From positions 62,001 to 126,000 of the forward strand of contig JAUYAK010000099.1 of the NCBI GenBank assembly GCA_030693515.1: a stretch of 64,000 nt of DNA, in the 5' to 3' direction. Made by a program: the position numbers and the translations under genes. Shown here piece by piece: positions 1 through 64,000 of the stretch (position 1 is the first letter of the stretch; each line of letters starts with the position of its first letter). The stretch is from Opitutaceae bacterium (GTDB lineage: Bacteria; Verrucomicrobiota; Verrucomicrobiia; Opitutales; Opitutaceae). Below the pieces are notes generated by a model. That model worked only from the letters and a program-made list of their open reading frames with translations. It searched no databases and was not told where the DNA came from.

Positions 1-682
1 TGGCCATGCGCTCTCCGTAATGTGGAGAGGCGAGGAGGCGGTCGACGAGATTGGCGAAGGCGGAGTGCGAATCGCGGATTGAATCGGATTCGAAGGCCGT
101 GATTTCGGCGGGCGTAGGCGGGAGGCCGGTGAGATCGAAGGTGACGCGGCGGATGAGACGGGCGCGGTCGGCTTCGCGAGCCGGAGCAAGTCCGGCGCGG
201 GCCAAGGCCGACGTGACGAATGCGTCGATGTGAGGACGCGGCGCTGCGTTTCCCAGCCCGATCGCGGGTGGTGCAGGTTTGCTGAGCGGAGCAAACGCCC
301 AGTGTGTGCCCCAACTTGCTCCTTCGTCGATCCAGCGCTTGAGCATATCCACTTGGGAGGGCGTCACGGTCTTGTGCGACTTCAGCGGCGGCATCCGCTC
401 CTCGGGATCGGCGGACGTGATCCGGGCGATAAGCTCGCTCTTCACGGCGTGGCCGGGAACAATCACATCGAGCGCGGAATCGCGCACATCGAGCCGCAGG
501 TCCGCCTTTCGCCGCGGGGCATCCGGGCCGTGGCAGGAAAAGCAATTGTCGGCCAAAACAGGAAGTATCTCGCGGCTGAAGTTGACCTTGCCTGGCATCT
601 CAGCCCCGATCTTGCTCCACGGTGAAGCCGCCAAGGCCAGCATCGCCAACGGCGCTGTTCCGAGCAATGAGCGTCGGCGCAT
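1..682 (-). CDS. PSCyt1/DUF1549 protein, 5' part (runs off the window)
   Basis: I translated this by hand because no stop codon lies inside the window. The product starts with a signal peptide-like stretch (MRRRSLLGTAPLAMLALAAS). A PSCyt1 module follows, with a c-type haem site CFSCH at residues 47-51 and the family's RMPP motif at 96-99. From about residue 150 the start of DUF1549 is visible (IRRVTFDLTGLPPTP). The family usually continues into DUF1549/DUF1553 for 700-1000 residues, so about two thirds are missing to the left. These are exported proteins common in Planctomycetota and Verrucomicrobiota, often near sulfatases. Their reaction is unknown. The ATG at 682 is the natural start because the arginine-rich n-region begins there. 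Confidence 0.85.
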   Translation of the reverse strand, partial: MRRRSLLGTAPLAMLALAASPWSKIGAEMPGKVNFSREILPVLADNCFSCHGPDAPRRKADLRLDVRDSALDVIVPGHAVKSELIARITSADPEERMPPLKSHKTVTPSQVDMLKRWIDEGASWGTHWAFAPLSKPAPPAIGLGNAAPRPHIDAFVTSALARAGLAPAREADRARLIRRVTFDLTGLPPTPAEITAFESDSIRDSHSAFANLVDRLLASPHYGERMA

Positions 683-823
683 AGATTGGTCAGAGTTTGG
701 AGCGGAACGAACGGATGATTTGGCCTGGCTTCGAGAGGCCGTGATCGCCCGAAAGAAACCCATCCGTGTGAAACGGAGTCGTGTTAAGACCGTCGAGGGA
801 GAGCAAATTGCAGCCGGGACGAT

Positions 824-859
824 CCGCCCACAGGTCAAGGATTGTGACGATGTGGGCGG
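824..859 (-). terminator. hairpin after the first TonB receptor gene
   Basis: CCGCCCACA (824-832) is perfectly complementary to TGTGGGCGG (851-859). An inner GTCA/TGAC pair lies in the loop. The hairpin begins 8 bases past the receptor stop codon on the minus strand. There is no U tract, so it may be only an mRNA 3'-end structure. The rest of 683-866 holds nothing else I recognise. Confidence 0.4.
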
Positions 860-866
860 AGGCGGA

Positions 867-3800
867 TCAGAGATCGAATGTCGCGCTCAGGATGAACTGC
901 CGCGGCGCGATGATGCGGTATTGGTAGATTTGGCCGGTCACCAGGGCGTTGATCGGCTGAAGCCGGCCGCCCTCATTGATGTTCCTCACGTTGAGTTGAA
1001 ACGCGGCGCCGATTTTTCTCTGCCACAGCCGGGTGCGGTAGGAAATCCCCGCATCCGCATAAGTGTGCCCTTTGTCATAGACCGAGCGCGTTACGTCATA
1101 AGTCCGGTAGATGCCGCCGGCATCCGGATCGCCGAGAAATCCAATCGAGGCCTTGCTCTCATAGCGAGCCGCCGCGGTCAGGGCGACGCCCCGCAGGATC
1201 GAGTGGTTGGTGATTCCAGAAAGGCGGAAGGTCGTGGCCAGATTCGCCCGGTAGCGACGGACTTGGGGACGCGCGAGGCCTTGCAAGGCTTGTGCCGTCT
1301 GGAGCGCACCGAGCACGGCCCGGTTGAATTGGGCGCGCTGGGTCTCGTTGACGGTATACATCCGGTCGAACCACAGTTGGCCGGTGCGCGGATCGACGAC
1401 CTTCTCCCAGAAGGGCAGCCGTTGCTGGACGTAGACGGATACATTGGGACCCATCCGCGTATTGATCGTCTGCTGTTCGGTGAAGTTGGCTGTCAGAGTC
1501 AGGGAATTCACCGGATTGAAATGTAGTTCAATCTCGTGCCCGCGGCCCAAGATGTCGTCCGTCTCGGTGCGGGCGATGGTGCGGAATTCATCGAGGTCGA
1601 TCGGGGCGATGCCCATGAGCGTGGTCAGTTGGGATTCGAGCTGCGCGGGCGTGATGCCGGGATTCGCGGCGGTGAGCCAGTCCGTCGCCTGCACCTGCAG
1701 GCCGTAGAAGACGCCGCCGGCATTGCCGAAGAAGTCGAGCGCCAAGGCGGCGGCCGCGATACTGCTCGAGGGACCGCCGCGCGAATTCAACGTCATGGTC
1801 TCGTATTTGTTCACCTTGAGGTAGAGTTTCCCGTCAAACAGGTTGAGCGAGAAACCGTAATCCTTCCCCTCACCCTTGGGATCCGGCACGAATTTCAGGA
1901 AGACATTCTGCGCCGGGGCCGCCGGCAGAAAGCTGTCGGATATGTTGTAGTGCATGTTGAGCCCCCGTGCGGCTTGGGCGAGGAACCGGGTAAGTCCGGT
2001 GCCCTCCGAAGCGGTCCTCTCGATGAAGCTCCAGCCGCGGAACGGTTTCGCGACCGCGCCCTTCTGGATCGCACTGCCTTCGCGGAGCTGCATGGGAACC
2101 GCCTGAAACTGGTTGAGGAAATCGTGATTGAAGCTGAACCCGCGATCTTTCAGCGCAGCGGCGACATTGCCGGGATTATACAACTTGGTGAAGTGCTGGT
2201 CCTCGCGTTTGCCGAGGGTGGTGACCAGGCGACCCTTCAGCAGATGACTCTGCAGGAGCCCTCCCTTCGTCTTTTGGATCACGCGCGACCCACTGTAATT
2301 CAGGGGCGCCAGGCCTAGGGTAATCGGATCGTTCTGGAAGACCCCGGTGATGGCATCGCCATAGTTGTAAGTGTAATTTCCATAGTTCACCGGGCCGGGT
2401 GCGTATTCGATGTTCTGCCCTCGGTTGTCGCCGACGTAAAAGAGGAGGAACTCGCGCACGGCCTGACCGCCTTGCTTGTTGGCGGTGGCGTTGGCGAACA
2501 TCCAAGGATTGGTGCTGATGATATCCTCGCGATATTGAAAGGTCTTCTGCTCCTTCGCCTTATATTCGCCGTAACCGACGAGGTTGTGTGCGCCCAGCCA
2601 CTTGCGCCAACCCTCGTCCCGGCTGAAATCGAGCTTGTAGGCGGCCTGCAGGCGGTAGGTGTCGTTGGTCAGCGGCATGTTTCGGATGCGCGGTTCGGCC
2701 TGGAACATAAAAGGCCGCAGAAAATAAGGGTTGGGGGCGCCGTTGAGCAGTCGCTCGTTGATATCGACCGAGAGCATTCCAGTCGTGCCCTGGGTCGCGC
2801 CGTCCGCCATGAGGTAACGGTTGTAGCGCTCCGAATCCTCCCGGAACCAGCCGAACTGCGCCGCCAGGGTCTGCCGCTGCGTCTCAAGGATAATCTGATC
2901 GAGCGTGATGCGCGAGGTCTCCGTCTTGTCCTCAAAACTATTCTGCGAATAGAGATTCAGCGATCGCCAATCGTAAATGCTGGGATCCGTTATCACCGTG
3001 GTGCGGCGCCCGATCAGCGGCTGCGTGTCCTGAAAAAGCGAGGTGGTCACGATGATTTTGCGCGTGGCCTGCAGCGCCCCGAACGGCGAGAGGCCGCCGG
3101 TCGCACCAAAATATTGGCCCCAATAGGCAATGCCACCGCGATCGACGTATTGCACGCCGTAGTTGGCGGTCGGCGCATACGTGTAACCGGGCGAAGTGGT
3201 GCGGGTGACGACCCCGTTGAGCTTGAGGGAGCTGGTGAGCGGGTCCCACGTTTGGGACCCGGCCTCGCGCCAGGCGGTGACGCCATCCTGCGGCGGAATG
3301 GAATTCGGCCGCGTGCCCTCGGCGTGGTAATACTGGTAGGACGCTCGGATCATCGTCTTCTTGAACGGCCGGAAAGACACCATGCCGTTGAATCGCTCGG
3401 TATCGACGCCGGACGGCTTGAGATCGAATCCGGTGTGCTCCTTCGCGCCGCTCACACGGATCGCCAGCCGGTCCTTCAGCAAGGCCCGATTCACGTCGAG
3501 CGAACTGCGCCAGCCCTCGAAGCTGTCGGCGCGGAAACTGACCGTCGAGCGGTTGCGCTGAAGGTTGGCCGTGGCGCCGATGATGTTGACGGTGCCAGAG
3601 GGGTTGCCCAGGCCAAAGATGCTCGCATTGGGCCCGCGGCTGATCTCAACGCCGTCCGAATCGATCGGGTCGAGCGGCACGCGATTGCTCGTTTCGAAGT
3701 TGCCGCTGGAAACGTTGGCCCGGCCGATGCCGCGGATGCGATTGGCATTGGCCGGATCGCCGGCGGTGGCGTCGGTGGTGTCGGCCCGCCCCGAGACTTC

Positions 3801-4253
3801 GCCGATCTCAGTATATTGGCCGGTGCCCTCCGTGTTACCCGAGTAGAGAAACACATCATTGATATCGAGCATCGCGAAGTCCGCCATCTGCTCCTTGGTG
3901 ATGACCGAGATCGAGGCGCCGAGATCCTCGAGCTGCGAATTCAGGCGCGTGCCGGACATGGTGTTTGTGGCCTGATAACCCTTGTTGTCGGCGACGACCT
4001 CGAAGGGCGACAGGGTGACGGGCGCGTCGCCTTCCGCGCTCGTGGCGACACCGGCGGCGGTGGACGCCTTTTTCTGATCCGCCTCCGCAGTGCGAAGTTC
4101 GTCGGCATCGAGCCGGCCGTTTTTGTTTTTGTCGTAGCGCGCGAGCGTCGCGGCGTCGGAAGTCGGCGTGGAGGCGACCTGCGCGACGAGGAGCGCAGGC
4201 AGCAGCAGAACACCGAGGGTGCAAACGAGGGGCAGACTGGGGCGGGTTTTCAT
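867..4253 (-). CDS. TonB-dependent receptor with N-terminal EF-hand
   Basis: This is an 1128-residue outer-membrane receptor. It has a signal peptide (1-25, ending LLLPALLVAQ), then a single EF-hand loop DKNKNGRLDADE at 41-52. The region VTLSPFEVVADNKGYQATN (79-97) is the TonB-box and plug-entry region usual in Verrucomicrobiota. The plug (about 107-230, with GPNASIFGLGNPSGTVN) and a long beta-barrel follow. The C-terminus ends in aromatic-rich strands (FILSATFDL), as needed for BAM recognition. Receptors of this class take up oligosaccharides or metal chelates using TonB/ExbBD energy. The neighbouring GH115-like gene suggests a glycan ligand. No SusD-type lipoprotein is encoded nearby. The EF-hand is unusual for a TonB receptor. 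Confidence 0.93.
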   Translation of the reverse strand: MKTRPSLPLVCTLGVLLLPALLVAQVASTPTSDAATLARYDKNKNGRLDADELRTAEADQKKASTAAGVATSAEGDAPVTLSPFEVVADNKGYQATNTMSGTRLNSQLEDLGASISVITKEQMADFAMLDINDVFLYSGNTEGTGQYTEIGEVSGRADTTDATAGDPANANRIRGIGRANVSSGNFETSNRVPLDPIDSDGVEISRGPNASIFGLGNPSGTVNIIGATANLQRNRSTVSFRADSFEGWRSSLDVNRALLKDRLAIRVSGAKEHTGFDLKPSGVDTERFNGMVSFRPFKKTMIRASYQYYHAEGTRPNSIPPQDGVTAWREAGSQTWDPLTSSLKLNGVVTRTTSPGYTYAPTANYGVQYVDRGGIAYWGQYFGATGGLSPFGALQATRKIIVTTSLFQDTQPLIGRRTTVITDPSIYDWRSLNLYSQNSFEDKTETSRITLDQIILETQRQTLAAQFGWFREDSERYNRYLMADGATQGTTGMLSVDINERLLNGAPNPYFLRPFMFQAEPRIRNMPLTNDTYRLQAAYKLDFSRDEGWRKWLGAHNLVGYGEYKAKEQKTFQYREDIISTNPWMFANATANKQGGQAVREFLLFYVGDNRGQNIEYAPGPVNYGNYTYNYGDAITGVFQNDPITLGLAPLNYSGSRVIQKTKGGLLQSHLLKGRLVTTLGKREDQHFTKLYNPGNVAAALKDRGFSFNHDFLNQFQAVPMQLREGSAIQKGAVAKPFRGWSFIERTASEGTGLTRFLAQAARGLNMHYNISDSFLPAAPAQNVFLKFVPDPKGEGKDYGFSLNLFDGKLYLKVNKYETMTLNSRGGPSSSIAAAALALDFFGNAGGVFYGLQVQATDWLTAANPGITPAQLESQLTTLMGIAPIDLDEFRTIARTETDDILGRGHEIELHFNPVNSLTLTANFTEQQTINTRMGPNVSVYVQQRLPFWEKVVDPRTGQLWFDRMYTVNETQRAQFNRAVLGALQTAQALQGLARPQVRRYRANLATTFRLSGITNHSILRGVALTAAARYESKASIGFLGDPDAGGIYRTYDVTRSVYDKGHTYADAGISYRTRLWQRKIGAAFQLNVRNINEGGRLQPINALVTGQIYQYRIIAPRQFILSATFDL

Positions 4254-4368
4254 GGGCTTGACGGGTTATCGCTTGGTCGGTCGGAAAAAGATTTGAGAGC
4301 GAGCCGCGGTTCGACCGCAGTCGGGTGAGCACCGAAACCCAGCCGGGCGCGGGTCTCCGATGTCGTCG

Positions 4369-6447
4369 TCATCGTGAGATCTCCCGCTGCAGCTTTTCCC
4401 GCAGCCCCGCAAAACCGAAGACCCGATCGCCCTCATACCACTGTGCAAACGGATCGGACCGCGTGGAATCGAGCGCCTGCCGGGCTGTATCCAGAAACCC
4501 AATCGCCGCCTCCAGCCGGAGACGCCGCTCGTCACGCCTCGGGTGGGCCAGGTAAGCGAGCGTGGTCTCGTGGAGCATGGCATTGAGGTGAACCATGACC
4601 CGGGCGCGCATCCGCAGATTGTCGTCAAATAACGCGCGGCCCGCCGGGGCGATGCGTGGCAGGAGCGCGTCCGCCCCCTCGACGACGGCGGAGAATTTCC
4701 GCCCCGATTCCGCCGTGCCGCGGAGCAGCGCGGCGACCTGATCGGCGTCGCCGGACTGCGGCACGACGCGAAAGTAGCCGCCGCCCGTGTCGGGCCGGTC
4801 GAGCGGATGACCGTCGAGCGGATTGGGCCGATTGATGTCGCCCGCCATATCCTTGACCAGCATCTCGACCGCGCGCGCGTAGCGCATGTCCTGGAAAAGA
4901 TATTGCCGCGCGAAACCGGGGATGTCGGCCGGCTTCTGCGTCCAATAGGCCTGATAGTAGTCGCGATAAAGCGCCGCGGACTCGCCGGCCGGCTCGGTGC
5001 CGAAGTAGCGGGCGCAAAAGCGTTGGAGAAATTCGTCGGCGGCGAATTCCTTGAACCGCCACATCATGTCGGCGTTGGCCGCGAGTTCGGCGAGGTGTTC
5101 GCGGATGTTGCCGGCATTCACGACGGTGAACGCGAGCGGCCGGCCCCCGGTGCCATCGACGATGCGATAGTTCGCGGCCATCTTCCACGGCCCCTCCGCG
5201 GCGGCGAGGTGTGAGCCGCTCGAGGTGAACTGAAAGTTGAGATAGTAACCGATCAACCGATCGGGCGGCGCCTTGAAACTCCGCACGTCCTCCGCCGGGA
5301 AATGATCGCGCCGCGCCGCGACGAAATTCCAGATGAGCGTCGGCTCCGCGGGCGGACGCAGCAGGCCGGCGGCAAACATCGTCGAACCTTCGTTGTAGAG
5401 CGTCGTCCGCATGTCCGGCGCGGGATCGCCGGTGACTTCCTTCACGATCGCCACCTGCGTGCGAAGCATGTCGCTGATGATCTGCGCGCGCGCCGCGGTG
5501 TCGCCGGGCGCATCCTTGAATGTCTGCCAGAACGGAATGTCACCCGCCCCACGAAACACGGTCGTCCACACCTGCTCGAAACCCGCGCGCTGCCCCGTCT
5601 CGGCGTGGTAACGCCAGAACGCCGCCAGGTTCGCCGGCTCGCGCACGCTCAGCGGCGGCGGCTCGCGCCCCTCGCGCCGCCAGAACGCGGCCCAGTTGCC
5701 GAGGCTCGAGCCGAGCGGCGACGTGTGATGGTGCGTGATGACGAGTCCGCGGGCGTGCGCTCCGGCGGCATCGCGATTCGCGGCGAAGCGCGGCGCACCG
5801 GCGCGCAAATCGGCGACGGAGCCGATTTCGTAGGTGTTGTATTTCAACCGCAGCACCGTCTCGTAAACCGCGTGGTCGTGCGCCGGCGAACGCTCGCGCC
5901 ACGGGGTGAGAAAGTCGGTGTCGTTATTGAACCACGCCCGCCAGCGCACGTAGGCCGGCGGAAAAATCCGCTCGGTGCCAGACGACACTTCGATCGCATC
6001 GCGGCGCACCGGACTCCAGCCGGCCCAGAACCACAGCGGCGGCACGCCGAGAAACTCGTCCGCAAACGAATAGAGGGCGTAGATCGTCCCGCGCGGATCC
6101 GCGCCCTCGAGCACGACGTGCGACGCGCCGCCGAAGTCGCGCACGTGAATCCCGTGCGCCTCACGTCCGGCGATTTTGGCGTGATGGAGACCCGCCGGTC
6201 CGCCGGCCGCGCCGAGCACGACAATCGCGCTGCGACCGCGGAGCGCCGCCGGATCCTCGACGATCGGCGACGGTGCGCCGAAGACCTTCTGCAAATCGCG
6301 CCGCAGATCCTCGACGGCGAGCCGGACGGATGCGGGCGTGCCGGCGGGCACGAGCACCGGCACGCCGGGAGCGAGGCGCACGGCGGCCGACGCGAAGGCG
6401 ACGGGCCCGAGCAGCGCCATGAGCACGATGCGATAGAGGATGGGCAT
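4369..6447 (-). CDS. GH115-like glycoside hydrolase
   Basis: This is an exported protein of about 692 residues. I chose the ATG at 6447 because it places a clean signal peptide at the N-terminus (MPILYRIVLMALLGPVAFAS); an upstream in-frame ATG at 6495 would bury it. An N-terminal alpha/beta domain (VEDLRRDLQKVFG) precedes RGTIYALYSFADEFLGV. The central TIM-barrel region contains TVLRLKYNTYEIG and NIREHLAELAANADMMW, and matches the layout of GH115 alpha-glucuronidases, which remove (4-O-methyl)glucuronate from xylan. It is divergent: the family's FLNDE region reads FNNDT, and there is no large C-terminal domain. It sits between two TonB receptors. Glucuronoxylan trimming is a reasonable but unproven role. 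Confidence 0.65.
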   Translation of the reverse strand: MPILYRIVLMALLGPVAFASAAVRLAPGVPVLVPAGTPASVRLAVEDLRRDLQKVFGAPSPIVEDPAALRGRSAIVVLGAAGGPAGLHHAKIAGREAHGIHVRDFGGASHVVLEGADPRGTIYALYSFADEFLGVPPLWFWAGWSPVRRDAIEVSSGTERIFPPAYVRWRAWFNNDTDFLTPWRERSPAHDHAVYETVLRLKYNTYEIGSVADLRAGAPRFAANRDAAGAHARGLVITHHHTSPLGSSLGNWAAFWRREGREPPPLSVREPANLAAFWRYHAETGQRAGFEQVWTTVFRGAGDIPFWQTFKDAPGDTAARAQIISDMLRTQVAIVKEVTGDPAPDMRTTLYNEGSTMFAAGLLRPPAEPTLIWNFVAARRDHFPAEDVRSFKAPPDRLIGYYLNFQFTSSGSHLAAAEGPWKMAANYRIVDGTGGRPLAFTVVNAGNIREHLAELAANADMMWRFKEFAADEFLQRFCARYFGTEPAGESAALYRDYYQAYWTQKPADIPGFARQYLFQDMRYARAVEMLVKDMAGDINRPNPLDGHPLDRPDTGGGYFRVVPQSGDADQVAALLRGTAESGRKFSAVVEGADALLPRIAPAGRALFDDNLRMRARVMVHLNAMLHETTLAYLAHPRRDERRLRLEAAIGFLDTARQALDSTRSDPFAQWYEGDRVFGFAGLREKLQREISR

Positions 6448-6525
6448 ATGTGGAGTGCGCCAGGTGCGGTGTCTGCACGGCGAGAGCGCTGTCACCTCAC
6501 GGTGCGCGAGCGCTCCCGGCGGAAT

Positions 6526-9405
6526 TCAGAACGTGAGATTCGCGGAGAGGCGCCAAGAGGTTGGCGTTTGCGGCGCGAGGCGGTTGAAGACCACGACGGC
6601 GGCGTTGGGATCGGCGGGCCGCGTTTGCAGCGGATCGGTCTGGTTGAGGATGTTGTAAACGTTCAACTGCAGATCGAGGTTCTTGAGAAAATCGAGACGC
6701 GGCACGCGCGCGAACCGGTAGCCGAGCCAGGCATCAACCCGCGTGAAAGAGTTGCCGTGGATCACCGTGCCCCGCGTGGTCGCCGCGGTCACCTGCTTGC
6801 TCTGATGGGCGACGGTGCCGCCAACGCGGAAGCCCTTCAGGAAGCCGTCCCGGAACGAGTAGTTCGTCACCACGCTGGCCTTTTCCCGACGGTTGCCGGC
6901 GGTGCCGACGCCATCGACCGACTGATTGATCGCGTGGGCGAGTTCCCAGCGGGAAATCTCCGCGGCCAGCGTCGTGTTGACCGCGGTGATCAGGAGATTC
7001 TGATCGAATCTCTTGAAGAACGCGATTTCCGAGGCCGCCCACGCCTTGATCTCCGGCGCAATGTTCGACGACACCGGATCGCTGATCGAGTAGTTGGCCT
7101 GCAGCCGCCAGTTTTTCGTGGGATTCGCAGTGACAGAGAATTCGTAGCCGGTGGAAGCCACGTCGAATTGATAACCACCGCTGGAGATCCGGCGTCGCTC
7201 GCGTTCGGCCGAAGTGATCAATCCGTTGGTCACCAACTGGCCGAGGACCCGATCGGAAAGCACGGTGGGATTGTCGACGGTGCCACCGTAGACGAAGCCC
7301 TGCGCGCCGGCGCGCGTCGTGCTGAATTTGGTGGCGCGGACATAGATTCTTCCGTCGAGCAGATTGAGATCGATCCCGTAGTCCTCGCCCTCGCCTTTCG
7401 GGCTGTCGCCCACCCGGCTGGTGGCGCCGACCGGATAACCGGCGGAGTCGAAGCGCGGCAACAGGCGCACGACGGTATTGGCCAGCTCGAGCGAGTTCGA
7501 CTGGTTGTAGCGCAATGAAAGCCACGGCAACACATGATACACCGCGCCGAAAGTCTTGGTCTTCGCCTCGAGCGTGCGGTGCGTCTGTTTGCTGTCGTCG
7601 CGATCGATGATGAAATCGAGATTCACCGGATCCTGCACGTTGCGCGGGCCCTCGTGCAGATAGAGCGTGTCGAGCCGGTAGCCACCGGCGAGGACCAGCT
7701 TCCGCTTGAAGTAGTAGGCCTGGCCGGCGAACAGATAACTGTCCTGCTCCGTGGGATCGTCGAAGCTCCCCCCGCCCGACGGCGTCATCCGCGTGTTCAG
7801 CCGGCGGCCCGTGGCGCTGCTCGGATCCACCATCCCGCTGATCAGACCACTCGCGGCGGTGGGATGCTGGGGGCTGGCGTAATAAGTCTTCTGATCGCCG
7901 AGCGTGACGTAGTGCCGCCGCAGGACGCGGTTGCCCGAGCCGTTGGGATTGGCCGCGAATGCGCCACGGTTGCTGTTCGCCGGATCCACCCACGCTTCGT
8001 TGTAAGCCTGGTTCAGAAACTGCCGCTCCTCCCGCTCGGCCAGGCCAGCGACGCGGTATTCGCCCCACTTACCGAAATCGAATTCCTGCGAGGCCGTGAA
8101 ACGAAGATTGTCCAGGCTCTCCGCGCGAACGCGATTCGTCCAATACGTTTCAAAGTAGAGTTCGCCCGCGTGAGGATTGGGCGTCACCCCATCCCGCAGG
8201 AACTGGTTGGGATCGCCCTTCATCCCGGTCGGATTGCTGGCCTGCCAGGTGTCGAAATCGTAGCGCTGGTGATTGAAGGCGAGTTGGAGAAACGTGTTCT
8301 TCCCGAGCTTCTGATCGACCGAGACGGTGTAGGTGTCGAACTTGGACGCCTGCGACTGGCTGGGCCCGCCCAGCGTCGCCCGATAGCGATTGTTGTCCAC
8401 GATGGCGGGACGGTCGATGATCAAACCCGAGCTGCTCGCCTGGGAGATGCCCTGGCTGCGCGCGTCGAAATTCACGAGGCCGCCCCGGCCGTCGTCCACG
8501 AGGTTGAGGCTCAGGTTGGTCGCAGTGTTGTTGCGCGCGACACCCGTCGCCGTGCTCGTCGTGGTGACCAGCGGCCGGCCCGCGTCGAACCACCGGAGCA
8601 CGTTGTCGCCGATCTCGGTGTTGTCGGCGGCGACCTTAAAGGTCCGGCCCTTCTCGTATTCGGCGCGGATGACCGTGTTCGGGAGGACATCATACTTCAC
8701 GGCGAGATGGCCGCGGGTGTCCTCGTTGGACGTGTAGTATTGGAAGGCGTTCGCCCGATCGACGACTGCGTTGACGCGCACGCCGAGCTTTCCGTTGAGG
8801 GAGGACTGGTTCAGATCGAGGGAGGCGCGGCGCAGATCGTAGCCGCCATACACGAGCTGCGCGCCGCGGAAACTCCGGCCGGTCTGGGCCTGCTTGGTCG
8901 TGGTGTTGAGCAGGCCGCCGGCCGAAGCGATGCCGAACAGGATCGAGTTCGGCCCGCGGGCCTCTTCGATGCGTTCGACGTTGAAGGTGTTCGTCGGGAG
9001 CTTCCACCGAAAGTAGTTACGGGCGACGGAAGCGGCCTGGCCACGAATCACAAACGTCCGGAAGAACTCGAACGCGGCGTTACCGTCGGGCAGCTCCATC
9101 TCCACGTTGTTGCCGAAGCGGATGGCCTCGGTGAGATCCATCGCCCCCACATCCTTGATGAACTCCGCGGTCATGATCGAGAGCGAGGCCGGCGTGTCCT
9201 TGAGCGAGGTGTTCATGCGACTGCCCGCGAGAGTGTTCGCCGCCTGGTAGCCGACGTCCTTGTCCGACGTGACGGTGAACGGCGTGAGCTGGACCGTTTC
9301 GTCGGTCGCGGCTGACGCCGCCGATGCCGTCTGCGCCAGAGTCGCGACCCGCAGGAGCAGGACGGCGGCGAGGCTGCCGATAGAAAGTCGGAACTGGGAT
9401 TTCAT
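6526..9405 (-). CDS. TonB-dependent receptor
   Basis: This is a 959-residue receptor from the ATG at 9405. The open frame reaches 9687, but the extra residues are arginine/serine-rich shadow sequence and only the 9405 start gives a signal peptide (MKSQFRLSIGSLAAVLLLRV). VQLTPFTVTSDKDVGYQAAN (38-57) marks the TonB-box region. The plug contains RMNTSLKDTPASLSIMT and RGPNSILFGIASAGG, and the barrel runs to the terminal phenylalanine (WRLSANLTF). Unlike the receptor at 867 it has no EF-hand. It lies upstream of the GH115-like gene on the same strand with a gap of 78 bases, so the two are probably co-transcribed. Confidence 0.93.
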   Translation of the reverse strand: MKSQFRLSIGSLAAVLLLRVATLAQTASAASAATDETVQLTPFTVTSDKDVGYQAANTLAGSRMNTSLKDTPASLSIMTAEFIKDVGAMDLTEAIRFGNNVEMELPDGNAAFEFFRTFVIRGQAASVARNYFRWKLPTNTFNVERIEEARGPNSILFGIASAGGLLNTTTKQAQTGRSFRGAQLVYGGYDLRRASLDLNQSSLNGKLGVRVNAVVDRANAFQYYTSNEDTRGHLAVKYDVLPNTVIRAEYEKGRTFKVAADNTEIGDNVLRWFDAGRPLVTTTSTATGVARNNTATNLSLNLVDDGRGGLVNFDARSQGISQASSSGLIIDRPAIVDNNRYRATLGGPSQSQASKFDTYTVSVDQKLGKNTFLQLAFNHQRYDFDTWQASNPTGMKGDPNQFLRDGVTPNPHAGELYFETYWTNRVRAESLDNLRFTASQEFDFGKWGEYRVAGLAEREERQFLNQAYNEAWVDPANSNRGAFAANPNGSGNRVLRRHYVTLGDQKTYYASPQHPTAASGLISGMVDPSSATGRRLNTRMTPSGGGSFDDPTEQDSYLFAGQAYYFKRKLVLAGGYRLDTLYLHEGPRNVQDPVNLDFIIDRDDSKQTHRTLEAKTKTFGAVYHVLPWLSLRYNQSNSLELANTVVRLLPRFDSAGYPVGATSRVGDSPKGEGEDYGIDLNLLDGRIYVRATKFSTTRAGAQGFVYGGTVDNPTVLSDRVLGQLVTNGLITSAERERRRISSGGYQFDVASTGYEFSVTANPTKNWRLQANYSISDPVSSNIAPEIKAWAASEIAFFKRFDQNLLITAVNTTLAAEISRWELAHAINQSVDGVGTAGNRREKASVVTNYSFRDGFLKGFRVGGTVAHQSKQVTAATTRGTVIHGNSFTRVDAWLGYRFARVPRLDFLKNLDLQLNVYNILNQTDPLQTRPADPNAAVVVFNRLAPQTPTSWRLSANLTF

Positions 9406-9457
9406 GGGGTGATGGGTCAGGGGCCGGGGGAAATCCCGGAAGCACAGAAGGGATGAA

Positions 9458-10726
9458 CTACTTGAGCGCTGCGCGCGTCGCGGCGACGAACGGCGCGAAG
9501 ATGCCGTGCTCGTTGAACGGGATATGCTGGGCAAACAGCAGCACGACCGTGCCCTCGCGCGGCGAGATCCGCACGTAGGTCGTGGCCGCGCCGGCCCAGC
9601 CGAACGCGGCCGTCGCGGGATCGAGTTCCACCTCGACGCCGAGACCCCAGCCGTGCGACGCGCTGAACTGGTGGGTGGGCTTGGCAAAGCCGGCGAGCTC
9701 GTTGACGGCGAGGCGCTTCACCGTATCGGACTTCAGGATGCGCGCGCCGTCGAGCTCGCCGCCGTTGCAGAGCATCTGGGCGAAGCGCAGGTAGTCGGCG
9801 GCGGTGGAGAACAAGCCGGCGCCACCGCTGGCGAAACCGCGACCGGGCTCGGCGTAGGCGCCGATGATCGGATCGGCAGCAACCAGCTTGCCGACAGAGC
9901 CATGCTTGGAAAGCGCTGCGAGGCGGAAGCGTTTGGCCTCAGGGACGTCGAAGCCGGTGTCGCGCAGCTTCAGCGGCGCGAAGATGCGATGGCGGAGAAA
10001 CGACTCGAAGTCGGTGCCGCTCACCTGCTCGATCACAGCGCCGAGGAGATCTGCGCCGATGCTGTAGTTGAATTCAGTGCCCGGCTGCGTCTTTAACGGC
10101 AGCTTAGCGGCGCGCCGCACGAACTCTGCAATTGAGGGCGCGTTCCAGAGGTCCGCCCGTTGGTAGAGTTCGGTCAGCGGCGAGGGCTCGAGGATGTCGT
10201 AGTGCAGCCCGCCGGTGTGCGAGAGGAGCTGGCGGATCGTAATCGAGCGCGTCGCCGTGGTGAGCTGCGGCGCGTCGGCCGTGCCGCCGGTCATCACCTG
10301 CGGCGCAGCGAAGGCCGGCAGGAACTTCGCGAGCGGATCCTCGAGGGCCAGCTTGCCATCCTCGATGAGCGCGAGCACCGCGACCGCGGTGACGATCTTC
10401 GACATCGAGTAGATGCGGAGGATCGTGTCGCGCAGCATCGGCGTGCCGGCGGCGACATCGCGGACGCCGTAGGTCTGCCAGTCGACGATCTTTCCGTCGC
10501 GGGCGAAGACCGTGACGAAGCCCGCGTGATCGCCCCGGCCGACGGAGTCGCGCAACAACGTGTGCAGTCGGTCGAGTCCGACATCGGACACGCGGCACGC
10601 GGCCGGGCTCGCCTCAGCCAGCGGCCACCGCCCGGCGGCGGGCGCGGGAGCCGCACAGAGACACGCGGTGCAAAGCGCACCAAGAACGCAGAGGCGCAAA
10701 GCGCATCGCAAAGAGCGGAACATCAC
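9458..10726 (-). CDS. serine beta-lactamase-fold hydrolase (class C/EstB-like)
   Basis: This 422-residue protein has an N-terminal signal region (about 1-30). The catalytic SxxK tetrad is SMSK at 107-110. The second motif is Tyr221 in FNYSIG (YSI instead of the usual YSN/YAN), and HGWGLGVEV near residue 360 takes the place of the KTG box. The family covers penicillin-binding proteins, class C beta-lactamases, D-amino-peptidases and EstB-type esterases. Motif drift and the genomic setting favour an esterase or peptidase over antibiotic resistance. Its start overlaps the stop of the DUF1080 gene (ATGA at 10723-10726), which indicates translational coupling. Confidence 0.85.
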   Translation of the reverse strand: MMFRSLRCALRLCVLGALCTACLCAAPAPAAGRWPLAEASPAACRVSDVGLDRLHTLLRDSVGRGDHAGFVTVFARDGKIVDWQTYGVRDVAAGTPMLRDTILRIYSMSKIVTAVAVLALIEDGKLALEDPLAKFLPAFAAPQVMTGGTADAPQLTTATRSITIRQLLSHTGGLHYDILEPSPLTELYQRADLWNAPSIAEFVRRAAKLPLKTQPGTEFNYSIGADLLGAVIEQVSGTDFESFLRHRIFAPLKLRDTGFDVPEAKRFRLAALSKHGSVGKLVAADPIIGAYAEPGRGFASGGAGLFSTAADYLRFAQMLCNGGELDGARILKSDTVKRLAVNELAGFAKPTHQFSASHGWGLGVEVELDPATAAFGWAGAATTYVRISPREGTVVLLFAQHIPFNEHGIFAPFVAATRAALK

Positions 10727-11451
10727 TTGAGTTCGCGGATGCGAATGTTCTTCAGATCAACCGTCATCGGCGGGCCGCTGTGCACCTGCACGCCGAGGAA
10801 GCCTGACCTGCGGAAATTGGTGGCGTCCTCGTCGATGGCGACGGCCATGACGCGGCCGTCGAGGATGTGGGTGAAGGTGTTGCCGCGGGCGATGATGGTC
10901 ATCGAGTGCCAGTCGGTCGGGTCCTTCACGTGGCTGAAGACCTCGGCGGTCGTGGCGAACTTCACCTTGTCGAGTCGCGCGCGCGGCTTGTTCTTCTTCG
11001 CCGCCTCCTCGGGCGTCAGCGCGCCCACGGGTTTCACGGTCACGTATTCGCCGGGATACGCCATGAACATGCGGCCGTTCTCCTCGAAGAACATCCCGGT
11101 GTAGCGGTTCTGGTTCTCGAAATCGGACTGGTAGCCCTTCATCACGTCCTCGGGCAGGCGCTCACTGCGGTATTGCATGCCGGAGTTGCCACCCACCACG
11201 CGAAAGTCGAAGCGCAGCTCAAAGTCGCCAAACTGCTGCGCGGTGTAGGCGAGGAACGTGTTCTTCTTGAGCGGCGCGGCGGCGGTCGTCTCGGCATGGA
11301 GGAGTCCGTCCTTCACAGAGAACACATCGCTGCGGCCCTCCCAACCGGAGAGGTCGCGGCCGTTGAAAAGCGCTTTGAAGCCGGCTTCGTCGGCGGCGAA
11401 GGCAGAGAGCGATACAAGAGAGGAGCAGAGGAGAACGCGGAGTATCTTCAT
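10723..11451 (-). CDS. secreted DUF1080 (3-keto-disaccharide hydrolase-like) protein
   Basis: This is a 242-residue protein from the ATG at 11451, where a signal peptide begins (MKILRVLLCSSLVSLSAFAA). The upstream in-frame start at 11502 adds only low-complexity residues. It has the full DUF1080 beta-sandwich pattern: FKALFNGRDLSGWEG, FELRFDFRVVGGNSGMQYRS, DWHSMTIIARGNTFTHILDG and GPPMTVDLKNIRIREL. The family includes 3-keto-glycoside hydrolases and lectin-like glycan binders. It is the first gene of the minus-strand unit and is divergent from the AraC gene at 11670. The short gap makes it a likely target of that regulator. Confidence 0.88.
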   Translation of the reverse strand: MKILRVLLCSSLVSLSAFAADEAGFKALFNGRDLSGWEGRSDVFSVKDGLLHAETTAAAPLKKNTFLAYTAQQFGDFELRFDFRVVGGNSGMQYRSERLPEDVMKGYQSDFENQNRYTGMFFEENGRMFMAYPGEYVTVKPVGALTPEEAAKKNKPRARLDKVKFATTAEVFSHVKDPTDWHSMTIIARGNTFTHILDGRVMAVAIDEDATNFRRSGFLGVQVHSGPPMTVDLKNIRIRELK

Positions 11452-11533
11452 GGGGGAAAAGGGCAGGCGCGCCGCCCGAGGCTCGGTTGGTGCGCGCCAC
11501 ACATTCGCACAAATGCGCCCGCGTTAGCTACGC

Positions 11534-11565
11534 AATCGGTGACCAACACTTGTCGATTGGTGACC
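11534..11565 (+). promoter_or_regulatory. direct repeat with 21-bp period, candidate AraC-type site
   Basis: ATCGGTGACC (11535-11544) and ATTGGTGACC (11556-11565) are direct repeats whose starts are exactly 21 bases apart, two helical turns. They lie in the gap between the divergent DUF1080 (11451) and AraC (11670) genes. AraC-family proteins carry two HTH motifs and commonly bind direct repeats with this period. Binding by the adjacent regulator is inference. Confidence 0.5.
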
Positions 11566-11669
11566 CTCGATGCGGTTCCTCTTGTCAGCCGAGTTTCACA
11601 AACCCTACCTATGGCATTCCAACCCGCTAGCCGGCGGCTTCGGATTTTCAACCCTACTCCGTTTCCCCC

Positions 11670-12533
11670 ATGAAGATGACCTATCATCAGATCCCGCCGT
11701 CATCGGAAGAGTCCTTCAATGTGCTCGAATTGCGTGGCCCGCATTATCACTGCACGTGGCATTTTCATCCGGAATACCAGCTCGGCATCGTGCTCAAGGG
11801 CGCCGGCCACCGCATTGTCGGAGATAGTATTGCACCGCTCGAAGTCGGCGATGTTTCGCTGCTCGGGCCAAATCTACCGCATGCGTGGCAGTTCGAATCA
11901 GCGACGCGACCCGGTCAGGAACTCCACGCGATTGTCGTCTATTTTAAGGAGAACTCGCTGGGCGCCGAATTCTTCGCGCGACCCGAGGCGCAACGGATCC
12001 TACGGCTGCTGAAGCACTCGAGTGTCGGGCTACAGGTCTTGGGTCGCACGCGACGCGTGGTCACACCGCTGCTGGAATCAATCCCGCGCGCGGAGGGATT
12101 CCAGCGGGTGATCACTCTTCTGCAGATTCTGCATTGCCTGGCGAAGTCCGAGGAAGTCGTGCCGATTTGCAGTCCGGGCTTCATGCCGAAGGGACCGGAT
12201 CGCGATGGCGAGCGGCTGCGGAAAATCTGCGAACTTATCCAGGAGCGGCTGGCCGAGCCACTGCATCGCGACGAGGTGGCGAAGCAGGCACACTTCAGCC
12301 CGGCGGCCTTCAGCCGTTTCTTCAAGAAACGCACTGGTAAAACGTTTCACGACTTCGTCGCCGAACTTCGGGTGGGCCGAGCCTGCCGCCTGCTCAGCGA
12401 GCAGGAACTCAATGTCACCGAAATCGCCTACGCCTGCGGCTTCTCCAACATCGCGAGCTTCAACCGGAGCTTCCGCCGCGCCAAGCAGGCCGCGCCGACC
12501 GAATACCGCAAAAAACTGCTCGCGATGAACTGA
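11670..12533 (+). CDS. AraC-family regulator with cupin sensor
   Basis: This is a 287-residue regulator. The N-terminal cupin (about 20-110) shows the histidine-rich first motif (HYHCTWHFHPEY, 25-36) and SLLGPNLPHAW. The C-terminal AraC domain (about 185-285) has both helix-turn-helices: DEVAKQAHFSPAAFSRFFKK and NVTEIAYACGFSNIASFNR. A cupin of this type normally senses a sugar or small organic ligand. It is divergent from the minus-strand TonB/GH115/DUF1080 unit and directly upstream of the plus-strand secreted-protein run at 12575. It could control either or both. Confidence 0.93.
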   Translation: MKMTYHQIPPSSEESFNVLELRGPHYHCTWHFHPEYQLGIVLKGAGHRIVGDSIAPLEVGDVSLLGPNLPHAWQFESATRPGQELHAIVVYFKENSLGAEFFARPEAQRILRLLKHSSVGLQVLGRTRRVVTPLLESIPRAEGFQRVITLLQILHCLAKSEEVVPICSPGFMPKGPDRDGERLRKICELIQERLAEPLHRDEVAKQAHFSPAAFSRFFKKRTGKTFHDFVAELRVGRACRLLSEQELNVTEIAYACGFSNIASFNRSFRRAKQAAPTEYRKKLLAMN

Positions 12534-12574
12534 CCGGCCGAGTCCGCCTTCCGTTCATAAACTTCAACCACCTC

Positions 12575-13840
12575 ATGACCTGCCGCCGAAATTTCCCCGT
12601 CGCCCTCGTTCTTTTTGTGATCGCGCTGCCCGCCTTGAGCCAGGAAGTCTTCCGCGAAGTTACCTACACCTACGGTGCGCCCACGACGACGCATTTTGCG
12701 GAGCTCGATCCCGACACCAAGCGGGTTTTCACCGGCGAACATGCCGGCATGGCGAAAATGAAACGCCATGTGCCCAAGCCGATCACCCTCGATCTCACTG
12801 GCGCGACGCGTGCGGAACTGAGCGCCGAGTATTGGGGCGGCCACATCGGCACCGCCGGCCAGCGCTTCCGCGTCAACGACCGCGACTGGATCGATCTGCC
12901 GACTCTGTCCGGCACACCGACGGAACCGCAGCGCTTCTACCGCACCCTCCTTGGCAACAACGCCGCCGCCATCCCGCTCGCGCATCTCCGCGACGGCGAA
13001 AACATCTTCAAATTTACCGCCGGCAAGCAGGTCGCCTTCGCCAACGACTGGGGCTTCTACTGGATTTACGATTTCACCGCGCGCGTCTATTATGATGCTG
13101 CAAAGAAACCGCACCCCTCCGGCGAGATGATCTCGCCGAAACCGGGGACGACTTTCGATGACATCCTTCGGCTGGAGGTAAACGCCAGCAGCCCCAACGG
13201 CACTATCGCGCGCGTCGAGTTCATCGGCGAATACGACGACTTCGACTGGGACGGCGATGGCGTGTGGCGCGAATGGCAGTATTCCACCAACCACGGCGTG
13301 CTGCAGCACCACCTCGGCACGGTCACGAGCGCGCCGTGGCGCGTGAAATACGATGCGCGCTGGCTCCCGGATCAGGCGCAACCGATCCGCGTGCGCGCCC
13401 GCATCACCGACTCCAGCGGCCTCACCTATCTCACGCCGCCGATCGGCGACATCATGCAAAAACGCGCCCACCGCGGCGTGCGCATGATCAAGCCGGACGT
13501 CGTCCCCGAGAGATGGATGTCGCGCGCCGGCCGGGAATCGCCCAAGGGCACAATCAATGTGAAAGCGAGCGATCTGGACGGCGCGACCTTCGCGCGGCTC
13601 GTCCTCTCGACGTGGAGCGGCGACGTCGAGGATACCAGCGTCCATGAATTGCGGCTTAACGGCCAGCGGCTCGCGAGTCGCTTCGGCGAATTTCACAACT
13701 ATGCGCAGAACGCCCTAGAAGTGCCACTCGACCGGCTGAAAGCCGGCGTGAACGAGATCACGATGTTCTCCACGTTTATGGGCCACATGTTAGAGATCAA
13801 CTGGCCGGGCCCGGTGCTCCTAATCGAATACAAAAAATAG
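12575..13840 (+). CDS. secreted protein of unknown function
   Basis: This is a 421-residue exported protein (signal peptide MTCRRNFPVALVLFVIALPALS). I do not recognise a family. It looks all-beta: an N-terminal sandwich (about 25-165, with TLDLTGATRAELSAEYWGGH), an Ig-like segment around 185-295 (ISPKPGTTFDDILRLEV, VEFIGEYDDFDWDGDG), and a C-terminal sandwich ending INWPGPVLLIEY. The acidic DDFDWDGDG stretch could bind calcium. It is the first gene of the plus-strand run, 41 bases after the AraC gene and 13 before the GH5-like gene, so a glycan-binding or structural role is plausible. Confidence 0.75.
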   Translation: MTCRRNFPVALVLFVIALPALSQEVFREVTYTYGAPTTTHFAELDPDTKRVFTGEHAGMAKMKRHVPKPITLDLTGATRAELSAEYWGGHIGTAGQRFRVNDRDWIDLPTLSGTPTEPQRFYRTLLGNNAAAIPLAHLRDGENIFKFTAGKQVAFANDWGFYWIYDFTARVYYDAAKKPHPSGEMISPKPGTTFDDILRLEVNASSPNGTIARVEFIGEYDDFDWDGDGVWREWQYSTNHGVLQHHLGTVTSAPWRVKYDARWLPDQAQPIRVRARITDSSGLTYLTPPIGDIMQKRAHRGVRMIKPDVVPERWMSRAGRESPKGTINVKASDLDGATFARLVLSTWSGDVEDTSVHELRLNGQRLASRFGEFHNYAQNALEVPLDRLKAGVNEITMFSTFMGHMLEINWPGPVLLIEYKK

Positions 13841-13853
13841 CGGGCCCCCTCCG

Positions 13854-15338
13854 GTGCGATTTCACCCGTTCAGGTCATTACGCATTTCCCGGTGGCCGTG
13901 CGCCGGGCTCGCGTTGCTCGGTGTCCTTCACGTCCCCGCGGGCGCGGCCGAGCCGACGCCGACGCGTGGGCCGCTGCGCCTCCACCCGGCCAATCCGCGC
14001 TATTTTGCCGATGGCACCGTGACGGCCGACGGTTCGTTGCGGGCCGTTTATCTGGCGGGCTCGCACATCTGGCACAGTATTCAGGACCACGGGCATCGGC
14101 TCGAATCGGGTGACGATCCACCGCCACTCTTCGATTACGACGCGTTCCTGGATCTCCTGCAGGCCAACGGTCACAACTTCACGCGCTTCTGGCGCTGGGA
14201 ACTGCCCAAATGGACCGAAGGTGACACGAAAACCAAGCAAACCGAATACAGCCAGCCGCACCCGTGGCGGCGCACCGGGCAGGTTCTTGCCAACGACGGC
14301 AAGCCCAAGTTCGATCTGACGCAATTCGACCGGGAGTATTTTTTCCGCCTGCGCGCGCGCGTGAAACAGGCCGGCGAGCGCGGCATATACGTCGCCGTCA
14401 TGCTCTTTGAATGCTGGGGCGTGCAGCACGCCGACGACGCCTGGCAATTTCATCCATTCGCCGGACCCAATAACGTGAATGGCATCGAAGCCGACGAGGA
14501 CGGCGACGGGCGGGGATTGGAGGTCCACACGCTTTGCGACACGGAGATGGGCCGACGCACGCTTGCCCTCCAGGAAGCCTACGTCCGCCAGGTGCTCGAA
14601 ACGCTCAACGATTTCGATAACGTCCTCTACGAAATCGGCAACGAGGGTGGAAAATATTCGGCCGCATGGCAGAACCACATGGTCGAATTCATTCACCGGT
14701 CCGAGGCGGCTATGCCGAGGCGGCATCTGGCGGGCATCACTTTTCACTTTAGCAAAAACCGCGAGCAACGTGGCAACAACCGGATGCTTTTCGACAGCCC
14801 GGCCGACTGGGTTTCGCCCGGCAATGAACCGGCAGTGGCTGGCGTTAGTTTCAGCTTCAATCGCAATCCTGCGCCGTCGTTTCCGGGTAAGCTCGTGGTC
14901 GCCGACACCGATCACCTCGGCTGGAACGCCAAGCGGGACGAAGATTGGTGCTGGAAACAATTCTGTCGGGGCAACCATGTCTGGTATCTCGAATGGGCCT
15001 ATGCCTCGCCGACGGAAGCCGGCGCAGTGCGCCGCGGCATCGGCCAAACCGTCCGCTGGGCGCGCGCCGTGAACCTCGCGGCCATGGAGCCGTCGACCAC
15101 GATCGCGTCGACGACCTGGTGCCTGGCCGCTCCGGGCCGCGAGTATCTCGCGTATCAGCCGCAGCCCGACGCGTTCACCATCGATCTCGCCGGCGCCGGG
15201 CGGACCTACCTCGTCTCGTGGTTTTCGCTGGAGTCGGGGACGACGCAACCGGGAAGCGAGGTGCACGGCGGCGCCGTGCGGGAATTCAAGGCACCTCACG
15301 ACGGCCCGGCCGTGCTCCACCTGCGCCTGAAGCCCTGA
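13854..15338 (+). CDS. secreted GH5-like TIM-barrel glycosidase
   Basis: This 494-residue protein starts at GTG 13854; no ATG fits between the previous gene and the signal region. After the signal peptide (to AGAAEPTP) it reads LHPANPRYFADG and VYLAGSHIWHSIQD, typical of GH5/DUF4038-type barrels. NHNFTRFWRWELPKW-like sequence around 105 and VLYEIGNEGG around 265, with a likely acid/base Glu, support the fold. A C-terminal beta-domain (YLAYQPQPDAFTIDL onward) resembles the 'putative collagen-binding' domain that follows such barrels. Secretion and neighbours indicate extracellular polysaccharide cleavage. The substrate cannot be read from the sequence. Confidence 0.72.
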   Translation: MRFHPFRSLRISRWPCAGLALLGVLHVPAGAAEPTPTRGPLRLHPANPRYFADGTVTADGSLRAVYLAGSHIWHSIQDHGHRLESGDDPPPLFDYDAFLDLLQANGHNFTRFWRWELPKWTEGDTKTKQTEYSQPHPWRRTGQVLANDGKPKFDLTQFDREYFFRLRARVKQAGERGIYVAVMLFECWGVQHADDAWQFHPFAGPNNVNGIEADEDGDGRGLEVHTLCDTEMGRRTLALQEAYVRQVLETLNDFDNVLYEIGNEGGKYSAAWQNHMVEFIHRSEAAMPRRHLAGITFHFSKNREQRGNNRMLFDSPADWVSPGNEPAVAGVSFSFNRNPAPSFPGKLVVADTDHLGWNAKRDEDWCWKQFCRGNHVWYLEWAYASPTEAGAVRRGIGQTVRWARAVNLAAMEPSTTIASTTWCLAAPGREYLAYQPQPDAFTIDLAGAGRTYLVSWFSLESGTTQPGSEVHGGAVREFKAPHDGPAVLHLRLKP

Positions 15339-15376
15339 CCCACGCGAGCCCTCGGGTTGTGCGCGACCCACACTTC

Positions 15377-18091
15377 ATGAAAACTTCGGCCCGGCTCTTT
15401 TCCTACCATGCCGCCGTCGGACGCTCGTCCGCCGTCGTGTTGGCTCTTGCCCTGATCCTCTGGTGGGCCGTCGCTTCCGTGCGGGCGGCGACGATCAGTG
15501 AAGCCGACTACGAAGGCCGCGCGCACTTCAAGGTCGAAACTCCGGGCGCGACCTATTTCTACGATCGCGCCGGCGGCGGCTTTTCGCGGCTGCTCGACCA
15601 CGACGGCAAAGATTGGATCTCCTTCAAGAAGGAACCGGCCACGGGTCGCGCCGCAGCGGGCGCGGCATTCCGCGGCATTCCAAATCTCGTCTTCGGCAAG
15701 GACAACCCCGACGCCGGCGCCGGCCATCCCGGGTTCGACCAATGCGAGAGCACCGTCATCGCGTCCGACGCGATCCGCACCGTGAGCAAGAGCGGGCGCT
15801 GGGCGTGGACGTGGCGTTTCTCCGACGAACACGCCGTGCTCACCATCGAGCAGGCCGATCCCGAGCGCGCGTATTGGTTTCTCTACGAAGGCACGGTCGG
15901 CGGACGCTGGTCGCCGCGCACGCACTACTGGGGCACCAACCGCGGTGGGCCGAACCGCACGATGCCGTTCGGCAAGGACAAGTTGTTCGACCGCTGGGGC
16001 TGGGCCTACTTCGGCGACGACGCCGCGCCCCGCGTGCTGGTGGCGGGGCAGGTCGCCAACGACGATCCCGCCGACACGCTCTGGTATATGGGCAACTCGA
16101 CCACCGAGCTCGACGCGCCCGACGGCATGCTTGTCTTCGGTTTCGGGCGCGACAAAGACGGGCCCCGCCTGCGCGGCGCGGGCCGGCGATTCGTGCTCGG
16201 CTTCGTCGAGGAAGCCGTGAAGGACGAGCCCGCCCACGCACGCGTGGCCGCCACCGCCCGGCGCTGGTTGCAAGCCGCCGAGTCCACCGTGCGCGTGAGC
16301 GAGACGACACTCCTCGGCGACATGGAATGCTTTCGCATCGAGACGCCCAGCGCGACCTATCTCTATGGCAAACGCGGCGCTGGCTTCGCCAGCATCTTCG
16401 ACCCGCAGGGCCGCGACTGGATTTCCTACCGGCACGGCGGCAAATCCACCGGCGAATACCGCGGCCTCCCGAAGAGCGGCCAGCCTGTGAAATACTTTCA
16501 CTGCGGCTACGGCTACGCTTCCTACAAAAACGAAAACTGGTTCACCAGCACCGTCACGCTGAACGAGCCCGGCCACGTGCGCATTCATTCCGAGACAAAA
16601 CTCGGCGACGCCGCGTGCGACTGGGATTTTTATCCAACGCACGCGACCTTCACGCTGCTGAAAATTCCCGGCGAGAAATACTGGTTCGTCTATGAAGGCA
16701 CGCCCGGCGGCGCGCTCGACACCGGGGAAGATTTCGTCCTCCGGCCGCACGGCCAGCGCACGCCTCTGGGTCGGCCCTGGGCGGAAGCCGTGCCGTGGGT
16801 CGTGTTTGGCGCGAAGGAATCGCCGCACGGACTTTTCCTCGTGAACCACCAGAAGAACAGCGCCGACGCCAGCTATGTTCCGTGGCCCTACACGCCCAGC
16901 GTGCAGGAGCCGCGGCCGCTGATGACCGTCTTCGGTTTCGGTCGCCCCGCGTGGGACGATCCGAATCAGCACACGCCGCCACTGAGCGGCCTGCCCGCAC
17001 GCTACAGCATCGCGCTGACGCCCGCAGCCGACACCGCCGCCGCCGAGGCCGCGTTGCGCCGAATCGGCACGCCCGCCACCGACTCGCGCTCCGGCAGCCT
17101 CTTCGCGCCACCGGTGATCGATGTGTGGCAGGGCGACGAGCAACACTTCGGCCGCATCGGCGTGCCGCAGAAATGGATCAACCTCCTCGGCCGCGTCTCG
17201 CCCGGCGACGGCCTGGCCTCGCTCCAGTATTCGCTCAACGGCGCCGCGCCCGTGCGCCTCTCCGTCGGAGCCGATCGCTACCGCCTCGCGCGCGACGGCG
17301 ACTTCAACGTCGATCTCGAATTCGACGCCCTGCGCGTCGGAGCGAACCAATTGAAACTCACCGCCACCGACGCCATCGGCCGACGCGCCGAGCGCACCGT
17401 CACCGTGCACTGCCACCGCGGCAAAGTCTGGCCCCTCCCCTACTCCGTCGATTTCAGCAAGGTGCGCGCGATCACCGACGCCGTGCAGATCGTGGACGGC
17501 AACTGGAAGCTCGGCCCCGACGGCGTGCGCACAGCCGAGCCCTACTACGACCGCATCCTCGCTTTCGGCGACCGGACCTGGACCGATTACACCGTGACGG
17601 TCGCGGTCACGTTTCACGGCTACACCCCACCGCGCAAAGGCCCGCCCACCTACGGCGTCTCGCACGCTGCCCTCGCTGCGCGCTATCCCGGGCACTTCGC
17701 CGACAACAACCAGCCGCATGTGCAATGGTATCCCGTCGGCGCCGTCGCCGAATTCCGTCTCGGGGAAGACCTCGCGCAGAGCACGTGGCGAATCTTTCAC
17801 GGCGGCACGGCCAAGAAAATCGCTACGCAGGCGATCGAGCCGCAGCCGCGCCGCATCGAGCTGGGCGTGAAGTATCACCTCAAGCTGCGCGTCGATTCCC
17901 TGCCCGGCCCCGCCGCGCGCTACCGCGTGAAATCCTGGAAGGCCGCCGAGCCCGAGCCCGCCGACTGGGATTTCGAAACCACCGAGGATCGCAACGTCCT
18001 CACCGCCGGCGGCGCCCTCTTCGTCGCGCACAATACCGACGTGACCGTCGGCGCCATCGGCGCGACCCGCAATGATCCGAACGAGCGATAA
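15377..18091 (+). CDS. secreted protein with tandem duplicated domain plus Ig-like and LamG-like domains
   Basis: This is a 904-residue protein from ATG 15377, where the signal/TM segment starts (VVLALALILWWAVASVRA). The open frame extends to 14945, but that part overlaps the GH5-like gene in another frame. Two homologous units follow each other. Unit A (from about 44) has HFKVETPGATYFYDRAGGGF, GKDWISF and AYWFLYEGTVGG. Unit B (from about 313) has CFRIETPSATYLYGKRGAGF, GRDWISY and KYWFVYEGTPGG. An Ig-like segment (about 590-690) and a LamG/DUF1080-like sandwich (about 695-904) complete it. No catalytic motif is evident. Its 3' end overlaps the next gene by 20 bases, so they are one operon. 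Confidence 0.78.
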   Translation: MKTSARLFSYHAAVGRSSAVVLALALILWWAVASVRAATISEADYEGRAHFKVETPGATYFYDRAGGGFSRLLDHDGKDWISFKKEPATGRAAAGAAFRGIPNLVFGKDNPDAGAGHPGFDQCESTVIASDAIRTVSKSGRWAWTWRFSDEHAVLTIEQADPERAYWFLYEGTVGGRWSPRTHYWGTNRGGPNRTMPFGKDKLFDRWGWAYFGDDAAPRVLVAGQVANDDPADTLWYMGNSTTELDAPDGMLVFGFGRDKDGPRLRGAGRRFVLGFVEEAVKDEPAHARVAATARRWLQAAESTVRVSETTLLGDMECFRIETPSATYLYGKRGAGFASIFDPQGRDWISYRHGGKSTGEYRGLPKSGQPVKYFHCGYGYASYKNENWFTSTVTLNEPGHVRIHSETKLGDAACDWDFYPTHATFTLLKIPGEKYWFVYEGTPGGALDTGEDFVLRPHGQRTPLGRPWAEAVPWVVFGAKESPHGLFLVNHQKNSADASYVPWPYTPSVQEPRPLMTVFGFGRPAWDDPNQHTPPLSGLPARYSIALTPAADTAAAEAALRRIGTPATDSRSGSLFAPPVIDVWQGDEQHFGRIGVPQKWINLLGRVSPGDGLASLQYSLNGAAPVRLSVGADRYRLARDGDFNVDLEFDALRVGANQLKLTATDAIGRRAERTVTVHCHRGKVWPLPYSVDFSKVRAITDAVQIVDGNWKLGPDGVRTAEPYYDRILAFGDRTWTDYTVTVAVTFHGYTPPRKGPPTYGVSHAALAARYPGHFADNNQPHVQWYPVGAVAEFRLGEDLAQSTWRIFHGGTAKKIATQAIEPQPRRIELGVKYHLKLRVDSLPGPAARYRVKSWKAAEPEPADWDFETTEDRNVLTAGGALFVAHNTDVTVGAIGATRNDPNER

Positions 18092-20915
18092 ACCGCACGG
18101 GGGCGCGTGGCGTCACGCGTTGCTCTGCGTGCTGGTGGCTTCCGCCGCTGGCACCGCGGCGCCGGCGGACACGCTGTCGGTGCTGCGGAAAGCGGACACC
18201 CTCGAGGTCGTCGTGCGCGCTCCGGGGGCGCGCGTGCTTGCGTTGCACATTATTTCGGACCGCAACACCACCGTGGCGCGCTTCGGCGAGGTCTCGCCGC
18301 TCCAGCCGGCGGCGTGGCCGGACAACCGCCAGCCCGGGCCGGAGCTGTGGTGGCCGATCCTCGATTTCGCCGGGGACGAGTCGATGACGGCGATGGTCGA
18401 ACTCGCCAACCTTCCCGCGGGCGCGCAGGTCTCGTGGAACGGCTGGGTGTGGCGCGAAAAACAGGCGGCCGAAGCGACGATGAGTTTTCCCGCCGCGCGT
18501 CTCCTGCAATGGGAAAACACCCTCTGGATCGATCGCGCCGGGCCTCGGCTGACGCGGTTTTATGTGCGGCGGAGGTTGCCGCCGCCGGCTGCCGACGGAA
18601 CCGCACAGAGGGTGACACTGCGGTTGCTCGCACCGGATTGGGCAGGCCGCATCGACCTCGTCGGGCGCGATGCCACCAGCCGCGAATCGGTGCTCGCCAC
18701 CCTCCGGGTCGAAGCGCCACCGGCTCCCGCGGTGCCGACGCCGGGACCGTCGGGCAAAGATCTCGAGGCCACACGGCTCCGCGCCGCGCTCGCGGCGGCG
18801 GTCGATCACACGCTCGCCAGTGTCGTGGCAGACCCGCGCGATCCGATGCATGGGGGGCTTTATCTTTTCTACGATCTCGATGCGCGCACCTATCGAACTT
18901 CTCACTGGATCTGGGGCTGGGGCCCGTCGGCCGGCCTGTTGCTCGAGGCCCGGCGCGTGCCGGAGTGGGCGACGCGGTTCGGCTCCGACCGGTTACTGAC
19001 GGTCGCGCGTGGAATCGGCGACGCGAGTCTGCAGACGGTGTCGCGCGATCCCGCGAGTCCGGTGCGCGGCATTCCGGTCAGCCGTTGGGACCGCGCGCCG
19101 TCGATGGATTTCGGGCACGAATTCGCGATCACGCCCTGCGACGCGGGCTTTCTGGCGGCCTGGACCTGGGTGCGTTTGGGCGAGGCCACCGGCGATCCTA
19201 AGTGGCGCGAAGCGTGCGACGGACTCGTCGAGGCGCTGGACCGGCTGATGAAAGAGTTTCCGATTCCGCCGCAGAACTACTGGCCCGACTACGGGCGCTG
19301 GGACAACAAGGTCATCGACGAGGCCGGCTTCGGCGTGGAGTTGTTCGCCGAATTGTATCGGGTTGTTGGTGACGCGCGGATGCGCGACCTCGGCCGCCGC
19401 TACATGGACCAGCATCTCGCCGCGCTGGGGCGGGCCGACGGGCTCTGGGATCGCGTTCACTTCCTCGACGGCCGTCCGAACCGGCCGCCGTCGAACATGA
19501 CGCGCGGCCTCGGCTGGCCGATGGAGGGTTTGCTTGCCACCCACCGGCTGCTGCCGGAGGACGGACGCTATCTTGAACTCGCAAAAAAGATGGCCAGCCA
19601 TCTTCTCGCCGCGCAACAGCCGGGCGGCTGGTGGGTCCATCGATTCGACCAGCCCGCCGAAGTGTGGGGCGAGGGCATGAAGGGCACAGCCCTGTGGTGC
19701 TGGCTGTTCTACGAGTTGCACCGGCAGTCCGGCGATCCGCAGTATCTCGCCGCCGCGCGCCGCGCGCTCGGCTGGTTGCTGGACCGTCAAAATTTTGGCG
19801 ACGATCCGCGGGCCCGCGGCGGACTGGTCGCGGTCTCGCCGCATTCCGCCGTGGGCATCCGGCCTTGGTTTCGCGTCTCCTCGACCTATGGCGCAGCATT
19901 TTTCGGCTTGGCGGTGCTGGAGGAAATGCGGCTACAGGAACGAACCGCACCGGTTATTTCCGGCGCAATAGCTGGCTCGTTCAGCACGAAAACCGCGATC
20001 ATCCGCTGGACCACGGACGTGGCCGCCGACGGTCGCGTGAGCTACGGCACCTCGACCGCCTACGGCAGCGTCGCCGTCGAGGTCGAACCCACCAAGGAGC
20101 ACTCGGTGTTGCTGGAAAACCTCCGGCCCGGCGCCACGTATCATTTTCGGGCGGAGAGCGGCGGCGCGACGAGTGCCGACGGCAGTTTCACGACGGCGGC
20201 CAGGATCGAAGACCTCTGGCCGGTGGTGTCGCTGTCGTTCGACGACGGCCACATCAGCCACTTCGCGGCGGCGTTTCCCCTGATGCGGGCCCGCAACATG
20301 CGCGGCGCGGTGAACGTCATCACCGACCGTCTCGCGAATTCGGGCAACGGAAACATGTCGCTCGATCAGCTTCATTTTTTGCAGCGGCAGGGCTGGGAGG
20401 TGGACAGCCATTCGCGGGCTCACAACCGCGACAAGACCCTGACGGACGAGGATGAAATTGTCGGCTCGATCACCTGGCTCGAGTCGCACGGCATCAGGAA
20501 AGTGAGCAGCTATCGGGTGCCTGGCTCCAACCACAGCAGGGCACGCGAGACTCTCGCGGCCAGCCATTATCCGCTGCGCTGGGGCAATGTGATCGGCGGC
20601 CCGCCCAGCCCGCGGTTCACGACGCTGCCGCTCGCGCCGGGGATCTACGCCGGCGTGCCGTTGGACGCGCGGCAGGCGGCCACGCGCGAAGATCGCGTCG
20701 CAAAATACAAGGCCGCCATCGATACCGTGCTGACGCAGCGCGTCCATACCCACTTTATCTTTCACGCCATCGTGGACGCCACGCCCGAGGGCTATCACTA
20801 CACGCCGGCCGAGTTCGAAGCGCTGCTGGATTACCTCCAAGCCAAAGGTATCAGGGTAATCCCGCCCGGCGAATTGCTCCAGAGCGCATCAATCGCAGCG
20901 ATGCCTCCGCCTTGA
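18072..20915 (+). CDS. six-hairpin glycosidase - FN3 - polysaccharide deacetylase fusion
   Basis: This is a 947-residue exported protein. An N-terminal beta region (30-220) is followed by an (alpha/alpha)6 barrel (about 235-620) similar to GH88/GH105 unsaturated uronyl hydrolases: WIWGWGPSAGLLLEARR, FGHEFAITPCDAGFLAAW, NMTRGLGWPMEGLLA and GEGMKGTALWCWLFYEL. Next comes an FN3-like domain (about 635-715: IIRWTTDVAADGRVSYGTS, LRPGATYHFRAES). A NodB-type deacetylase ends the protein (about 720-940: VVSLSFDDGHISHF with the DD metal site, DSHSRAHN as the HxxxH ligands, and FIFHAIVDA). Pectin or uronan debranching plus deacetylation in one chain is the natural reading. GH family assignment is approximate. 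Confidence 0.78.
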   Translation: MIRTSDKPHGGAWRHALLCVLVASAAGTAAPADTLSVLRKADTLEVVVRAPGARVLALHIISDRNTTVARFGEVSPLQPAAWPDNRQPGPELWWPILDFAGDESMTAMVELANLPAGAQVSWNGWVWREKQAAEATMSFPAARLLQWENTLWIDRAGPRLTRFYVRRRLPPPAADGTAQRVTLRLLAPDWAGRIDLVGRDATSRESVLATLRVEAPPAPAVPTPGPSGKDLEATRLRAALAAAVDHTLASVVADPRDPMHGGLYLFYDLDARTYRTSHWIWGWGPSAGLLLEARRVPEWATRFGSDRLLTVARGIGDASLQTVSRDPASPVRGIPVSRWDRAPSMDFGHEFAITPCDAGFLAAWTWVRLGEATGDPKWREACDGLVEALDRLMKEFPIPPQNYWPDYGRWDNKVIDEAGFGVELFAELYRVVGDARMRDLGRRYMDQHLAALGRADGLWDRVHFLDGRPNRPPSNMTRGLGWPMEGLLATHRLLPEDGRYLELAKKMASHLLAAQQPGGWWVHRFDQPAEVWGEGMKGTALWCWLFYELHRQSGDPQYLAAARRALGWLLDRQNFGDDPRARGGLVAVSPHSAVGIRPWFRVSSTYGAAFFGLAVLEEMRLQERTAPVISGAIAGSFSTKTAIIRWTTDVAADGRVSYGTSTAYGSVAVEVEPTKEHSVLLENLRPGATYHFRAESGGATSADGSFTTAARIEDLWPVVSLSFDDGHISHFAAAFPLMRARNMRGAVNVITDRLANSGNGNMSLDQLHFLQRQGWEVDSHSRAHNRDKTLTDEDEIVGSITWLESHGIRKVSSYRVPGSNHSRARETLAASHYPLRWGNVIGGPPSPRFTTLPLAPGIYAGVPLDARQAATREDRVAKYKAAIDTVLTQRVHTHFIFHAIVDATPEGYHYTPAEFEALLDYLQAKGIRVIPPGELLQSASIAAMPPP

Positions 20916-20916
20916 T

Positions 20917-20937
20917 CCCGGAGAAACTTCCTCCGGG
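20917..20937 (+). other. intercistronic hairpin
   Basis: CCCGGAG (20917-20923) and CTCCGGG (20931-20937) form a perfect 7-bp stem with a 7-base loop. It begins 2 bases after the stop codon of the glycosidase-deacetylase gene. No U tract follows, so mRNA processing or stability is more likely than full termination. Confidence 0.4.
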
Positions 20938-20978
20938 CCGTCTCCTGCTTTCCCGTTGCGAGCGTCCCGAGCCAAAAA

Positions 20979-21635
20979 ATGAACAACACCGCCGAGCACT
21001 TCATCCGCCATTTTTTCGCAGCAGCCGCCCTGCTGGGAACCGGCCTCCTCGCCACCGCGAGCGGCCATGCCGCATCGCCCGCCAAACCCGCGCCCCTCTA
21101 CGCCACCGATTTCGCCAACGGCGCCGCCGGCTGGACCGTGACGGGCGGCACGTTTGCGATGGCGGACGGCGCCTATCGGAGCCGCGCCGTCGTGGAGGAC
21201 AAAAAACTGTCCCGCGCCATCGTGGGCGAAAAAACCTGGCAGGACTACCGCGTTACCGCCCGGATCAAACTCGAGCAGGCCGCCAACAAGCGGGCCGACT
21301 ACGGGCTCGTGGCGCGTTATCAGGATCCGAACAACTACTACATCTTCCTCTACAAGACGGACGCGAAGAAATGCACCATCGAGACGAAGATCAAAGGCAA
21401 GTTGAAGACTCTCGCCGAAGTTCCGCTCGAGTTGTCCGCCGGCCGATGGCATGATTTCCAAGTCACCGTCGTCGGCGTGAACCTGTCCCTCACAGTGGAT
21501 GACAGGCCGGTGGCGTCAGTCACGCACTCGGAATTCCCCGGCGGTGCGGCCGGACTGCTCGCGTTTTGGGCCGACATCCAATGCAACCGCTTCGAAGTCG
21601 TCTCCGTAGAAGGAACCAAGCCGGGCCCACAATAA
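20979..21635 (+). CDS. secreted concanavalin A/LamG-like protein
   Basis: This is a 218-residue exported beta-sandwich. A signal peptide (FFAAAALLGTGLLATASGHA) precedes a single domain with YATDFANGAAGWTVTGGTF, DYRVTARIKLEQAANKRADY, YGLVARYQDPNNYYIFLY and LSLTVDDRPVASV. This is the DUF1080/LamG-like fold often attached to glycan-active enzymes, here encoded alone. The C-terminal domain of the 904-residue neighbour looks like the same kind of module. It probably binds carbohydrate. No catalytic residues are visible. Confidence 0.8.
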   Translation: MNNTAEHFIRHFFAAAALLGTGLLATASGHAASPAKPAPLYATDFANGAAGWTVTGGTFAMADGAYRSRAVVEDKKLSRAIVGEKTWQDYRVTARIKLEQAANKRADYGLVARYQDPNNYYIFLYKTDAKKCTIETKIKGKLKTLAEVPLELSAGRWHDFQVTVVGVNLSLTVDDRPVASVTHSEFPGGAAGLLAFWADIQCNRFEVVSVEGTKPGPQ

Positions 21636-21731
21636 CAACGGCAGCTTACCGCCAAACGCATTCCCCACCGCACTCGGACAATTTTCGGCACCGATCATGC
21701 CACACCTCGCCTCTCTCGATCTCGCTCATTC

Positions 21732-23858
21732 ATGTCCGCCCGCCAATCCGACTCCAACCGAACCGCCACGCTGATCCGTTTCCTCCGCCAGGCACCGGCG
21801 CTCGTCGCACTCGTGGCGACCCTCGCCGGCTCCGCCGCACGCGCCGTGGAAGTGCCCGCCGGCTTCGTCGCGGAGACGCTCACGACCGGCCTCAACTCCG
21901 CGACAGCGCTCGCCCAACTGCCCGACGGCCGCATCCTGATCGCCGATCAAAACGGCCCGCTGCGCCTGTGGAAAAACGGTGCTCTGCTCGCGACGCCCGC
22001 TCTCGACCTCAGCGCGCGGCTCGACGTTTGGTGGGAACGCGGCCTCATCGGCGTGACGCCGCATCCCGGTTTTCCGCGCACGCCGCACGTCTTCGTGCTC
22101 TACGTAGCCAAGGCGCCCTACACGCACCATGTGTTGAGCCGCTTCACGCTGACCGGCGACACGATCGACCCGGCGAGCGAAAAGATTCTCCTCGAAGGCG
22201 ACGACCAGTCGAAGCGTCCCACCAGACACCCCGCCGGCCACCAGGGAGGACCGCTGCGCTTCGGCCCGGACGGCAAACTCTACGTCGCCATTGGTGAGCC
22301 GATGCTCGCCAGCGAGGGGCCGTGTTCCTCGCAGAAACTGGACACCTTGCTGGGCAAAATCCTGCGCCTCAATGCCGACGGCACCCTACCCGCGGACAAT
22401 CCGTTCTACGCGCAGACCACGGGAAAGTATCGCGCGATCTGGGCGATCGGGCTGCGCAATCCCTTCGGACTCGGGTTTCAGCCGGAGACCGGTCGGCTCT
22501 TTGCCACGGACGTTGGCCAGACCGCGTTTGAGGAGGTCAACGAAATCGTCGGCGGCGCCAACTACGGTTGGCCCGACGCCGAAGGCCTGTCCGCCAACTC
22601 CGCCTTCAAGAATCCGCTGCACGCCTACCCGCCTGCCATCGGCCGCAGCATCGTCGGCGCGACGTTCAGTCCCCGCGTGCCCACAGGGAGCGACCCGAAA
22701 ACCCAGTTCCCCGCCGCATGGCGCGGAAAGTTTTTCTTCGCCGACTGGAAAGCCGGTTGGATCAAGGCGCTCGATCCCCTCGCACCGGAAAACGTATCGA
22801 CGTTCGCGCACGGCCTCGACGGTCCGGTGGCGCTCGAGTTTGCGCCCGACGGTTCCCTGCTTGTCCTCAATCGCAGCACAATCTGGCACGACGGCAAAGT
22901 CTGGAAACCCGGCACCGGTTCGCTCGTGCGCATCCATCACACCGGGGAAGTCCCCGCCGCCAATCCGTCGGCCCCGGCTCGCTCTCTCGCTGACACCGGA
23001 CTCTTCACGCGACTCGCCCCACTCACCCCGCGCGCCGAATTCGCCGAGGTAAAATCCAACGCGGCCCCGTGGCTCCCGGGCGTCACCACCCGTCGCTGGC
23101 TTTCGCTCCCGGTCGCCTCACGGCTCACGATCGATGCCGACGGTGAATTCGGTTTTCCCGCCGGCACGGTGATCATCCAGCACCACACCGTCGCGAAGAC
23201 CGGTGCGCCGCTCGAAACCCAGGTGCTGCGCTTCGCCGGCCCCGGCACGCATTCGCGCGTCGCGCGCGCCGCCGCCTATCGCTGGGAAGCCGCCAGCGCC
23301 GTCCTCGTGACGGAGAGCGCGCTTGTGCCCTTGCCCGGTGACGAGGACCGCCGCTGGCTCTTCTCGGCCGCCGAGGCGGAATTGAAACTGGATGCCGTCG
23401 TCGTCGGTTATCTGGTGCCGATCAGCCCGCGCCAGCTCGACGCCGCACAGCTCCGCCTCTGGATCACACGAGGCTGGATTGAAGCGATACCCGGTCTCGA
23501 GCAACAGCCCCGTCTCGTCGCGCTCGATGATCGGACGGCCTCGCTCGAGCGCCGCGTCCGCTCCTATCTCGAGGTCAACTGCGTCATGTGCCACCGTCCC
23601 GGCGGACTGTCGCGTGCGCAGTTCGACGCGCGGATTTCAACTCCGTTCGAAAAATCGGGTCTGATCAACGCCGAGCCGATCGGCGGCGATCTCGGCATCG
23701 CCGGCTCGCGACTGATCGTGCCGGGCGCGCTGGAGAAATCAATTCTCCTGCGCCGACAGATCGACAGCGGCCCGTTTCGCATGCCGCCGTTGGGATTACA
23801 CAACGAATCCGCGCCGGTTGTGCCACTGCTGGAGGAGTGGATTCGGGCGATGAAATGA
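21732..23858 (+). CDS. PQQ-type sugar dehydrogenase fused to cytochrome c region
   Basis: This is a 708-residue exported protein. After a signal peptide (VALVATLAGSAARA) comes a six-bladed propeller of the glucose/sorbosone dehydrogenase family (about 38-390): LAQLPDGRILIADQNGPL, GGPLRFGPDGKLYVAIGEP and NEIVGGANYGWPDAEG. The C-terminal third carries the region usual in verrucomicrobial and proteobacterial 'haem protein' fusions (TVIIQHHTVAKTG) and a c-type haem site CVMCH near residue 618. Periplasmic sugar oxidation with direct electron transfer to the haem is the expected role. It is the last gene of the plus-strand run and is followed convergently by the SRPBCC gene. Confidence 0.87.
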   Translation: MSARQSDSNRTATLIRFLRQAPALVALVATLAGSAARAVEVPAGFVAETLTTGLNSATALAQLPDGRILIADQNGPLRLWKNGALLATPALDLSARLDVWWERGLIGVTPHPGFPRTPHVFVLYVAKAPYTHHVLSRFTLTGDTIDPASEKILLEGDDQSKRPTRHPAGHQGGPLRFGPDGKLYVAIGEPMLASEGPCSSQKLDTLLGKILRLNADGTLPADNPFYAQTTGKYRAIWAIGLRNPFGLGFQPETGRLFATDVGQTAFEEVNEIVGGANYGWPDAEGLSANSAFKNPLHAYPPAIGRSIVGATFSPRVPTGSDPKTQFPAAWRGKFFFADWKAGWIKALDPLAPENVSTFAHGLDGPVALEFAPDGSLLVLNRSTIWHDGKVWKPGTGSLVRIHHTGEVPAANPSAPARSLADTGLFTRLAPLTPRAEFAEVKSNAAPWLPGVTTRRWLSLPVASRLTIDADGEFGFPAGTVIIQHHTVAKTGAPLETQVLRFAGPGTHSRVARAAAYRWEAASAVLVTESALVPLPGDEDRRWLFSAAEAELKLDAVVVGYLVPISPRQLDAAQLRLWITRGWIEAIPGLEQQPRLVALDDRTASLERRVRSYLEVNCVMCHRPGGLSRAQFDARISTPFEKSGLINAEPIGGDLGIAGSRLIVPGALEKSILLRRQIDSGPFRMPPLGLHNESAPVVPLLEEWIRAMK

Positions 23859-23936
23859 AGGCGGGGAATCAAGGGCTCGAATCCTCACGGCAGGCGATCA
23901 ATCTTTTCAATCGCTGTGACCACTCGTATCATATGA

Positions 23937-24554
23937 CTACATACGCCCGTCGTCGGGTGCGGGCTTGGTGGGCTCGCATTGACGGGACAAGTAGAGCGGT
24001 TGAGCGGGACTGCCGATTGCGGCGTCGCTATTTGCCGGTATTCCGCGATAGAAGTGCGTCAGACCCTGTTCGAACACCCCGTCGCACATCTTGTCATGAT
24101 TCATGAACAGCCCGACCGCTTTGAACCGGGAATTGAACCTGCCCGACATACTCCAGGTGACGCGGATGCGCTGGCCCTCCCGCATAAAGGTGAACTCGGC
24201 GCTATTGGTGGTTCTGAAAGGTTTCAGGAATTCAAGCTTGCAGCGGATCAGCTCGTCCGGACTGCTCTCGACGATCCTCATACGGCCCGCGGCCTTGCCG
24301 TTTCCTTCCCAAGTGTAGGCTGCGCCCACGCCGGCCGTCGGACCTAGGAAGGAAATATTTGCAGCGGGATCGATCTGCATAAACGGATTCCACGTCTGAA
24401 ATTTGCGGAGATCATTCACGTGCGCGAACACGACGGTCGGAGTGGTGGCGATCATGGCCGTGCGCGTGACGCAAAAATCGGCGGGTTGCAAAGCCACCAC
24501 GATGACGAAGACGACGAGGATAACGGCAAGGGCAAGGAGAATGCCTGTGAGCAC
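23937..24554 (-). CDS. membrane-anchored SRPBCC (polyketide cyclase-like) protein
   Basis: This 205-residue protein has one N-terminal TM helix (LTGILLALAVILVVFVIVVAL), then a START-like SRPBCC domain (about 28-170). The domain has the family opening ATTPTVVFAHVNDLRKFQTWNP followed by YTWEGNGKAAGRMRI. The usual closing segment (MDKM..DFEKGL) appears as MNHDKMCDGVFEQGL. About 25 polar residues extend past the domain (SRQCEPTKPAPDDGRM). Such proteins bind hydrophobic ligands, but the function here is unknown. It lies downstream of the AraC gene at 24645 on the same strand. Confidence 0.8.
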   Translation of the reverse strand: MLTGILLALAVILVVFVIVVALQPADFCVTRTAMIATTPTVVFAHVNDLRKFQTWNPFMQIDPAANISFLGPTAGVGAAYTWEGNGKAAGRMRIVESSPDELIRCKLEFLKPFRTTNSAEFTFMREGQRIRVTWSMSGRFNSRFKAVGLFMNHDKMCDGVFEQGLTHFYRGIPANSDAAIGSPAQPLYLSRQCEPTKPAPDDGRM

Positions 24555-24644
24555 GGGAATGGGTGCTATCGACGGTGATCGGGCGCCGAGTGATCCGTCG
24601 CAACAACGGCCACAGGTCCTTGCGATATGCCGGAATTTCTCGGG

Positions 24645-25556
24645 TCAGAGCTGCCGCACCACTGGCCGAAATGCCTTCGGCGGCGCGCCGAACATCCGAT
24701 TAAATTGGACCGTAGGATGACTGTGGTCGGCGAAACCCGTCACGTAGGCAATTTCGCCAATTGTGCGCGTGCCGCTTTCAATCAGCCTCCGCGCCCGCCA
24801 TAGCCGCGATCGCAGGATGTATTGCTCCGGCGTCAACCCCGTCGTCGTCTTGAAGACCTTGGTAAAATGGCTGACGCTGAGCCGAGCTTCATGCGCAAGC
24901 GCGGGCATCGTAATTTGCTCCGCGAGGTGGGCCTCGATGAAGTCGCACACGCGGGCCTTCGATTCCGGCCCAAGAATCACCGAACCTTTCGACCGTCTAC
25001 TCAGCACGGTTGCCTTGGCCTGCAGGATGCGCGCAGCGAGAAATGCCCCGTGAGCCAGCAGTTGGGCGCTGCTATGCGGCTCGGCCGACTTGCACAGCAC
25101 TTCAAGGTCCAACAACAGTCCGCCTATCAGTGGATCGCAGAGCGTGTAGGCCGAAAACGAATCGAGTGCAGGGACCAGCGGGAGTGAAGCCACCCCGCAC
25201 TGTGCCCAGATGTGGGACGCGTGGATCACGACCATTCCGGCCCGACGCCTCCACGCCATCGAGTGCGCCGTCCCGGGCGGAAGAATGAGAATCTGGTTCT
25301 CGCCCCCGGTCCACGTTGGCCCGGTGCCTTTCGCGTCGGGTTCACTGACTTCCCATAGGGCCGATTTGAATGCGCATAGAAATTGAAATTCCGGGTGGCT
25401 GCATTCCGGCCAGAAATTCGGCTCCTGCCAGTCGCAAGCTACGCAGATTTCGGAGCTGCGGGCCGCAACACGACGGCAGGTGCGGACCGCCAGCGGAAGC
25501 CCGGCAGGACCAATGAATGACGAGGTGGAAGGCGAAGCGCCCGTTTGTTCGGCCAT
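24645..25556 (-). CDS. AraC-family transcriptional regulator
   Basis: This is a 303-residue regulator with a poorly conserved N-terminal sensor (about 1-190; ILILPPGTAHSMAW looks cupin-like). The C-terminal AraC/XylS domain has both helix-turn-helices: PALAHEARLSVSHFTKVFKT and RTIGEIAYVTGFADHSHP. The second HTH has a slightly altered loop (DHSHPTVQFNRMFG), but the PPKAFR ending is standard. Its target is not obvious; the adjacent SRPBCC and racemase-like genes on the same strand are candidates. Fairly large gaps (90 and 147 bases) on both sides suggest its own promoter. Confidence 0.88.
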   Translation of the reverse strand: MAEQTGASPSTSSFIGPAGLPLAVRTCRRVAARSSEICVACDWQEPNFWPECSHPEFQFLCAFKSALWEVSEPDAKGTGPTWTGGENQILILPPGTAHSMAWRRRAGMVVIHASHIWAQCGVASLPLVPALDSFSAYTLCDPLIGGLLLDLEVLCKSAEPHSSAQLLAHGAFLAARILQAKATVLSRRSKGSVILGPESKARVCDFIEAHLAEQITMPALAHEARLSVSHFTKVFKTTTGLTPEQYILRSRLWRARRLIESGTRTIGEIAYVTGFADHSHPTVQFNRMFGAPPKAFRPVVRQL

Positions 25557-25703
25557 AGCCGCGAATCACACCGCGGGCTCGTGAATGGCGCGCGGCATGT
25601 GAATTCCTCAGCATAGGCATCCGACTGAAACCGCGCTTTGATTTATGCCTGAAATTCTTTGTGAGTGCGAACGGCACCGTAAAATTGGTTGGGCGTATTC
25701 TTC

Positions 25704-26381
25704 TCATTCGCTGGCTGCGTCCACCGCCGCTTTCACTTGCTGACCAGCCGCGCAAACCAGCGGCAGAAGCAAATCCTCCGCGCGCAAATATGCGCTCGCT
25801 TCCGGGGTGCAAAGCACCACGACGTTTGCTCCAGCATGGCGCAAATCAGTCGCGATGCGCACCCATCTCGCGCGGCAGAGTTCCGGGTCCATTTCCTCCG
25901 CCAGGCAGTTCCGTATCCACGCCCGGTCGGCGGCGGCAGGAAATATCGCCGTGACTCCCGCAACCTTGAGATCGCGTTGCCACATCGCCTCCTCGTTGGC
26001 CGAGCGAGTCGCGAGCAGCCCGGCCGGCTGAAGGCGCATGCTAGCGAGCGTATCCGCTGTCCTGTGCCCCACATGGCACAAAGGTAGATCGGCCTCCGCC
26101 GCCATTTCGCTGGCAATCGCATGGAGCGCGGAAGATCCAAGCACCAACAGGTGCGCGCCCGCCACCTTGAGGTTTCGGGCCGTCGTGAGGATGAGCGCCT
26201 TGGCGTTTTTCGCTTGGCTTGCGGACTCAAGCCTGCCGAGCCGGCTCGCGTCGAGGTGGTGCGCAATCACATAAGCGGACGCACCGCGACCATGCCGCCG
26301 ACGCACTTCAAGGTGCAACTCTTCCAAGTATCGCAGTGCCTCGGTCGTATCAGGTCCAGTGAGGAGACCGATGCACTTCAT
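25704..26381 (-). CDS. aspartate/glutamate racemase-family protein
   Basis: This is about 225 residues from the ATG at 26381, where the family motif KCIGLLTGPDTTEALRYLEE begins; an in-frame start at 26408 adds nine residues. Two Rossmann-like halves are visible. The second catalytic site has the expected cysteine (VVLCTPEASAYL, in place of LGCTE). The first site, normally (C/T)NTMH, reads LGSSALH and lacks the cysteine. True PLP-independent racemases need both, so this may be a racemase-like decarboxylase, isomerase or an inactive relative. It lies 5' to the AraC gene on the same strand. Confidence 0.72.
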   Translation of the reverse strand: MKCIGLLTGPDTTEALRYLEELHLEVRRRHGRGASAYVIAHHLDASRLGRLESASQAKNAKALILTTARNLKVAGAHLLVLGSSALHAIASEMAAEADLPLCHVGHRTADTLASMRLQPAGLLATRSANEEAMWQRDLKVAGVTAIFPAAADRAWIRNCLAEEMDPELCRARWVRIATDLRHAGANVVVLCTPEASAYLRAEDLLLPLVCAAGQQVKAAVDAASE

Positions 26382-26512
26382 CACGTTGTCAAAGAGTGAG
26401 GAGAACAAGATACACTGAGTCGGGATATCGAAATGCTACGCGTCGATAGCTCCCTATTGCTTGCCATCTAAATCGCTGGCACAATCTCATCGGTTTTTCT
26501 TTCTGAGCGGGC

Positions 26513-27518
26513 TCACGAGCCCCAGCTCCAACGCTCAGGCTGCCACGCGTAACCCTGGGCTTGGGTGGCAACACGACCGAGCGCCGGCCAAGGAAGGTGA
26601 AAACCGTAGGTGCGTGCGTTCCTGGCGGCGAGCCGCGCCCAAACCTGGCGGCGCGTTTCGACGGCCAGATCCGGCTCATGGTCGAACTCTATGCCCCAAG
26701 CCGGATCGGCAAACATGAGGACGTGATGGTGTGCCACATCCATGATATGAAGCAGCGATTCCTTCCCCGAACGGATGCGAAACATCGTGTGTCCTGCACT
26801 GTGCCCGGGCGCTGCTTCGAAGGTGATCGCGTCATTGAGCAACGCGTCGCCATCGCGATGGAGTTGGAGGTTTGGTTGGAGCACATCGAACTTGTCGCGA
26901 GCGTCCTTGATCATCCCTGGCAACGGCCCCTTTGCGCGTTTGGATCGGGAAAAGTCCGGCGTGGGCGATCGCCAGAAATCCAGCTCCGCTTTCATGCAGT
27001 GCAGCGCCGCATTCGGGAAGACGGCCTTGTTGTTCGAGACGAATCCGCCGATGTGATCCGAGTGCGCATGACTGAGAAATGCCTGCGTCACCTTGGCGGG
27101 ATCGATACCAATCGAGGCCAGCGCCGCGCCGACCCAACCGATGTCGGGATTCGTCCCCGGCCCGAAACCCGCATCGAAGATGGCAATCTCGCTCCCGATC
27201 TTAAGCAGAAGGATATTCACGTAGAGCGGCAGGCCATCCGGGCGTTCACCATGGCGATCGAGATCGGCGCGCATCGCCGGCCGCGCTGCTTCGGGCCACA
27301 TCAGGTTCACACCCGAACGCATCAGGATGTGGCCGTCACTGATGGAGTAGGCTTCGATGTCTCCGATCATGAAACGATAGACCAACGCATTGCGGGGCAG
27401 CGCGGCTGTCGGCTTCGCCTCCGACTGCCCGTCGCGAGATGCTCGCGGCGGCGATCGCGGTCGCGGCAGTTCCGATAAAATGCCGGCGGGAATAGGGCGG
27501 GAGGGGTAGTTTGGACAT
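26513..27518 (-). pseudogene. Tat-exported metallo-beta-lactamase-fold hydrolase, frameshifted
   Basis: The catalytic body is intact in one frame: ILLLKIGSEIAIFDAGFGPG, the metal motif HAHSDH, GHSAGH (third ligand), an Asp in IMDVAHHH, and a C-terminal FHLPWPAL. These are those of MBL-fold lactonases/hydrolases. The Tat signal (MSKLPLPPYSRRHFIGTAAT, start ATG 27518) lies in another frame. The two frames meet near 27400-27420, around SRRAVGG in the Tat frame and SEAKPTAALP in the MBL frame. Joining them needs the loss of one base or the gain of two. The alternative in-frame start near 27538 gives only proline/arginine-rich residues. It is either a recent frameshift or a sequencing error. Confidence 0.72.
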
Positions 27519-27875
27519 GGAAGGGTTTTGCCGACCATGTGCTCGCGCCGTCAATTCCAAGCGAGCGTTCGAACTCATCGGCCGCGACTCCCGAGTGGAT
27601 CACCGCCGAGTGTCTCGAAAGAACAACCCAAGACACTTCAGTCCGGACGATTGCCCGCGTTTCACTCTGGGCCGTCCCGTTTTTGGGAGGGTAGTCGTTT
27701 CCTGTGCAAGCGCCGTCCGACCACTCGCGACGGCGCTAAATCAAGTAAACGGAGAAAACAAAAAACCTTTCGCACCGACCTGACCGTGGGACACGACTCA
27801 GATTGAATGCACCGATGCCGCACCGGACCGTTGCTTGACAAAGACCGGCGTTGGCGATGTTGACCGTGTTACCCG
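27519..27875. other. intergenic region between divergent MBL and lacI genes
   Basis: This 357-base gap has no credible ORF. It holds a perfect 9-bp inverted repeat, AGCGCCGTC (27709-27717) and GACGGCGCT (27729-27737), with an 11-base spacer and no U tract. An A-rich stretch (27741-27768) could be part of a promoter, and an operator-like motif lies over the lacI start. Both flanking genes must be transcribed from here. Confidence 0.6.
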
Positions 27876-27880
27876 TTGAA
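27866..27880 (-). promoter_or_regulatory. LacI-type operator candidate over the lacI start (site 1 of 6)
   Basis: Read on the minus strand the sequence is TTCAACGGGTAACAC, with central CG at 27874-27875. It shares the ACGGGT(A/C)A core with five other sites in this window. It covers the TTG start codon of the lacI gene (27876), an arrangement suited to autorepression. Confidence 0.45.
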
Positions 27881-28958
27881 CAAACCCGCCAAACTCATCA
27901 CACTCGGCGACATTGCCGAACTCGCCAGAGTGAGCCGAACCACGGTGTCACTCGCGTTGCGGAACAGTCCCCGCATCAGCAAACGTGTCCGCACGCAGAT
28001 TCAGTCCGTGGCCCGCAAGCTGGGGTATCGCCAGAATCCGCTGGTCACCGCGCACATGTCCTACGTGCGATCGCTGCACCCGCGCTACACCGGGCAGTGC
28101 ATCGCACTGATCGGCAACCAGGCTCTTGCGCAGATCGAGGCGGACACTCTCCGCCCATTGCGCAAATACCTCCACGCGACTCGTGCGCGTGCGCAAGGTC
28201 TCGGCTACGAACTTGAATTATTCAATCTTGCCGAGGCCGGGATGACTTCGCAGCGGCTGTCGAAAATCCTGGTCGCGCGCGGAATCACTGGCGTAATTTT
28301 CCTTCCGCTCGATGACGGCGTGGGCCTAGTCAGCCTACCGCTGGATCCAACTCCGTTCGCGATGGTCATGATCGAACATGTCTTTATCGAGCCGCGGTTG
28401 CACAAAGTCTGCGACGATCAATTTTCGACCATTGGACGAATGATCCAGCGCCTGCTCGATTTTGGTTACACTCGCATCGGAATCGCGATGTCGAGCCGCG
28501 CCGACGATCACGCCAACCACTATTGGCTGGCCGGCTACCAAGCATTTCAGTCGCTCAGCGAGCCTTCCCACCGCATCCCGCATTTTATTTCGCCGGAATG
28601 GACCAAGGAAAAATTCCTCGGGTGGTATCGCGAATGGAAACCGGAGGCGATCATCACGATCGACGAAGACGTCGTCGTATGGTTGCGTGAAGCCGGCCTG
28701 CGCGTGCCCGAGGACATCGGTTGCGCTACGCTCTATTGGAAAGATGACCGCTCCTACCTCAGCGGTTTCTACCAAAATCACGAGCACATCGGTGCCGGGG
28801 CAGTCGACTTGGTCGCATCCCAACTTTATCACAACGAACGCGGACTTCCCTTCGAACAAAAAACCATGTTGGTTGAGGCGGTGTGGAAAGTGGGTAAGAC
28901 TCTTGTGCGGAAAACGCCGGCTGGCACGCACTCGCCGTTGCGCGTCTGGACTCGATAA
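27876..28958 (+). CDS. LacI-family transcriptional regulator
   Basis: This is a 360-residue regulator. The DNA-binding domain is unmistakable: LITLGDIAELARVSRTTVSL (about 7-26), then ALRNSPRISKRVRTQIQSVA and KLGYRQNP. A periplasmic-binding-protein-like sensor follows (about 65-345; GITGVIFLPLD, GYTRIGIAMSS and GCATLYWKDDRSYLSG). The start is the rare TTG at 27876: an in-frame TGA at 27861 rules out an upstream start, and the HTH begins only a few codons later. An operator-like motif overlaps this start. It precedes the GH101-like/ABC unit, so it probably represses oligosaccharide uptake genes until a ligand binds. Confidence 0.93.
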   Translation: MNKPAKLITLGDIAELARVSRTTVSLALRNSPRISKRVRTQIQSVARKLGYRQNPLVTAHMSYVRSLHPRYTGQCIALIGNQALAQIEADTLRPLRKYLHATRARAQGLGYELELFNLAEAGMTSQRLSKILVARGITGVIFLPLDDGVGLVSLPLDPTPFAMVMIEHVFIEPRLHKVCDDQFSTIGRMIQRLLDFGYTRIGIAMSSRADDHANHYWLAGYQAFQSLSEPSHRIPHFISPEWTKEKFLGWYREWKPEAIITIDEDVVVWLREAGLRVPEDIGCATLYWKDDRSYLSGFYQNHEHIGAGAVDLVASQLYHNERGLPFEQKTMLVEAVWKVGKTLVRKTPAGTHSPLRVWTR

Positions 28959-28999
28959 GACCGCGGGGTTGTCGGTGCTCGACCAGTTTCCGGTAGCCC

Positions 29000-29015
29000 G
29001 TATTACGGATAAAAC
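29000..29015 (+). promoter_or_regulatory. LacI-type operator candidate upstream of GH101-like gene (site 2 of 6)
   Basis: GTATTACGGATAAAAC has its central CG at 29006-29007, about 110 bases before the start at 29119. Thirteen of its first 15 bases match the ligA site (GTATTACGGGTAAAC at 34631), strong similarity for two non-coding gaps 5.6 kb apart. Confidence 0.5.
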
Positions 29016-29118
29016 GTCAACCTGCTGGAAGCTTCAATGGTGACAACATCGGATGCGGTGGTTTCTCCGCACTTCACGGATCGTGCGGCACACATTCACC
29101 CCCGACCCGACGATTGTC

Positions 29119-31014
29119 ATGAAAATCCTAACGCTTTTCGCAGCGCTCCTTTTGGCCGGTTCGTGCCTTGCCCAATCGATTGAGACCTCGCGCTTCCGTG
29201 TCAGTCTGCACGACGGCGGCGCGCTGGAAGTCGTGGACAAGATCGCTTCCGTTACCTGGCGCCAGCCCGCCTCAAGAGTGAAAATCTCGCAGACTGCGGC
29301 GACTACCAGCGAGATCAGATTCACGGTCAACGATACCGTCGCAGTCCGCGTCAGGGTGAGCGACAGCTCGGTCGAACTCACCCTCAACGGGAATGACCGC
29401 TCCATCGAGGGCATCGAGTATCCCACAGGCTTCACGCTCCCAGATGCCACCAGCGCCCAAACCCTCCTGCTGCCCTACTGCGCGGGCATGGCCATTCCGT
29501 TCGCCGCAAAGGATCGAGCCGACCTCAAGCGCGCCGCCGACTACTACGACGCCTGTAACAACCAGATGGGACTCACGATGCCGTGGATCGCCACCACGGA
29601 TGGCCGGGCCGGATCGCTAATGCTGGTCGAGACCCCGTTCGACGCTCGTTTCAAGGTCTGGACGGACAGCGCCGGCTACCAATACAGCACGGCTTGGAAG
29701 GACACCAAGGGCCGCCTCGGCTACGAGCGCCGCGTGCGGTATTATTTTTCCGCCATCGGCGGAGCCGTCGCGCTCTGCAAGGTCTACCGCGAGCATGCGC
29801 GGGCCGAGGGCCTGCTGGTGACGCTTATGGAAAAGCAAAAGACCATCCCAGCGATCGAACGCTTCCTCGGAGCCATGAGCCTTTGGGTGGTCGAGTGGCC
29901 AGACTTGGATCTCTTCAAGTCTATGAAGAACGCGGGGATTGACCGGGCGTTGGTAAGTTTCCACACGACGGAGAAAATCCCACCCGGCACTGTCAACCGC
30001 TACGGCCACAACACCACCTATGAGCCGATGACGCGAGACTTCACGAACCAGTTGCACGCGCTCGGCTATCTCGCAGGTCGCTACGACTACTACCGCACCA
30101 TCTACCCGCCCGACGACTCGGGTCGCGGCGGCAACGGCTGGATCATGCGGTTCACGGGCTATCCCGAGCAGCTTTCCCATGACGAAAATGGCAAAGTCCG
30201 CGCCGGCTTCCAAGGCGGCAACGTCGCGCCTGGCACACCCCTGCGTGGCCAGCGTTGCTCGAAATGTCAGTATGAGATGGCTCAGGTCTATATTCCCTTG
30301 GACGTGGACCGCACAGGATACGACGCGCGCCTGCTCGACGCCGTCTGCGCCGTGAGCTGGCAAGAGTGCTACAACCCAGCGCACCCCACCACTCGAATTG
30401 AGGACATGGAATGGCGCCGCAAACAGCTCCGGGTCGCGGTAGAGAGCAGCCAGATCACAGGCACCGAACATATGGCGCATTGGGCCGTCCCGCACGCAGT
30501 GTATGCTGAGGCCCCCACGACCTTTGTTCGCTTTGCTGCTTACCGTGAGAGTTTCAATGCCCAACCGTTCGAAACCCCGCCGGGATACAGCTCCGTAGTT
30601 CTTGATGAGCGCCTGCGTTTTCCTCTTTGGCAGCTCGTGTTTCACGATGCGGTGGTGGTGACCAACCGCTGGACCTTCGCCGCCAACCGCTACGCCGACG
30701 AGAAGGTCTGGGACAAGGAGGATCTCATCAATCTCCTCCATGGACACATGCCGACGTTCATGCTCAACCGCGAGAACTACACCGCCAAGGCGGTCCACTT
30801 CCTGAAAACGTTCCGCACCGTCTGCGAGTGGAACCGTGAGATCGGCTACGAAGAGATGACCGACTTCCGCTGGCTCACCCCCGATGGCAGCGTGCAACAG
30901 GCCGTCTATGCCTCGGGCCGCAGCATGGTCGTCAACTTTGGCGACCAAGAGTTCGCACTCTCTGCGACCGAGCGTGTGCCAGCGCACGGTTTCCTAATGT
31001 CCAAGATCCGCTGA
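29119..31014 (+). CDS. secreted GH101/GH129-like (DUF5696-type) glycosidase
   Basis: This is a 631-residue protein from ATG 29119, where a signal peptide begins (MKILTLFAALLLAGSCLAQS); the frame continues upstream to 29053 without a usable N-terminus. An N-terminal beta-sandwich (20-235) precedes a TIM barrel (about 275-560) with RALVSFHTTEKIPPGTVNRY, HALGYLAGRYDYYRTIYPPD, VYIPLDVDRTGYDARLLDAV and SSQITGTEHMAHW. A small C-terminal beta-domain closes it (GSVQQAVYASGRSMVVNFGD). The arrangement resembles GH101/GH129 endo-alpha-N-acetylgalactosaminidase relatives. Function is inferred at fold level only. The ABC system begins 20 bases later, so its oligosaccharide product may be the transported sugar. 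Confidence 0.68.
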   Translation: MKILTLFAALLLAGSCLAQSIETSRFRVSLHDGGALEVVDKIASVTWRQPASRVKISQTAATTSEIRFTVNDTVAVRVRVSDSSVELTLNGNDRSIEGIEYPTGFTLPDATSAQTLLLPYCAGMAIPFAAKDRADLKRAADYYDACNNQMGLTMPWIATTDGRAGSLMLVETPFDARFKVWTDSAGYQYSTAWKDTKGRLGYERRVRYYFSAIGGAVALCKVYREHARAEGLLVTLMEKQKTIPAIERFLGAMSLWVVEWPDLDLFKSMKNAGIDRALVSFHTTEKIPPGTVNRYGHNTTYEPMTRDFTNQLHALGYLAGRYDYYRTIYPPDDSGRGGNGWIMRFTGYPEQLSHDENGKVRAGFQGGNVAPGTPLRGQRCSKCQYEMAQVYIPLDVDRTGYDARLLDAVCAVSWQECYNPAHPTTRIEDMEWRRKQLRVAVESSQITGTEHMAHWAVPHAVYAEAPTTFVRFAAYRESFNAQPFETPPGYSSVVLDERLRFPLWQLVFHDAVVVTNRWTFAANRYADEKVWDKEDLINLLHGHMPTFMLNRENYTAKAVHFLKTFRTVCEWNREIGYEEMTDFRWLTPDGSVQQAVYASGRSMVVNFGDQEFALSATERVPAHGFLMSKIR

Positions 31015-31034
31015 TCAGTGCCCTCCTCCTCCCC

Positions 31035-32426
31035 ATGAGCCCCTTCGGCCGCGCCCGCGTTCTGCGACGCGGCGTGCTTGGCGCGGTGCTTGCGACCACA
31101 TTTCTGCGCGCCGCGCCGGATGCCGGTCGCATCCATCTCTCGTATTGGGAAAAATGGGCCGGCATCGACAGCGCCGGAATGCGCGCGGTCGTCGCCGCGT
31201 TCAACGAGGCGCAAAGCCGCTACGTCGTCGAGTATCTCCCTGTTTCGCAGATTGAGCGCAAGGTAGTCGTCGCCACCGCCGGCGGCGATCCTCCCGACAT
31301 CGCAGGGCTCTGGGCGCAAAACGTCGCCTCCTTCGCCGACAACGAAGCCATCCTCCCGCTCGAGGATCTTGTCCGCCGCGACGGCGGCACCACGGACCAA
31401 TGGCTCGCCCGCTACTATCCGGTTTACGCCGACATCTGCCGCCACCAGGGCCGCATGTTCGCCGCCGTCAGCACGCCCGCCACGATCGCGTTGCACTGGA
31501 ACAAGGCGCTTTTCCGCGAAGTCGGCCTCGACCCCGAACGCCCGCCGCGAACCCTTGCCGAACTCGACGAGTTCTCTCGCCGCCTCGCCAAACGCGATCC
31601 AGCGACGGGTGCGATCCTGCGCCTCGGCTTCCTCCCGCAGGAGCCGGATTGGTGGCCGTGGCTGTATTGCGCCTGGTTCGGGGGCCAGCTCTTCGATGGT
31701 CGCGCGGTCACGCTCGGCACCGACCCGCGCAATCTCGCGGCGATGCGCTGGGTGGCGGGCTACACGCGTGACGCCGGCCTCGCGTCGGTGACTACCTTCG
31801 CTTCCGGGTTTGGAAAATACGGCACGCCCCAGACCGCGTTTCTCAATGGAAAAATCGCGATGATGTTTCAGGGCGTTTGGTTCAACAACTTCATCCAAAA
31901 ATTCAGGCCCGGTCTCGACTACGGCGTGGCGCCGTTCCCCGCCGCTCAAGCGGGCGTCGAGGATTTCACGCTGGCCGAAGCCGATGTGCTCGTAATCCCG
32001 CGCGGCGCGCGGCACGCCGACGGCGCGTGGGAGTTCATCAAGTTCGTCAATTCGCACAACGCGCACGCGCAAAATCGCAGCGAGCTTCAGGGCATGGAGC
32101 TGCTTTGTTTCTTGCAGCAGAAGAATTCCCCGCTGCGCGACTGGAGTCCGTTCTTCACCCAGCACCATCCGCACCCGCATATCGCCGAGTTCCGCCGACT
32201 CAGTGCGAGCCCGCATGCCATTCGTATCCCCGACGTGGGCGTGTGGCAGGAATACGACCGCGAATGCAAGGCCATGTTCGAGCGCGTGCGCCTGCTCGTC
32301 GCCACACCCGAGGAAGCCATCGCCTACACGCATGCCCGCGTGAGCGCCAGTTGGGCCCGCCATCAACTCAGCCTCGTGAGGCACGGCCAGCTCGCCGAAG
32401 CGCCGTCTCCGACTCGCGCACCATGA
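31035..32426 (+). CDS. sugar ABC transporter substrate-binding protein
   Basis: This is a 463-residue extracytoplasmic binding protein of the MalE/UgpB class (SBP family 1). It has a signal region (VLGAVLATTFLRAAPDAG), then LSYWEKWAGIDSAGMRAVVA, FNEAQSRYVVEYLPV, GGDPPDIAGLWAQNVASFAD, LHWNKALFREVGLDPERPP and KIAMMFQGVWFNNFI. No lipobox cysteine follows the signal, so it is probably a free periplasmic protein. Its stop overlaps the next start (ATGA at 32423-32426). It delivers an oligosaccharide, or possibly a glycoside, to the two permeases downstream. Confidence 0.92.
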   Translation: MSPFGRARVLRRGVLGAVLATTFLRAAPDAGRIHLSYWEKWAGIDSAGMRAVVAAFNEAQSRYVVEYLPVSQIERKVVVATAGGDPPDIAGLWAQNVASFADNEAILPLEDLVRRDGGTTDQWLARYYPVYADICRHQGRMFAAVSTPATIALHWNKALFREVGLDPERPPRTLAELDEFSRRLAKRDPATGAILRLGFLPQEPDWWPWLYCAWFGGQLFDGRAVTLGTDPRNLAAMRWVAGYTRDAGLASVTTFASGFGKYGTPQTAFLNGKIAMMFQGVWFNNFIQKFRPGLDYGVAPFPAAQAGVEDFTLAEADVLVIPRGARHADGAWEFIKFVNSHNAHAQNRSELQGMELLCFLQQKNSPLRDWSPFFTQHHPHPHIAEFRRLSASPHAIRIPDVGVWQEYDRECKAMFERVRLLVATPEEAIAYTHARVSASWARHQLSLVRHGQLAEAPSPTRAP

Positions 32427-33313
32427 CTCCGCGCGACCGCCGCAGCCTCCTCTCCGGCCTCGGTTTCACCAGCCTGTGGATTGTCGGCTTCGGCACGTTC
32501 GTGGCCTATCCCATGCTCGCTTCGCTGTTCTACAGCTTCTGCGACTACTCGATTCTCAAGTCGCCCGTGTGGTGCGGGTTCGAAAACTATCAGACACTCG
32601 TGCGCGACGACCTGTTCTGGAAATCCCTCCGCAACACCCTGTTTTTTGCCGGGCTCGCCGTGCCGCTCGGCACGATCACGGCCCTCTCGCTGGCTCTGCT
32701 CCTCAACTGCGAGGTGCGCGGCCGGGCTTTTTTTCGCACGCTCTTTTACCTGCCCTCCATCGTCCCCGTCGTCGCCTCCTCGATGCTCTGGCTGTGGATG
32801 CTCAACGGAAAATTCGGGCTGATCAACGCGCTCCTCGCGCCCGTGCTCGCGCCGTTCGGCCTGACGCCTCCGGTGTGGCTCGCCGATCCTGCGTGGGCCA
32901 AACCCGCGCTCGTCATGATGAGCCTCTGGGGCGTGGGCAACGCGATGGTGATCTACCTCGCCGGCCTGCAAAACGTCCCGCGCGAACTCTACGAGGCCGC
33001 CGCCATTGACGGCGCCGGCGCTTGGCCGCGCTTCCGGCATATCACGCTCCCGACCATCGCACCCGTGATCTATTTCAACGTGATCATGGGGCTCATCAAC
33101 GCGCTTCAGATCTTCACGCAGGCGTTCGTCATCGCCGAGGGCGCCGAGGGCAATCCGGCCCGCTCCACGCTCTTCTACACGCCCTATCTGTTTTCGACCG
33201 CGTTCTACGATCTGCGCATGGGCTACGCGAGCGCGATGGCCTGGGTGCTCTTCGCGCTCATCGCCGGCCTCGCCTGGCTGGCCACGCGACTGATGCGCGA
33301 CTCGCTGCACTGA
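32423..33313 (+). CDS. sugar ABC transporter permease (MalF/UgpA type)
   Basis: This is a 296-residue inner-membrane protein with six predicted TM helices, from ATG 32423 (coupled to the binding protein gene). The longer open frame starting at 31877 is a shadow over the binding protein. The EAA loop that docks the ATPase is YEAAAIDGAGAWPRFRHITL. Other family segments include VWCGFENYQTLVRD and FYLPSIVPVVASSMLWLW. It pairs with the permease at 33346. Confidence 0.93.
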   Translation: MTPRDRRSLLSGLGFTSLWIVGFGTFVAYPMLASLFYSFCDYSILKSPVWCGFENYQTLVRDDLFWKSLRNTLFFAGLAVPLGTITALSLALLLNCEVRGRAFFRTLFYLPSIVPVVASSMLWLWMLNGKFGLINALLAPVLAPFGLTPPVWLADPAWAKPALVMMSLWGVGNAMVIYLAGLQNVPRELYEAAAIDGAGAWPRFRHITLPTIAPVIYFNVIMGLINALQIFTQAFVIAEGAEGNPARSTLFYTPYLFSTAFYDLRMGYASAMAWVLFALIAGLAWLATRLMRDSLH

Positions 33314-33345
33314 GCGCCGCGCCCCACGAAGCCTTGGCCCGTCGC

Positions 33346-34584
33346 ATGGAAACAGCCGCTGAAAAATCGCCCGCGCCGGTTCGTGCCTCGCGCGCGCGGG
33401 CGAGCCGCAGGCAATACGTGATCTACGGTCTGCTCGCGTGCGCCGCGCTGGTGTTCCTCACGCCGCTCGCGTGGCTGCTCGCGACCTCGCTCAAGCCGGT
33501 CGAGCAGACCATGTCGATGCCGCCCACCTGGATCCCGCGCACCCACTCCGCGTTGCTTGACGGCGAGCGCGTCGAAGTCTCCCGCGATTACCAGGTCACG
33601 CAGCCGGGCGTCATCGCCGAGATCACCGCCGGTCCCGAAGCGGGCCGACGCCTGCTGTTCACCGACGAGCAGGCAGCGGCGCGCCAGGCCGAGATTCGCG
33701 TGCTCCATCGCGTCGAGTCCGGCTGGTGGCGCGTCACCGAGCGCTCCGCCACCAACATCGTCGCCCGCACCGCGCGCTGGGACGTGGTGCCGCCCGAAGC
33801 GATCGAGTCGCGCGTGCGTTTCCGCTGGGAGAATTATCCGAAGGCCCTCGTCGCGCTCAGCGGAAAGAGCGTCGAGGAGATCGAGGCCGAGGCGCGGCGC
33901 GGCGCTTCCGCGCCTGCCGCCGCCGCGCCGGCCAGCGACGCCCCGGGCTTTTCGACCTTTCTCGGCAACACCCTCACCGTGTGCGTGCTCGGCGTGCTCG
34001 GCGTCGTGTTTTCCAATGCGCTCGTCGCCTACGGCTTCGCGCGCCTGCGCTGGCGAGGACGCGACACATTTTTCGCCATCACGCTCGCCACGATGATGGT
34101 GCCGTTCCCCGTGCTCGTCGTGCCGCTCTACGGATTGTTCAAGCAGCTCGGCTGGATCGGCACGCTGCTGCCGCTCTGGGCGCCGGCGTGGTTCGCCAGC
34201 GCGTTCAACATTTTTCTTCTGCGCCAGTTCTTCCGCACGATCCCCGAGGAGCTGAGCGAGGCGGCGCGAATCGACGGTTGCAGCGAGTTCGCCATCTTCT
34301 GGCGCATCATCCTGCCGCTCAGCAAACCGGCGCTCGCGACCGCCGCACTCCTCCATTTTCTCTTTGCGTGGAACGACTTCATGGGGCCGCTCCTCTACCT
34401 CACGCGCCAAAAATCCTTCACGCTCGCGCTCGCGCTGCAAAGCTACCAGTCGCAGCAAAGCGGCGTGCAATGGCACTACCTCATGGCCGCGAGCGCCGTG
34501 ACCATCCTGCCCATCGTGCTGTTGTTTTTCTTCGCGCAGAAAACGTTTATTCAGGGTATCGCGACCACCGGTTCGCGTAGCTAA
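33346..34584 (+). CDS. sugar ABC transporter permease (MalG type) with periplasmic insert
   Basis: This is a 412-residue permease from ATG 33346. TM1 (about 24-47) is followed by MPPTWIPR, which in ordinary MalG proteins leads within about 15 residues to NY..AL. Here roughly 95 extra residues (about 65-160) come first, before WENYPKALVAL. A second Ala/Pro-rich stretch (185-200) precedes FLGNTLTVCVLG. The EAA loop is SEAARIDGCSEFAIFWRIIL. The insert, rich in charged residues and beta-strand-like (RLLFTDEQAAARQAEIRVLH), should lie outside the membrane and may contact the binding protein. No ABC ATPase gene is present in the window, so a shared MsiK-like ATPase must serve it. Confidence 0.92.
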   Translation: METAAEKSPAPVRASRARASRRQYVIYGLLACAALVFLTPLAWLLATSLKPVEQTMSMPPTWIPRTHSALLDGERVEVSRDYQVTQPGVIAEITAGPEAGRRLLFTDEQAAARQAEIRVLHRVESGWWRVTERSATNIVARTARWDVVPPEAIESRVRFRWENYPKALVALSGKSVEEIEAEARRGASAPAAAAPASDAPGFSTFLGNTLTVCVLGVLGVVFSNALVAYGFARLRWRGRDTFFAITLATMMVPFPVLVVPLYGLFKQLGWIGTLLPLWAPAWFASAFNIFLLRQFFRTIPEELSEAARIDGCSEFAIFWRIILPLSKPALATAALLHFLFAWNDFMGPLLYLTRQKSFTLALALQSYQSQQSGVQWHYLMAASAVTILPIVLLFFFAQKTFIQGIATTGSRS

Positions 34585-34630
34585 TCACGAGCGCCGCTCG
34601 CGTGGCTTCGCCCGGGCGCACCCGACTCAA

Positions 34631-34645
34631 GTATTACGGGTAAAC
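34631..34645 (+). promoter_or_regulatory. LacI-type operator candidate upstream of ligA (site 3 of 6)
   Basis: GTATTACGGGTAAAC has its central CG at 34637-34638, about 100 bases before ligA. It is nearly identical to the site upstream of the GH101-like gene. It is separated from the perfect palindrome at 34647 by a single base. Confidence 0.5.
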
Positions 34646-34646
34646 T

Positions 34647-34660
34647 GCCAAACGTTTGGC
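34647..34660. promoter_or_regulatory. perfect 14-bp palindrome upstream of ligA
   Basis: GCCAAACGTTTGGC is its own reverse complement, centred on CG. Perfect 12-16-bp palindromes with central CG are typical LacI/GalR or related operators. It lies 76 bases before the proposed ligA start and next to the shared motif. The cognate regulator is unknown; no LysR, IclR or MarR regulator of aromatic catabolism is encoded in the window. Confidence 0.5.
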
Positions 34661-34736
34661 CGCCCTTGAGTAGTTGGACTGTGTTCCGGTCGCCCCCTGT
34701 TCCGATGAATCGAACTACACCAACCCCGCTTCCGCA

Positions 34737-35998
<1,262 letters not shown>

Positions 35999-36007
35999 TT
36001 CGCACCT

Positions 36008-36949
36008 ATGAAAATCGTCATGGTCGGCCAAGGGGCGTTTGGGCAGAAGCACCTCGATGCGATTGCCACAATTGCCGGCATCGAAGTCGTGAGCTTGTGC
36101 GGCGGCAGCGCAGACTCCACGCGCGACGTCGCGAAAGCGCGCGGCATCCCGCACTGGACGACCGATCTCGCGGAGAGTCTCCGCCAACCCGGCGTCGAGG
36201 CGGCGATCATCGCGTCGCCCACGACCCTCCATGCGGCACAGGGATTGCAGTGCCTTGAGGCGGGCAAGCACGTCCACATCGAGATCCCCATCGCCGACAA
36301 TCTCGCCGACGCCCAGCGCCTCGTGGAGGCACAGAGGAGGACCGGTCTCGTCGCGATGGCCGGCCATACGCGCCGCTTCAACCCGAGCCACCAGTGGATT
36401 CATCGGAAGATCACGGCGGGCGAGTTGAAGATTCAACAGATGGACGTGCAGACGTATTTTTTCCGCCGCACGAACACGAACGCCCTGGGCCACTCGCGCA
36501 GCTGGACCGATCACCTGCTCTGGCACCACGCGTGCCACACAGTGGATCTGTTCCAATATCAGACGGGCGAGGTCGTCTCGAAACTCCACGCGCTACAAGG
36601 CCCGATGCACCCGACACTCGGCATCGCGATGGACATGAGCATCGGCATGAAGACGCCCTCCGGGGCGCTCTGCACGCTCTCGCTGTCGTTCAACAACGAC
36701 GGCCCGCTCGGCACGTTCTTCCGCTACATCTGCGACAACGGCACCTACATTGCACGCTACGACGACCTAATTGACGGCAAGGACAACAAGATCGACGTCT
36801 CGAAAGTCGACGTGTCGATGAACGGCATCGAATTGCAGGATCGCGAGTTTTTCGCCGCCATCCGCGAGCGCCGTGAACCCAACGCCAGCGTCGCGCAAGT
36901 GCTCGGCGCGATGCGGACGCTGGACCGTCTGGAACAGTCGCTCGGATAG
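36008..36949 (+). CDS. ligC: 4-carboxy-2-hydroxymuconate-6-semialdehyde dehydrogenase
   Basis: This is a 313-residue Gfo/Idh/MocA-family oxidoreductase. It oxidises the hemiacetal form of the LigAB product to 2-pyrone-4,6-dicarboxylate with NAD(P)+. The Rossmann motif is VGQGAFGQKH (6-15). Diagnostic LigC segments follow: HVHIEIPIADNLADA, GHTRRFNPSHQWIH, QQMDVQTYFFRR, SWTDHLLWHHACHTVDLF and DVSKVDVSMNGIELQDREF. This conservation separates it from generic sugar oxidoreductases of the same family. It lies 9 bases after ligB and 13 before the aldo/keto reductase. Confidence 0.95.
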   Translation: MKIVMVGQGAFGQKHLDAIATIAGIEVVSLCGGSADSTRDVAKARGIPHWTTDLAESLRQPGVEAAIIASPTTLHAAQGLQCLEAGKHVHIEIPIADNLADAQRLVEAQRRTGLVAMAGHTRRFNPSHQWIHRKITAGELKIQQMDVQTYFFRRTNTNALGHSRSWTDHLLWHHACHTVDLFQYQTGEVVSKLHALQGPMHPTLGIAMDMSIGMKTPSGALCTLSLSFNNDGPLGTFFRYICDNGTYIARYDDLIDGKDNKIDVSKVDVSMNGIELQDREFFAAIRERREPNASVAQVLGAMRTLDRLEQSLG

Positions 36950-36962
36950 TGCGCACGCCACC

Positions 36963-37961
36963 ATGCGAACCAGCAAGCTCGGCTCGTTTCAGGTATCGGC
37001 GCTCGGGCTCGGCTGCATGAGCATGTCGCACGGCTACGGAACGCCCGACAACTTGGAGTCCGCCCAAGCCCTGCACCGCGCTCTCGACCTCGGCTATACG
37101 CTGCTCGATACGGCCGCGCTCTACGGATTCGGCGCCAACGAATCACTCATCGGCGGCACGCTTCGCGAGCGGCGGGGGGAATACGTTCTTGCAAGCAAGT
37201 GCGGCATGTTTCGCAACGCCGAGGGCAAGCGCGCGATCGACGGCCGGCCAGAAATTTTGAAGCGCACCTGTGATGAAGCGCTGCAAAGGCTTCGCACCGA
37301 CGCCATTGATCTCTACTACCTGCATCGTGTGGACCGGCGCGTGCCAGTGGAGGAGAGCATCGGCGCCCTCGCCGAGATGGTTCACGCAGGGAAAGTAAAG
37401 ACCATCGGCTTGTCGGAAGTGTCGGTGGAGACACTGCGCCGCGCGCACGGCATCCACCCGATCACGGCGCTGCAAAGCGAATACTCGCTCTGGTCGCGCA
37501 ATGCCGAAATTGGCGCGCTCGCGGCGTGCAAAGAACTCGGGATCGCATTCGTGGCTTTCAGTCCCTTGGGGCGTGGATTTCTGGCAGGTGCCGTTCGCAA
37601 TTCGTCAGAACTGGCCGAGAAAGACATCCGACGCAACCTGCCCCGATTTCAGGGGGGCAACTTTGCGAAGAACCTCGCGCTGCTCGACGGCTTCGGCGCC
37701 ATCGCGGGCGAGTTGCACTGCACGATGGCGCAGCTCGCGCTCGCCTGGGTGCTCGCGCAGGGCGAGCACATCATCCCGATCCCCGGCACGTGCCACATGC
37801 GTTACGTCGAGGAAAACGCCTGTGCCGTGGATGTCGCTTTGGGCGCCGACACGCTGCACCGGCTCGACGCTCTCATCAACCAGCGCACGGTGGCGGGCGC
37901 GCGCTACGATGCGGCAACGCAGCAGGAAATCGGCACGGAAGAATTTCTCGCCGCAGCTTGA
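36963..37961 (+). CDS. aldo/keto reductase
   Basis: This is a 332-residue NADPH-dependent AKR of the (beta/alpha)8 type, from ATG 36963. The catalytic tetrad positions are visible: Asp in LLDTAALYGFGANESL, Tyr in the same segment (ALYG), Lys in YVLASKCGMF and His in DLYYLHRVDRRVP. The cofactor site is PIPGTCHMRYVEEN near the C-terminus. It resembles AKR13-type reductases (VSALGLGCMSMSHGYG at the start). No step of the classical 4,5-cleavage pathway needs it. It is firmly inside the operon, since its stop overlaps the ligU start (TGATG), so it may act on an aromatic aldehyde or a ring-cleavage by-product. Confidence 0.9.
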   Translation: MRTSKLGSFQVSALGLGCMSMSHGYGTPDNLESAQALHRALDLGYTLLDTAALYGFGANESLIGGTLRERRGEYVLASKCGMFRNAEGKRAIDGRPEILKRTCDEALQRLRTDAIDLYYLHRVDRRVPVEESIGALAEMVHAGKVKTIGLSEVSVETLRRAHGIHPITALQSEYSLWSRNAEIGALAACKELGIAFVAFSPLGRGFLAGAVRNSSELAEKDIRRNLPRFQGGNFAKNLALLDGFGAIAGELHCTMAQLALAWVLAQGEHIIPIPGTCHMRYVEENACAVDVALGADTLHRLDALINQRTVAGARYDAATQQEIGTEEFLAAA

Positions 37962-39064
37962 TGGCCACCGTGCAAACGCCCATTCCGTTCATGCAACTGC
38001 GCGGAGGCAGCTCAAGGGGCCTCTATTTCAAGGCGGTTGACCTGCCGGCCGATCGCGCAATCCGTGATCGCGTGCTCATCGCGGCGATGTCCGGCGCCGG
38101 GCCCGAGGACAAGCGCCAGATCGACGGCCTCGGCGGCGCCGATCCTTTGACGAGCAAGGTGGCCATCGTAGGAGTTTCCACGCGCGCAGCCGCGGACCTC
38201 GACTACGAATTCGTCCAAGTGGTCGTCGGCGGCAACGCGACCGACGAAACCCAGAACTGCGGCAACCTCCTCGCCGGCGTCGTCCCGTTTGCCATCGAAG
38301 CCGGGCTGCTGCGCGCCGATGCAAGCGAGACGCGCGCGCGCGTCTTCATGCTGAACAGCGATTCGATCTGCGAGGTCGTCGTGCAGACTCCAAATGGTCG
38401 CGTGGAGTATGCCGGCGCAGCTCGCATCGATGGCGCACCCGGCACTGCCGCACCGATCGTCTGCAACTACATGGACACCGCCGGCTCCGCCTGTGGGGAA
38501 CTGCTGCCAACCGGCCGCCTGATCGACCTATTCGACGGCGTCAGCGTCACCTGCATCGACAACGGCATGCCCGTCGTGTTGCTGCGCGCGCGCGATCTCG
38601 GCTGCACGGGTTACGAGTCGCCGGAGCAGTTGAATGCCGACACTATATTGAAGGCACGCCTCGAAAACATCCGCTTGAAAGCCGGCCCGCTGATGAAGCT
38701 CGGCGACGTGCAAAGGAAAGTCGTGCCCAAGATGACGCTAATCGCGCCGCCGACCGCGGGCGGAGTCGTGCATTCGCGCACGTTCATCCCGCACGTCTGC
38801 CACGCCGCGATCGGTGTGCTCGGTGCGGTATCGGTGGCGACTGCGTGTGTGATTCCCGGCACGGTCACGGACGGCATCGCAATGTTGCCGATTGCCGGGA
38901 AGGTCTACTCGGTCGAACACCCGAGCGGAGAATTTTCCGTCACGCTCGAGATCGATCACGCCGGTTCGCTTCCCGTCGTGCGCAGGGCCGGGCTGTTGCG
39001 CACGGCGCGGCTGTTATCCAGTGGCAAGGTTTTCATCCCCGCGGGAATTTGGAACAAACCATGA
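37961..39064 (+). CDS. ligU: 4-oxalomesaconate tautomerase (PrpF family)
   Basis: This is a 367-residue PrpF-family isomerase from ATG 37961. Segments typical of LigU/GalD are PFMQLRGGSSRGLYFKAVDL, QIDGLGGADPLTSKVAIV, VGGNATDETQNCGNLLAGV and EHPSGEFSVTLEI. Two similar domains of the diaminopimelate epimerase fold are expected. GalD of Pseudomonas putida tautomerises 4-oxalomesaconate, and LigU of Sphingobium shifts its double bond to produce the LigJ substrate. Which name fits cannot be decided from sequence alone; I use ligU because the operon is lig-like. Its stop overlaps the ligI start (ATGA). Confidence 0.9.
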   Translation: MATVQTPIPFMQLRGGSSRGLYFKAVDLPADRAIRDRVLIAAMSGAGPEDKRQIDGLGGADPLTSKVAIVGVSTRAAADLDYEFVQVVVGGNATDETQNCGNLLAGVVPFAIEAGLLRADASETRARVFMLNSDSICEVVVQTPNGRVEYAGAARIDGAPGTAAPIVCNYMDTAGSACGELLPTGRLIDLFDGVSVTCIDNGMPVVLLRARDLGCTGYESPEQLNADTILKARLENIRLKAGPLMKLGDVQRKVVPKMTLIAPPTAGGVVHSRTFIPHVCHAAIGVLGAVSVATACVIPGTVTDGIAMLPIAGKVYSVEHPSGEFSVTLEIDHAGSLPVVRRAGLLRTARLLSSGKVFIPAGIWNKP

Positions 39065-39948
39065 ACGCCGCCGAACCGAGGAAATCCTGCCCGCCGCCGG
39101 ACCCGAACACGCGGACGCCGAAATTCAAGGCGCCACCGAAAGCCTGCGACGCGCACTGCCACATCTTCGGTCCGAAGCATATTTTTCCTTACCATCCCAA
39201 CAGCACGTATGAGCCGCCTGATGCTGGCAAAGACCGGCTCAAAGCACTGCACCGCACCCTCGGCATTGAGCGCGCCGTGTTCGTGCAGGCGAGCTGCCAC
39301 GGTCCTGACAACCGCGCGATGCTCGACGCCATCGCGAGCAGCAACGGCGCCTACCGGGGCGTGTGCATCGCGAAAAAGACGTTCACCGACGCCGAGTTTC
39401 AACAACTGCACGACGGCGGCGTGCGCGGGGTGCGGTTTAACTTCGTCACGCACCTCGGCGGCACGCCCGACCTCGATGCGATGAAGACCATCCTCGCGCG
39501 CGTCGCGCCGCTCGGCTGGCACCTGGTCATCCATGTGAACGCGGAAGACATCATCACGTTCGAGGATTTCTTCACGCGCATCGAAATGGACATCGTAGTC
39601 GATCACATGGGCCGCGTGCACTGCGATCAGGGCACCGGGCAACGGGCGTTTCAGATTTTGAAAACCTTTATGCGGCGCCAAAACTGGTGGTGCAAAATCT
39701 GCGGTGCCGAGCGTATCTCGCGCGACGGACCGCCGTTTCATGACGCCGTGCCGTTCGCGCGCGAGCTCATCGGCATCGCGCCCGAGCGCATCCTATGGGG
39801 CACCGACTTTCCGCACCCCAACATCACCCGCTGGATGCCCAACGACGGCGATCTCCTCGACCTCCTTCCGCTCTTTGCTGACGACCCGGCGCTCCAGAAA
39901 ACCATCTTGGTCGACAATCCTGCGCGCCTCTACGGGTTCGCCGATTGA
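39061..39948 (+). CDS. ligI: 2-pyrone-4,6-dicarboxylate lactonase
   Basis: This is a 295-residue amidohydrolase-superfamily enzyme. It hydrolyses 2-pyrone-4,6-dicarboxylate to 4-oxalomesaconate. LigI is unusual among amidohydrolases because it needs no metal, and the N-terminal HxH is kept ([20 protein letters not shown], from residue 29). Also present are [56 protein letters not shown] and the catalytic Asp in [10 protein letters not shown]. It begins at ATG 39061 inside the ligU stop. Confidence 0.94.
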
Positions 39949-39965
39949 TCAGCCGCGCCGCCCTT

Positions 39966-40673
39966 ATGAAGACTGTAGCTGTCCGCCACATCGAGCGCGC
40001 CCCGAAAACCGACATCGAGGGATTGGAAAAACTCGGCGTCGCCACCGTGCATGAAGCTCAGGGTCGCACCGGTTTGCTCCGCCCCTATATGCGCCCGATC
40101 TACCCAAGCGCGCGCATTGCCGGCAGCGCTGTGACCGTGCTCGTCCATCCCGGCGACAACTGGATGATTCATGTCGCCATCGAACTCTGCGAGGCCGGCG
40201 ACATCCTCGTGGTGGGCTGCTCGACGGAAAACTCGGACGGCTTCTTCGGCGACCTGCTCGCCGAGTCCTGCAAAGCGCGCGGCGTAAAGGGTCTCGTGAT
40301 CGACGGCGGCGTGCGCGATACCCACGATCTCACCGCGATGGGCTTTCCCGTGTGGTCGAAAGCGATCAACGCCAGGGGCACGGTCAAAGCCACGCTCGGC
40401 GCGGTAAATGTTCCCGTCGTTTGCGCCGGCCAGCACGTCACACCCGGCGATGTGGTCATCGCCGATGACGACGGCGTGGTGATCGTCGAACGCAAATCCG
40501 CCGACTCGGTGCTTGCCGACGGCCAGAAACGCGAGGCCGCAGAAGCCGGCAAGCGCGCCCGTCTCGCCAAGGGCGAACTCGGCCTCGACCTCTACGACAT
40601 GCGCCCACAGCTCGCCAAGGCCGGACTCGTCTATCTCAACACGCTCGGGGACTACGAACGATTCCAAGGCTGA
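39966..40673 (+). CDS. ligK: 4-carboxy-4-hydroxy-2-oxoadipate aldolase/oxaloacetate decarboxylase
   Basis: This is a 235-residue RraA-fold class II aldolase from ATG 39966; an in-frame TTG at 39945 would overlap the ligI stop. It splits 4-carboxy-4-hydroxy-2-oxoadipate to pyruvate and oxaloacetate and usually also decarboxylates oxaloacetate. The metal and substrate site is [20 protein letters not shown] followed by GVRD (the Arg and Asp of the family). [20 protein letters not shown] and [16 protein letters not shown] are further signatures. It is the last catabolic step in the pathway. Confidence 0.93.
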
Positions 40674-40700
40674 TCCGGCCGCACGTCACCGTAATCCGCC

Positions 40701-42925
<2,225 letters not shown>

Positions 42926-42972
42926 ACCCATTTTCAACTGGAACCCCTTTTCAACCCCATTGCTCCGCGACA

Positions 42973-44379
42973 GTGAAAACTTTTAGCTGGCAGAAATATC
43001 ACACGGTCTGGGCGGTCCTGTTCCTCGGCTGGGTCGTCTCCTACATCGACCGGACCCTTACCGGACCGGTTGTCACCTGGATGATCTCCAACGACGTCTC
43101 GTTCATGCGGGGAGTCCAGAACCCCCACGCCTTCGGGGGGCTCCTCGGCAGCCTGTTTTTCGCCGGCTACATGCTGACCCAGTTTCCCGGCGGCTATTTC
43201 GGCGACAAGTATGGCCACCGCATCGTGGTTCTCATCAGCATATTTTGGGCGGCCACGACGACGCTGCTCACCGGCCTCGTGGGCGGGCTGTTCGCCTTCG
43301 TGGCCCTGCGCGTTCTGACCGGGTTGGGCGAAGGCGCTTTCTATTCCAACGACCGCACCCTCATCGCCAAGGTGACCCCGCCCGGGAAAATGGGTCTCGG
43401 TATGGGGCTGGTGATCAGCGGCCTCACCCTCGGCCTGACCATCGCGACCCTGGCCACGCCCCCGGTGATCAAATGGGCGCAGCCGTTCATGGGTGAAGAG
43501 GCCTGGCGCACACCCTTTGTCCTGATGAGCGTGCCCACGGCGCTGGTCGGCTGGCTGATGATCCGGCTGCTGCGGCCGGTCGCCCGCCCCGACGAACGTG
43601 CCGGCATCGCCGTGCGCGGACTGCTCGGTTACTCGACGGTCTTCTTCATCGCCATCATGGCGATCTACCTGCTGGCCCGCAAACTGGCCATCTCGCCGGC
43701 CTACACCGGCCTCATCCTCTCCGGCCTAGCCGTCGCGTTGATCATCTTCATCTTCTTCAAAAAGAAGGAGGACATCCGGCCCGTGTTGATGAACCGCAAC
43801 CTCATGTTCATCTACCTGTCGGCGGTCCCCGTGCTCTGGCACCTGTGGCTCTACTCGTATTGGGCGGTGGATATCATCAAGGACACCGGCAGCACCTTCA
43901 TGGCCGCGGCCCTCACCGCCTCCTTCAACGCCATCGCCGGCCTGATCGGGTTTCCCCTCGGCGGCTGGCTGTCCGACCGTGCGGTCAAGTCGGGCCGGAG
44001 CCGCAAGTGGGTGCTCGCCATGCTCACCGGGATCGAGGCGCTGACCATCGTGACCTTCGCCGCGTATGTGATGCTCGGACACAAGGACCCCGTCGTGATG
44101 GCCGCCATCCTGTTTGTGTCGGGCCTGTTTTTCTTCGCCCTGCAATCCGTCTCCCACGCCTTCACCGCCGAGCTGGCGCCTGTGGAGCATCGCGGCGCCG
44201 CCTTCGGACTCTGGAACCTGATCGCCGAGATCGGCGCGCTGCTTTCGCCCGTCATCTCGGGCGTGATCCGCGACACCTCCGGCGGCTGGGGCCCCGCCAT
44301 CCTGCTCGACGCCGGGCTCATGGGCGTCAGTTGCCTGCTGATCCTCGGCATCACGACGCGCCCGTCCAACCAAGCCTGA
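42973..44379 (+). CDS. MFS transporter (ACS-like), candidate aromatic acid or uronate importer
   Basis: This is a 468-residue major facilitator with 12 predicted TM helices, from GTG 42973. The open frame back to 41572 is a shadow of ligJ and pobA. It opens with LGWVVSYIDRTLTGPVVTWM and carries the family loop GGYFGDKYGHRIVVLIS between TM2 and TM3. GALLSPVISGVIRDTSGGWG near the end is typical of anion:cation symporters (hexuronate and aromatic acid carriers). It lies 47 bases after pobA on the same strand, so import of 4-hydroxybenzoate or a similar acid is likely. Hexuronate is an alternative given the glycan genes around. Confidence 0.85.
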   Translation: MKTFSWQKYHTVWAVLFLGWVVSYIDRTLTGPVVTWMISNDVSFMRGVQNPHAFGGLLGSLFFAGYMLTQFPGGYFGDKYGHRIVVLISIFWAATTTLLTGLVGGLFAFVALRVLTGLGEGAFYSNDRTLIAKVTPPGKMGLGMGLVISGLTLGLTIATLATPPVIKWAQPFMGEEAWRTPFVLMSVPTALVGWLMIRLLRPVARPDERAGIAVRGLLGYSTVFFIAIMAIYLLARKLAISPAYTGLILSGLAVALIIFIFFKKKEDIRPVLMNRNLMFIYLSAVPVLWHLWLYSYWAVDIIKDTGSTFMAAALTASFNAIAGLIGFPLGGWLSDRAVKSGRSRKWVLAMLTGIEALTIVTFAAYVMLGHKDPVVMAAILFVSGLFFFALQSVSHAFTAELAPVEHRGAAFGLWNLIAEIGALLSPVISGVIRDTSGGWGPAILLDAGLMGVSCLLILGITTRPSNQA

Positions 44380-44398
44380 TGCCGCTCGCCCCGCATTT

Positions 44399-44414
44399 GC
44401 TCAACGGGTCAAAT
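44399..44414 (+). promoter_or_regulatory. LacI-type operator candidate upstream of GH5-like gene (site 4 of 6)
   Basis: GCTCAACGGGTCAAAT has its central CG at 44405-44406. It lies in the 173-base gap between the MFS gene and the GH5-like gene, about 145 bases before the latter. The core ACGGGTCAAA is identical to that upstream of the triple esterase gene. Confidence 0.5.
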
Positions 44415-44552
44415 CGCTTGTCGGTTGCCGGGCGCGGCGAGCGAGCTATCCTCACCTCACAACCAAGCCCGCACATTCAAGGGTGACGCCAACCCCGGTC
44501 GCCGACAAATTTCCGGCCACTTCCGGCGCACCTCTTTCTCTGAACCATTTCA

Positions 44553-46283
44553 ATGAAGCGTCGTATATTCGATTTGGACTCCCGCGGCTATTTCACCCGG
44601 GGCGGACAACGCATCCTGCCCGTCGGGGTAAACTACTGGCCTGCCTCGTGCGGCGTCCAGATGTGGCGGGCCTGGCCCGAGGAAGAAATCCGGCGCGATC
44701 TCGATCTCGTCTCCCAGCTTGGCTTCAACTGCGTGCGGTTTTTTCTGCTCTGGCAGGACTTCGAGCCCAAGGCCGGTCGCTACAATGGAGCCGCCTTTCG
44801 CCGGCTCGCGCAGTTCCTCGGCTGGTGTCGCGAACGGAAGCTGCTCGCCCAGCCGTCGCTGATGGTCGGCTGGATGAGTGGGGGGATTTTCTGGCCGGAA
44901 TGGAAGGGGGATAAAAACCTCTTCACCGACCCCGGCTTGGGCCGGCGCGCCGCGGTCTTCGCCGCGAAGGCCGCCCGGGTTTGCGCCGCCTATTGCGACA
45001 CCGTCCTCGCCATCGATCAAGGCAACGAGATCTGTTGCCTGCCCGATTGTCTCTCCGCCCCTCCCGCTGCGGTCGAGCGATGGTGCGGCGCGTTGAGCGC
45101 GGCCATCCGCAAAGGGTTTCCCACCGCGCTCGTGATCTCGGGAAACGAACAGAACCAGATCGTCTCCGACACGGGCTGGCGATTCGGTGCCCAACCCGGC
45201 TGCGATCTCTACTCGATGCACGCCTACCCGAACAGCGCGTGGCACTCGCTGCAATTCGACGGGATGACCGACCCGCTCGCGCAAAGCCTCCTGCCGCTTT
45301 ACGTGAAGTGTGCGCGCGCTTTCGGTCCCGTCATGGTCCAGGAGTTCGGCACCATCTTCACCATCGGCTCGTGTTGCGACGACTACCTCCGCGCCATCCT
45401 GCCGGCTTGCTGGGAGGCGGGTGCCAACGGTTTTCTCTGGTGGAGCCTGCGCGATTTCGCAGCGAACGGCCATCCTTACAACAAGAACGCCTTTGAAGGG
45501 CCGCTCGGCCTCGCCGGTGCCGATGATCGAGTGAAGGCGGTGCTGCGCTTCTTCGCGGAGTTCGCCGCATCGCTCCCTTCTCGCCCGGTTCCCGTCACAG
45601 ATCAAGGTGAGGTAGCGCTCTATTGGCCACGGCACTACTACCTGCGCGATGATCCACTGAACCCGGGCAACGATCCCCGTGCGCTCTCGCGCCGGCTCGC
45701 CATCGCGCATTTCACGCTGACCGAGCTCGGCCACCGGGTCGGCATCGTCCGCGGAGATCAGCCGCTGGAGAACCTCAGCGCACGCACCATCGTTGTCGCG
45801 GGCGCCGCGCTCACGGCGGAGGAAGTCACCGCGCTCACGGTCTGGGTGAAAACCGGCGGCCGTCTCGTCTGGCACGGAATCGACGTGACCACATGGGGCG
45901 ACGCCGCGACCGAACTCGTCGGCGCCGCGCCGGCCGACCTCCGCGCGCCACGCGCCGAAGGAGTTAACGCTTTCGGGACACTCTGGAATTTCCGCGAATT
46001 TCCACGCCACGTGTTTCTTGAAGTGGTGCCGTCCGGAGCGCACGTGGACGCCGCGGACCACGCGGGCCATCCCATCTTGCTTCACCACCGGCTCGGCTGC
46101 GGCGCAGTCGCCGCCTGTCTCGCGCAGGTGGACGATACGTTCGCGGCGGAGAGCGATGACCGCGCTGTTCGCGGCCGATGGAACCGCTGGTATGAGGGCA
46201 TGCTTGCTCTCGCGGGGCATACCGCCGCGAAGGACACCTCATCATCGCTCACTGCACCGGCCAAAAAATTCCGAATCGCCTGA
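44553..46283 (+). CDS. cytoplasmic GH5-like glycosidase
   Basis: This 576-residue protein has no signal peptide. The TIM barrel (about 15-340) shows LPVGVNYWPASCGVQMWRAW, LGFNCVRFFLLWQDFEPKAG, a likely acid/base Glu in AIDQGNEICC, and a likely nucleophile Glu in PVMVQEFGTIF, followed by FLWWSLRDF. The C-terminal part (about 380-520; LSRRLAIAHFTLTELGHRVG, TIVVAGAALTAEEVTALTVW) looks like the glutamine amidotransferase-like trimerisation domain of GH42-type beta-galactosidases. It is presumably an exo-acting intracellular beta-glycosidase on imported oligosaccharide. It heads a tight unit with the ROK kinase, sulfatase and MFS genes. Confidence 0.78.
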   Translation: MKRRIFDLDSRGYFTRGGQRILPVGVNYWPASCGVQMWRAWPEEEIRRDLDLVSQLGFNCVRFFLLWQDFEPKAGRYNGAAFRRLAQFLGWCRERKLLAQPSLMVGWMSGGIFWPEWKGDKNLFTDPGLGRRAAVFAAKAARVCAAYCDTVLAIDQGNEICCLPDCLSAPPAAVERWCGALSAAIRKGFPTALVISGNEQNQIVSDTGWRFGAQPGCDLYSMHAYPNSAWHSLQFDGMTDPLAQSLLPLYVKCARAFGPVMVQEFGTIFTIGSCCDDYLRAILPACWEAGANGFLWWSLRDFAANGHPYNKNAFEGPLGLAGADDRVKAVLRFFAEFAASLPSRPVPVTDQGEVALYWPRHYYLRDDPLNPGNDPRALSRRLAIAHFTLTELGHRVGIVRGDQPLENLSARTIVVAGAALTAEEVTALTVWVKTGGRLVWHGIDVTTWGDAATELVGAAPADLRAPRAEGVNAFGTLWNFREFPRHVFLEVVPSGAHVDAADHAGHPILLHHRLGCGAVAACLAQVDDTFAAESDDRAVRGRWNRWYEGMLALAGHTAAKDTSSSLTAPAKKFRIA

Positions 46284-46289
46284 ACCTCC

Positions 46290-46451
46290 ATGCTTACAAT
46301 GCTCAACCACGAATTCCTGACCGCGGATCGCAGCGTCCAGCGGACGACCTTTCCCTCAGGTAAAAAGGTCACCGCAAATTTCAGTGAGCGAACCCAGACG
46401 GTGGGCGCCACCGCGATACCTGCCGGTAGTTTTGTCGTGACGAAAAGCTGA
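46290..46451 (+). pseudogene. 53-codon remnant of a GH101-like glycosidase C-terminus
   Basis: I found this small frame by translating the gap between the GH5-like and ROK genes. It has an ATG at 46290 and a TGA at 46449-46451 that overlaps the ROK start. The segment FLTADRSVQRTTFPSGKKVT, continuing with ANFSERTQ and IPAGSFVVTKS, aligns with the C-terminal beta-domain of the GH101-like protein at 29119 (WLTPDGSVQQAVYASGRSMV, VNFGD, VPAHGFLMSK). The barrel is absent. It looks like what remains after an internal deletion of a second GH101-like gene. It may still be translated because it links two genes with overlapping starts. Confidence 0.7.
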
Positions 46452-47419
46452 TGCCGGCCCGTCCCAGACAAGTCTTCGGCATCGACATCGGCGGCACGAA
46501 ATGCGCCGTGAGCGTTCTGCGGGCGAACGGCGACGTGCATGAGTTCCACCGCTTCCCGACGCGCGGACCAGAGGCCACGCTGGACGAAATCGCCCTCGCG
46601 TTGGAGCGCAATGGCGTAGGGCGCCTACCCGCCTTCGGCATTGCCTGCGGCGGTCCGCTCGACGCGGACCGCGGCCTCGTGCTCTCGCCGCCGAACCTCC
46701 CCGGCTGGGACCGCGTGCCGATCACGCGATACTTCGAGCGCCGCTTCGATGGGCGCGCGTTCCTGATGAACGACGCCAACGCCAATGCGCTCGCTGAGTG
46801 GCGCTACGGCGCGGGGCGCGGCTCCCAGTCGATGATTTTTCTCACCGCGGGGACCGGCATGGGCGGCGGGATTGTCCTCGGCGGACAACTCATCGCAGGC
46901 GCCTGCGGCAACGCCGGCGAGGTCGGACACCTCCGCCTCGCGCCACGCGGTCCGGTCGGCTTCAACAAGGCGGGCTCCTTCGAGGGCTTTTGCAGCGGCG
47001 GAGGCGTCGCGCAGCTCGTCCGCTTCCTCCCGGCATCCTCGCGGCCGCGAAACCTGCGTGCTTGGATGCACGCGCACCCGACCGCGCGCGATCTCGCTCT
47101 CGCTGCGCGCCGCGGCGATCCGACCGCGCAAGCGATCTTCGCCGAATCCGGCCGCCGTTTGGGACAGGCGCTCGCGCTCCTTATCGACACGCTCAATCCC
47201 GAACGCATTGTCATCGGCAGCCTGTGGCTGCGCTGTCGCGACCTGCTCGAGCCGGAGATGCGCCGCATCTTGAAAGCCGAGGCTCTGCCCGATTCGCTCC
47301 GGGCGTGTCGCATCGTCTCCGCCCGTTTGGGCGAACGCCTCGGGAACTACGGCGCTGTCTGCGCCGCACTTCACGGCTTGGGCCGGCTGGCACTTCCGCT
47401 CAATCTCTCGTCCCGATGA
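46451..47419 (+). CDS. ROK-family sugar kinase
   Basis: This is a 322-residue ROK protein without a DNA-binding domain, hence a kinase rather than a repressor. The phosphate loop is VFGIDIGGTKCAVSVL (9-24). The catalytic Asp is in LMNDANANALAEWRYG. GTGMGGGIVLGGQLIAGACG followed by NAGEVGHLRL is the ROK signature. The downstream CxCGxxGCxE zinc motif is missing: the sequence reads GPVGFNKAGSFEGFCSGGGV. Substrates of ROK kinases are glucose, N-acetylglucosamine, mannose, fructose or N-acetylmannosamine. Its stop overlaps the sulfatase start (ATGA), so it probably phosphorylates a sugar freed by the GH5-like enzyme and sulfatase. Confidence 0.9.
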   Translation: MPARPRQVFGIDIGGTKCAVSVLRANGDVHEFHRFPTRGPEATLDEIALALERNGVGRLPAFGIACGGPLDADRGLVLSPPNLPGWDRVPITRYFERRFDGRAFLMNDANANALAEWRYGAGRGSQSMIFLTAGTGMGGGIVLGGQLIAGACGNAGEVGHLRLAPRGPVGFNKAGSFEGFCSGGGVAQLVRFLPASSRPRNLRAWMHAHPTARDLALAARRGDPTAQAIFAESGRRLGQALALLIDTLNPERIVIGSLWLRCRDLLEPEMRRILKAEALPDSLRACRIVSARLGERLGNYGAVCAALHGLGRLALPLNLSSR

Positions 47420-48858
47420 ACCCTCGCCCCAACATCCTCTTTCTGCTCGTCGATCAGCACAGCCCGCATTTTTCCGGCTACGCGGGCCATCCGATTGTCG
47501 CCACGCCCACGCTCGATGGTCTCGCACACAGGGGCCTCGTGTTCGAGAACGCGTATTGCCAAAGTCCGCTATGCGCCCCGAGCCGCGCCTCCTTCCTCAC
47601 CGGCCGCTACTGCCGCGACCTCGGGTTCTACGACAACCAGGACATCCTCGAATCCAATGGCGTCACGTTTCCGCGCGTGCTCAGCGCCGCCGGCTATCGC
47701 ACCTGCGTCATTGGCAAGACGCATTTCAACGGCGAGCAATTCCAAGGCTTTCAGGAACGGCCCTACGGCGATTTGTTCGGCCAGGCGCACCAACCCGATC
47801 CACGGCGCCTACCGGAACGCGGCGCCGCCGGCCTCGGCGGCGTCGTCGAAGCCGCCGGCCCGTCAGGCATCCCGCTGCCGCTGACGCAGACTGAGATCTG
47901 CGTCGCCGAAGCGGCGAAGTGGCTGCAAACGCACGAAGCCCAGCGGGGCGCTCAACCGTTTTGCCTCAGCGTTCATTTCGACAAGCCGCATTTCCCCATC
48001 TGTCCGCCACCCGAATTCTTCCAGCGCTACGAAGGCCGTGTGCATCTGCCTGATCTGCCGCCGGGTTTCTTGGAAAGAGAAGTGCCCTTCGTGCGCGCCG
48101 CGATGGCGTGCTACGGCATCTCCGACCCCGAACGTCAGGATCGCGCCGCGCACGAACGCGCGCTCGCGGCCTACTGCGGCTGCATCGAATGGATCGACAA
48201 TGCCGTCGGTCGCCTGCTCGACACGCTCGACTACCTCGGGCTCGGGGAAAATACCCTCGTGGTCTATTCCTCCGATCACGGCGAGATGGCCGGCGAACGC
48301 GGCACATGGCAAAAATCCGTTTTCTACGAGGCCTCCTCACGCCTGCCGCTACTGATGCGCCTGCCGCGAGCCCTCGGCGCGGGCGGGCGCCGCATCACGG
48401 CACCCGTCGGGTTAATCGATCTGTTCCCCACATTTTGCGAACTTGCCGGCACGGCGATCCCCAACATATGCCGGGGCGAGAGCTTGCTGCCGCTCCTCCG
48501 AGGGGACGGCGCGCTAACCCGCGATGCGATTTTCAGCGAGAGCGTCATCATTCACTCACCCGAAAACGCCGGCTGTATGATCCGCACCGGCCGCTGGAAA
48601 TACAACACCTACCTCGACGGCGCCGAGGAACTTTACGACATCGCCACCGATCCCGGCGAGTGGACGAACCTCGCGCGCATCACCGAGCACCAGGCGACCC
48701 GCGACGAGCTGCACCGGCGCGTGGTGGAATTCTGGCAGCCCGCGCAGCAGCTTGCTCGATACCACGCGCACCCGCGCATGGCGCGTCAGAAGCATTTCTA
48801 TGAGTTCTCCAACCAGTTCATGCTTGGCAGCGGCACCATCGTCGATGCCCGCCCCTGA
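47416..48858 (+). CDS. S1 sulfatase without signal peptide
   Basis: This is a 480-residue alkaline phosphatase-fold sulfatase from ATG 47416. The open frame from 46798 is a shadow of the ROK gene. Cys53 in CAPSR (53-57) is the residue converted to formylglycine by FGE. Metal-site residues include Asp13 in FLLVDQHSPH and DHGEMAGERGTW (SSDHGE). VIGKTHFNG, SVHFDKPHFPI and YEASSRLPLLMRLP are sulfatase blocks. The protein starts directly with the catalytic domain, so it is cytoplasmic. It would remove sulfate from imported mono- or oligosaccharides. No FGE/anSME maturase gene lies in the window. Confidence 0.92.
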   Translation: MNPRPNILFLLVDQHSPHFSGYAGHPIVATPTLDGLAHRGLVFENAYCQSPLCAPSRASFLTGRYCRDLGFYDNQDILESNGVTFPRVLSAAGYRTCVIGKTHFNGEQFQGFQERPYGDLFGQAHQPDPRRLPERGAAGLGGVVEAAGPSGIPLPLTQTEICVAEAAKWLQTHEAQRGAQPFCLSVHFDKPHFPICPPPEFFQRYEGRVHLPDLPPGFLEREVPFVRAAMACYGISDPERQDRAAHERALAAYCGCIEWIDNAVGRLLDTLDYLGLGENTLVVYSSDHGEMAGERGTWQKSVFYEASSRLPLLMRLPRALGAGGRRITAPVGLIDLFPTFCELAGTAIPNICRGESLLPLLRGDGALTRDAIFSESVIIHSPENAGCMIRTGRWKYNTYLDGAEELYDIATDPGEWTNLARITEHQATRDELHRRVVEFWQPAQQLARYHAHPRMARQKHFYEFSNQFMLGSGTIVDARP

Positions 48859-48879
48859 GTCTTCTTTACCTCGCGCACC

Positions 48880-50523
48880 ATGACTCGACTCTACGCAGGC
48901 ACGCCGGGATTCCGGCACATGCTCATTCTGGCGCTCATGGCTGCCGGGTTCAATTCAGTCGAGCTGATTACGAACAACCTGATTCCTATCACGTGCCGGC
49001 ATTTCACGGACAGCGCGTTTCTCATCTCGGCCATTCTCGCAACGAACCGGTTGTTCGGCTTCGTCGTGCAGCCCTATGTCTGCTGGAAGAGCGACTACCT
49101 GCGCACGCGCTACGGCCGGCGCCGTCCGTTTTTTCTCGTTGGCCTTCCGCTCACTGCCGTCGGCCTGCTTTTTGTCGGGTTGCTCCCAGTGTTCATCCAG
49201 GGAGACGCGCGCCACACGCTTCCCGCTCTGCTGCTCGTCGTCTCCGCCAACGTCCTCCTGCAGGCGATCGTCGACGTCAACTGGGGCAGTCTTGAACCGC
49301 TCTACGCGGATACGTTCCGTCATGAGCAACTCGGTCGCGCCGGCTCAATCCGCCAGATCGCATCGCAACTCGTGAATCTCGCGATGGTCAGCTACGTCAT
49401 CGGTTGGGCCGACACCAACGAACTCTACCCCTACTTGTTTTCGATCGCGGGCGTGCTGTTTTCACTCGCCCTCATGATCTGGGTGATCCGCGAGCAACCT
49501 GCCGGTGATCCTCCGCCACCCGAGCGCTACAGTCCGCTCAAGCATCTCGGCCTGCTCGTCGCCAACCGCGACTACACCAAGCTTGCCTTCATCTGCGCCG
49601 CCAATCTCGTGCTCCCGGCTGCCCTCTTTCTCTTCACGCCGCTCTACGTCACCGACACCCTCGGCCTCACCAAAGGCGAACTCGGCCGCGCCCAAATGCT
49701 CGGCCCGTTTCTCGTCATCGCGCTGGCCTTTCCCGTGGGCTGGCTCGTCGACCGCTTCGGCCCAAAGTGGATCATGGCATCCGGCTTCGTCCTCTACGCG
49801 GTAGCCTTTGTCGGTCTTGCTTTTTGGACCCGCGATTTCTGGACGCTGTTCACCTTCATGACCGTCTTCGGCGTCGCTCAAGTCGTCGCGCTCATGCCGA
49901 TGACGGCGATGGTTTTTCAATACACCTCGCCCACCGAGCGCGGCCAGGTCTTCGGCGTCGTCCAATTCACGCGCGCCTTCTCGGCCTTCGTGCTTTCGCT
50001 CAGCATCGGTTCCGTCGTGCAACTCGCCGATTCATATGAACCGACACCCTTTCGCACCCAGGATCTGAAAACGCCCACTCAGTTCGTCGCCCGGCTCAGT
50101 CAGCCGCAGGATGACGTCACCCGATTTGTCCGCGCCCGCCTCTCCGTCGAAACCGACCGACTCCTCGGACAAGTCTCCGCCGACACCAAGCCATTCCCGG
50201 CGCTGACTGACGCCCTCGTCGCCGACCTCAACCGCCTGCTGTCGGAGCCCGCCTTCCACACCGCTGAACGCTTCGCCGGCGTCGAACTCTCCCGCCAGAG
50301 CCGGCGCTTGCTCGACGAGAAGACCACCGCCGGCTCCCGGCTCATCGTGCTCAACCGCACGCTGCTCAACGACGCCTTCCCGGCCGAACTCTCGCGCAAA
50401 GCAGACTACCGACTGCCCTATCACATCGGTCTCGTGCTGGCCTGTCTCGCGACGATCGTCGCCCTCACCACGCGCCGCGGCACCTACGCGAGGACCCTCG
50501 CGACGGTCTCCGGCCCCGCCTGA
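48880..50523 (+). CDS. MFS sugar transporter with large loop insert
   Basis: This is a 547-residue transporter of the GPH/SLC45-like major facilitator type. TM2-3 loop residues are WKSDYLRTRYGRRRPFFLVG; FPVGWLVDRFGPKWIMASG repeats the motif in the second half. Between the eleventh and last TM helices lies an insert of about 130 hydrophilic residues (about 383-513; QPQDDVTRFVRARLSVETDR, LLDEKTTAGSRL). The final helix is YHIGLVLACLATIVALTT. It follows the sulfatase by 21 bases. It is the likely importer of the oligosaccharide handled by the GH5-like enzyme, sulfatase and kinase. Confidence 0.88.
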   Translation: MTRLYAGTPGFRHMLILALMAAGFNSVELITNNLIPITCRHFTDSAFLISAILATNRLFGFVVQPYVCWKSDYLRTRYGRRRPFFLVGLPLTAVGLLFVGLLPVFIQGDARHTLPALLLVVSANVLLQAIVDVNWGSLEPLYADTFRHEQLGRAGSIRQIASQLVNLAMVSYVIGWADTNELYPYLFSIAGVLFSLALMIWVIREQPAGDPPPPERYSPLKHLGLLVANRDYTKLAFICAANLVLPAALFLFTPLYVTDTLGLTKGELGRAQMLGPFLVIALAFPVGWLVDRFGPKWIMASGFVLYAVAFVGLAFWTRDFWTLFTFMTVFGVAQVVALMPMTAMVFQYTSPTERGQVFGVVQFTRAFSAFVLSLSIGSVVQLADSYEPTPFRTQDLKTPTQFVARLSQPQDDVTRFVRARLSVETDRLLGQVSADTKPFPALTDALVADLNRLLSEPAFHTAERFAGVELSRQSRRLLDEKTTAGSRLIVLNRTLLNDAFPAELSRKADYRLPYHIGLVLACLATIVALTTRRGTYARTLATVSGPA

Positions 50524-50532
50524 CGCCCCCTC

Positions 50533-50548
50533 CGTCAACGGGTAAAGT
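50533..50548 (+). promoter_or_regulatory. LacI-type operator candidate upstream of SIS gene (site 5 of 6)
   Basis: CGTCAACGGGTAAAGT has its central CG at 50539-50540. It lies in the 79-base gap after the MFS gene, about 63 bases before the SIS gene start. Confidence 0.5.
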
Positions 50549-50602
50549 GCGGCGCGCGTTGTTCCGGTTCCAGCGGCGCGCAGGCTTCATCGCGTCCAAG
50601 GC

Positions 50603-51214
50603 ATGAAAACCCACCTCGCCGAACTGCTTGCGCGCCGCCCTGAACTCGTCGTCTGCGCTCCCACAATCCACTCTGCCTACACGCTGCTCCGCGACTGTTT
50701 TCGCAGCGGCGGCCGCATTTATCTCTGCGGAAACGGCGGTAGTGCGGCCGACTGCGAGCACTGGGCCGGCGAGTTGCTCAAAGGTTTTTATTCCAAGCGC
50801 CCCTCGCGCCGTGCCGACGGCCGCCCGCTGCCCCGCGAGTTGCGCGGACTGCAAGGCGGCCTGCCCGCGATTCCACTCACGGGTTTTCTCTCGCTCCGCA
50901 CCGCCGTCGCCAACGACATCGATCCCACGCTTGAATACGCGCAGCTCGTCTGGGCCCTCGGCCGCCCCGGCGACGTGCTCGTCGGCATCAGCACCTCTGG
51001 CAACGCCCGTAACGTCGGCCTCGCCGCCCGCGCCGCGAAGCTGCGGCGCATGACCGTGGTCGGGCTCTCCGGCGCACACGGCGGCAAGCTCCGCGACCTC
51101 GCCGATCCCTGCCTCCGCGTGCCTGCCACGCAGACCCACCTCATCCAGGAACAACATCTCGCGATCTATCACACGCTTTGCCTCGCGCTCGAAGACGAGT
51201 TTTTTTCCAAATAA
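50603..51214 (+). CDS. SIS-domain phosphosugar isomerase (GmhA-like)
   Basis: This is a 203-residue SIS protein. The phosphosugar-binding segments are RIYLCGNGGSAADCEHWAGE and DVLVGISTSGNARNVGLAAR, and the C-terminal QTHLIQEQHLAIYH matches sedoheptulose-7-phosphate isomerase (GmhA/DiaA group), including the usual His and Gln residues. No other heptose or lipopolysaccharide gene is nearby. Within a glycan cluster it may isomerise a different phosphosugar, for example one produced by the ROK kinase. The next gene starts 7 bases later. Confidence 0.85.
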   Translation: MKTHLAELLARRPELVVCAPTIHSAYTLLRDCFRSGGRIYLCGNGGSAADCEHWAGELLKGFYSKRPSRRADGRPLPRELRGLQGGLPAIPLTGFLSLRTAVANDIDPTLEYAQLVWALGRPGDVLVGISTSGNARNVGLAARAAKLRRMTVVGLSGAHGGKLRDLADPCLRVPATQTHLIQEQHLAIYHTLCLALEDEFFSK

Positions 51215-51221
51215 TCCGCTC

Positions 51222-52928
51222 ATGAAACCCTCCGTCCGTCTGCTCCTCGTCGCCGCGATCCTCCTCTGCGGCACCCTTCTCGCCCACGCCTACAACCCGC
51301 CGGCCGGAGTCGAGTTTCTACCCGACATCCCCTACCGCACCGAGCACGTGAAGCAGAAGCTCGACATCCTTCGCCCGACGAACCGCTCCGGTCCGCTGCC
51401 GGCCATCCTCCTCGTCCATGGCGGCGGCTGGCGCGAGGGCCGTCGCGAGGAACAGCGCGGCATTGCCAGCCGTTTCGCCCAGGCCGGCTACATCGCCATC
51501 CCAGTCGGCTACCGCCTTACCGGCGAGGCGCCTTTCCCGGCTTGCCTCGACGATGTCGTCGCGGCCGCGCGCTGGGTGCGCGCCCACGCGAAGGACTACG
51601 GCATCGACCCCGACCGCATCGGCGCCCTCGGCCACTCCGCCGGCGCCCATCTCGTCTGCATGCTCGCGCTCGCCGAGCCCGCGGGAAAATTCGCCCCCGG
51701 TTTCCTCGACGGCGTCTCCGGCCGCGTCAACGCCGTCGTCGCCACCGCGGCGCCCACGGACTTCACGCGCTGGGGCGCGGACCACGGCCAGGCCGGTGGC
51801 ACGATGTTTTTCGACCAGCTCCCGCCCACCGAGCGCGACGCCGAAGCCCGCCGGTGCTCGCCGCTCTTCCACGCCGACGCCTCCGCGCCGCCCATTTTGC
51901 TGATCCAAGGCTCGGCCGACCGCGTCGTCCCGCCCGTGCAGACGGAGCGCCTCATCGCCGCGTTGCGCACCGCCAAGGCCCCGCTCGCCGAACGCGTCCT
52001 TCTCGACGGCCGGCCGCACGACTTCATCCTCTCCCACGAAACCCTGCTCGTGCCGATGCAGATTTCCTTCTTCGACCGCACCATCGGCAAAGACGCCGGC
52101 CGCTACGCCCGCGAGATCGCCATCGCCGATGATTCGCGACCCGCCCGCAACAACAAGGAGATCGCCGCCACCTGGCTCGCGCAGTTCGACACCGACGGAG
52201 ACGGGTTTGTCACCCGCGCCGAGTTCCCCGGCGGCCAGGAACTCTTCGAGCGATTCGATCGCGCCATCGACGGTAAGAAGATCGCGCTGGCCTCCACCGC
52301 CGGCGTTTTCAGACGCACCCGAATCATCGGTTACAGCCAGGTCGGCCAACCGCGCGGCGGCTGGTTTGTCGCCGACCGCATCTTTGAGTCCCTCGTCGGG
52401 AATGATCGCTGGGAACTGTTATGGAACGGTGGCGCCGACGTGGACAAGTGGCAGGATCCCGCCTACGAGGGCTGGTCGCGTCCGCTCGTCTCACCTTGCC
52501 CGGGTGACACTCCTGTTGACCGTGTCCTGCTTTCCATCAGCGGTCCCTACGGCAGCGACGAAAAAGCCTGGGCCGACGCCATCAACGCAACCATCAACAC
52601 GATCGAGAAAAAACTTCCGACCGCCCGCCAGATCGTCCTGCAGCCCGTCGTCGGCGGACCCGGCGGCCAGCCCTGCCCCGCCCCGGCCGGTTCCCAGTCG
52701 CGCGACGGCCGCATTCGCGCCTCCTGGCAGCATGCGCACATCAGCAATGCCATTCGCGAAGTCGTGAAGCACCGGGTCGGCGCGACAGTGTCCGTGATCG
52801 CCGGTATTGAACCGCAGGTCCGGACCTGCGATGACTACGCTGACGCACTTGGCCACCTCACGCCAGCCGGCGCCGCCGCAGCGGCGCGCGCGATCGGCGC
52901 CCATTATGCCACGCCGGCCGCGCCTTGA
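51222..52928 (+). CDS. secreted alpha/beta-hydrolase - EF-hand - SGNH-like fusion
   Basis: This is a 568-residue exported protein (signal VRLLLVAAILLCGTLLAHAY). Domain 1 (30-300) is a BD-FAE/acetyl-esterase type hydrolase: oxyanion HGGGW (66-70), nucleophile elbow GALGHSAGAH (Ser about 138), Asp in QGSADRVVPP and His in GRPHDF. One EF-hand follows (FDTDGDGFVTRAEF, about 322-335). The C-terminal part (350-568) resembles an SGNH/GDSL-type domain: IGYSQVGQPRGGWFVADRIF, LLWNGGADVDKW, LLSISGPYGSDE, and an end DDYADALGHLTPAGAAAAAR that fits the DxxH block. Assignment of the last domain is tentative. Two ester-cleaving modules on a calcium linker suit deacylation of decorated polysaccharide. Confidence 0.78.
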   Translation: MKPSVRLLLVAAILLCGTLLAHAYNPPAGVEFLPDIPYRTEHVKQKLDILRPTNRSGPLPAILLVHGGGWREGRREEQRGIASRFAQAGYIAIPVGYRLTGEAPFPACLDDVVAAARWVRAHAKDYGIDPDRIGALGHSAGAHLVCMLALAEPAGKFAPGFLDGVSGRVNAVVATAAPTDFTRWGADHGQAGGTMFFDQLPPTERDAEARRCSPLFHADASAPPILLIQGSADRVVPPVQTERLIAALRTAKAPLAERVLLDGRPHDFILSHETLLVPMQISFFDRTIGKDAGRYAREIAIADDSRPARNNKEIAATWLAQFDTDGDGFVTRAEFPGGQELFERFDRAIDGKKIALASTAGVFRRTRIIGYSQVGQPRGGWFVADRIFESLVGNDRWELLWNGGADVDKWQDPAYEGWSRPLVSPCPGDTPVDRVLLSISGPYGSDEKAWADAINATINTIEKKLPTARQIVLQPVVGGPGGQPCPAPAGSQSRDGRIRASWQHAHISNAIREVVKHRVGATVSVIAGIEPQVRTCDDYADALGHLTPAGAAAAARAIGAHYATPAAP

Positions 52929-52989
52929 CCCACCACCACCCCTTCTTGCACGCGGGCAACAGCTCGCGGCGCATCCACCCCACCCCGCG

Positions 52990-54237
52990 ATGTCCGCCTC
53001 CGACCCTTCATCTCCCGCCGCCGGCCGCGCGCCGGTCGGTCTTGCTCTTGCCGCGTTCCTGCTCGCCGCCCTTGCCGTCCTGCCCGGTTGCCTCGGTTTC
53101 CTCGTATTCACGCACACGCTGACCGCGACACCCGCCGGGGCCTGGTTCGTCTATGTCGCCGCCATCCCGCTCTATGCGTTGAGCGCGCTGCTGCTGCTCG
53201 CGGCCTTCATTCTCGCCCGGCGCCGTCGCTCCCGGCTCCGGTGGGTGGTATTGTCGGCCGTGGCGTTCGGCGGCGTCTCCCTCTTCGGCTTCCTCATGCA
53301 CACCGGCTTTCTATTCCGGCCGGTGACTCAACCCGAATACGTCTCGCTCGACGAGGCCATCCACAGATTCGGCGAAAGCGAGCCGATAGTCGGTGTGCTC
53401 GATGGCGAGGGCCGCCCTTACGCTTACATCGCCCGTCTGGCCCGCCGGCCGCACATTGTCCAGCAGCCCGAAGGCGACGCGCCGTTCATGATGAGCCATT
53501 GCATCCTCGCCAACAGCTCCATGGCCTACGCGCTCGATCCGGACGCACCGCCGCCACACATCTCCATCTCATCCGTCCTCGCCAACAACCTTATCTATTA
53601 CGATCACGGCACGAAAAACACCGTCCAACAGGTTTACAATTGTTCGCTCGATGGCCGCGATCGCCTGACCAGTCTGCCCACCGTCACCACCACGCTGGCC
53701 GCCTGGCAGACCCTCTATCCGGAGTCGAAGGTCTGGGTGCGGCCGAGGGAGTGGCGGGACACATTCTATCTCAAGCTTCTCGCCCGCGCGTCCGTCATCG
53801 ATCAGCAAAGCCCCGATCTCGTTTATCCGCTGCAGCGTCCGGCTGATCCACGCCTGCCTTTGAAGGCCTACGTGATGGGCGTGCAATCGGGCGACGAGTC
53901 GTGCGCCTATCCACTCGACGCATTGGTTCGCGACGGGGTGCTGCAGGATGATTTCGCCGGCAGGCCGTTGGTGTTCTTCGCCTCCAGCGACGGCGAATTC
54001 GTTCAGCTCTATTCACGCCGCGTTCCGGGCGACGGTCGCGTCCTGAACTTCACCGCCCTTCCGGATGGCTCCGCCATCCGCGACGGGGAGACCGGCTCGC
54101 GGTGGGACGTCGCCGGCCGCTGCATCGCCGGCGAGTTGCGAGGAACCCGGCTGGCACCGGTTCCTCACTATAGCCGCATCTTCTGGTGCGTCTGGGCGGA
54201 TTTTTCCCCTAAGTCCGAAGTGCGTCCACGCAGCTGA
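52990..54237 (+). CDS. DUF3179-type membrane-anchored protein
   Basis: This is a 415-residue protein from ATG 52990; the open frame to 52807 overlaps the previous gene and is proline/arginine shadow. Three hydrophobic segments lie in the first 120 residues (LALAAFLLAALAVLPGCLGF, WFVYVAAIPLYALSALLLLA, WVVLSAVAFGGVSLFGFLM). The soluble domain has DUF3179 features: VGVLDGEGRPYAYIARLARR, FMMSHCILANSSMAYA (the family's YCPLCNS position, keeping one Cys) and YVMGVQSGDESCAYPLDAL. The function of this family is unknown. It is encoded between esterase and beta-mannosidase genes, probably in the same transcript. Confidence 0.75.
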   Translation: MSASDPSSPAAGRAPVGLALAAFLLAALAVLPGCLGFLVFTHTLTATPAGAWFVYVAAIPLYALSALLLLAAFILARRRRSRLRWVVLSAVAFGGVSLFGFLMHTGFLFRPVTQPEYVSLDEAIHRFGESEPIVGVLDGEGRPYAYIARLARRPHIVQQPEGDAPFMMSHCILANSSMAYALDPDAPPPHISISSVLANNLIYYDHGTKNTVQQVYNCSLDGRDRLTSLPTVTTTLAAWQTLYPESKVWVRPREWRDTFYLKLLARASVIDQQSPDLVYPLQRPADPRLPLKAYVMGVQSGDESCAYPLDALVRDGVLQDDFAGRPLVFFASSDGEFVQLYSRRVPGDGRVLNFTALPDGSAIRDGETGSRWDVAGRCIAGELRGTRLAPVPHYSRIFWCVWADFSPKSEVRPRS

Positions 54238-54271
54238 AACACCCCGCCTTTCAATCTCTTTTCCGCCACCC

Positions 54272-56581
54272 GTGAATTTCCCGCTCCGGCAAACCATCGA
54301 TCTGACCGGCGCTTGGTCGCTCGCCGTGGATTTCAAGCCCGGCGACCTGCGGACCATCGCCGACGTCGAGGCGAGCGGCCGGAAAATCCATCCGTGTCAG
54401 GTGCCTGGCAATCTCGAGTTGGACCTCCACGCAGCGGGCGAGATTCCGGAGCCGTTCCACGGCATGAACATTGCCACTCTTCGGAAATACGAGTCGGCGC
54501 ATGCCTGGTATTTCCGTCGCTTCGACTGCACCGTGCCCGCCGGGACGACACCTGTCTTCATTTTCGAAGGGCTCGACTGCTTCGCCGACGTCCATCTCAA
54601 CGGTCGGCTCATCGGTTCCTCCGCAAACGCACTGGTCGAACACTCCTTCCCAGCGGAAGGCCTGCGTGCGACGGGAAACGAGCTTGTTGTTCATCTTCGT
54701 CCTGTCGCCGAGGAGGCCAAGCATTTCGAATATTCGCCCGGTGCAGTGGCACAGCCCAATTCCTACGAAAGCCTCCGCGTCCGCAAGGCGCCGCATGCCT
54801 TCGGCTGGGACATCATGCCCCGCGCCGTCTCCGCCGGCATCTGGCGGCCTGTGCGGCTCGAATTCCTCCCCGCCGCACGGCTCGACACCGTCTGGCTCGA
54901 AACCACCGCGGCCGATGAACGCGAGTCGAAGCTCACGCTGCATTTCCGCACGCGGCTACCCGCGGGAGAATTGTTGTCTGGCTATGAGATTACGCTCGAA
55001 GCCGTCTGCGGCGATTCGGAGTTCACCGCCCGCACGCCGCTGATGTTTGAAGCGGGTCGAATCGCGCTCACGGTGAAAACCCCGTGCCGTTGGTGGCCGC
55101 GTGACCGCGGCAGACCCGATCTCTACGACGTGATTGTGCGGCTGCGAAAGGATGGGCGCGAACTCGATCGCGCGGAGTTTCGCCACGGCATCCGGACGGT
55201 TGAGTTGAGACGCACGAGCCTTACGGATGAGGTCGGCCGCGGTGAGTTCTGCTTCCTCATCAATGGCGAGCGCGTCTTCATGCGCGGCACCAACTGGGTG
55301 CCCGCCGACGCCTACCACTCGCGCGACGCCGTGCGCCTCCCGCGCATGCTCGCACTACTCGATGAGTGTGGTTGCAACATGGTTCGATGCTGGGGCGGCA
55401 ACGTTTACGAACCCGCGGCGTTTTTCGATTTCTGCGACGAGCATGGAATCCTGGTCTGGCAGGATTTCGCGATGGCGTGCGCCGTCTATCCGCAAGACGA
55501 CACGTTCGCGCGCGTCATCGACGAGGAAGCGCGCAAGATAATCCGCCGCCTTCGTCAGCACGCGTCGCTCGTCTGCTGGGCGGGCGACAACGAATGCGAC
55601 CGCGCCTATGACTGGTATCGGCGCGGCCTCGCCGACAAGAACCGTCTGACGCGCGAAGTGATTCCACGTGTGCTCGCGGACGAAGATCCGAGCCGACCCT
55701 ATCTGCCCTCGTCTCCGTGGATCGACGCGACTGCCGCGCCGGTCGATCGTCGCTACCTGCCCGAGGCGCACTTGTGGGGCCCGCGCGATTATTTCCGGAG
55801 CGCCTACTACGCCGGCTCGCCCGCGCATTTCGCCAGTGAGATCGGCTACCACGGCAGCCCAGCCGCCGCGTCAGTGCGCAAATTCATCTCACCGGAGAAA
55901 CTCTGGCCGCCCGGCAACGACGAATGGCTCCTTCACGCCACCTCGCCCGTGCCCGGCGTCGAGCTGTGGGACTACCGCGTCGAGCTCATGCTCAAGCAGC
56001 TCCGCGAGATGTTCGGCACCGTGCCGGATAACCTCGACGACTTCGCCTGGCAAAGCCAGTGCGTGCAGGCTGAAGCGAAGAAGTTCTTCATCGAGCTCTT
56101 CCGTGGCACGAAGTGGCGTCGCACCGGCATTCTCTGGTGGAACTTGATCGATGGCTGGCCGCAGTTCTCCGACGCCGTCGTGGACTATTTTTTCGAAAAG
56201 AAACTCGCCTTCGACTTCATCACGCGCGCGCAGCAGCCGTTGCTCGTCATGCTTCGCGAACCACAGGGCTGGACGCAGGATCTCGTCGCGTGCAACGACA
56301 CGCGCGAGCCCATTGTTCTCCACTACACCGTGCGCGACGCCGACAGCGGGCAGGTGCTCACCGATGGCTCCCGCACGGCCGCGCCCGACGCTGTCACCGT
56401 GCTGGAAGCGCTGCCGTTTACCCGCAGCCACGCCCGTTTTCTGATCATCGACTGGAAGACTCCGCGCGGCTCCGCCCGCAACCACTACCTGGCAGGCGAC
56501 CCCCCATTCGACGCTTCGCGATACCGGCGGTGGTTGAATGATACCTACTTCTTGCCCCTACAGTTGCCCGCGGTCCTGTGA
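54272..56581 (+). CDS. GH2 beta-mannosidase
   Basis: This is a 769-residue cytoplasmic enzyme from GTG 54272; the frame upstream to 54065 overlaps the DUF3179 gene. The GH2 order is complete: sugar-binding jelly roll (VNFPLRQTIDLTGAWSLAVD, IFEGLDCFADVHLNGRLIG), Ig-like domain, then TIM barrel with MRGTNWVPADAYHSRDAV and MVRCWGGNVYEPAAFFDFCD. The acid/base is Glu441 in WAGDNECD and the nucleophile is Glu523 in FASEIGYHGSP. Both contexts are those of beta-mannosidases rather than beta-galactosidases. It releases mannose from beta-mannosides or manno-oligosaccharides. The stop codon lies within an operator-like motif for the next unit. Confidence 0.92.
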   Translation: MNFPLRQTIDLTGAWSLAVDFKPGDLRTIADVEASGRKIHPCQVPGNLELDLHAAGEIPEPFHGMNIATLRKYESAHAWYFRRFDCTVPAGTTPVFIFEGLDCFADVHLNGRLIGSSANALVEHSFPAEGLRATGNELVVHLRPVAEEAKHFEYSPGAVAQPNSYESLRVRKAPHAFGWDIMPRAVSAGIWRPVRLEFLPAARLDTVWLETTAADERESKLTLHFRTRLPAGELLSGYEITLEAVCGDSEFTARTPLMFEAGRIALTVKTPCRWWPRDRGRPDLYDVIVRLRKDGRELDRAEFRHGIRTVELRRTSLTDEVGRGEFCFLINGERVFMRGTNWVPADAYHSRDAVRLPRMLALLDECGCNMVRCWGGNVYEPAAFFDFCDEHGILVWQDFAMACAVYPQDDTFARVIDEEARKIIRRLRQHASLVCWAGDNECDRAYDWYRRGLADKNRLTREVIPRVLADEDPSRPYLPSSPWIDATAAPVDRRYLPEAHLWGPRDYFRSAYYAGSPAHFASEIGYHGSPAAASVRKFISPEKLWPPGNDEWLLHATSPVPGVELWDYRVELMLKQLREMFGTVPDNLDDFAWQSQCVQAEAKKFFIELFRGTKWRRTGILWWNLIDGWPQFSDAVVDYFFEKKLAFDFITRAQQPLLVMLREPQGWTQDLVACNDTREPIVLHYTVRDADSGQVLTDGSRTAAPDAVTVLEALPFTRSHARFLIIDWKTPRGSARNHYLAGDPPFDASRYRRWLNDTYFLPLQLPAVL

Positions 56582-56592
56582 ACGGGTCAAAC
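56577..56592 (+). promoter_or_regulatory. LacI-type operator candidate upstream of triple esterase gene (site 6 of 6)
   Basis: TGTGAACGGGTCAAAC has its central CG at 56583-56584, about 67 bases before the ATG at 56651. It covers the stop codon of the GH2 gene. Confidence 0.5.
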
Positions 56593-56650
56593 TTCTCCCC
56601 CATTGCGCCAGCACTCCGGCTCGAGAGCGTCAAGCCAACCCCGTTTGCCC

Positions 56651-59593
56651 ATGCCTTCTCCGCTTCGCCCATTTCTCGCGGTCTTCGCCGCGCTGTCCCT
56701 CTCGATCGTTTGCGCACTCGCGCAGGCACAGGAACCCACCGGCGCGTTCGGCCCGTGGCTGGATTCCAATCGCGACGAGCCTGCCGGCATGAAGTATCGC
56801 ACCTTCACGAGCAAGCTCGCCGCTACTGATGTCAGCTACCTCATTTACCTGCCGCCCGGCTATGAAGCGAACGCAGCCCAGCGTTATCCGGTAGTGTATT
56901 GGCTTCATGGCCGCGGCGGCAGCCAGACCGGCGCCGCCACGTTTGCGAGCCGGCTCGACGCCGTGATCACTAGCGGCAAGGCCCCGGGGATGATCGTCAT
57001 CGGCGTCAACGGCCGAAAGATCTCCAGTTGGGTCGACGCCTTCGATGGAAAATCTCCCCTCCAGTCCGTCATCGTCAAGGAGCTCATCCCGCACATCGAC
57101 GACACCTACCGCACGATCGCAAAGCGCGAAGCCCGCGCCATCGAAGGATTCTCGATGGGCGGCGCCGGTGCGCCAAAGATCGGCTTCAAATATCCCGAAC
57201 TCTTCGGCGCTGTCGGAGTAGTCAGCGGCGCGTTGCATGACCTTGCGAGCTACTCGTCACGCGGCACCGCGTTTCAGGACATCTACGGCGGCAACAAAAA
57301 CTATTTCGAGGCCAACGATCCGTGGAACGTGCTTAGGAAAAACGCCGATGCTATCCGCGGTCGCATATTCGTCCGAGTCGCAGTCGGCGGAAAAGACAAT
57401 CTCCTCGAAAAAAACACCGCGTATCACGAATTGCTGACCACCCTGAAAATCGAGCACGAGTTCGACGTGGTGCCCGAAGCGGTCCACAATCCTGGGCAGG
57501 TTTACGACGGCTTGGGCGACAAGACGTGGGCGTTCTACACGCGCGCCTTCGGTCGCCTCGCCACCCAACCCGCAGCCGCCACACCCGCCATCGCCCGTGG
57601 GTCGAATGAGGCCCCGAATGCGTGGACCGGTGTTGGCACCATCGAAGGTTGGCGGACGTTTACGGTGAAAACCGAAGACGGTCACGAGACTCCTGCCATC
57701 TGGGCCGCACCCGACGGTCCGGGGCCGTTCCCCGCCGTCGTCTGGTTCCACGGCGCCCCGCCCGCACAGGGCGAACGTGGCGAGCGCAACGAAGCGAATC
57801 GCGGCCGCTTCGATCTTTTTCTGAAAGCCGGTTTCGTGGTGTGTCTCGGCGATTACCGTGGCGAGCCTTCGGCAGGGAGCGGAATTTCCGGCGTCGACGA
57901 CGCGGCCGCCATCATCCGCCACGTCAAGACGCTCCCCCGGGTCGATCCGCAACGCGTGGCTGCGATGGGGCACAGCCTGGGTGGGGCGACGGCTTTTTTT
58001 GCGGCCACGCGCGAGCCGGTCGCCTGCGTCGTCGACAGCGCTGCCGCCGCCTATGCCGTGCTCGACATGCCGATGGGCAGCTTGCGGGGCAAGCCAGCTG
58101 GCGGCGAGCTTCCCGAGGATCAATTCAACCGCGCCCACGCCGGCGCGATTCTAAACAGAATCAACGCCCCCACCCTCATCCTCTACGGCGAATCCGACCC
58201 CCTCAGTCGGATCAACAAGACGATCTACGACTTGATGAAGGGACTGGGCAAGAACGTGCGACTCGAGACCTTCGCCGGCGAACATCACGGCATGCTCTTT
58301 CGACCGAGCGACCGCGAGCGCGGCCTGCGCGCCTGGACCACGATGGTGGAATTTGTTTCGAGCATCCTGCTCCCGCCGACCTCCGCGAAAACGTCCGCAG
58401 GCCCTGCAACCGCCGCGCCCGTCCGTTCGGCCGACGCCCCCCCACGCGTGCCTGCCGGCACCAAAGTTCTTCGCGATCTCGCCTATGTCTCCAAAGGTCA
58501 TGAGCGCCAGAAGCTCGACCTGTATCTCCCGGAAAAATCCGATCGCCCGTTGCCGCTCGTCGTCTGGATTCACGGCGGCGGCTGGGCGGCCGGTGACAAG
58601 CGCGAAGGAGGCACGCCGGTCAACGCCGGTTACCCTACGCGCGGCTACGCGGTCGCCAGCCTCAACTACCGCCTCAGCGGGGATGCGATTTTTCCAGCAC
58701 AAATCGAAGACTGCAAAGCCGCGATCCGGTGGCTCCGCGCCCACGCGAAGGATTACAAGCTCGATCCGACCCGCATCGGCGTCTGGGGCACCTCGGCGGG
58801 CGGACACCTCGTCGCGCTCCTGGGCGCGACTGGCGGCATGCGCGAGTTCGACGTCGGCGAAAACCTCGACCAATCCAGCTCCGTCGAGGCCGTCTGCGAT
58901 TACTTCGGGCCCACCGACCTCCTGCAAATGGACGCACACGCGCTGCCCGGCGCGCGACTCAAGCATGACGCCGCCACCTCGCCCGAGTCGCGGCTCGTGG
59001 GCGGCCCAATTCAGGAAAAGCCGTTTCGTGATCGCGCCGCGCGCGTGAACCCGATCCCATATCTCACCAGGAGCGCGCCGCCCCACCTGATTGTGCACGG
59101 CGATCAAGACCCGCTCGTGCCCCACCACCAAAGCCAACTGCTTTTCGCGGCCTTGAAGCAAACGGGCGTGCCCGTGCGTTTCCATACGATCAAAGGCGCA
59201 GGTCACGGTGTCGGCTTCGGCGGCCGAGAGGTAAGCGAGATGGTCGGCGCATTTTTCGACCACCACTTGCTTGACAAGCAAACCGCCGCAGCCGACTGGC
59301 CCATCGCAATGACGTCCGAGAGCGCGGCGTCAGCCATCCCACCTGCGCCGGCAGCTCAATCCACGTCGCCAGCCGCGTCAGCGCCTGCGCAACCCAACAA
59401 CGGAAAGACAGCCCCGGCCCAAGGACAGCGGCCAACGTGGGACCAAATACTTGCCCGCGAGGACGCCGATCACGACGGCAAGATCACGCGCGAGGAATTC
59501 AAGGGACCGCCTCCCCTCTTCTCCCGACTCGATCGCAACGGCGACGGTGTGCTCACCAAAGAGGAATTCGAATCTGCCGGTGCGCCGCGTTAA
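56651..59593 (+). CDS. secreted triple esterase with paired EF-hands
   Basis: This is a 980-residue exported protein from ATG 56651 (signal FLAVFAALSLSIVCALAQA). Module 1 (about 45-310) is an esterase D/feruloyl-esterase type: YPVVYWLHGRGGSQTG, elbow EGFSMGGAGA (Ser168). Module 2 (about 332-585) is a dienelactone-hydrolase/acetyl-xylan-esterase type: FPAVVWFHGAPP, AAMGHSLGGATA (Ser about 441), LILYGESDPLSR, EHHGMLF. Module 3 (about 602-890) is BD-FAE-like: VVWIHGGGWAAGD, GVWGTSAGGHL (Ser about 715), VHGDQDPLVPHH, GAGHGVGFGG. After an Ala/Pro linker come two EF-hands, DADHDGKITREE and DRNGDGVLTKEE. All three catalytic sets look intact. It is suited to removing feruloyl and acetyl esters from plant polysaccharide. 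Confidence 0.87.
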   Translation: MPSPLRPFLAVFAALSLSIVCALAQAQEPTGAFGPWLDSNRDEPAGMKYRTFTSKLAATDVSYLIYLPPGYEANAAQRYPVVYWLHGRGGSQTGAATFASRLDAVITSGKAPGMIVIGVNGRKISSWVDAFDGKSPLQSVIVKELIPHIDDTYRTIAKREARAIEGFSMGGAGAPKIGFKYPELFGAVGVVSGALHDLASYSSRGTAFQDIYGGNKNYFEANDPWNVLRKNADAIRGRIFVRVAVGGKDNLLEKNTAYHELLTTLKIEHEFDVVPEAVHNPGQVYDGLGDKTWAFYTRAFGRLATQPAAATPAIARGSNEAPNAWTGVGTIEGWRTFTVKTEDGHETPAIWAAPDGPGPFPAVVWFHGAPPAQGERGERNEANRGRFDLFLKAGFVVCLGDYRGEPSAGSGISGVDDAAAIIRHVKTLPRVDPQRVAAMGHSLGGATAFFAATREPVACVVDSAAAAYAVLDMPMGSLRGKPAGGELPEDQFNRAHAGAILNRINAPTLILYGESDPLSRINKTIYDLMKGLGKNVRLETFAGEHHGMLFRPSDRERGLRAWTTMVEFVSSILLPPTSAKTSAGPATAAPVRSADAPPRVPAGTKVLRDLAYVSKGHERQKLDLYLPEKSDRPLPLVVWIHGGGWAAGDKREGGTPVNAGYPTRGYAVASLNYRLSGDAIFPAQIEDCKAAIRWLRAHAKDYKLDPTRIGVWGTSAGGHLVALLGATGGMREFDVGENLDQSSSVEAVCDYFGPTDLLQMDAHALPGARLKHDAATSPESRLVGGPIQEKPFRDRAARVNPIPYLTRSAPPHLIVHGDQDPLVPHHQSQLLFAALKQTGVPVRFHTIKGAGHGVGFGGREVSEMVGAFFDHHLLDKQTAAADWPIAMTSESAASAIPPAPAAQSTSPAASAPAQPNNGKTAPAQGQRPTWDQILAREDADHDGKITREEFKGPPPLFSRLDRNGDGVLTKEEFESAGAPR

Positions 59594-59611
59594 CCCACCT
59601 GCGCAAATTCC

Positions 59612-60583
59612 ATGAACCGCCGCCACTTTATTTCCTCCGTCGCCGGTGCAACAGGCGTTGCGCTGACCGCCGGCGCCGCACCTGGCGAACCGACCAAGAA
59701 AACGCCCGCGAAACGCTACCAACGCGGAGTCAGCCCATGGCCCATCTCGCTCGATACCTCTACGATTCGACCTGCCTCACTGCGGGACAAAGTCCGAATT
59801 GCTGCCAAAGCAGGTTACGATGCGATTGAACCGTGGGAATGGGACTTGGCGCCATTCGAACAACAGGGAGGCGACTTGCGCGAGCTCGGCCGGGAGATTC
59901 GCGATTTGGGACTGACCGTTCCGAGCGTAATCGGATTATGGAATGCCATCCCGGAGACACGCGAGGCGTGGGAAGCCTCGCTCGAGGCTACACGCAATCG
60001 GATGCGGATGGCCGCCGCCATCGGCGCACAACATATCCAGGTCGTGCCAGGGCCGCGCCACCAGATCGTCGATCTGAAATGGGCCGCCGCACGCTACCGG
60101 GACTTGCTGGAGATTGGGATCAATGAATTCAATCTCATCCCCGCGATGGTGTTCTTGAAATTGTGGAAATTGCCGGTCCGCCTGGGCGAAGCCGCCGCCA
60201 TCGCCCTCGATGCCGATCATCCGAAGGCGAAAATCATCCCGGACGTTTACCATATGCATATTGGCGGCTCGGGGTTTCATTCGCTCAAGCACATCCGCGG
60301 CGATTTCATCGCTATCTTCCAATTTAACGACGCGCCGAACACACCCAGCATCGACCAGTTGACAGACGAGCACCGCATCTATCCGGGAGATGGCATCCTG
60401 CCGCTGACGCAATGCCTCCGCGATCTACACGCGATCGATTACCGCGGCTGCATTTCCCTCGAACTCTACAATCCGAACTATTGGAAGGAAGACCTGCAAC
60501 AGGTGGCTGAGACGGGCCTGCGGAAAACACTCGCCGTCATTCACGCTGCAGTAGGGTCCGTGGAAAAGGAAAACGCCCCGTGA
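59612..60583 (+). CDS. Tat-exported sugar isomerase/epimerase-like TIM-barrel protein
   Basis: This is a 323-residue protein with a Tat-like signal (MNRRHFISSVAGATGVALTA) and an AP-endonuclease-2/xylose-isomerase-type barrel. Seen are DKVRIAAKAGYDAIEPWEWD (first metal Glu), AAAIGAQHIQVVPGPRH, AKIIPDVYHMHIGGSGFHSL (metal Asp/His), FIAIFQFNDAPNTPS and RGCISLELYNPNYW (last metal Glu). Periplasmic members of this family act on keto-sugars or inositols. Here, with DUF1080 proteins in the window, 3-keto-sugar chemistry is a possibility. It lies 18 bases after the esterase and overlaps the next gene. Confidence 0.83.
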   Translation: MNRRHFISSVAGATGVALTAGAAPGEPTKKTPAKRYQRGVSPWPISLDTSTIRPASLRDKVRIAAKAGYDAIEPWEWDLAPFEQQGGDLRELGREIRDLGLTVPSVIGLWNAIPETREAWEASLEATRNRMRMAAAIGAQHIQVVPGPRHQIVDLKWAAARYRDLLEIGINEFNLIPAMVFLKLWKLPVRLGEAAAIALDADHPKAKIIPDVYHMHIGGSGFHSLKHIRGDFIAIFQFNDAPNTPSIDQLTDEHRIYPGDGILPLTQCLRDLHAIDYRGCISLELYNPNYWKEDLQQVAETGLRKTLAVIHAAVGSVEKENAP

Positions 60584-61563
60584 AGCGCCGCCGTTTTCTT
60601 CAAGGCGCGGCCGCCGCACTGGCCGCAGGCGCGAATCGGCACCTCCTCGCGGCTCCTGGCGCGAGCGCGCCGCGCTACCGTCTTGCCTTGGGACAATGGA
60701 GTTTTCATCGCGCATTCCGCGGCGAGCCAGGATCACCGAAACGCAACGGACTCGAGTTTCCCGGCCTGGCCGCCGAACTCGGCTTCGAAGGCGTGGACTA
60801 CAGCGGCCTTCTTCTCGGCGAGCACTACTCCGACTCCAGGTATCTCGCGGAACTAAACCGCCGCGCCTCCGATGCCGGCGTCAAAAACCTGCTCATCCTT
60901 GTCGACCTCCGCGATCCGCTCGGCGCACGCGCAGAGTCTGCACGGCGCGACGCGGTCGCGAAGTTTCGCCCGTGGCTGGAAGCCGCCTCCACACTCGGAT
61001 GCACTGGGATCCGGGTGAACGCGATCGGCGACGCAACGCTGCCCGCGGACGAACAGGCCCGGCTTGTATCCGACGGAGTGTCGCGACTGCTCGAGTTGAG
61101 CGGCCCTTTGAGCCTCGATGTGTTGATCGAAAACCACGGCGAGGGCCTCAACTGCGACGGCGCCTGGATCGCATCGGTGGTGAGGGGCGTCAACCACGCG
61201 CGCTGCGGCACCTTGCCCGACTTCGGGAATTTCCAGAAAAACCGTGCGCGCGGCGAATTTCACGACCGCTACGCTGGCGTGGCTGCAATGCTACCAGCGG
61301 CGAAATGCATCTGCGCCAAAGCGCACGACTTCGACGCGAATGGCGACGAGTGCCATACCGACTACGCGCGGATGCTTCGCCTTGTTGCCGATTCCGGCTA
61401 TCGCGGCTGGATCGAGGTGGAATACGAAGGCCCCGGCGGCGCACCGCGCACGCCGCCACCCGAACGCCCGCCCGCCGCCCCGCTCGACGAGCGCGAAGGC
61501 ACGATCGCCACCAAACGCCTGCTCCGAAAACTTCTCGCTTCCGCGCTGCACGCGCGAGGCTGA
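60580..61563 (+). CDS. Tat-exported sugar isomerase/epimerase-like TIM-barrel protein (second copy)
   Basis: This 327-residue protein starts at GTG 60580, overlapping the preceding stop (GTGA). It has a Tat-like signal (MKRRRFLQGAAAALAAGANR) and a barrel with LAAELGFEGVDYSGLLLGEH, LDVLIENHGEGLNCDGAWIA (metal Glu), CGTLPDFGNF (Asp), CICAKAHDFDANGDECHTDY (His/Asp) and YRGWIEVEYEGPGG (last Glu). It belongs to the same superfamily as its upstream neighbour but is only distantly similar, so the pair are not recent duplicates. Exported and tightly coupled, they probably work in sequence on one sugar product. Confidence 0.84.
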   Translation: MKRRRFLQGAAAALAAGANRHLLAAPGASAPRYRLALGQWSFHRAFRGEPGSPKRNGLEFPGLAAELGFEGVDYSGLLLGEHYSDSRYLAELNRRASDAGVKNLLILVDLRDPLGARAESARRDAVAKFRPWLEAASTLGCTGIRVNAIGDATLPADEQARLVSDGVSRLLELSGPLSLDVLIENHGEGLNCDGAWIASVVRGVNHARCGTLPDFGNFQKNRARGEFHDRYAGVAAMLPAAKCICAKAHDFDANGDECHTDYARMLRLVADSGYRGWIEVEYEGPGGAPRTPPPERPPAAPLDEREGTIATKRLLRKLLASALHARG

Positions 61564-61575
61564 CCTCAGACGAGC

Positions 61576-63045
61576 ATGTCGCCGCGCCCGCCGGCCCGAG
61601 GTCTTTTCGCCGCGACACTGGTCACGCTGGTGGCGCTTTCTCCGCCGTTCGCGACTGCGTCCGCCTCGTCGCAGCGTCCGAATATCGTCTTTATCCTCGC
61701 GGACGATCTCGGGTGGGCGGACCTGGGTTGTTATGGTGCGGATCTGCACGAGACGCCACACCTCGACCGGCTCGCACACGAGGGCGTGCGCTTCACGAGG
61801 GCCTACGCAATGTCCGTCTGCACGCCGACGCGCGCGGCCATTCTCACTGGCAAGCACGCCGCGCGGCTGCACCTGACGGTATGGCGCGAAAGCTCGGTTG
61901 AGCGCGAGGCACAGGCGCCCAAATCCCGGCGCAAGCTGCTGCCACCAGTCACGGTCCACAATTTGCCGCACAGCGAAATGACGATCGCCGAAGCGCTAAA
62001 GGCCGTGGGTTATCTCACCTTTCACGTCGGCAAGTGGCATCTCGGCGATGCCGATCACGCCTCGGAGACCCAGGGGTTCGATGTGAATATTGGTGGCACA
62101 CACTGGGGTTCGCCCACCACGTTTTTCTGGCCGTTCAGCGGCCCGAATGCGGGCCGCGAATTTCGCTTCGTGCCCGGCCTCGGCCTTGGCCGACCCGGGG
62201 ATCATCTCGGCGACCGGCTCACCGACATGGCGCTCCGGCTCGTCGATGCCGCCGGCGACCGTCCGTTCTTTCTCAATCTCTGGTATTACGACGTGCACAC
62301 GCCCATCGAGGCCCGGCCGGAGTCGGTCGCGCGCTATCGCGCCCGGGTGAAACCCGGCTTGCACCAACAGAACCCCGATTACGCCGCCATGCTCGCCAGG
62401 CTCGACGAAAACGTGGGCCGCGTCCTCGCGCACCTCGAACGGCGCGGGCTCGCCGGGCGCACGCTCGTCGTTTTTGCGTCCGATAACGGCGGATACATCG
62501 GTGGTTACCAGGGGCGCCCGGTGACGACGAACACACCGCTCCGCAGCGGTAAGGGCTCGCTTTACGAGGGCGGCATCCGAGTGCCGCTTATCGCCCGGCT
62601 GCCGGGGGTCACGCCGCCGGGCGCGGTGTGCGAAACGCCGGTCCTCTGCACGGATTTCTTCCGGACGTTCGCCGAGCTCGCCGGTGCCGATGGCGGCACC
62701 GCGAGCGATGGCATGAGCCTGCTGCCACTGCTCCGCGCCCCGCGTGCCACCCTGCCGCGCGACGCGCTCTTCTTTCACTACCCGCACTACTACGCGACCA
62801 CGTCGCCGGCCAGCGCGGTGCTCGCGGGTGATTGGAAACTGCTGGAGTATTTCGAGGACAACCGCGCCGAGCTATTCAATCTCCGCGACGATCCCGGCGA
62901 ACACCACAACCGGGCCGCCGACTCACCCGACCGTGCCGCCGAACTCCGTGCCCGACTCCACGTTTGGCGCAGCGAAGTTGGCGCGCAGATGCCCGTGCCC
63001 AATCCGCTCGCCGGCACCGTCAGCGCTCCGCGCCCTCCGCCGTGA
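61576..63045 (+). CDS. exported S1 sulfatase
   Basis: This is a 489-residue sulfatase with a signal peptide (FAATLVTLVALSPPFATASA). Metal-site Asp43-Asp44 is in IVFILADDLGWADLG. CTPTR (82-86) contains the cysteine matured to formylglycine. HVGKWHLGD and FASDNGGYIGGYQG complete the active site. It is of the arylsulfatase A/N-acetylgalactosamine-6-sulfatase type common in marine and soil Verrucomicrobiota. It lies 12 bases after the second TIM-barrel gene and is the last intact gene of the plus-strand run. Unlike the sulfatase at 47416 it works outside the cytoplasm. Confidence 0.92.
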   Translation: MSPRPPARGLFAATLVTLVALSPPFATASASSQRPNIVFILADDLGWADLGCYGADLHETPHLDRLAHEGVRFTRAYAMSVCTPTRAAILTGKHAARLHLTVWRESSVEREAQAPKSRRKLLPPVTVHNLPHSEMTIAEALKAVGYLTFHVGKWHLGDADHASETQGFDVNIGGTHWGSPTTFFWPFSGPNAGREFRFVPGLGLGRPGDHLGDRLTDMALRLVDAAGDRPFFLNLWYYDVHTPIEARPESVARYRARVKPGLHQQNPDYAAMLARLDENVGRVLAHLERRGLAGRTLVVFASDNGGYIGGYQGRPVTTNTPLRSGKGSLYEGGIRVPLIARLPGVTPPGAVCETPVLCTDFFRTFAELAGADGGTASDGMSLLPLLRAPRATLPRDALFFHYPHYYATTSPASAVLAGDWKLLEYFEDNRAELFNLRDDPGEHHNRAADSPDRAAELRARLHVWRSEVGAQMPVPNPLAGTVSAPRPPP

Positions 63046-63097
63046 GGTCGTCAAATCCATGCCGCCGGCTCACGAAATCGATTCAATCCCCGCAAAC

Positions 63098-63203
63098 ATG
63101 AACGCTACCCTCCACGAAAAACTGCCCCGCACTACGCGCCGGATCGCTCCTCCTCCTTGGCACGCTTCTCGCCACGTCACACACTAGCAACAACGCCGCG
63201 GTT
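63098..63203 (+). pseudogene. truncated start of a secreted-protein gene
   Basis: An ATG at 63098 opens MNATLHEK. In the +1 frame from 63123 the sequence reads CPALRAGSLLLLGTLLATSH followed by TSNNAA, a convincing signal-peptide core. It ends at about 63200 where the lacI relic from the other strand begins. It would need a one-base shift to be read through. I interpret it as the 5' end of a lost exported protein gene downstream of the sulfatase. The short length limits certainty. Confidence 0.45.
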
Positions 63204-63306
63204 CGCTGATCTTGGGATGATTGCGCAGCGCGCGCGCGACCGTCGTGCAGCTGACACCGGCCCGCTCGGCCACCTCCCGCATTCTGACTGGGTCCGGTTC
63301 CGGCAT
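63184..63306 (-). pseudogene. truncated lacI-type gene (HTH only)
   Basis: Forty codons from ATG 63306 to a TAG at 63184 encode VRMREVAERAGVSCTTVARA followed by LRNHPKISEPRRCC. The first 35 residues are a complete LacI-family helix-turn-helix. Similarity stops at ISE (about 63202), where the family normally continues with ATRxRV and a sensor domain. The rest of the gene is gone. It is divergent from nothing intact and lies upstream of the tail of the TonB receptor gene. Confidence 0.72.
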
Positions 63307-63447
63307 GAACGATACGCCCAATATCCGCGCCAAGAGCGCGCGCCGTCAAAGGTTAACCGCGATTCGGACTTTGCGTTCCTTGTCGCTCTCTCGCCCAGCG
63401 CCAGCTCTGGTTTCAGTTACCAGCATCGCGATGGTGCCGGAGCCACC

Positions 63448-64000
63448 TCAGAACTCGATCGAATTCCTGAACTCCCAGATCAATGGCGGAGCGACGCGCA
63501 CCTGCGCAAGTGAGCCGTCGGGCTGCGTGCTGATGGGAATGAGAGCGCGCTCGCGTATCACATTGCGCAACGCGAGTCGGGCCGTCCAAGCGGCCTTCGT
63601 CCACTTGAGCGGGATGCGATAGCTCGTCCACACATCGACATTCAACTCGGTCGGGCCGAAGAATGGACGATCAATATCCGAAACCAATTGTCCGTCCGGG
63701 TTGGTTTTGAGTGGGTAGCCGATGGCTACCTTGTCCTGCCAGCGGACCGCGCCGCCCACACCCGCGCCCTTGAGCCACGAGGCGTCTGAGCCGAATTCGT
63801 AATTCGTCACCAAGTTCGCGCGCCACTTGCGTTGCTCCGGTGAAATCCGGCCGTCCTGCGAAGCGATGGTGCGCGACGGAATCATCACCACGGGTTCATA
63901 CCACGCGCTGAATGCCGGGCTGCCCGGACCACGCGGGAGGTTGTAGACGGAGCGCCAGGCTGTCTGGCGCTGTGCAATGTAGCGGGCGACATCGGCGGCG
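63448..64000 (-). CDS. TonB-dependent receptor, 3' part (runs off the window)
   Basis: The last 183 codons of a receptor gene are open to the window edge. They show the late barrel strands of verrucomicrobial TonB receptors: YIAQRQTAWRSVYNLPRGPG, ISPEQRKWRANLVTNYEFG, GGAVRWQDKVAIGYPL and NVDVWTSYRIPLKWTKAAWT. RLALRNVIRERALIPISTQP leads to a final WEFRNSIEF. The terminal phenylalanine is the BAM signal. Only the start at the right, outside the window, would show the signal peptide and plug. Confidence 0.9.
   Translation of the reverse strand, partial: AADVARYIAQRQTAWRSVYNLPRGPGSPAFSAWYEPVVMIPSRTIASQDGRISPEQRKWRANLVTNYEFGSDASWLKGAGVGGAVRWQDKVAIGYPLKTNPDGQLVSDIDRPFFGPTELNVDVWTSYRIPLKWTKAAWTARLALRNVIRERALIPISTQPDGSLAQVRVAPPLIWEFRNSIEF

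Follow-up and report, generated by a model that had tools for sequence, protein, structure and literature searches.

The window, a 64,000-nt stretch of contig C25 (183 kb) in an Opitutaceae genome (G000), raises the question of whether a single LacI-family regulator could control both glycan degradation and the breakdown of 4-hydroxybenzoate, as had been suggested from an operator-like motif recurring upstream of six transcription units.

A recurring motif before glycan and aromatic gene units

Six gaps of the window carry a 16-bp motif, inside the gap or at its edge. All six of the originally predicted sequences are present, and the pair said to share 13 of 15 bases is that of the sites at 29000 and 34631. 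A further site lies upstream of lacI, and 3 additional ones occupy gaps a short way beyond the window. Placement in gaps, which like the start codons is based on our own gene calls, holds fully for 4 of the 6 sites, while the site at 27866 overlaps the TTG start of lacI and that at 56577 shares 5 bases with the 3' end of the GH2 gene. The predicted sites are as follows, with lettered columns (T27, G29, T55) referring to the alignment described below.

27744..27759, + strand: extra site upstream of lacI, AGTAAACGGAGAAAAC; has T27, G29 and T55; rank 2 with the other-genera matrix
27866..27881, - strand: site covering the lacI start, GTTCAACGGGTAACAC; at a repressor-like position just after a TTGACA element; without T27 and G29
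29000..29015, + strand: site before the GH129/ABC importer unit, GTATTACGGATAAAAC; the orthologous gap of genome G147 also has a site
34631..34646, + strand: site before the ligA operon, GTATTACGGGTAAACT; the orthologous gap of G147 has GGTAAACGGGTAAACC
44399..44414, + strand: site before the GH5/ROK/sulfatase/MFS unit, GCTCAACGGGTCAAAT; weaker site in the G147 GH5 gap
50533..50548, + strand: site before the SIS/BD-FAE/GH2 unit, CGTCAACGGGTAAAGT; site also in the G147 SIS gap
56577..56592, + strand: site before the three-domain esterase unit, TGTGAACGGGTCAAAC

The genes at and behind these sites are:

27876..28958, + strand: LacI-family regulator gene P0001, TTG start (Pfam)
29053..31014, + strand: GH129/GH101-related glycosidase (Pfam PF11308, E 3.4e-23)
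31035..34584, + strand: ABC importer, solute-binding protein and two permeases
34674..35998, + strand: LigA and LigB, protocatechuate 4,5-dioxygenase (Pfam; NCBIfam TIGR02792 and NF009903 above cut-off)
36008..41747, + strand: LigC-like dehydrogenase, aldo/keto reductase, 4-oxalomesaconate tautomerase, LigI-like hydrolase, LigK aldolase, LigJ-like amidohydrolase
41744..42925, + strand: PobA, 4-hydroxybenzoate 3-monooxygenase (NF006091, 610 bits, cut-off 351)
42973..44379, + strand: MFS transporter that closes the lig operon (PcaK model a weak match, far under cut-off)
44553..50523, + strand: GH5, ROK kinase, sulfatase, MFS sugar transporter
50603..56581, + strand: SIS isomerase, BD-FAE esterase, DUF3179, GH2
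56603..63045, + strand: three-domain esterase, two xylose-isomerase-like barrels, sulfatase

A protocatechuate 4,5-cleavage set is thus found together, with LigA, LigB, the tautomerase, LigK and the PobA subfamily above NCBIfam cut-offs. Within the block 36008..41747 the models NF033377 and TIGR02798 are above cut-off and support the tautomerase and LigK, while the LigC-, LigI- and LigJ-like roles are putative, assigned from Pfam fold and position alone. Against the equivalog TIGR02360, PobA scores 528, slightly under the 539 required.

Within the window the strict core ACGGRTMAA is found 5 times, at the five + strand sites of the original prediction (the lacI site at 27866-27881 has 1 mismatch to it), compared with a mean of 1.19 in shuffled windows; 5 occurrences were reached in 1 of 100 shuffles. 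A genome-wide scan gave no comparable support, and enrichment of the short motif was dropped as evidence because the motif is no commoner than its reversed control (110 matches of GTNNWACGGRTMAAAC vs. 130 when 2 mismatches or fewer are allowed). Exact WACGGRTMAAA has 14 matches genome-wide vs. 9 for the control, 5 of them on C25 and 5 belonging to one dispersed repeat, and WACGGRTMAANY has 22 matches vs. 13 in its own genome, with 32 of 37 other genomes at or below control and 5 above.

Conservation in two other genera and a pathway swap

The motif was found before the corresponding glycan, esterase and TonB units of G147 and G065, which represent two other genera of the same family. The gap sites of G147 precede the TonB2, GH129, TonB1, lig, CoA-transferase, SIS, second GH129 and esterase units, with a weaker site in the GH5 gap, and the motif stands before the lig/pobA operon as it does in G000. 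Those of G065 precede pcaCHGBF-pcaIJ-pobA and the TonB, esterase/sulfatase/GH5/ROK, sulfatase and GH129/MFS/SIS units. The pca/pobA operon is an ortho-cleavage route (protocatechuate 3,4-cleavage), and ligB is absent from G065. Models TIGR02425, TIGR02422, TIGR02423, TIGR02428/02429 and NF006091 are above cut-off there (PcaC, PcaH, PcaG, PcaIJ and PobA), PcaB and PcaF fall under their equivalog cut-offs, and none of the PcaD models passed. Since the motif precedes lig/pobA in G147 and pca/pobA in G065, the link between glycan and 4-hydroxybenzoate genes has outlived replacement of the pathway itself, and the same arrangement in two other genera argues, at the level of sequence, for the shared control that was originally proposed.

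The sites are also clustered locally. With at most 1 mismatch, GTNAACGGRTAAAMC has 5 of its 9 matches in G065 at 149-181 kb around lacI (0 for the reversed control) and 7 of its 10 matches in G147 on contigs C6/C54 (2 for the reversed control). When a matrix built from 14 sites of G147 and G065 was applied to C25, its best 8 matches all fell in a 45-kb block and 7 of the 8 in gaps, whereas 0 of 1000 column-permuted control matrices placed as many as 7 matches in gaps, or as many as 7 within the block; the test is not wholly independent, as the window's contig had served to train the matrix by which the 14 sites were identified. It is these results that bear out the claim that placement in gaps is unlikely by chance, and the signal of the motif consists of local clustering plus cross-genus conservation.

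A chance resemblance sharpened by selection on first reading, or a dispersed repeat, would be in keeping with a 16-mer that is not enriched genome-wide and with the 5 of 14 exact core matches that form one repeat family and also fit the extended pattern considered below. The flanks of the six sites are unlike that repeat, however, and in the two orthologous gap pairs aligned (lig and TonB1) the flanking sequence has for the most part diverged around a conserved motif. Together with the gap sites of G147 and G065, the permuted-matrix result leads us to hold this explanation refuted, within the independence caveat, and we consider it extremely improbable.

The probable regulator and the symmetry of its operator

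The protein encoded at 27876 has a LacI HTH at its N-terminus (PF00356, 45.6 bits, cut-off 27, E 5.9e-12) and a Peripla_BP_3 effector domain (PF13377, 34.5 bits, cut-off 26.5, E 2.7e-8). Its nearest solved chain is the LacI-family 4o5a (E 2.9e-6), and an alignment search for solved chains at E 1e-10 found none. Orthologues have 76% identity in G147 and 56% in G065; among 252 genomes of the family, 5 pass E 1e-75 and only G000, G147 and G065 exceed 44% identity. The hinge residue, at a position which we take to be that of the minor-groove Leu56 of LacI, is His60 and not Leu in 3 of 3 orthologues, and 56 homologues, two orthologues included, count 39 with Leu and 10 with His among them. A hinge Leu is a single residue and not a condition of LacI/GalR membership.

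A central CG pair is given for 1173 of 1303 LacI-family regulators in PMC4052901, with 49 regulators also having another pair, and a central CG had been proposed for the present motif as well. This is not borne out. With an even centre, columns 8-9 read GG in 22 of 23 sites, and symmetry scoring of the aligned sites rules out the core's CG as dyad centre. Self-complementarity is 0.42 at column 8.5 (even centre) and slightly higher, 0.49, at column 8.0, where a single G forms an odd centre. Compared with the even palindrome of 16-22 bp expected of a LacI-type operator, the motif is symmetrical only in part; clear even palindromes occur at paralogous sites (e.g., TTTACGCGTAAA in G031), and LacI-family genes adjoin palindromic-form sites in G031, G086, G121, G098 and G176. 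The hinge His gained no support as cause of the GG centre, as the Leu-hinge homologue L098 also has an adjoining GG-centred site.

Partial symmetry would also suit a motif that belongs to some other regulator encoded elsewhere, such as an AraC-type activator, with lacI merely among its targets. Fixed placement beside the -35 is common for AraC-type activators, and the -35-adjacent placement described below resembles it. Against this, among the genes scanned (the G147 neighbours having been scanned least) no regulator other than LacI was recognised in each of the three clusters, lacI has gap sites beside it or on both sides in every one of the three genomes, and palindromic relatives of the motif adjoin other LacI genes. 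We regard another regulator as improbable, and genomic association, extending to two other genera, makes the LacI-family protein encoded at 27876 the probable regulator of the motif.

Promoter geometry and mode of regulation

Among 22 aligned sites, T27 and G29 are each present in 21 (P 4e-15 and 6e-10) and T55 in 13 (P 2e-5); 4 of 26 aligned rows were excluded from this set, and all 26 give T27 in 23 and G29 in 22. The exception among the 22 is G147 5227, without T27 and G29. The highest score of a -35 model falls at column 27 and that of a -10 model at column 50, outside the motif, the -10 signal being modest, and weak in the 19 paralogous places. T27/G29 with the weaker -10 suggests a sigma-70-like promoter with the operator centre near -53.5, for which two examples are:

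34657..34662, + strand: inferred -35 of the lig operon, TGGCCG, columns 27-32
44425..44430, + strand: inferred -35 of the GH5 unit, TTGCCG, with the inferred -10 TATCCT 16 bp on (44447-44452)

The estimated transcription start lies ahead of the start codon in 20 of 22 cases. Leaders of the GH129 genes compute to -8 (G000) and -1 (G147), and as these lengths are negative, the start codon or the promoter is misplaced there.

At the palindromic-form places T27 occurs with G29 in 8 of 19 vs. 1.1 expected, and in 7 of 18 without one previously seen place (P 4e-5). When palindromes near other LacI genes were tested generically, TNG showed no clear excess (3 of 26 vs. 1.36), so a geometry common to all LacI proteins of the family gained no support. 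The reading of TNG as a second protein half-site and not a -35 is disfavoured, as there is no conservation at the mirror columns -10 and -12. The extended pattern, which was composed after the alignment was seen, has 12 matches with one mismatch in G065 vs. 13 in the control, and TTWACGNGTAAA has 24 matches in 20 genomes searched vs. 38 for its reversed control.

As the operator lies upstream of the inferred -35, its position is that of an activator, the one site that looks repressive being that over the lacI start; a plain repressor reading is accordingly not supported. Most characterised LacI-family members are repressors, whose sites usually overlap the region from -35 to about +20. The protein might indeed act at all sites as a conventional repressor relieved by an oligosaccharide, with the constant distance to the -35 arising from promoter ancestry or from the blocking of upstream RNA polymerase contacts. 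The lacI site at 27866 does sit at a repressor position, and the cre of the lev operon bound by CcpA provides a precedent, as it lies upstream of the promoter yet represses by blocking an activator (PMC3463425). However, 0 of 22 sites overlap the -35 to about +20 region of the inferred promoters, spacing to TNG is identical in 21 of 22 across three genera, and in G031 a symmetric operator has N10-TTG on each side of a divergent gap. We therefore find repression at all sites unlikely and favour activation.

The model combining operator, activation and regulon seems to us, as a whole, reasonably probable. A dimer of the protein from 27876 would bind the 16-bp imperfect palindrome (GTNNACGGGTAAAAC-like) centred ~53.5 bp ahead of the transcription start and would activate sigma-70-like promoters whose -35 (TNG) starts 10 bp past the operator, while a further copy covering the lacI start would mediate self-repression of lacI. 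The regulon would include two TonB receptors, the ABC importer and sugar transporters, the GH129, GH5, GH2, sulfatase, kinase and isomerase genes, several esterases, the CoA-transferase unit and the predicted route that leads from 4-hydroxybenzoate via protocatechuate. The simplest biology would be use of a carbohydrate with 4-hydroxybenzoyl esters, in which esterases would free the acid and glycosidases the sugar, one presumed ligand signal inducing both; the presence of esterases and PobA is no proof of a 4-hydroxybenzoyl glycan.

Among known systems, regulators of the PobR, PcaR and LigR types, which belong to the AraC/IclR/LysR families and sense aromatics, likewise target 4-hydroxybenzoate and protocatechuate genes but are not LacI-family. 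Bacillus CcpA is of the LacI family, and its cre boxes activate when upstream of the -35 (ackA, pta, ilvB) and repress when covering the promoter (PMC3463425). It differs in being global, in needing HPr-Ser-P and in activating in a minority of cases, whereas the Opitutaceae regulator is local and almost all of its sites share one upstream position. In PMC4052901, the LacI-family Cra/FruR and PckR are described or predicted to both activate and repress, with targets in central carbon metabolism, and local sugar regulons (RegPrecise) resemble ours in that the regulator gene is surrounded by transporter, glycosidase and kinase genes and has a site itself. The present regulon differs from these local ones in including an aromatic ring-cleavage route and an operator centre that is not CG; the word "aromatic" and the string "Verrucomicrobi" are both absent from the main text of PMC4052901. 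The literature matches listed include no LacI-family regulator of 4-hydroxybenzoate or protocatechuate genes and no studied LacI-family regulator in Verrucomicrobia, the latter being a weak result as most of one listing matched the name Lacipirellula.

It is about an even call, and we put it forward tentatively, that a LacI branch in this verrucomicrobial family consists mainly of activators acting 10 bp upstream of the -35, one of which ties carbohydrate sensing to ring cleavage and was kept, with its operator, pobA and glycan genes, through a swap from meta to ortho cleavage. The fixed geometry makes the hypothesis of an activator LacI directly testable, and the predicted regulon would be a testable one in a phylum without a studied LacI-family regulator among the literature matches listed. 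For the biology of these bacteria, regulation would have been conserved through a non-orthologous pathway swap, and glycans with 4-hydroxybenzoyl esters are indicated as a substrate class.

Sites in the window and on its contig

The original prediction tentatively assigned six operator-like sites to P0001, the LacI-family regulator encoded by lacI, and all six were confirmed at their coordinates. The strict core ACGGRTMAA occurs five times in the window (1.19 expected), exactly at the five plus-strand sites, and a count of at least five is reached by 1 of 100 shuffles of the window. Further sites were added upstream of lacI and, by a scan of the whole contig C25, beyond the window, which spans C25:62001-126000 of a genome of 6.65 Mb.

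Operator-like sites (window coordinates unless prefixed C25)
27744, upstream of lacI (added)
27866, minus, over the lacI start, directly after a TTGACA element
29000, plus
34631, plus
44399, plus
50533, plus
56577, plus
C25:128785, minus, gap before a TonB receptor gene (added)
C25:134397, minus, gap before a second TonB receptor gene (added)
C25:134489, plus, gap before a CoA-transferase unit (added)

A good match at 42513-42528 (CGATAACGGGAAAAAT, score 17.3) lies inside pobA and is probably due to chance. The motif did not stand out in the scan of the whole genome (G000), where the 16-mer with at most two mismatches gave 110 matches against 130 for the reversed control, that is, no excess. 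Exact WACGGRTMAAA gave 14 against 9, with five of the 14 on C25 within 44 kb, five in copies of one dispersed repeat and four elsewhere. Since the count over the whole genome is uninformative, the evidence must come from local clustering and conservation.

Conservation in related genera

Orthologues of P0001 are found in two other genera of the family, with 76% identity in G147 and 56% in G065. Five of the 252 family genomes pass E 1e-75 (G000, G147, G065 and two others at 42-44%), and in a sample of 387 genomes across the phylum the threshold is passed by G000 and G065 alone. Comparison with these relatives places motif sites in the gaps of both lacI clusters. In G147, gap sites with a matrix score of at least 13 precede TonB2 (divergent from lacI), GH129-GH2, TonB1, the lig-pobA operon, a CoA-transferase operon, SIS, a second GH129 with BD-FAE, and esterases; matches of that score outside these gaps are one within lacI and one on contig C40, and a weaker site precedes GH5-ROK-sulfatase-MFS. 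The 140-187 kb region of G065 holds six gap sites and two in-gene matches, all at 149-181 kb, with the gap sites preceding the pca operon, a TonB receptor, an esterase-sulfatase-GH5-ROK unit, a second sulfatase, a GH129-MFS-SIS-esterase unit (this GH129 having 28% similarity to that of the window) and a hydrolase/sulfatase-maturase pair. The maturase (C1:146843-148153) is the second gene behind site 149184, and sulfatase maturation may thus be part of the regulon. A separate pattern count placed 5 of 9 matches in the cluster region of G065 and 7 of 10 in that of G147, with 0 and 2 for the reversed controls.

Sites of G147 and G065, 14 in all, served to build a matrix with which C25 was scanned; the eight best places all fall in a 45-kb block and seven of them in gaps, which make up 8.6% of C25 positions, though the independence of this result is limited as the training sites had themselves been found by a matrix derived from the window's own contig. 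None of 1000 column-permuted matrices had seven in gaps and none had seven in the block, and at most 2 places were in a gap and in the block at once. A second limit is that the TATTAC-type sites (29000, 34631, C25:134489) are absent from the best matches of this matrix on C25.

Putative promoter geometry and operator specificity

Twenty-six sites were aligned and 22 counted. Beyond columns 2-16, T at column 27 and G at column 29 each occur in 21 of 22 sites, T at column 55 in 13 and A or T at column 50 in 15; over all 26 rows T27 occurs in 23 and G29 in 22. The rows left out are 27744 (with T27, G29 and T55), G147 C40:41452 (T27 only), 27866 (T55 only) and G065 371996 (none). Column -9 (about -71), beyond the 16-mer, is C in 17 of the 22. 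An E. coli -35 model peaks at column 27 and a -10 model, beyond the motif itself, at column 50; column 28 has T in 9 sites and G in 9, which is atypical of a -35 element. In our reading these downstream columns form a sigma-70-like promoter whose spacer measures some 17 bp; with +1 set at column 62, the operator would span -61 to -46, centred at -53.5. The start codon comes after the inferred transcription start in 20 of 22 cases, the two GH129 units lying at -8 and -1. In the window, transcription would begin 8 bp after the GH129 start codon at 29053, and translation may in fact start from the in-frame GTG at 29074.

The pattern TNWACGGRTMAA-N12-TNG, composed after the alignment had been viewed, has 4, 3 and 7 exact matches in G000, G065 and G147, of which 4, 3 and 6 lie in the clusters. 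In five comparison genomes without an orthologue of at least 56% it occurs once each in G022 and G031 (the latter lying close, about 1 kb, to a 38% LacI gene) and not at all in G158, G199 and G002. With one mismatch, G000 rises to 20 matches (9 in the cluster, 5 in copies of the repeat and 6 at other places) against a control of 10, G065 to 12 (7 in the cluster) against 13, and G147 to 27 (9 on C6/C54) against 11. The dispersed repeat, containing GGTCCGGCCCTACGGGTAAAACCATTGGGCGATTGG and located outside the window (C38:42429, C40:17693, C66:36187, C94:100995, C104:26864), carries the core plus TTG at the same spacing and could be a decoy or a source of such sites.

When sought without regard to a -35 element, the palindromic form TTWACGNGTAAA gave 24 matches in 10 of 20 genomes picked mostly for LacI homologues; it is rarer than its reversed control (38), so some matches are surely chance. 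At 19 newly fetched places, T27 occurs in 14 and T27 with G29 in 8 (1.1 expected), column 27 tops offsets 17-69, and the -10 signal is weak; without G086 1872605, which had already been seen, T27 with G29 stands at 7 of 18 (P 4e-5). Five of the 19 (L180, L181, L191, L192, L194) have a LacI-family gene within the fetched sequence (at most 3 kb), L191 and L192 sharing one gene. When perfect palindromes close to other LacI genes were searched generically, TNG was not clearly enriched (3 of 26 vs 1.36), and the claim is therefore restricted to this operator type. At L175 (G031 C1:3498267) the palindrome TTTACGCGTAAA occupies a gap between divergent genes and has N10-TTG on either side, as though two promoters shared a single operator. 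Another LacI-family gene, at L100 (G098 C220), is flanked by two copies of ACGTTAGGGCTAACGT, probably the paralogue's own operator.

Proposed mode of action and the exchange of ring-cleavage routes

As a rule, LacI-family operators have a central CG (1173 of 1303; PMC4052901). The one described earlier for this motif is not borne out: GG occupies columns 8-9 in 22 of 23 sites. An odd dyad centred at column 8 fits slightly better than an even one (0.49 vs 0.42), and the three orthologous regulators, P0001 included, all carry His at the hinge. We read P0001 as an activator that would switch on the regulon promoters and as a repressor of its own gene, lacI. The nearest precedent for an upstream activating operator of this family is CcpA, for which PMC3463425 describes activation from cre boxes upstream of the -35 element, with the lev box as an exception.

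The operon on the lacI gap of G065 encodes PcaC, PcaH, PcaG, PcaB-like, PcaF-like, fused PcaIJ, PobA and a DASS transporter, and is the ortho route. In the window, there is good support for LigA, LigB, a tautomerase, LigK and PobA, and the assignments of LigC, LigI and LigJ follow from fold and position. LigB has matches in G000 (100%) and G147 (79%) and none in the one-contig genome of G065; PcaH has no match in G147 and a single one in G000 (93 residues, 41%). Non-homologous ring-cleavage routes thus stand behind the same operator. The clusters have PobA (70.5 and 76% to that of the window in the relatives), GH5, ROK, sulfatase, SIS, MFS and esterases in common.

The predicted joint control of glycan and 4-hydroxybenzoate catabolism gains support from the motif before lig-pobA in G147 and pca-pobA in G065, and this exchange of pathways is the strongest argument that such control is functional. 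The substrate of the regulon would be a carbohydrate with 4-hydroxybenzoyl esters, which PobA, the BD-FAE-type and related esterases, the glycosidases and the sulfatases all fit.
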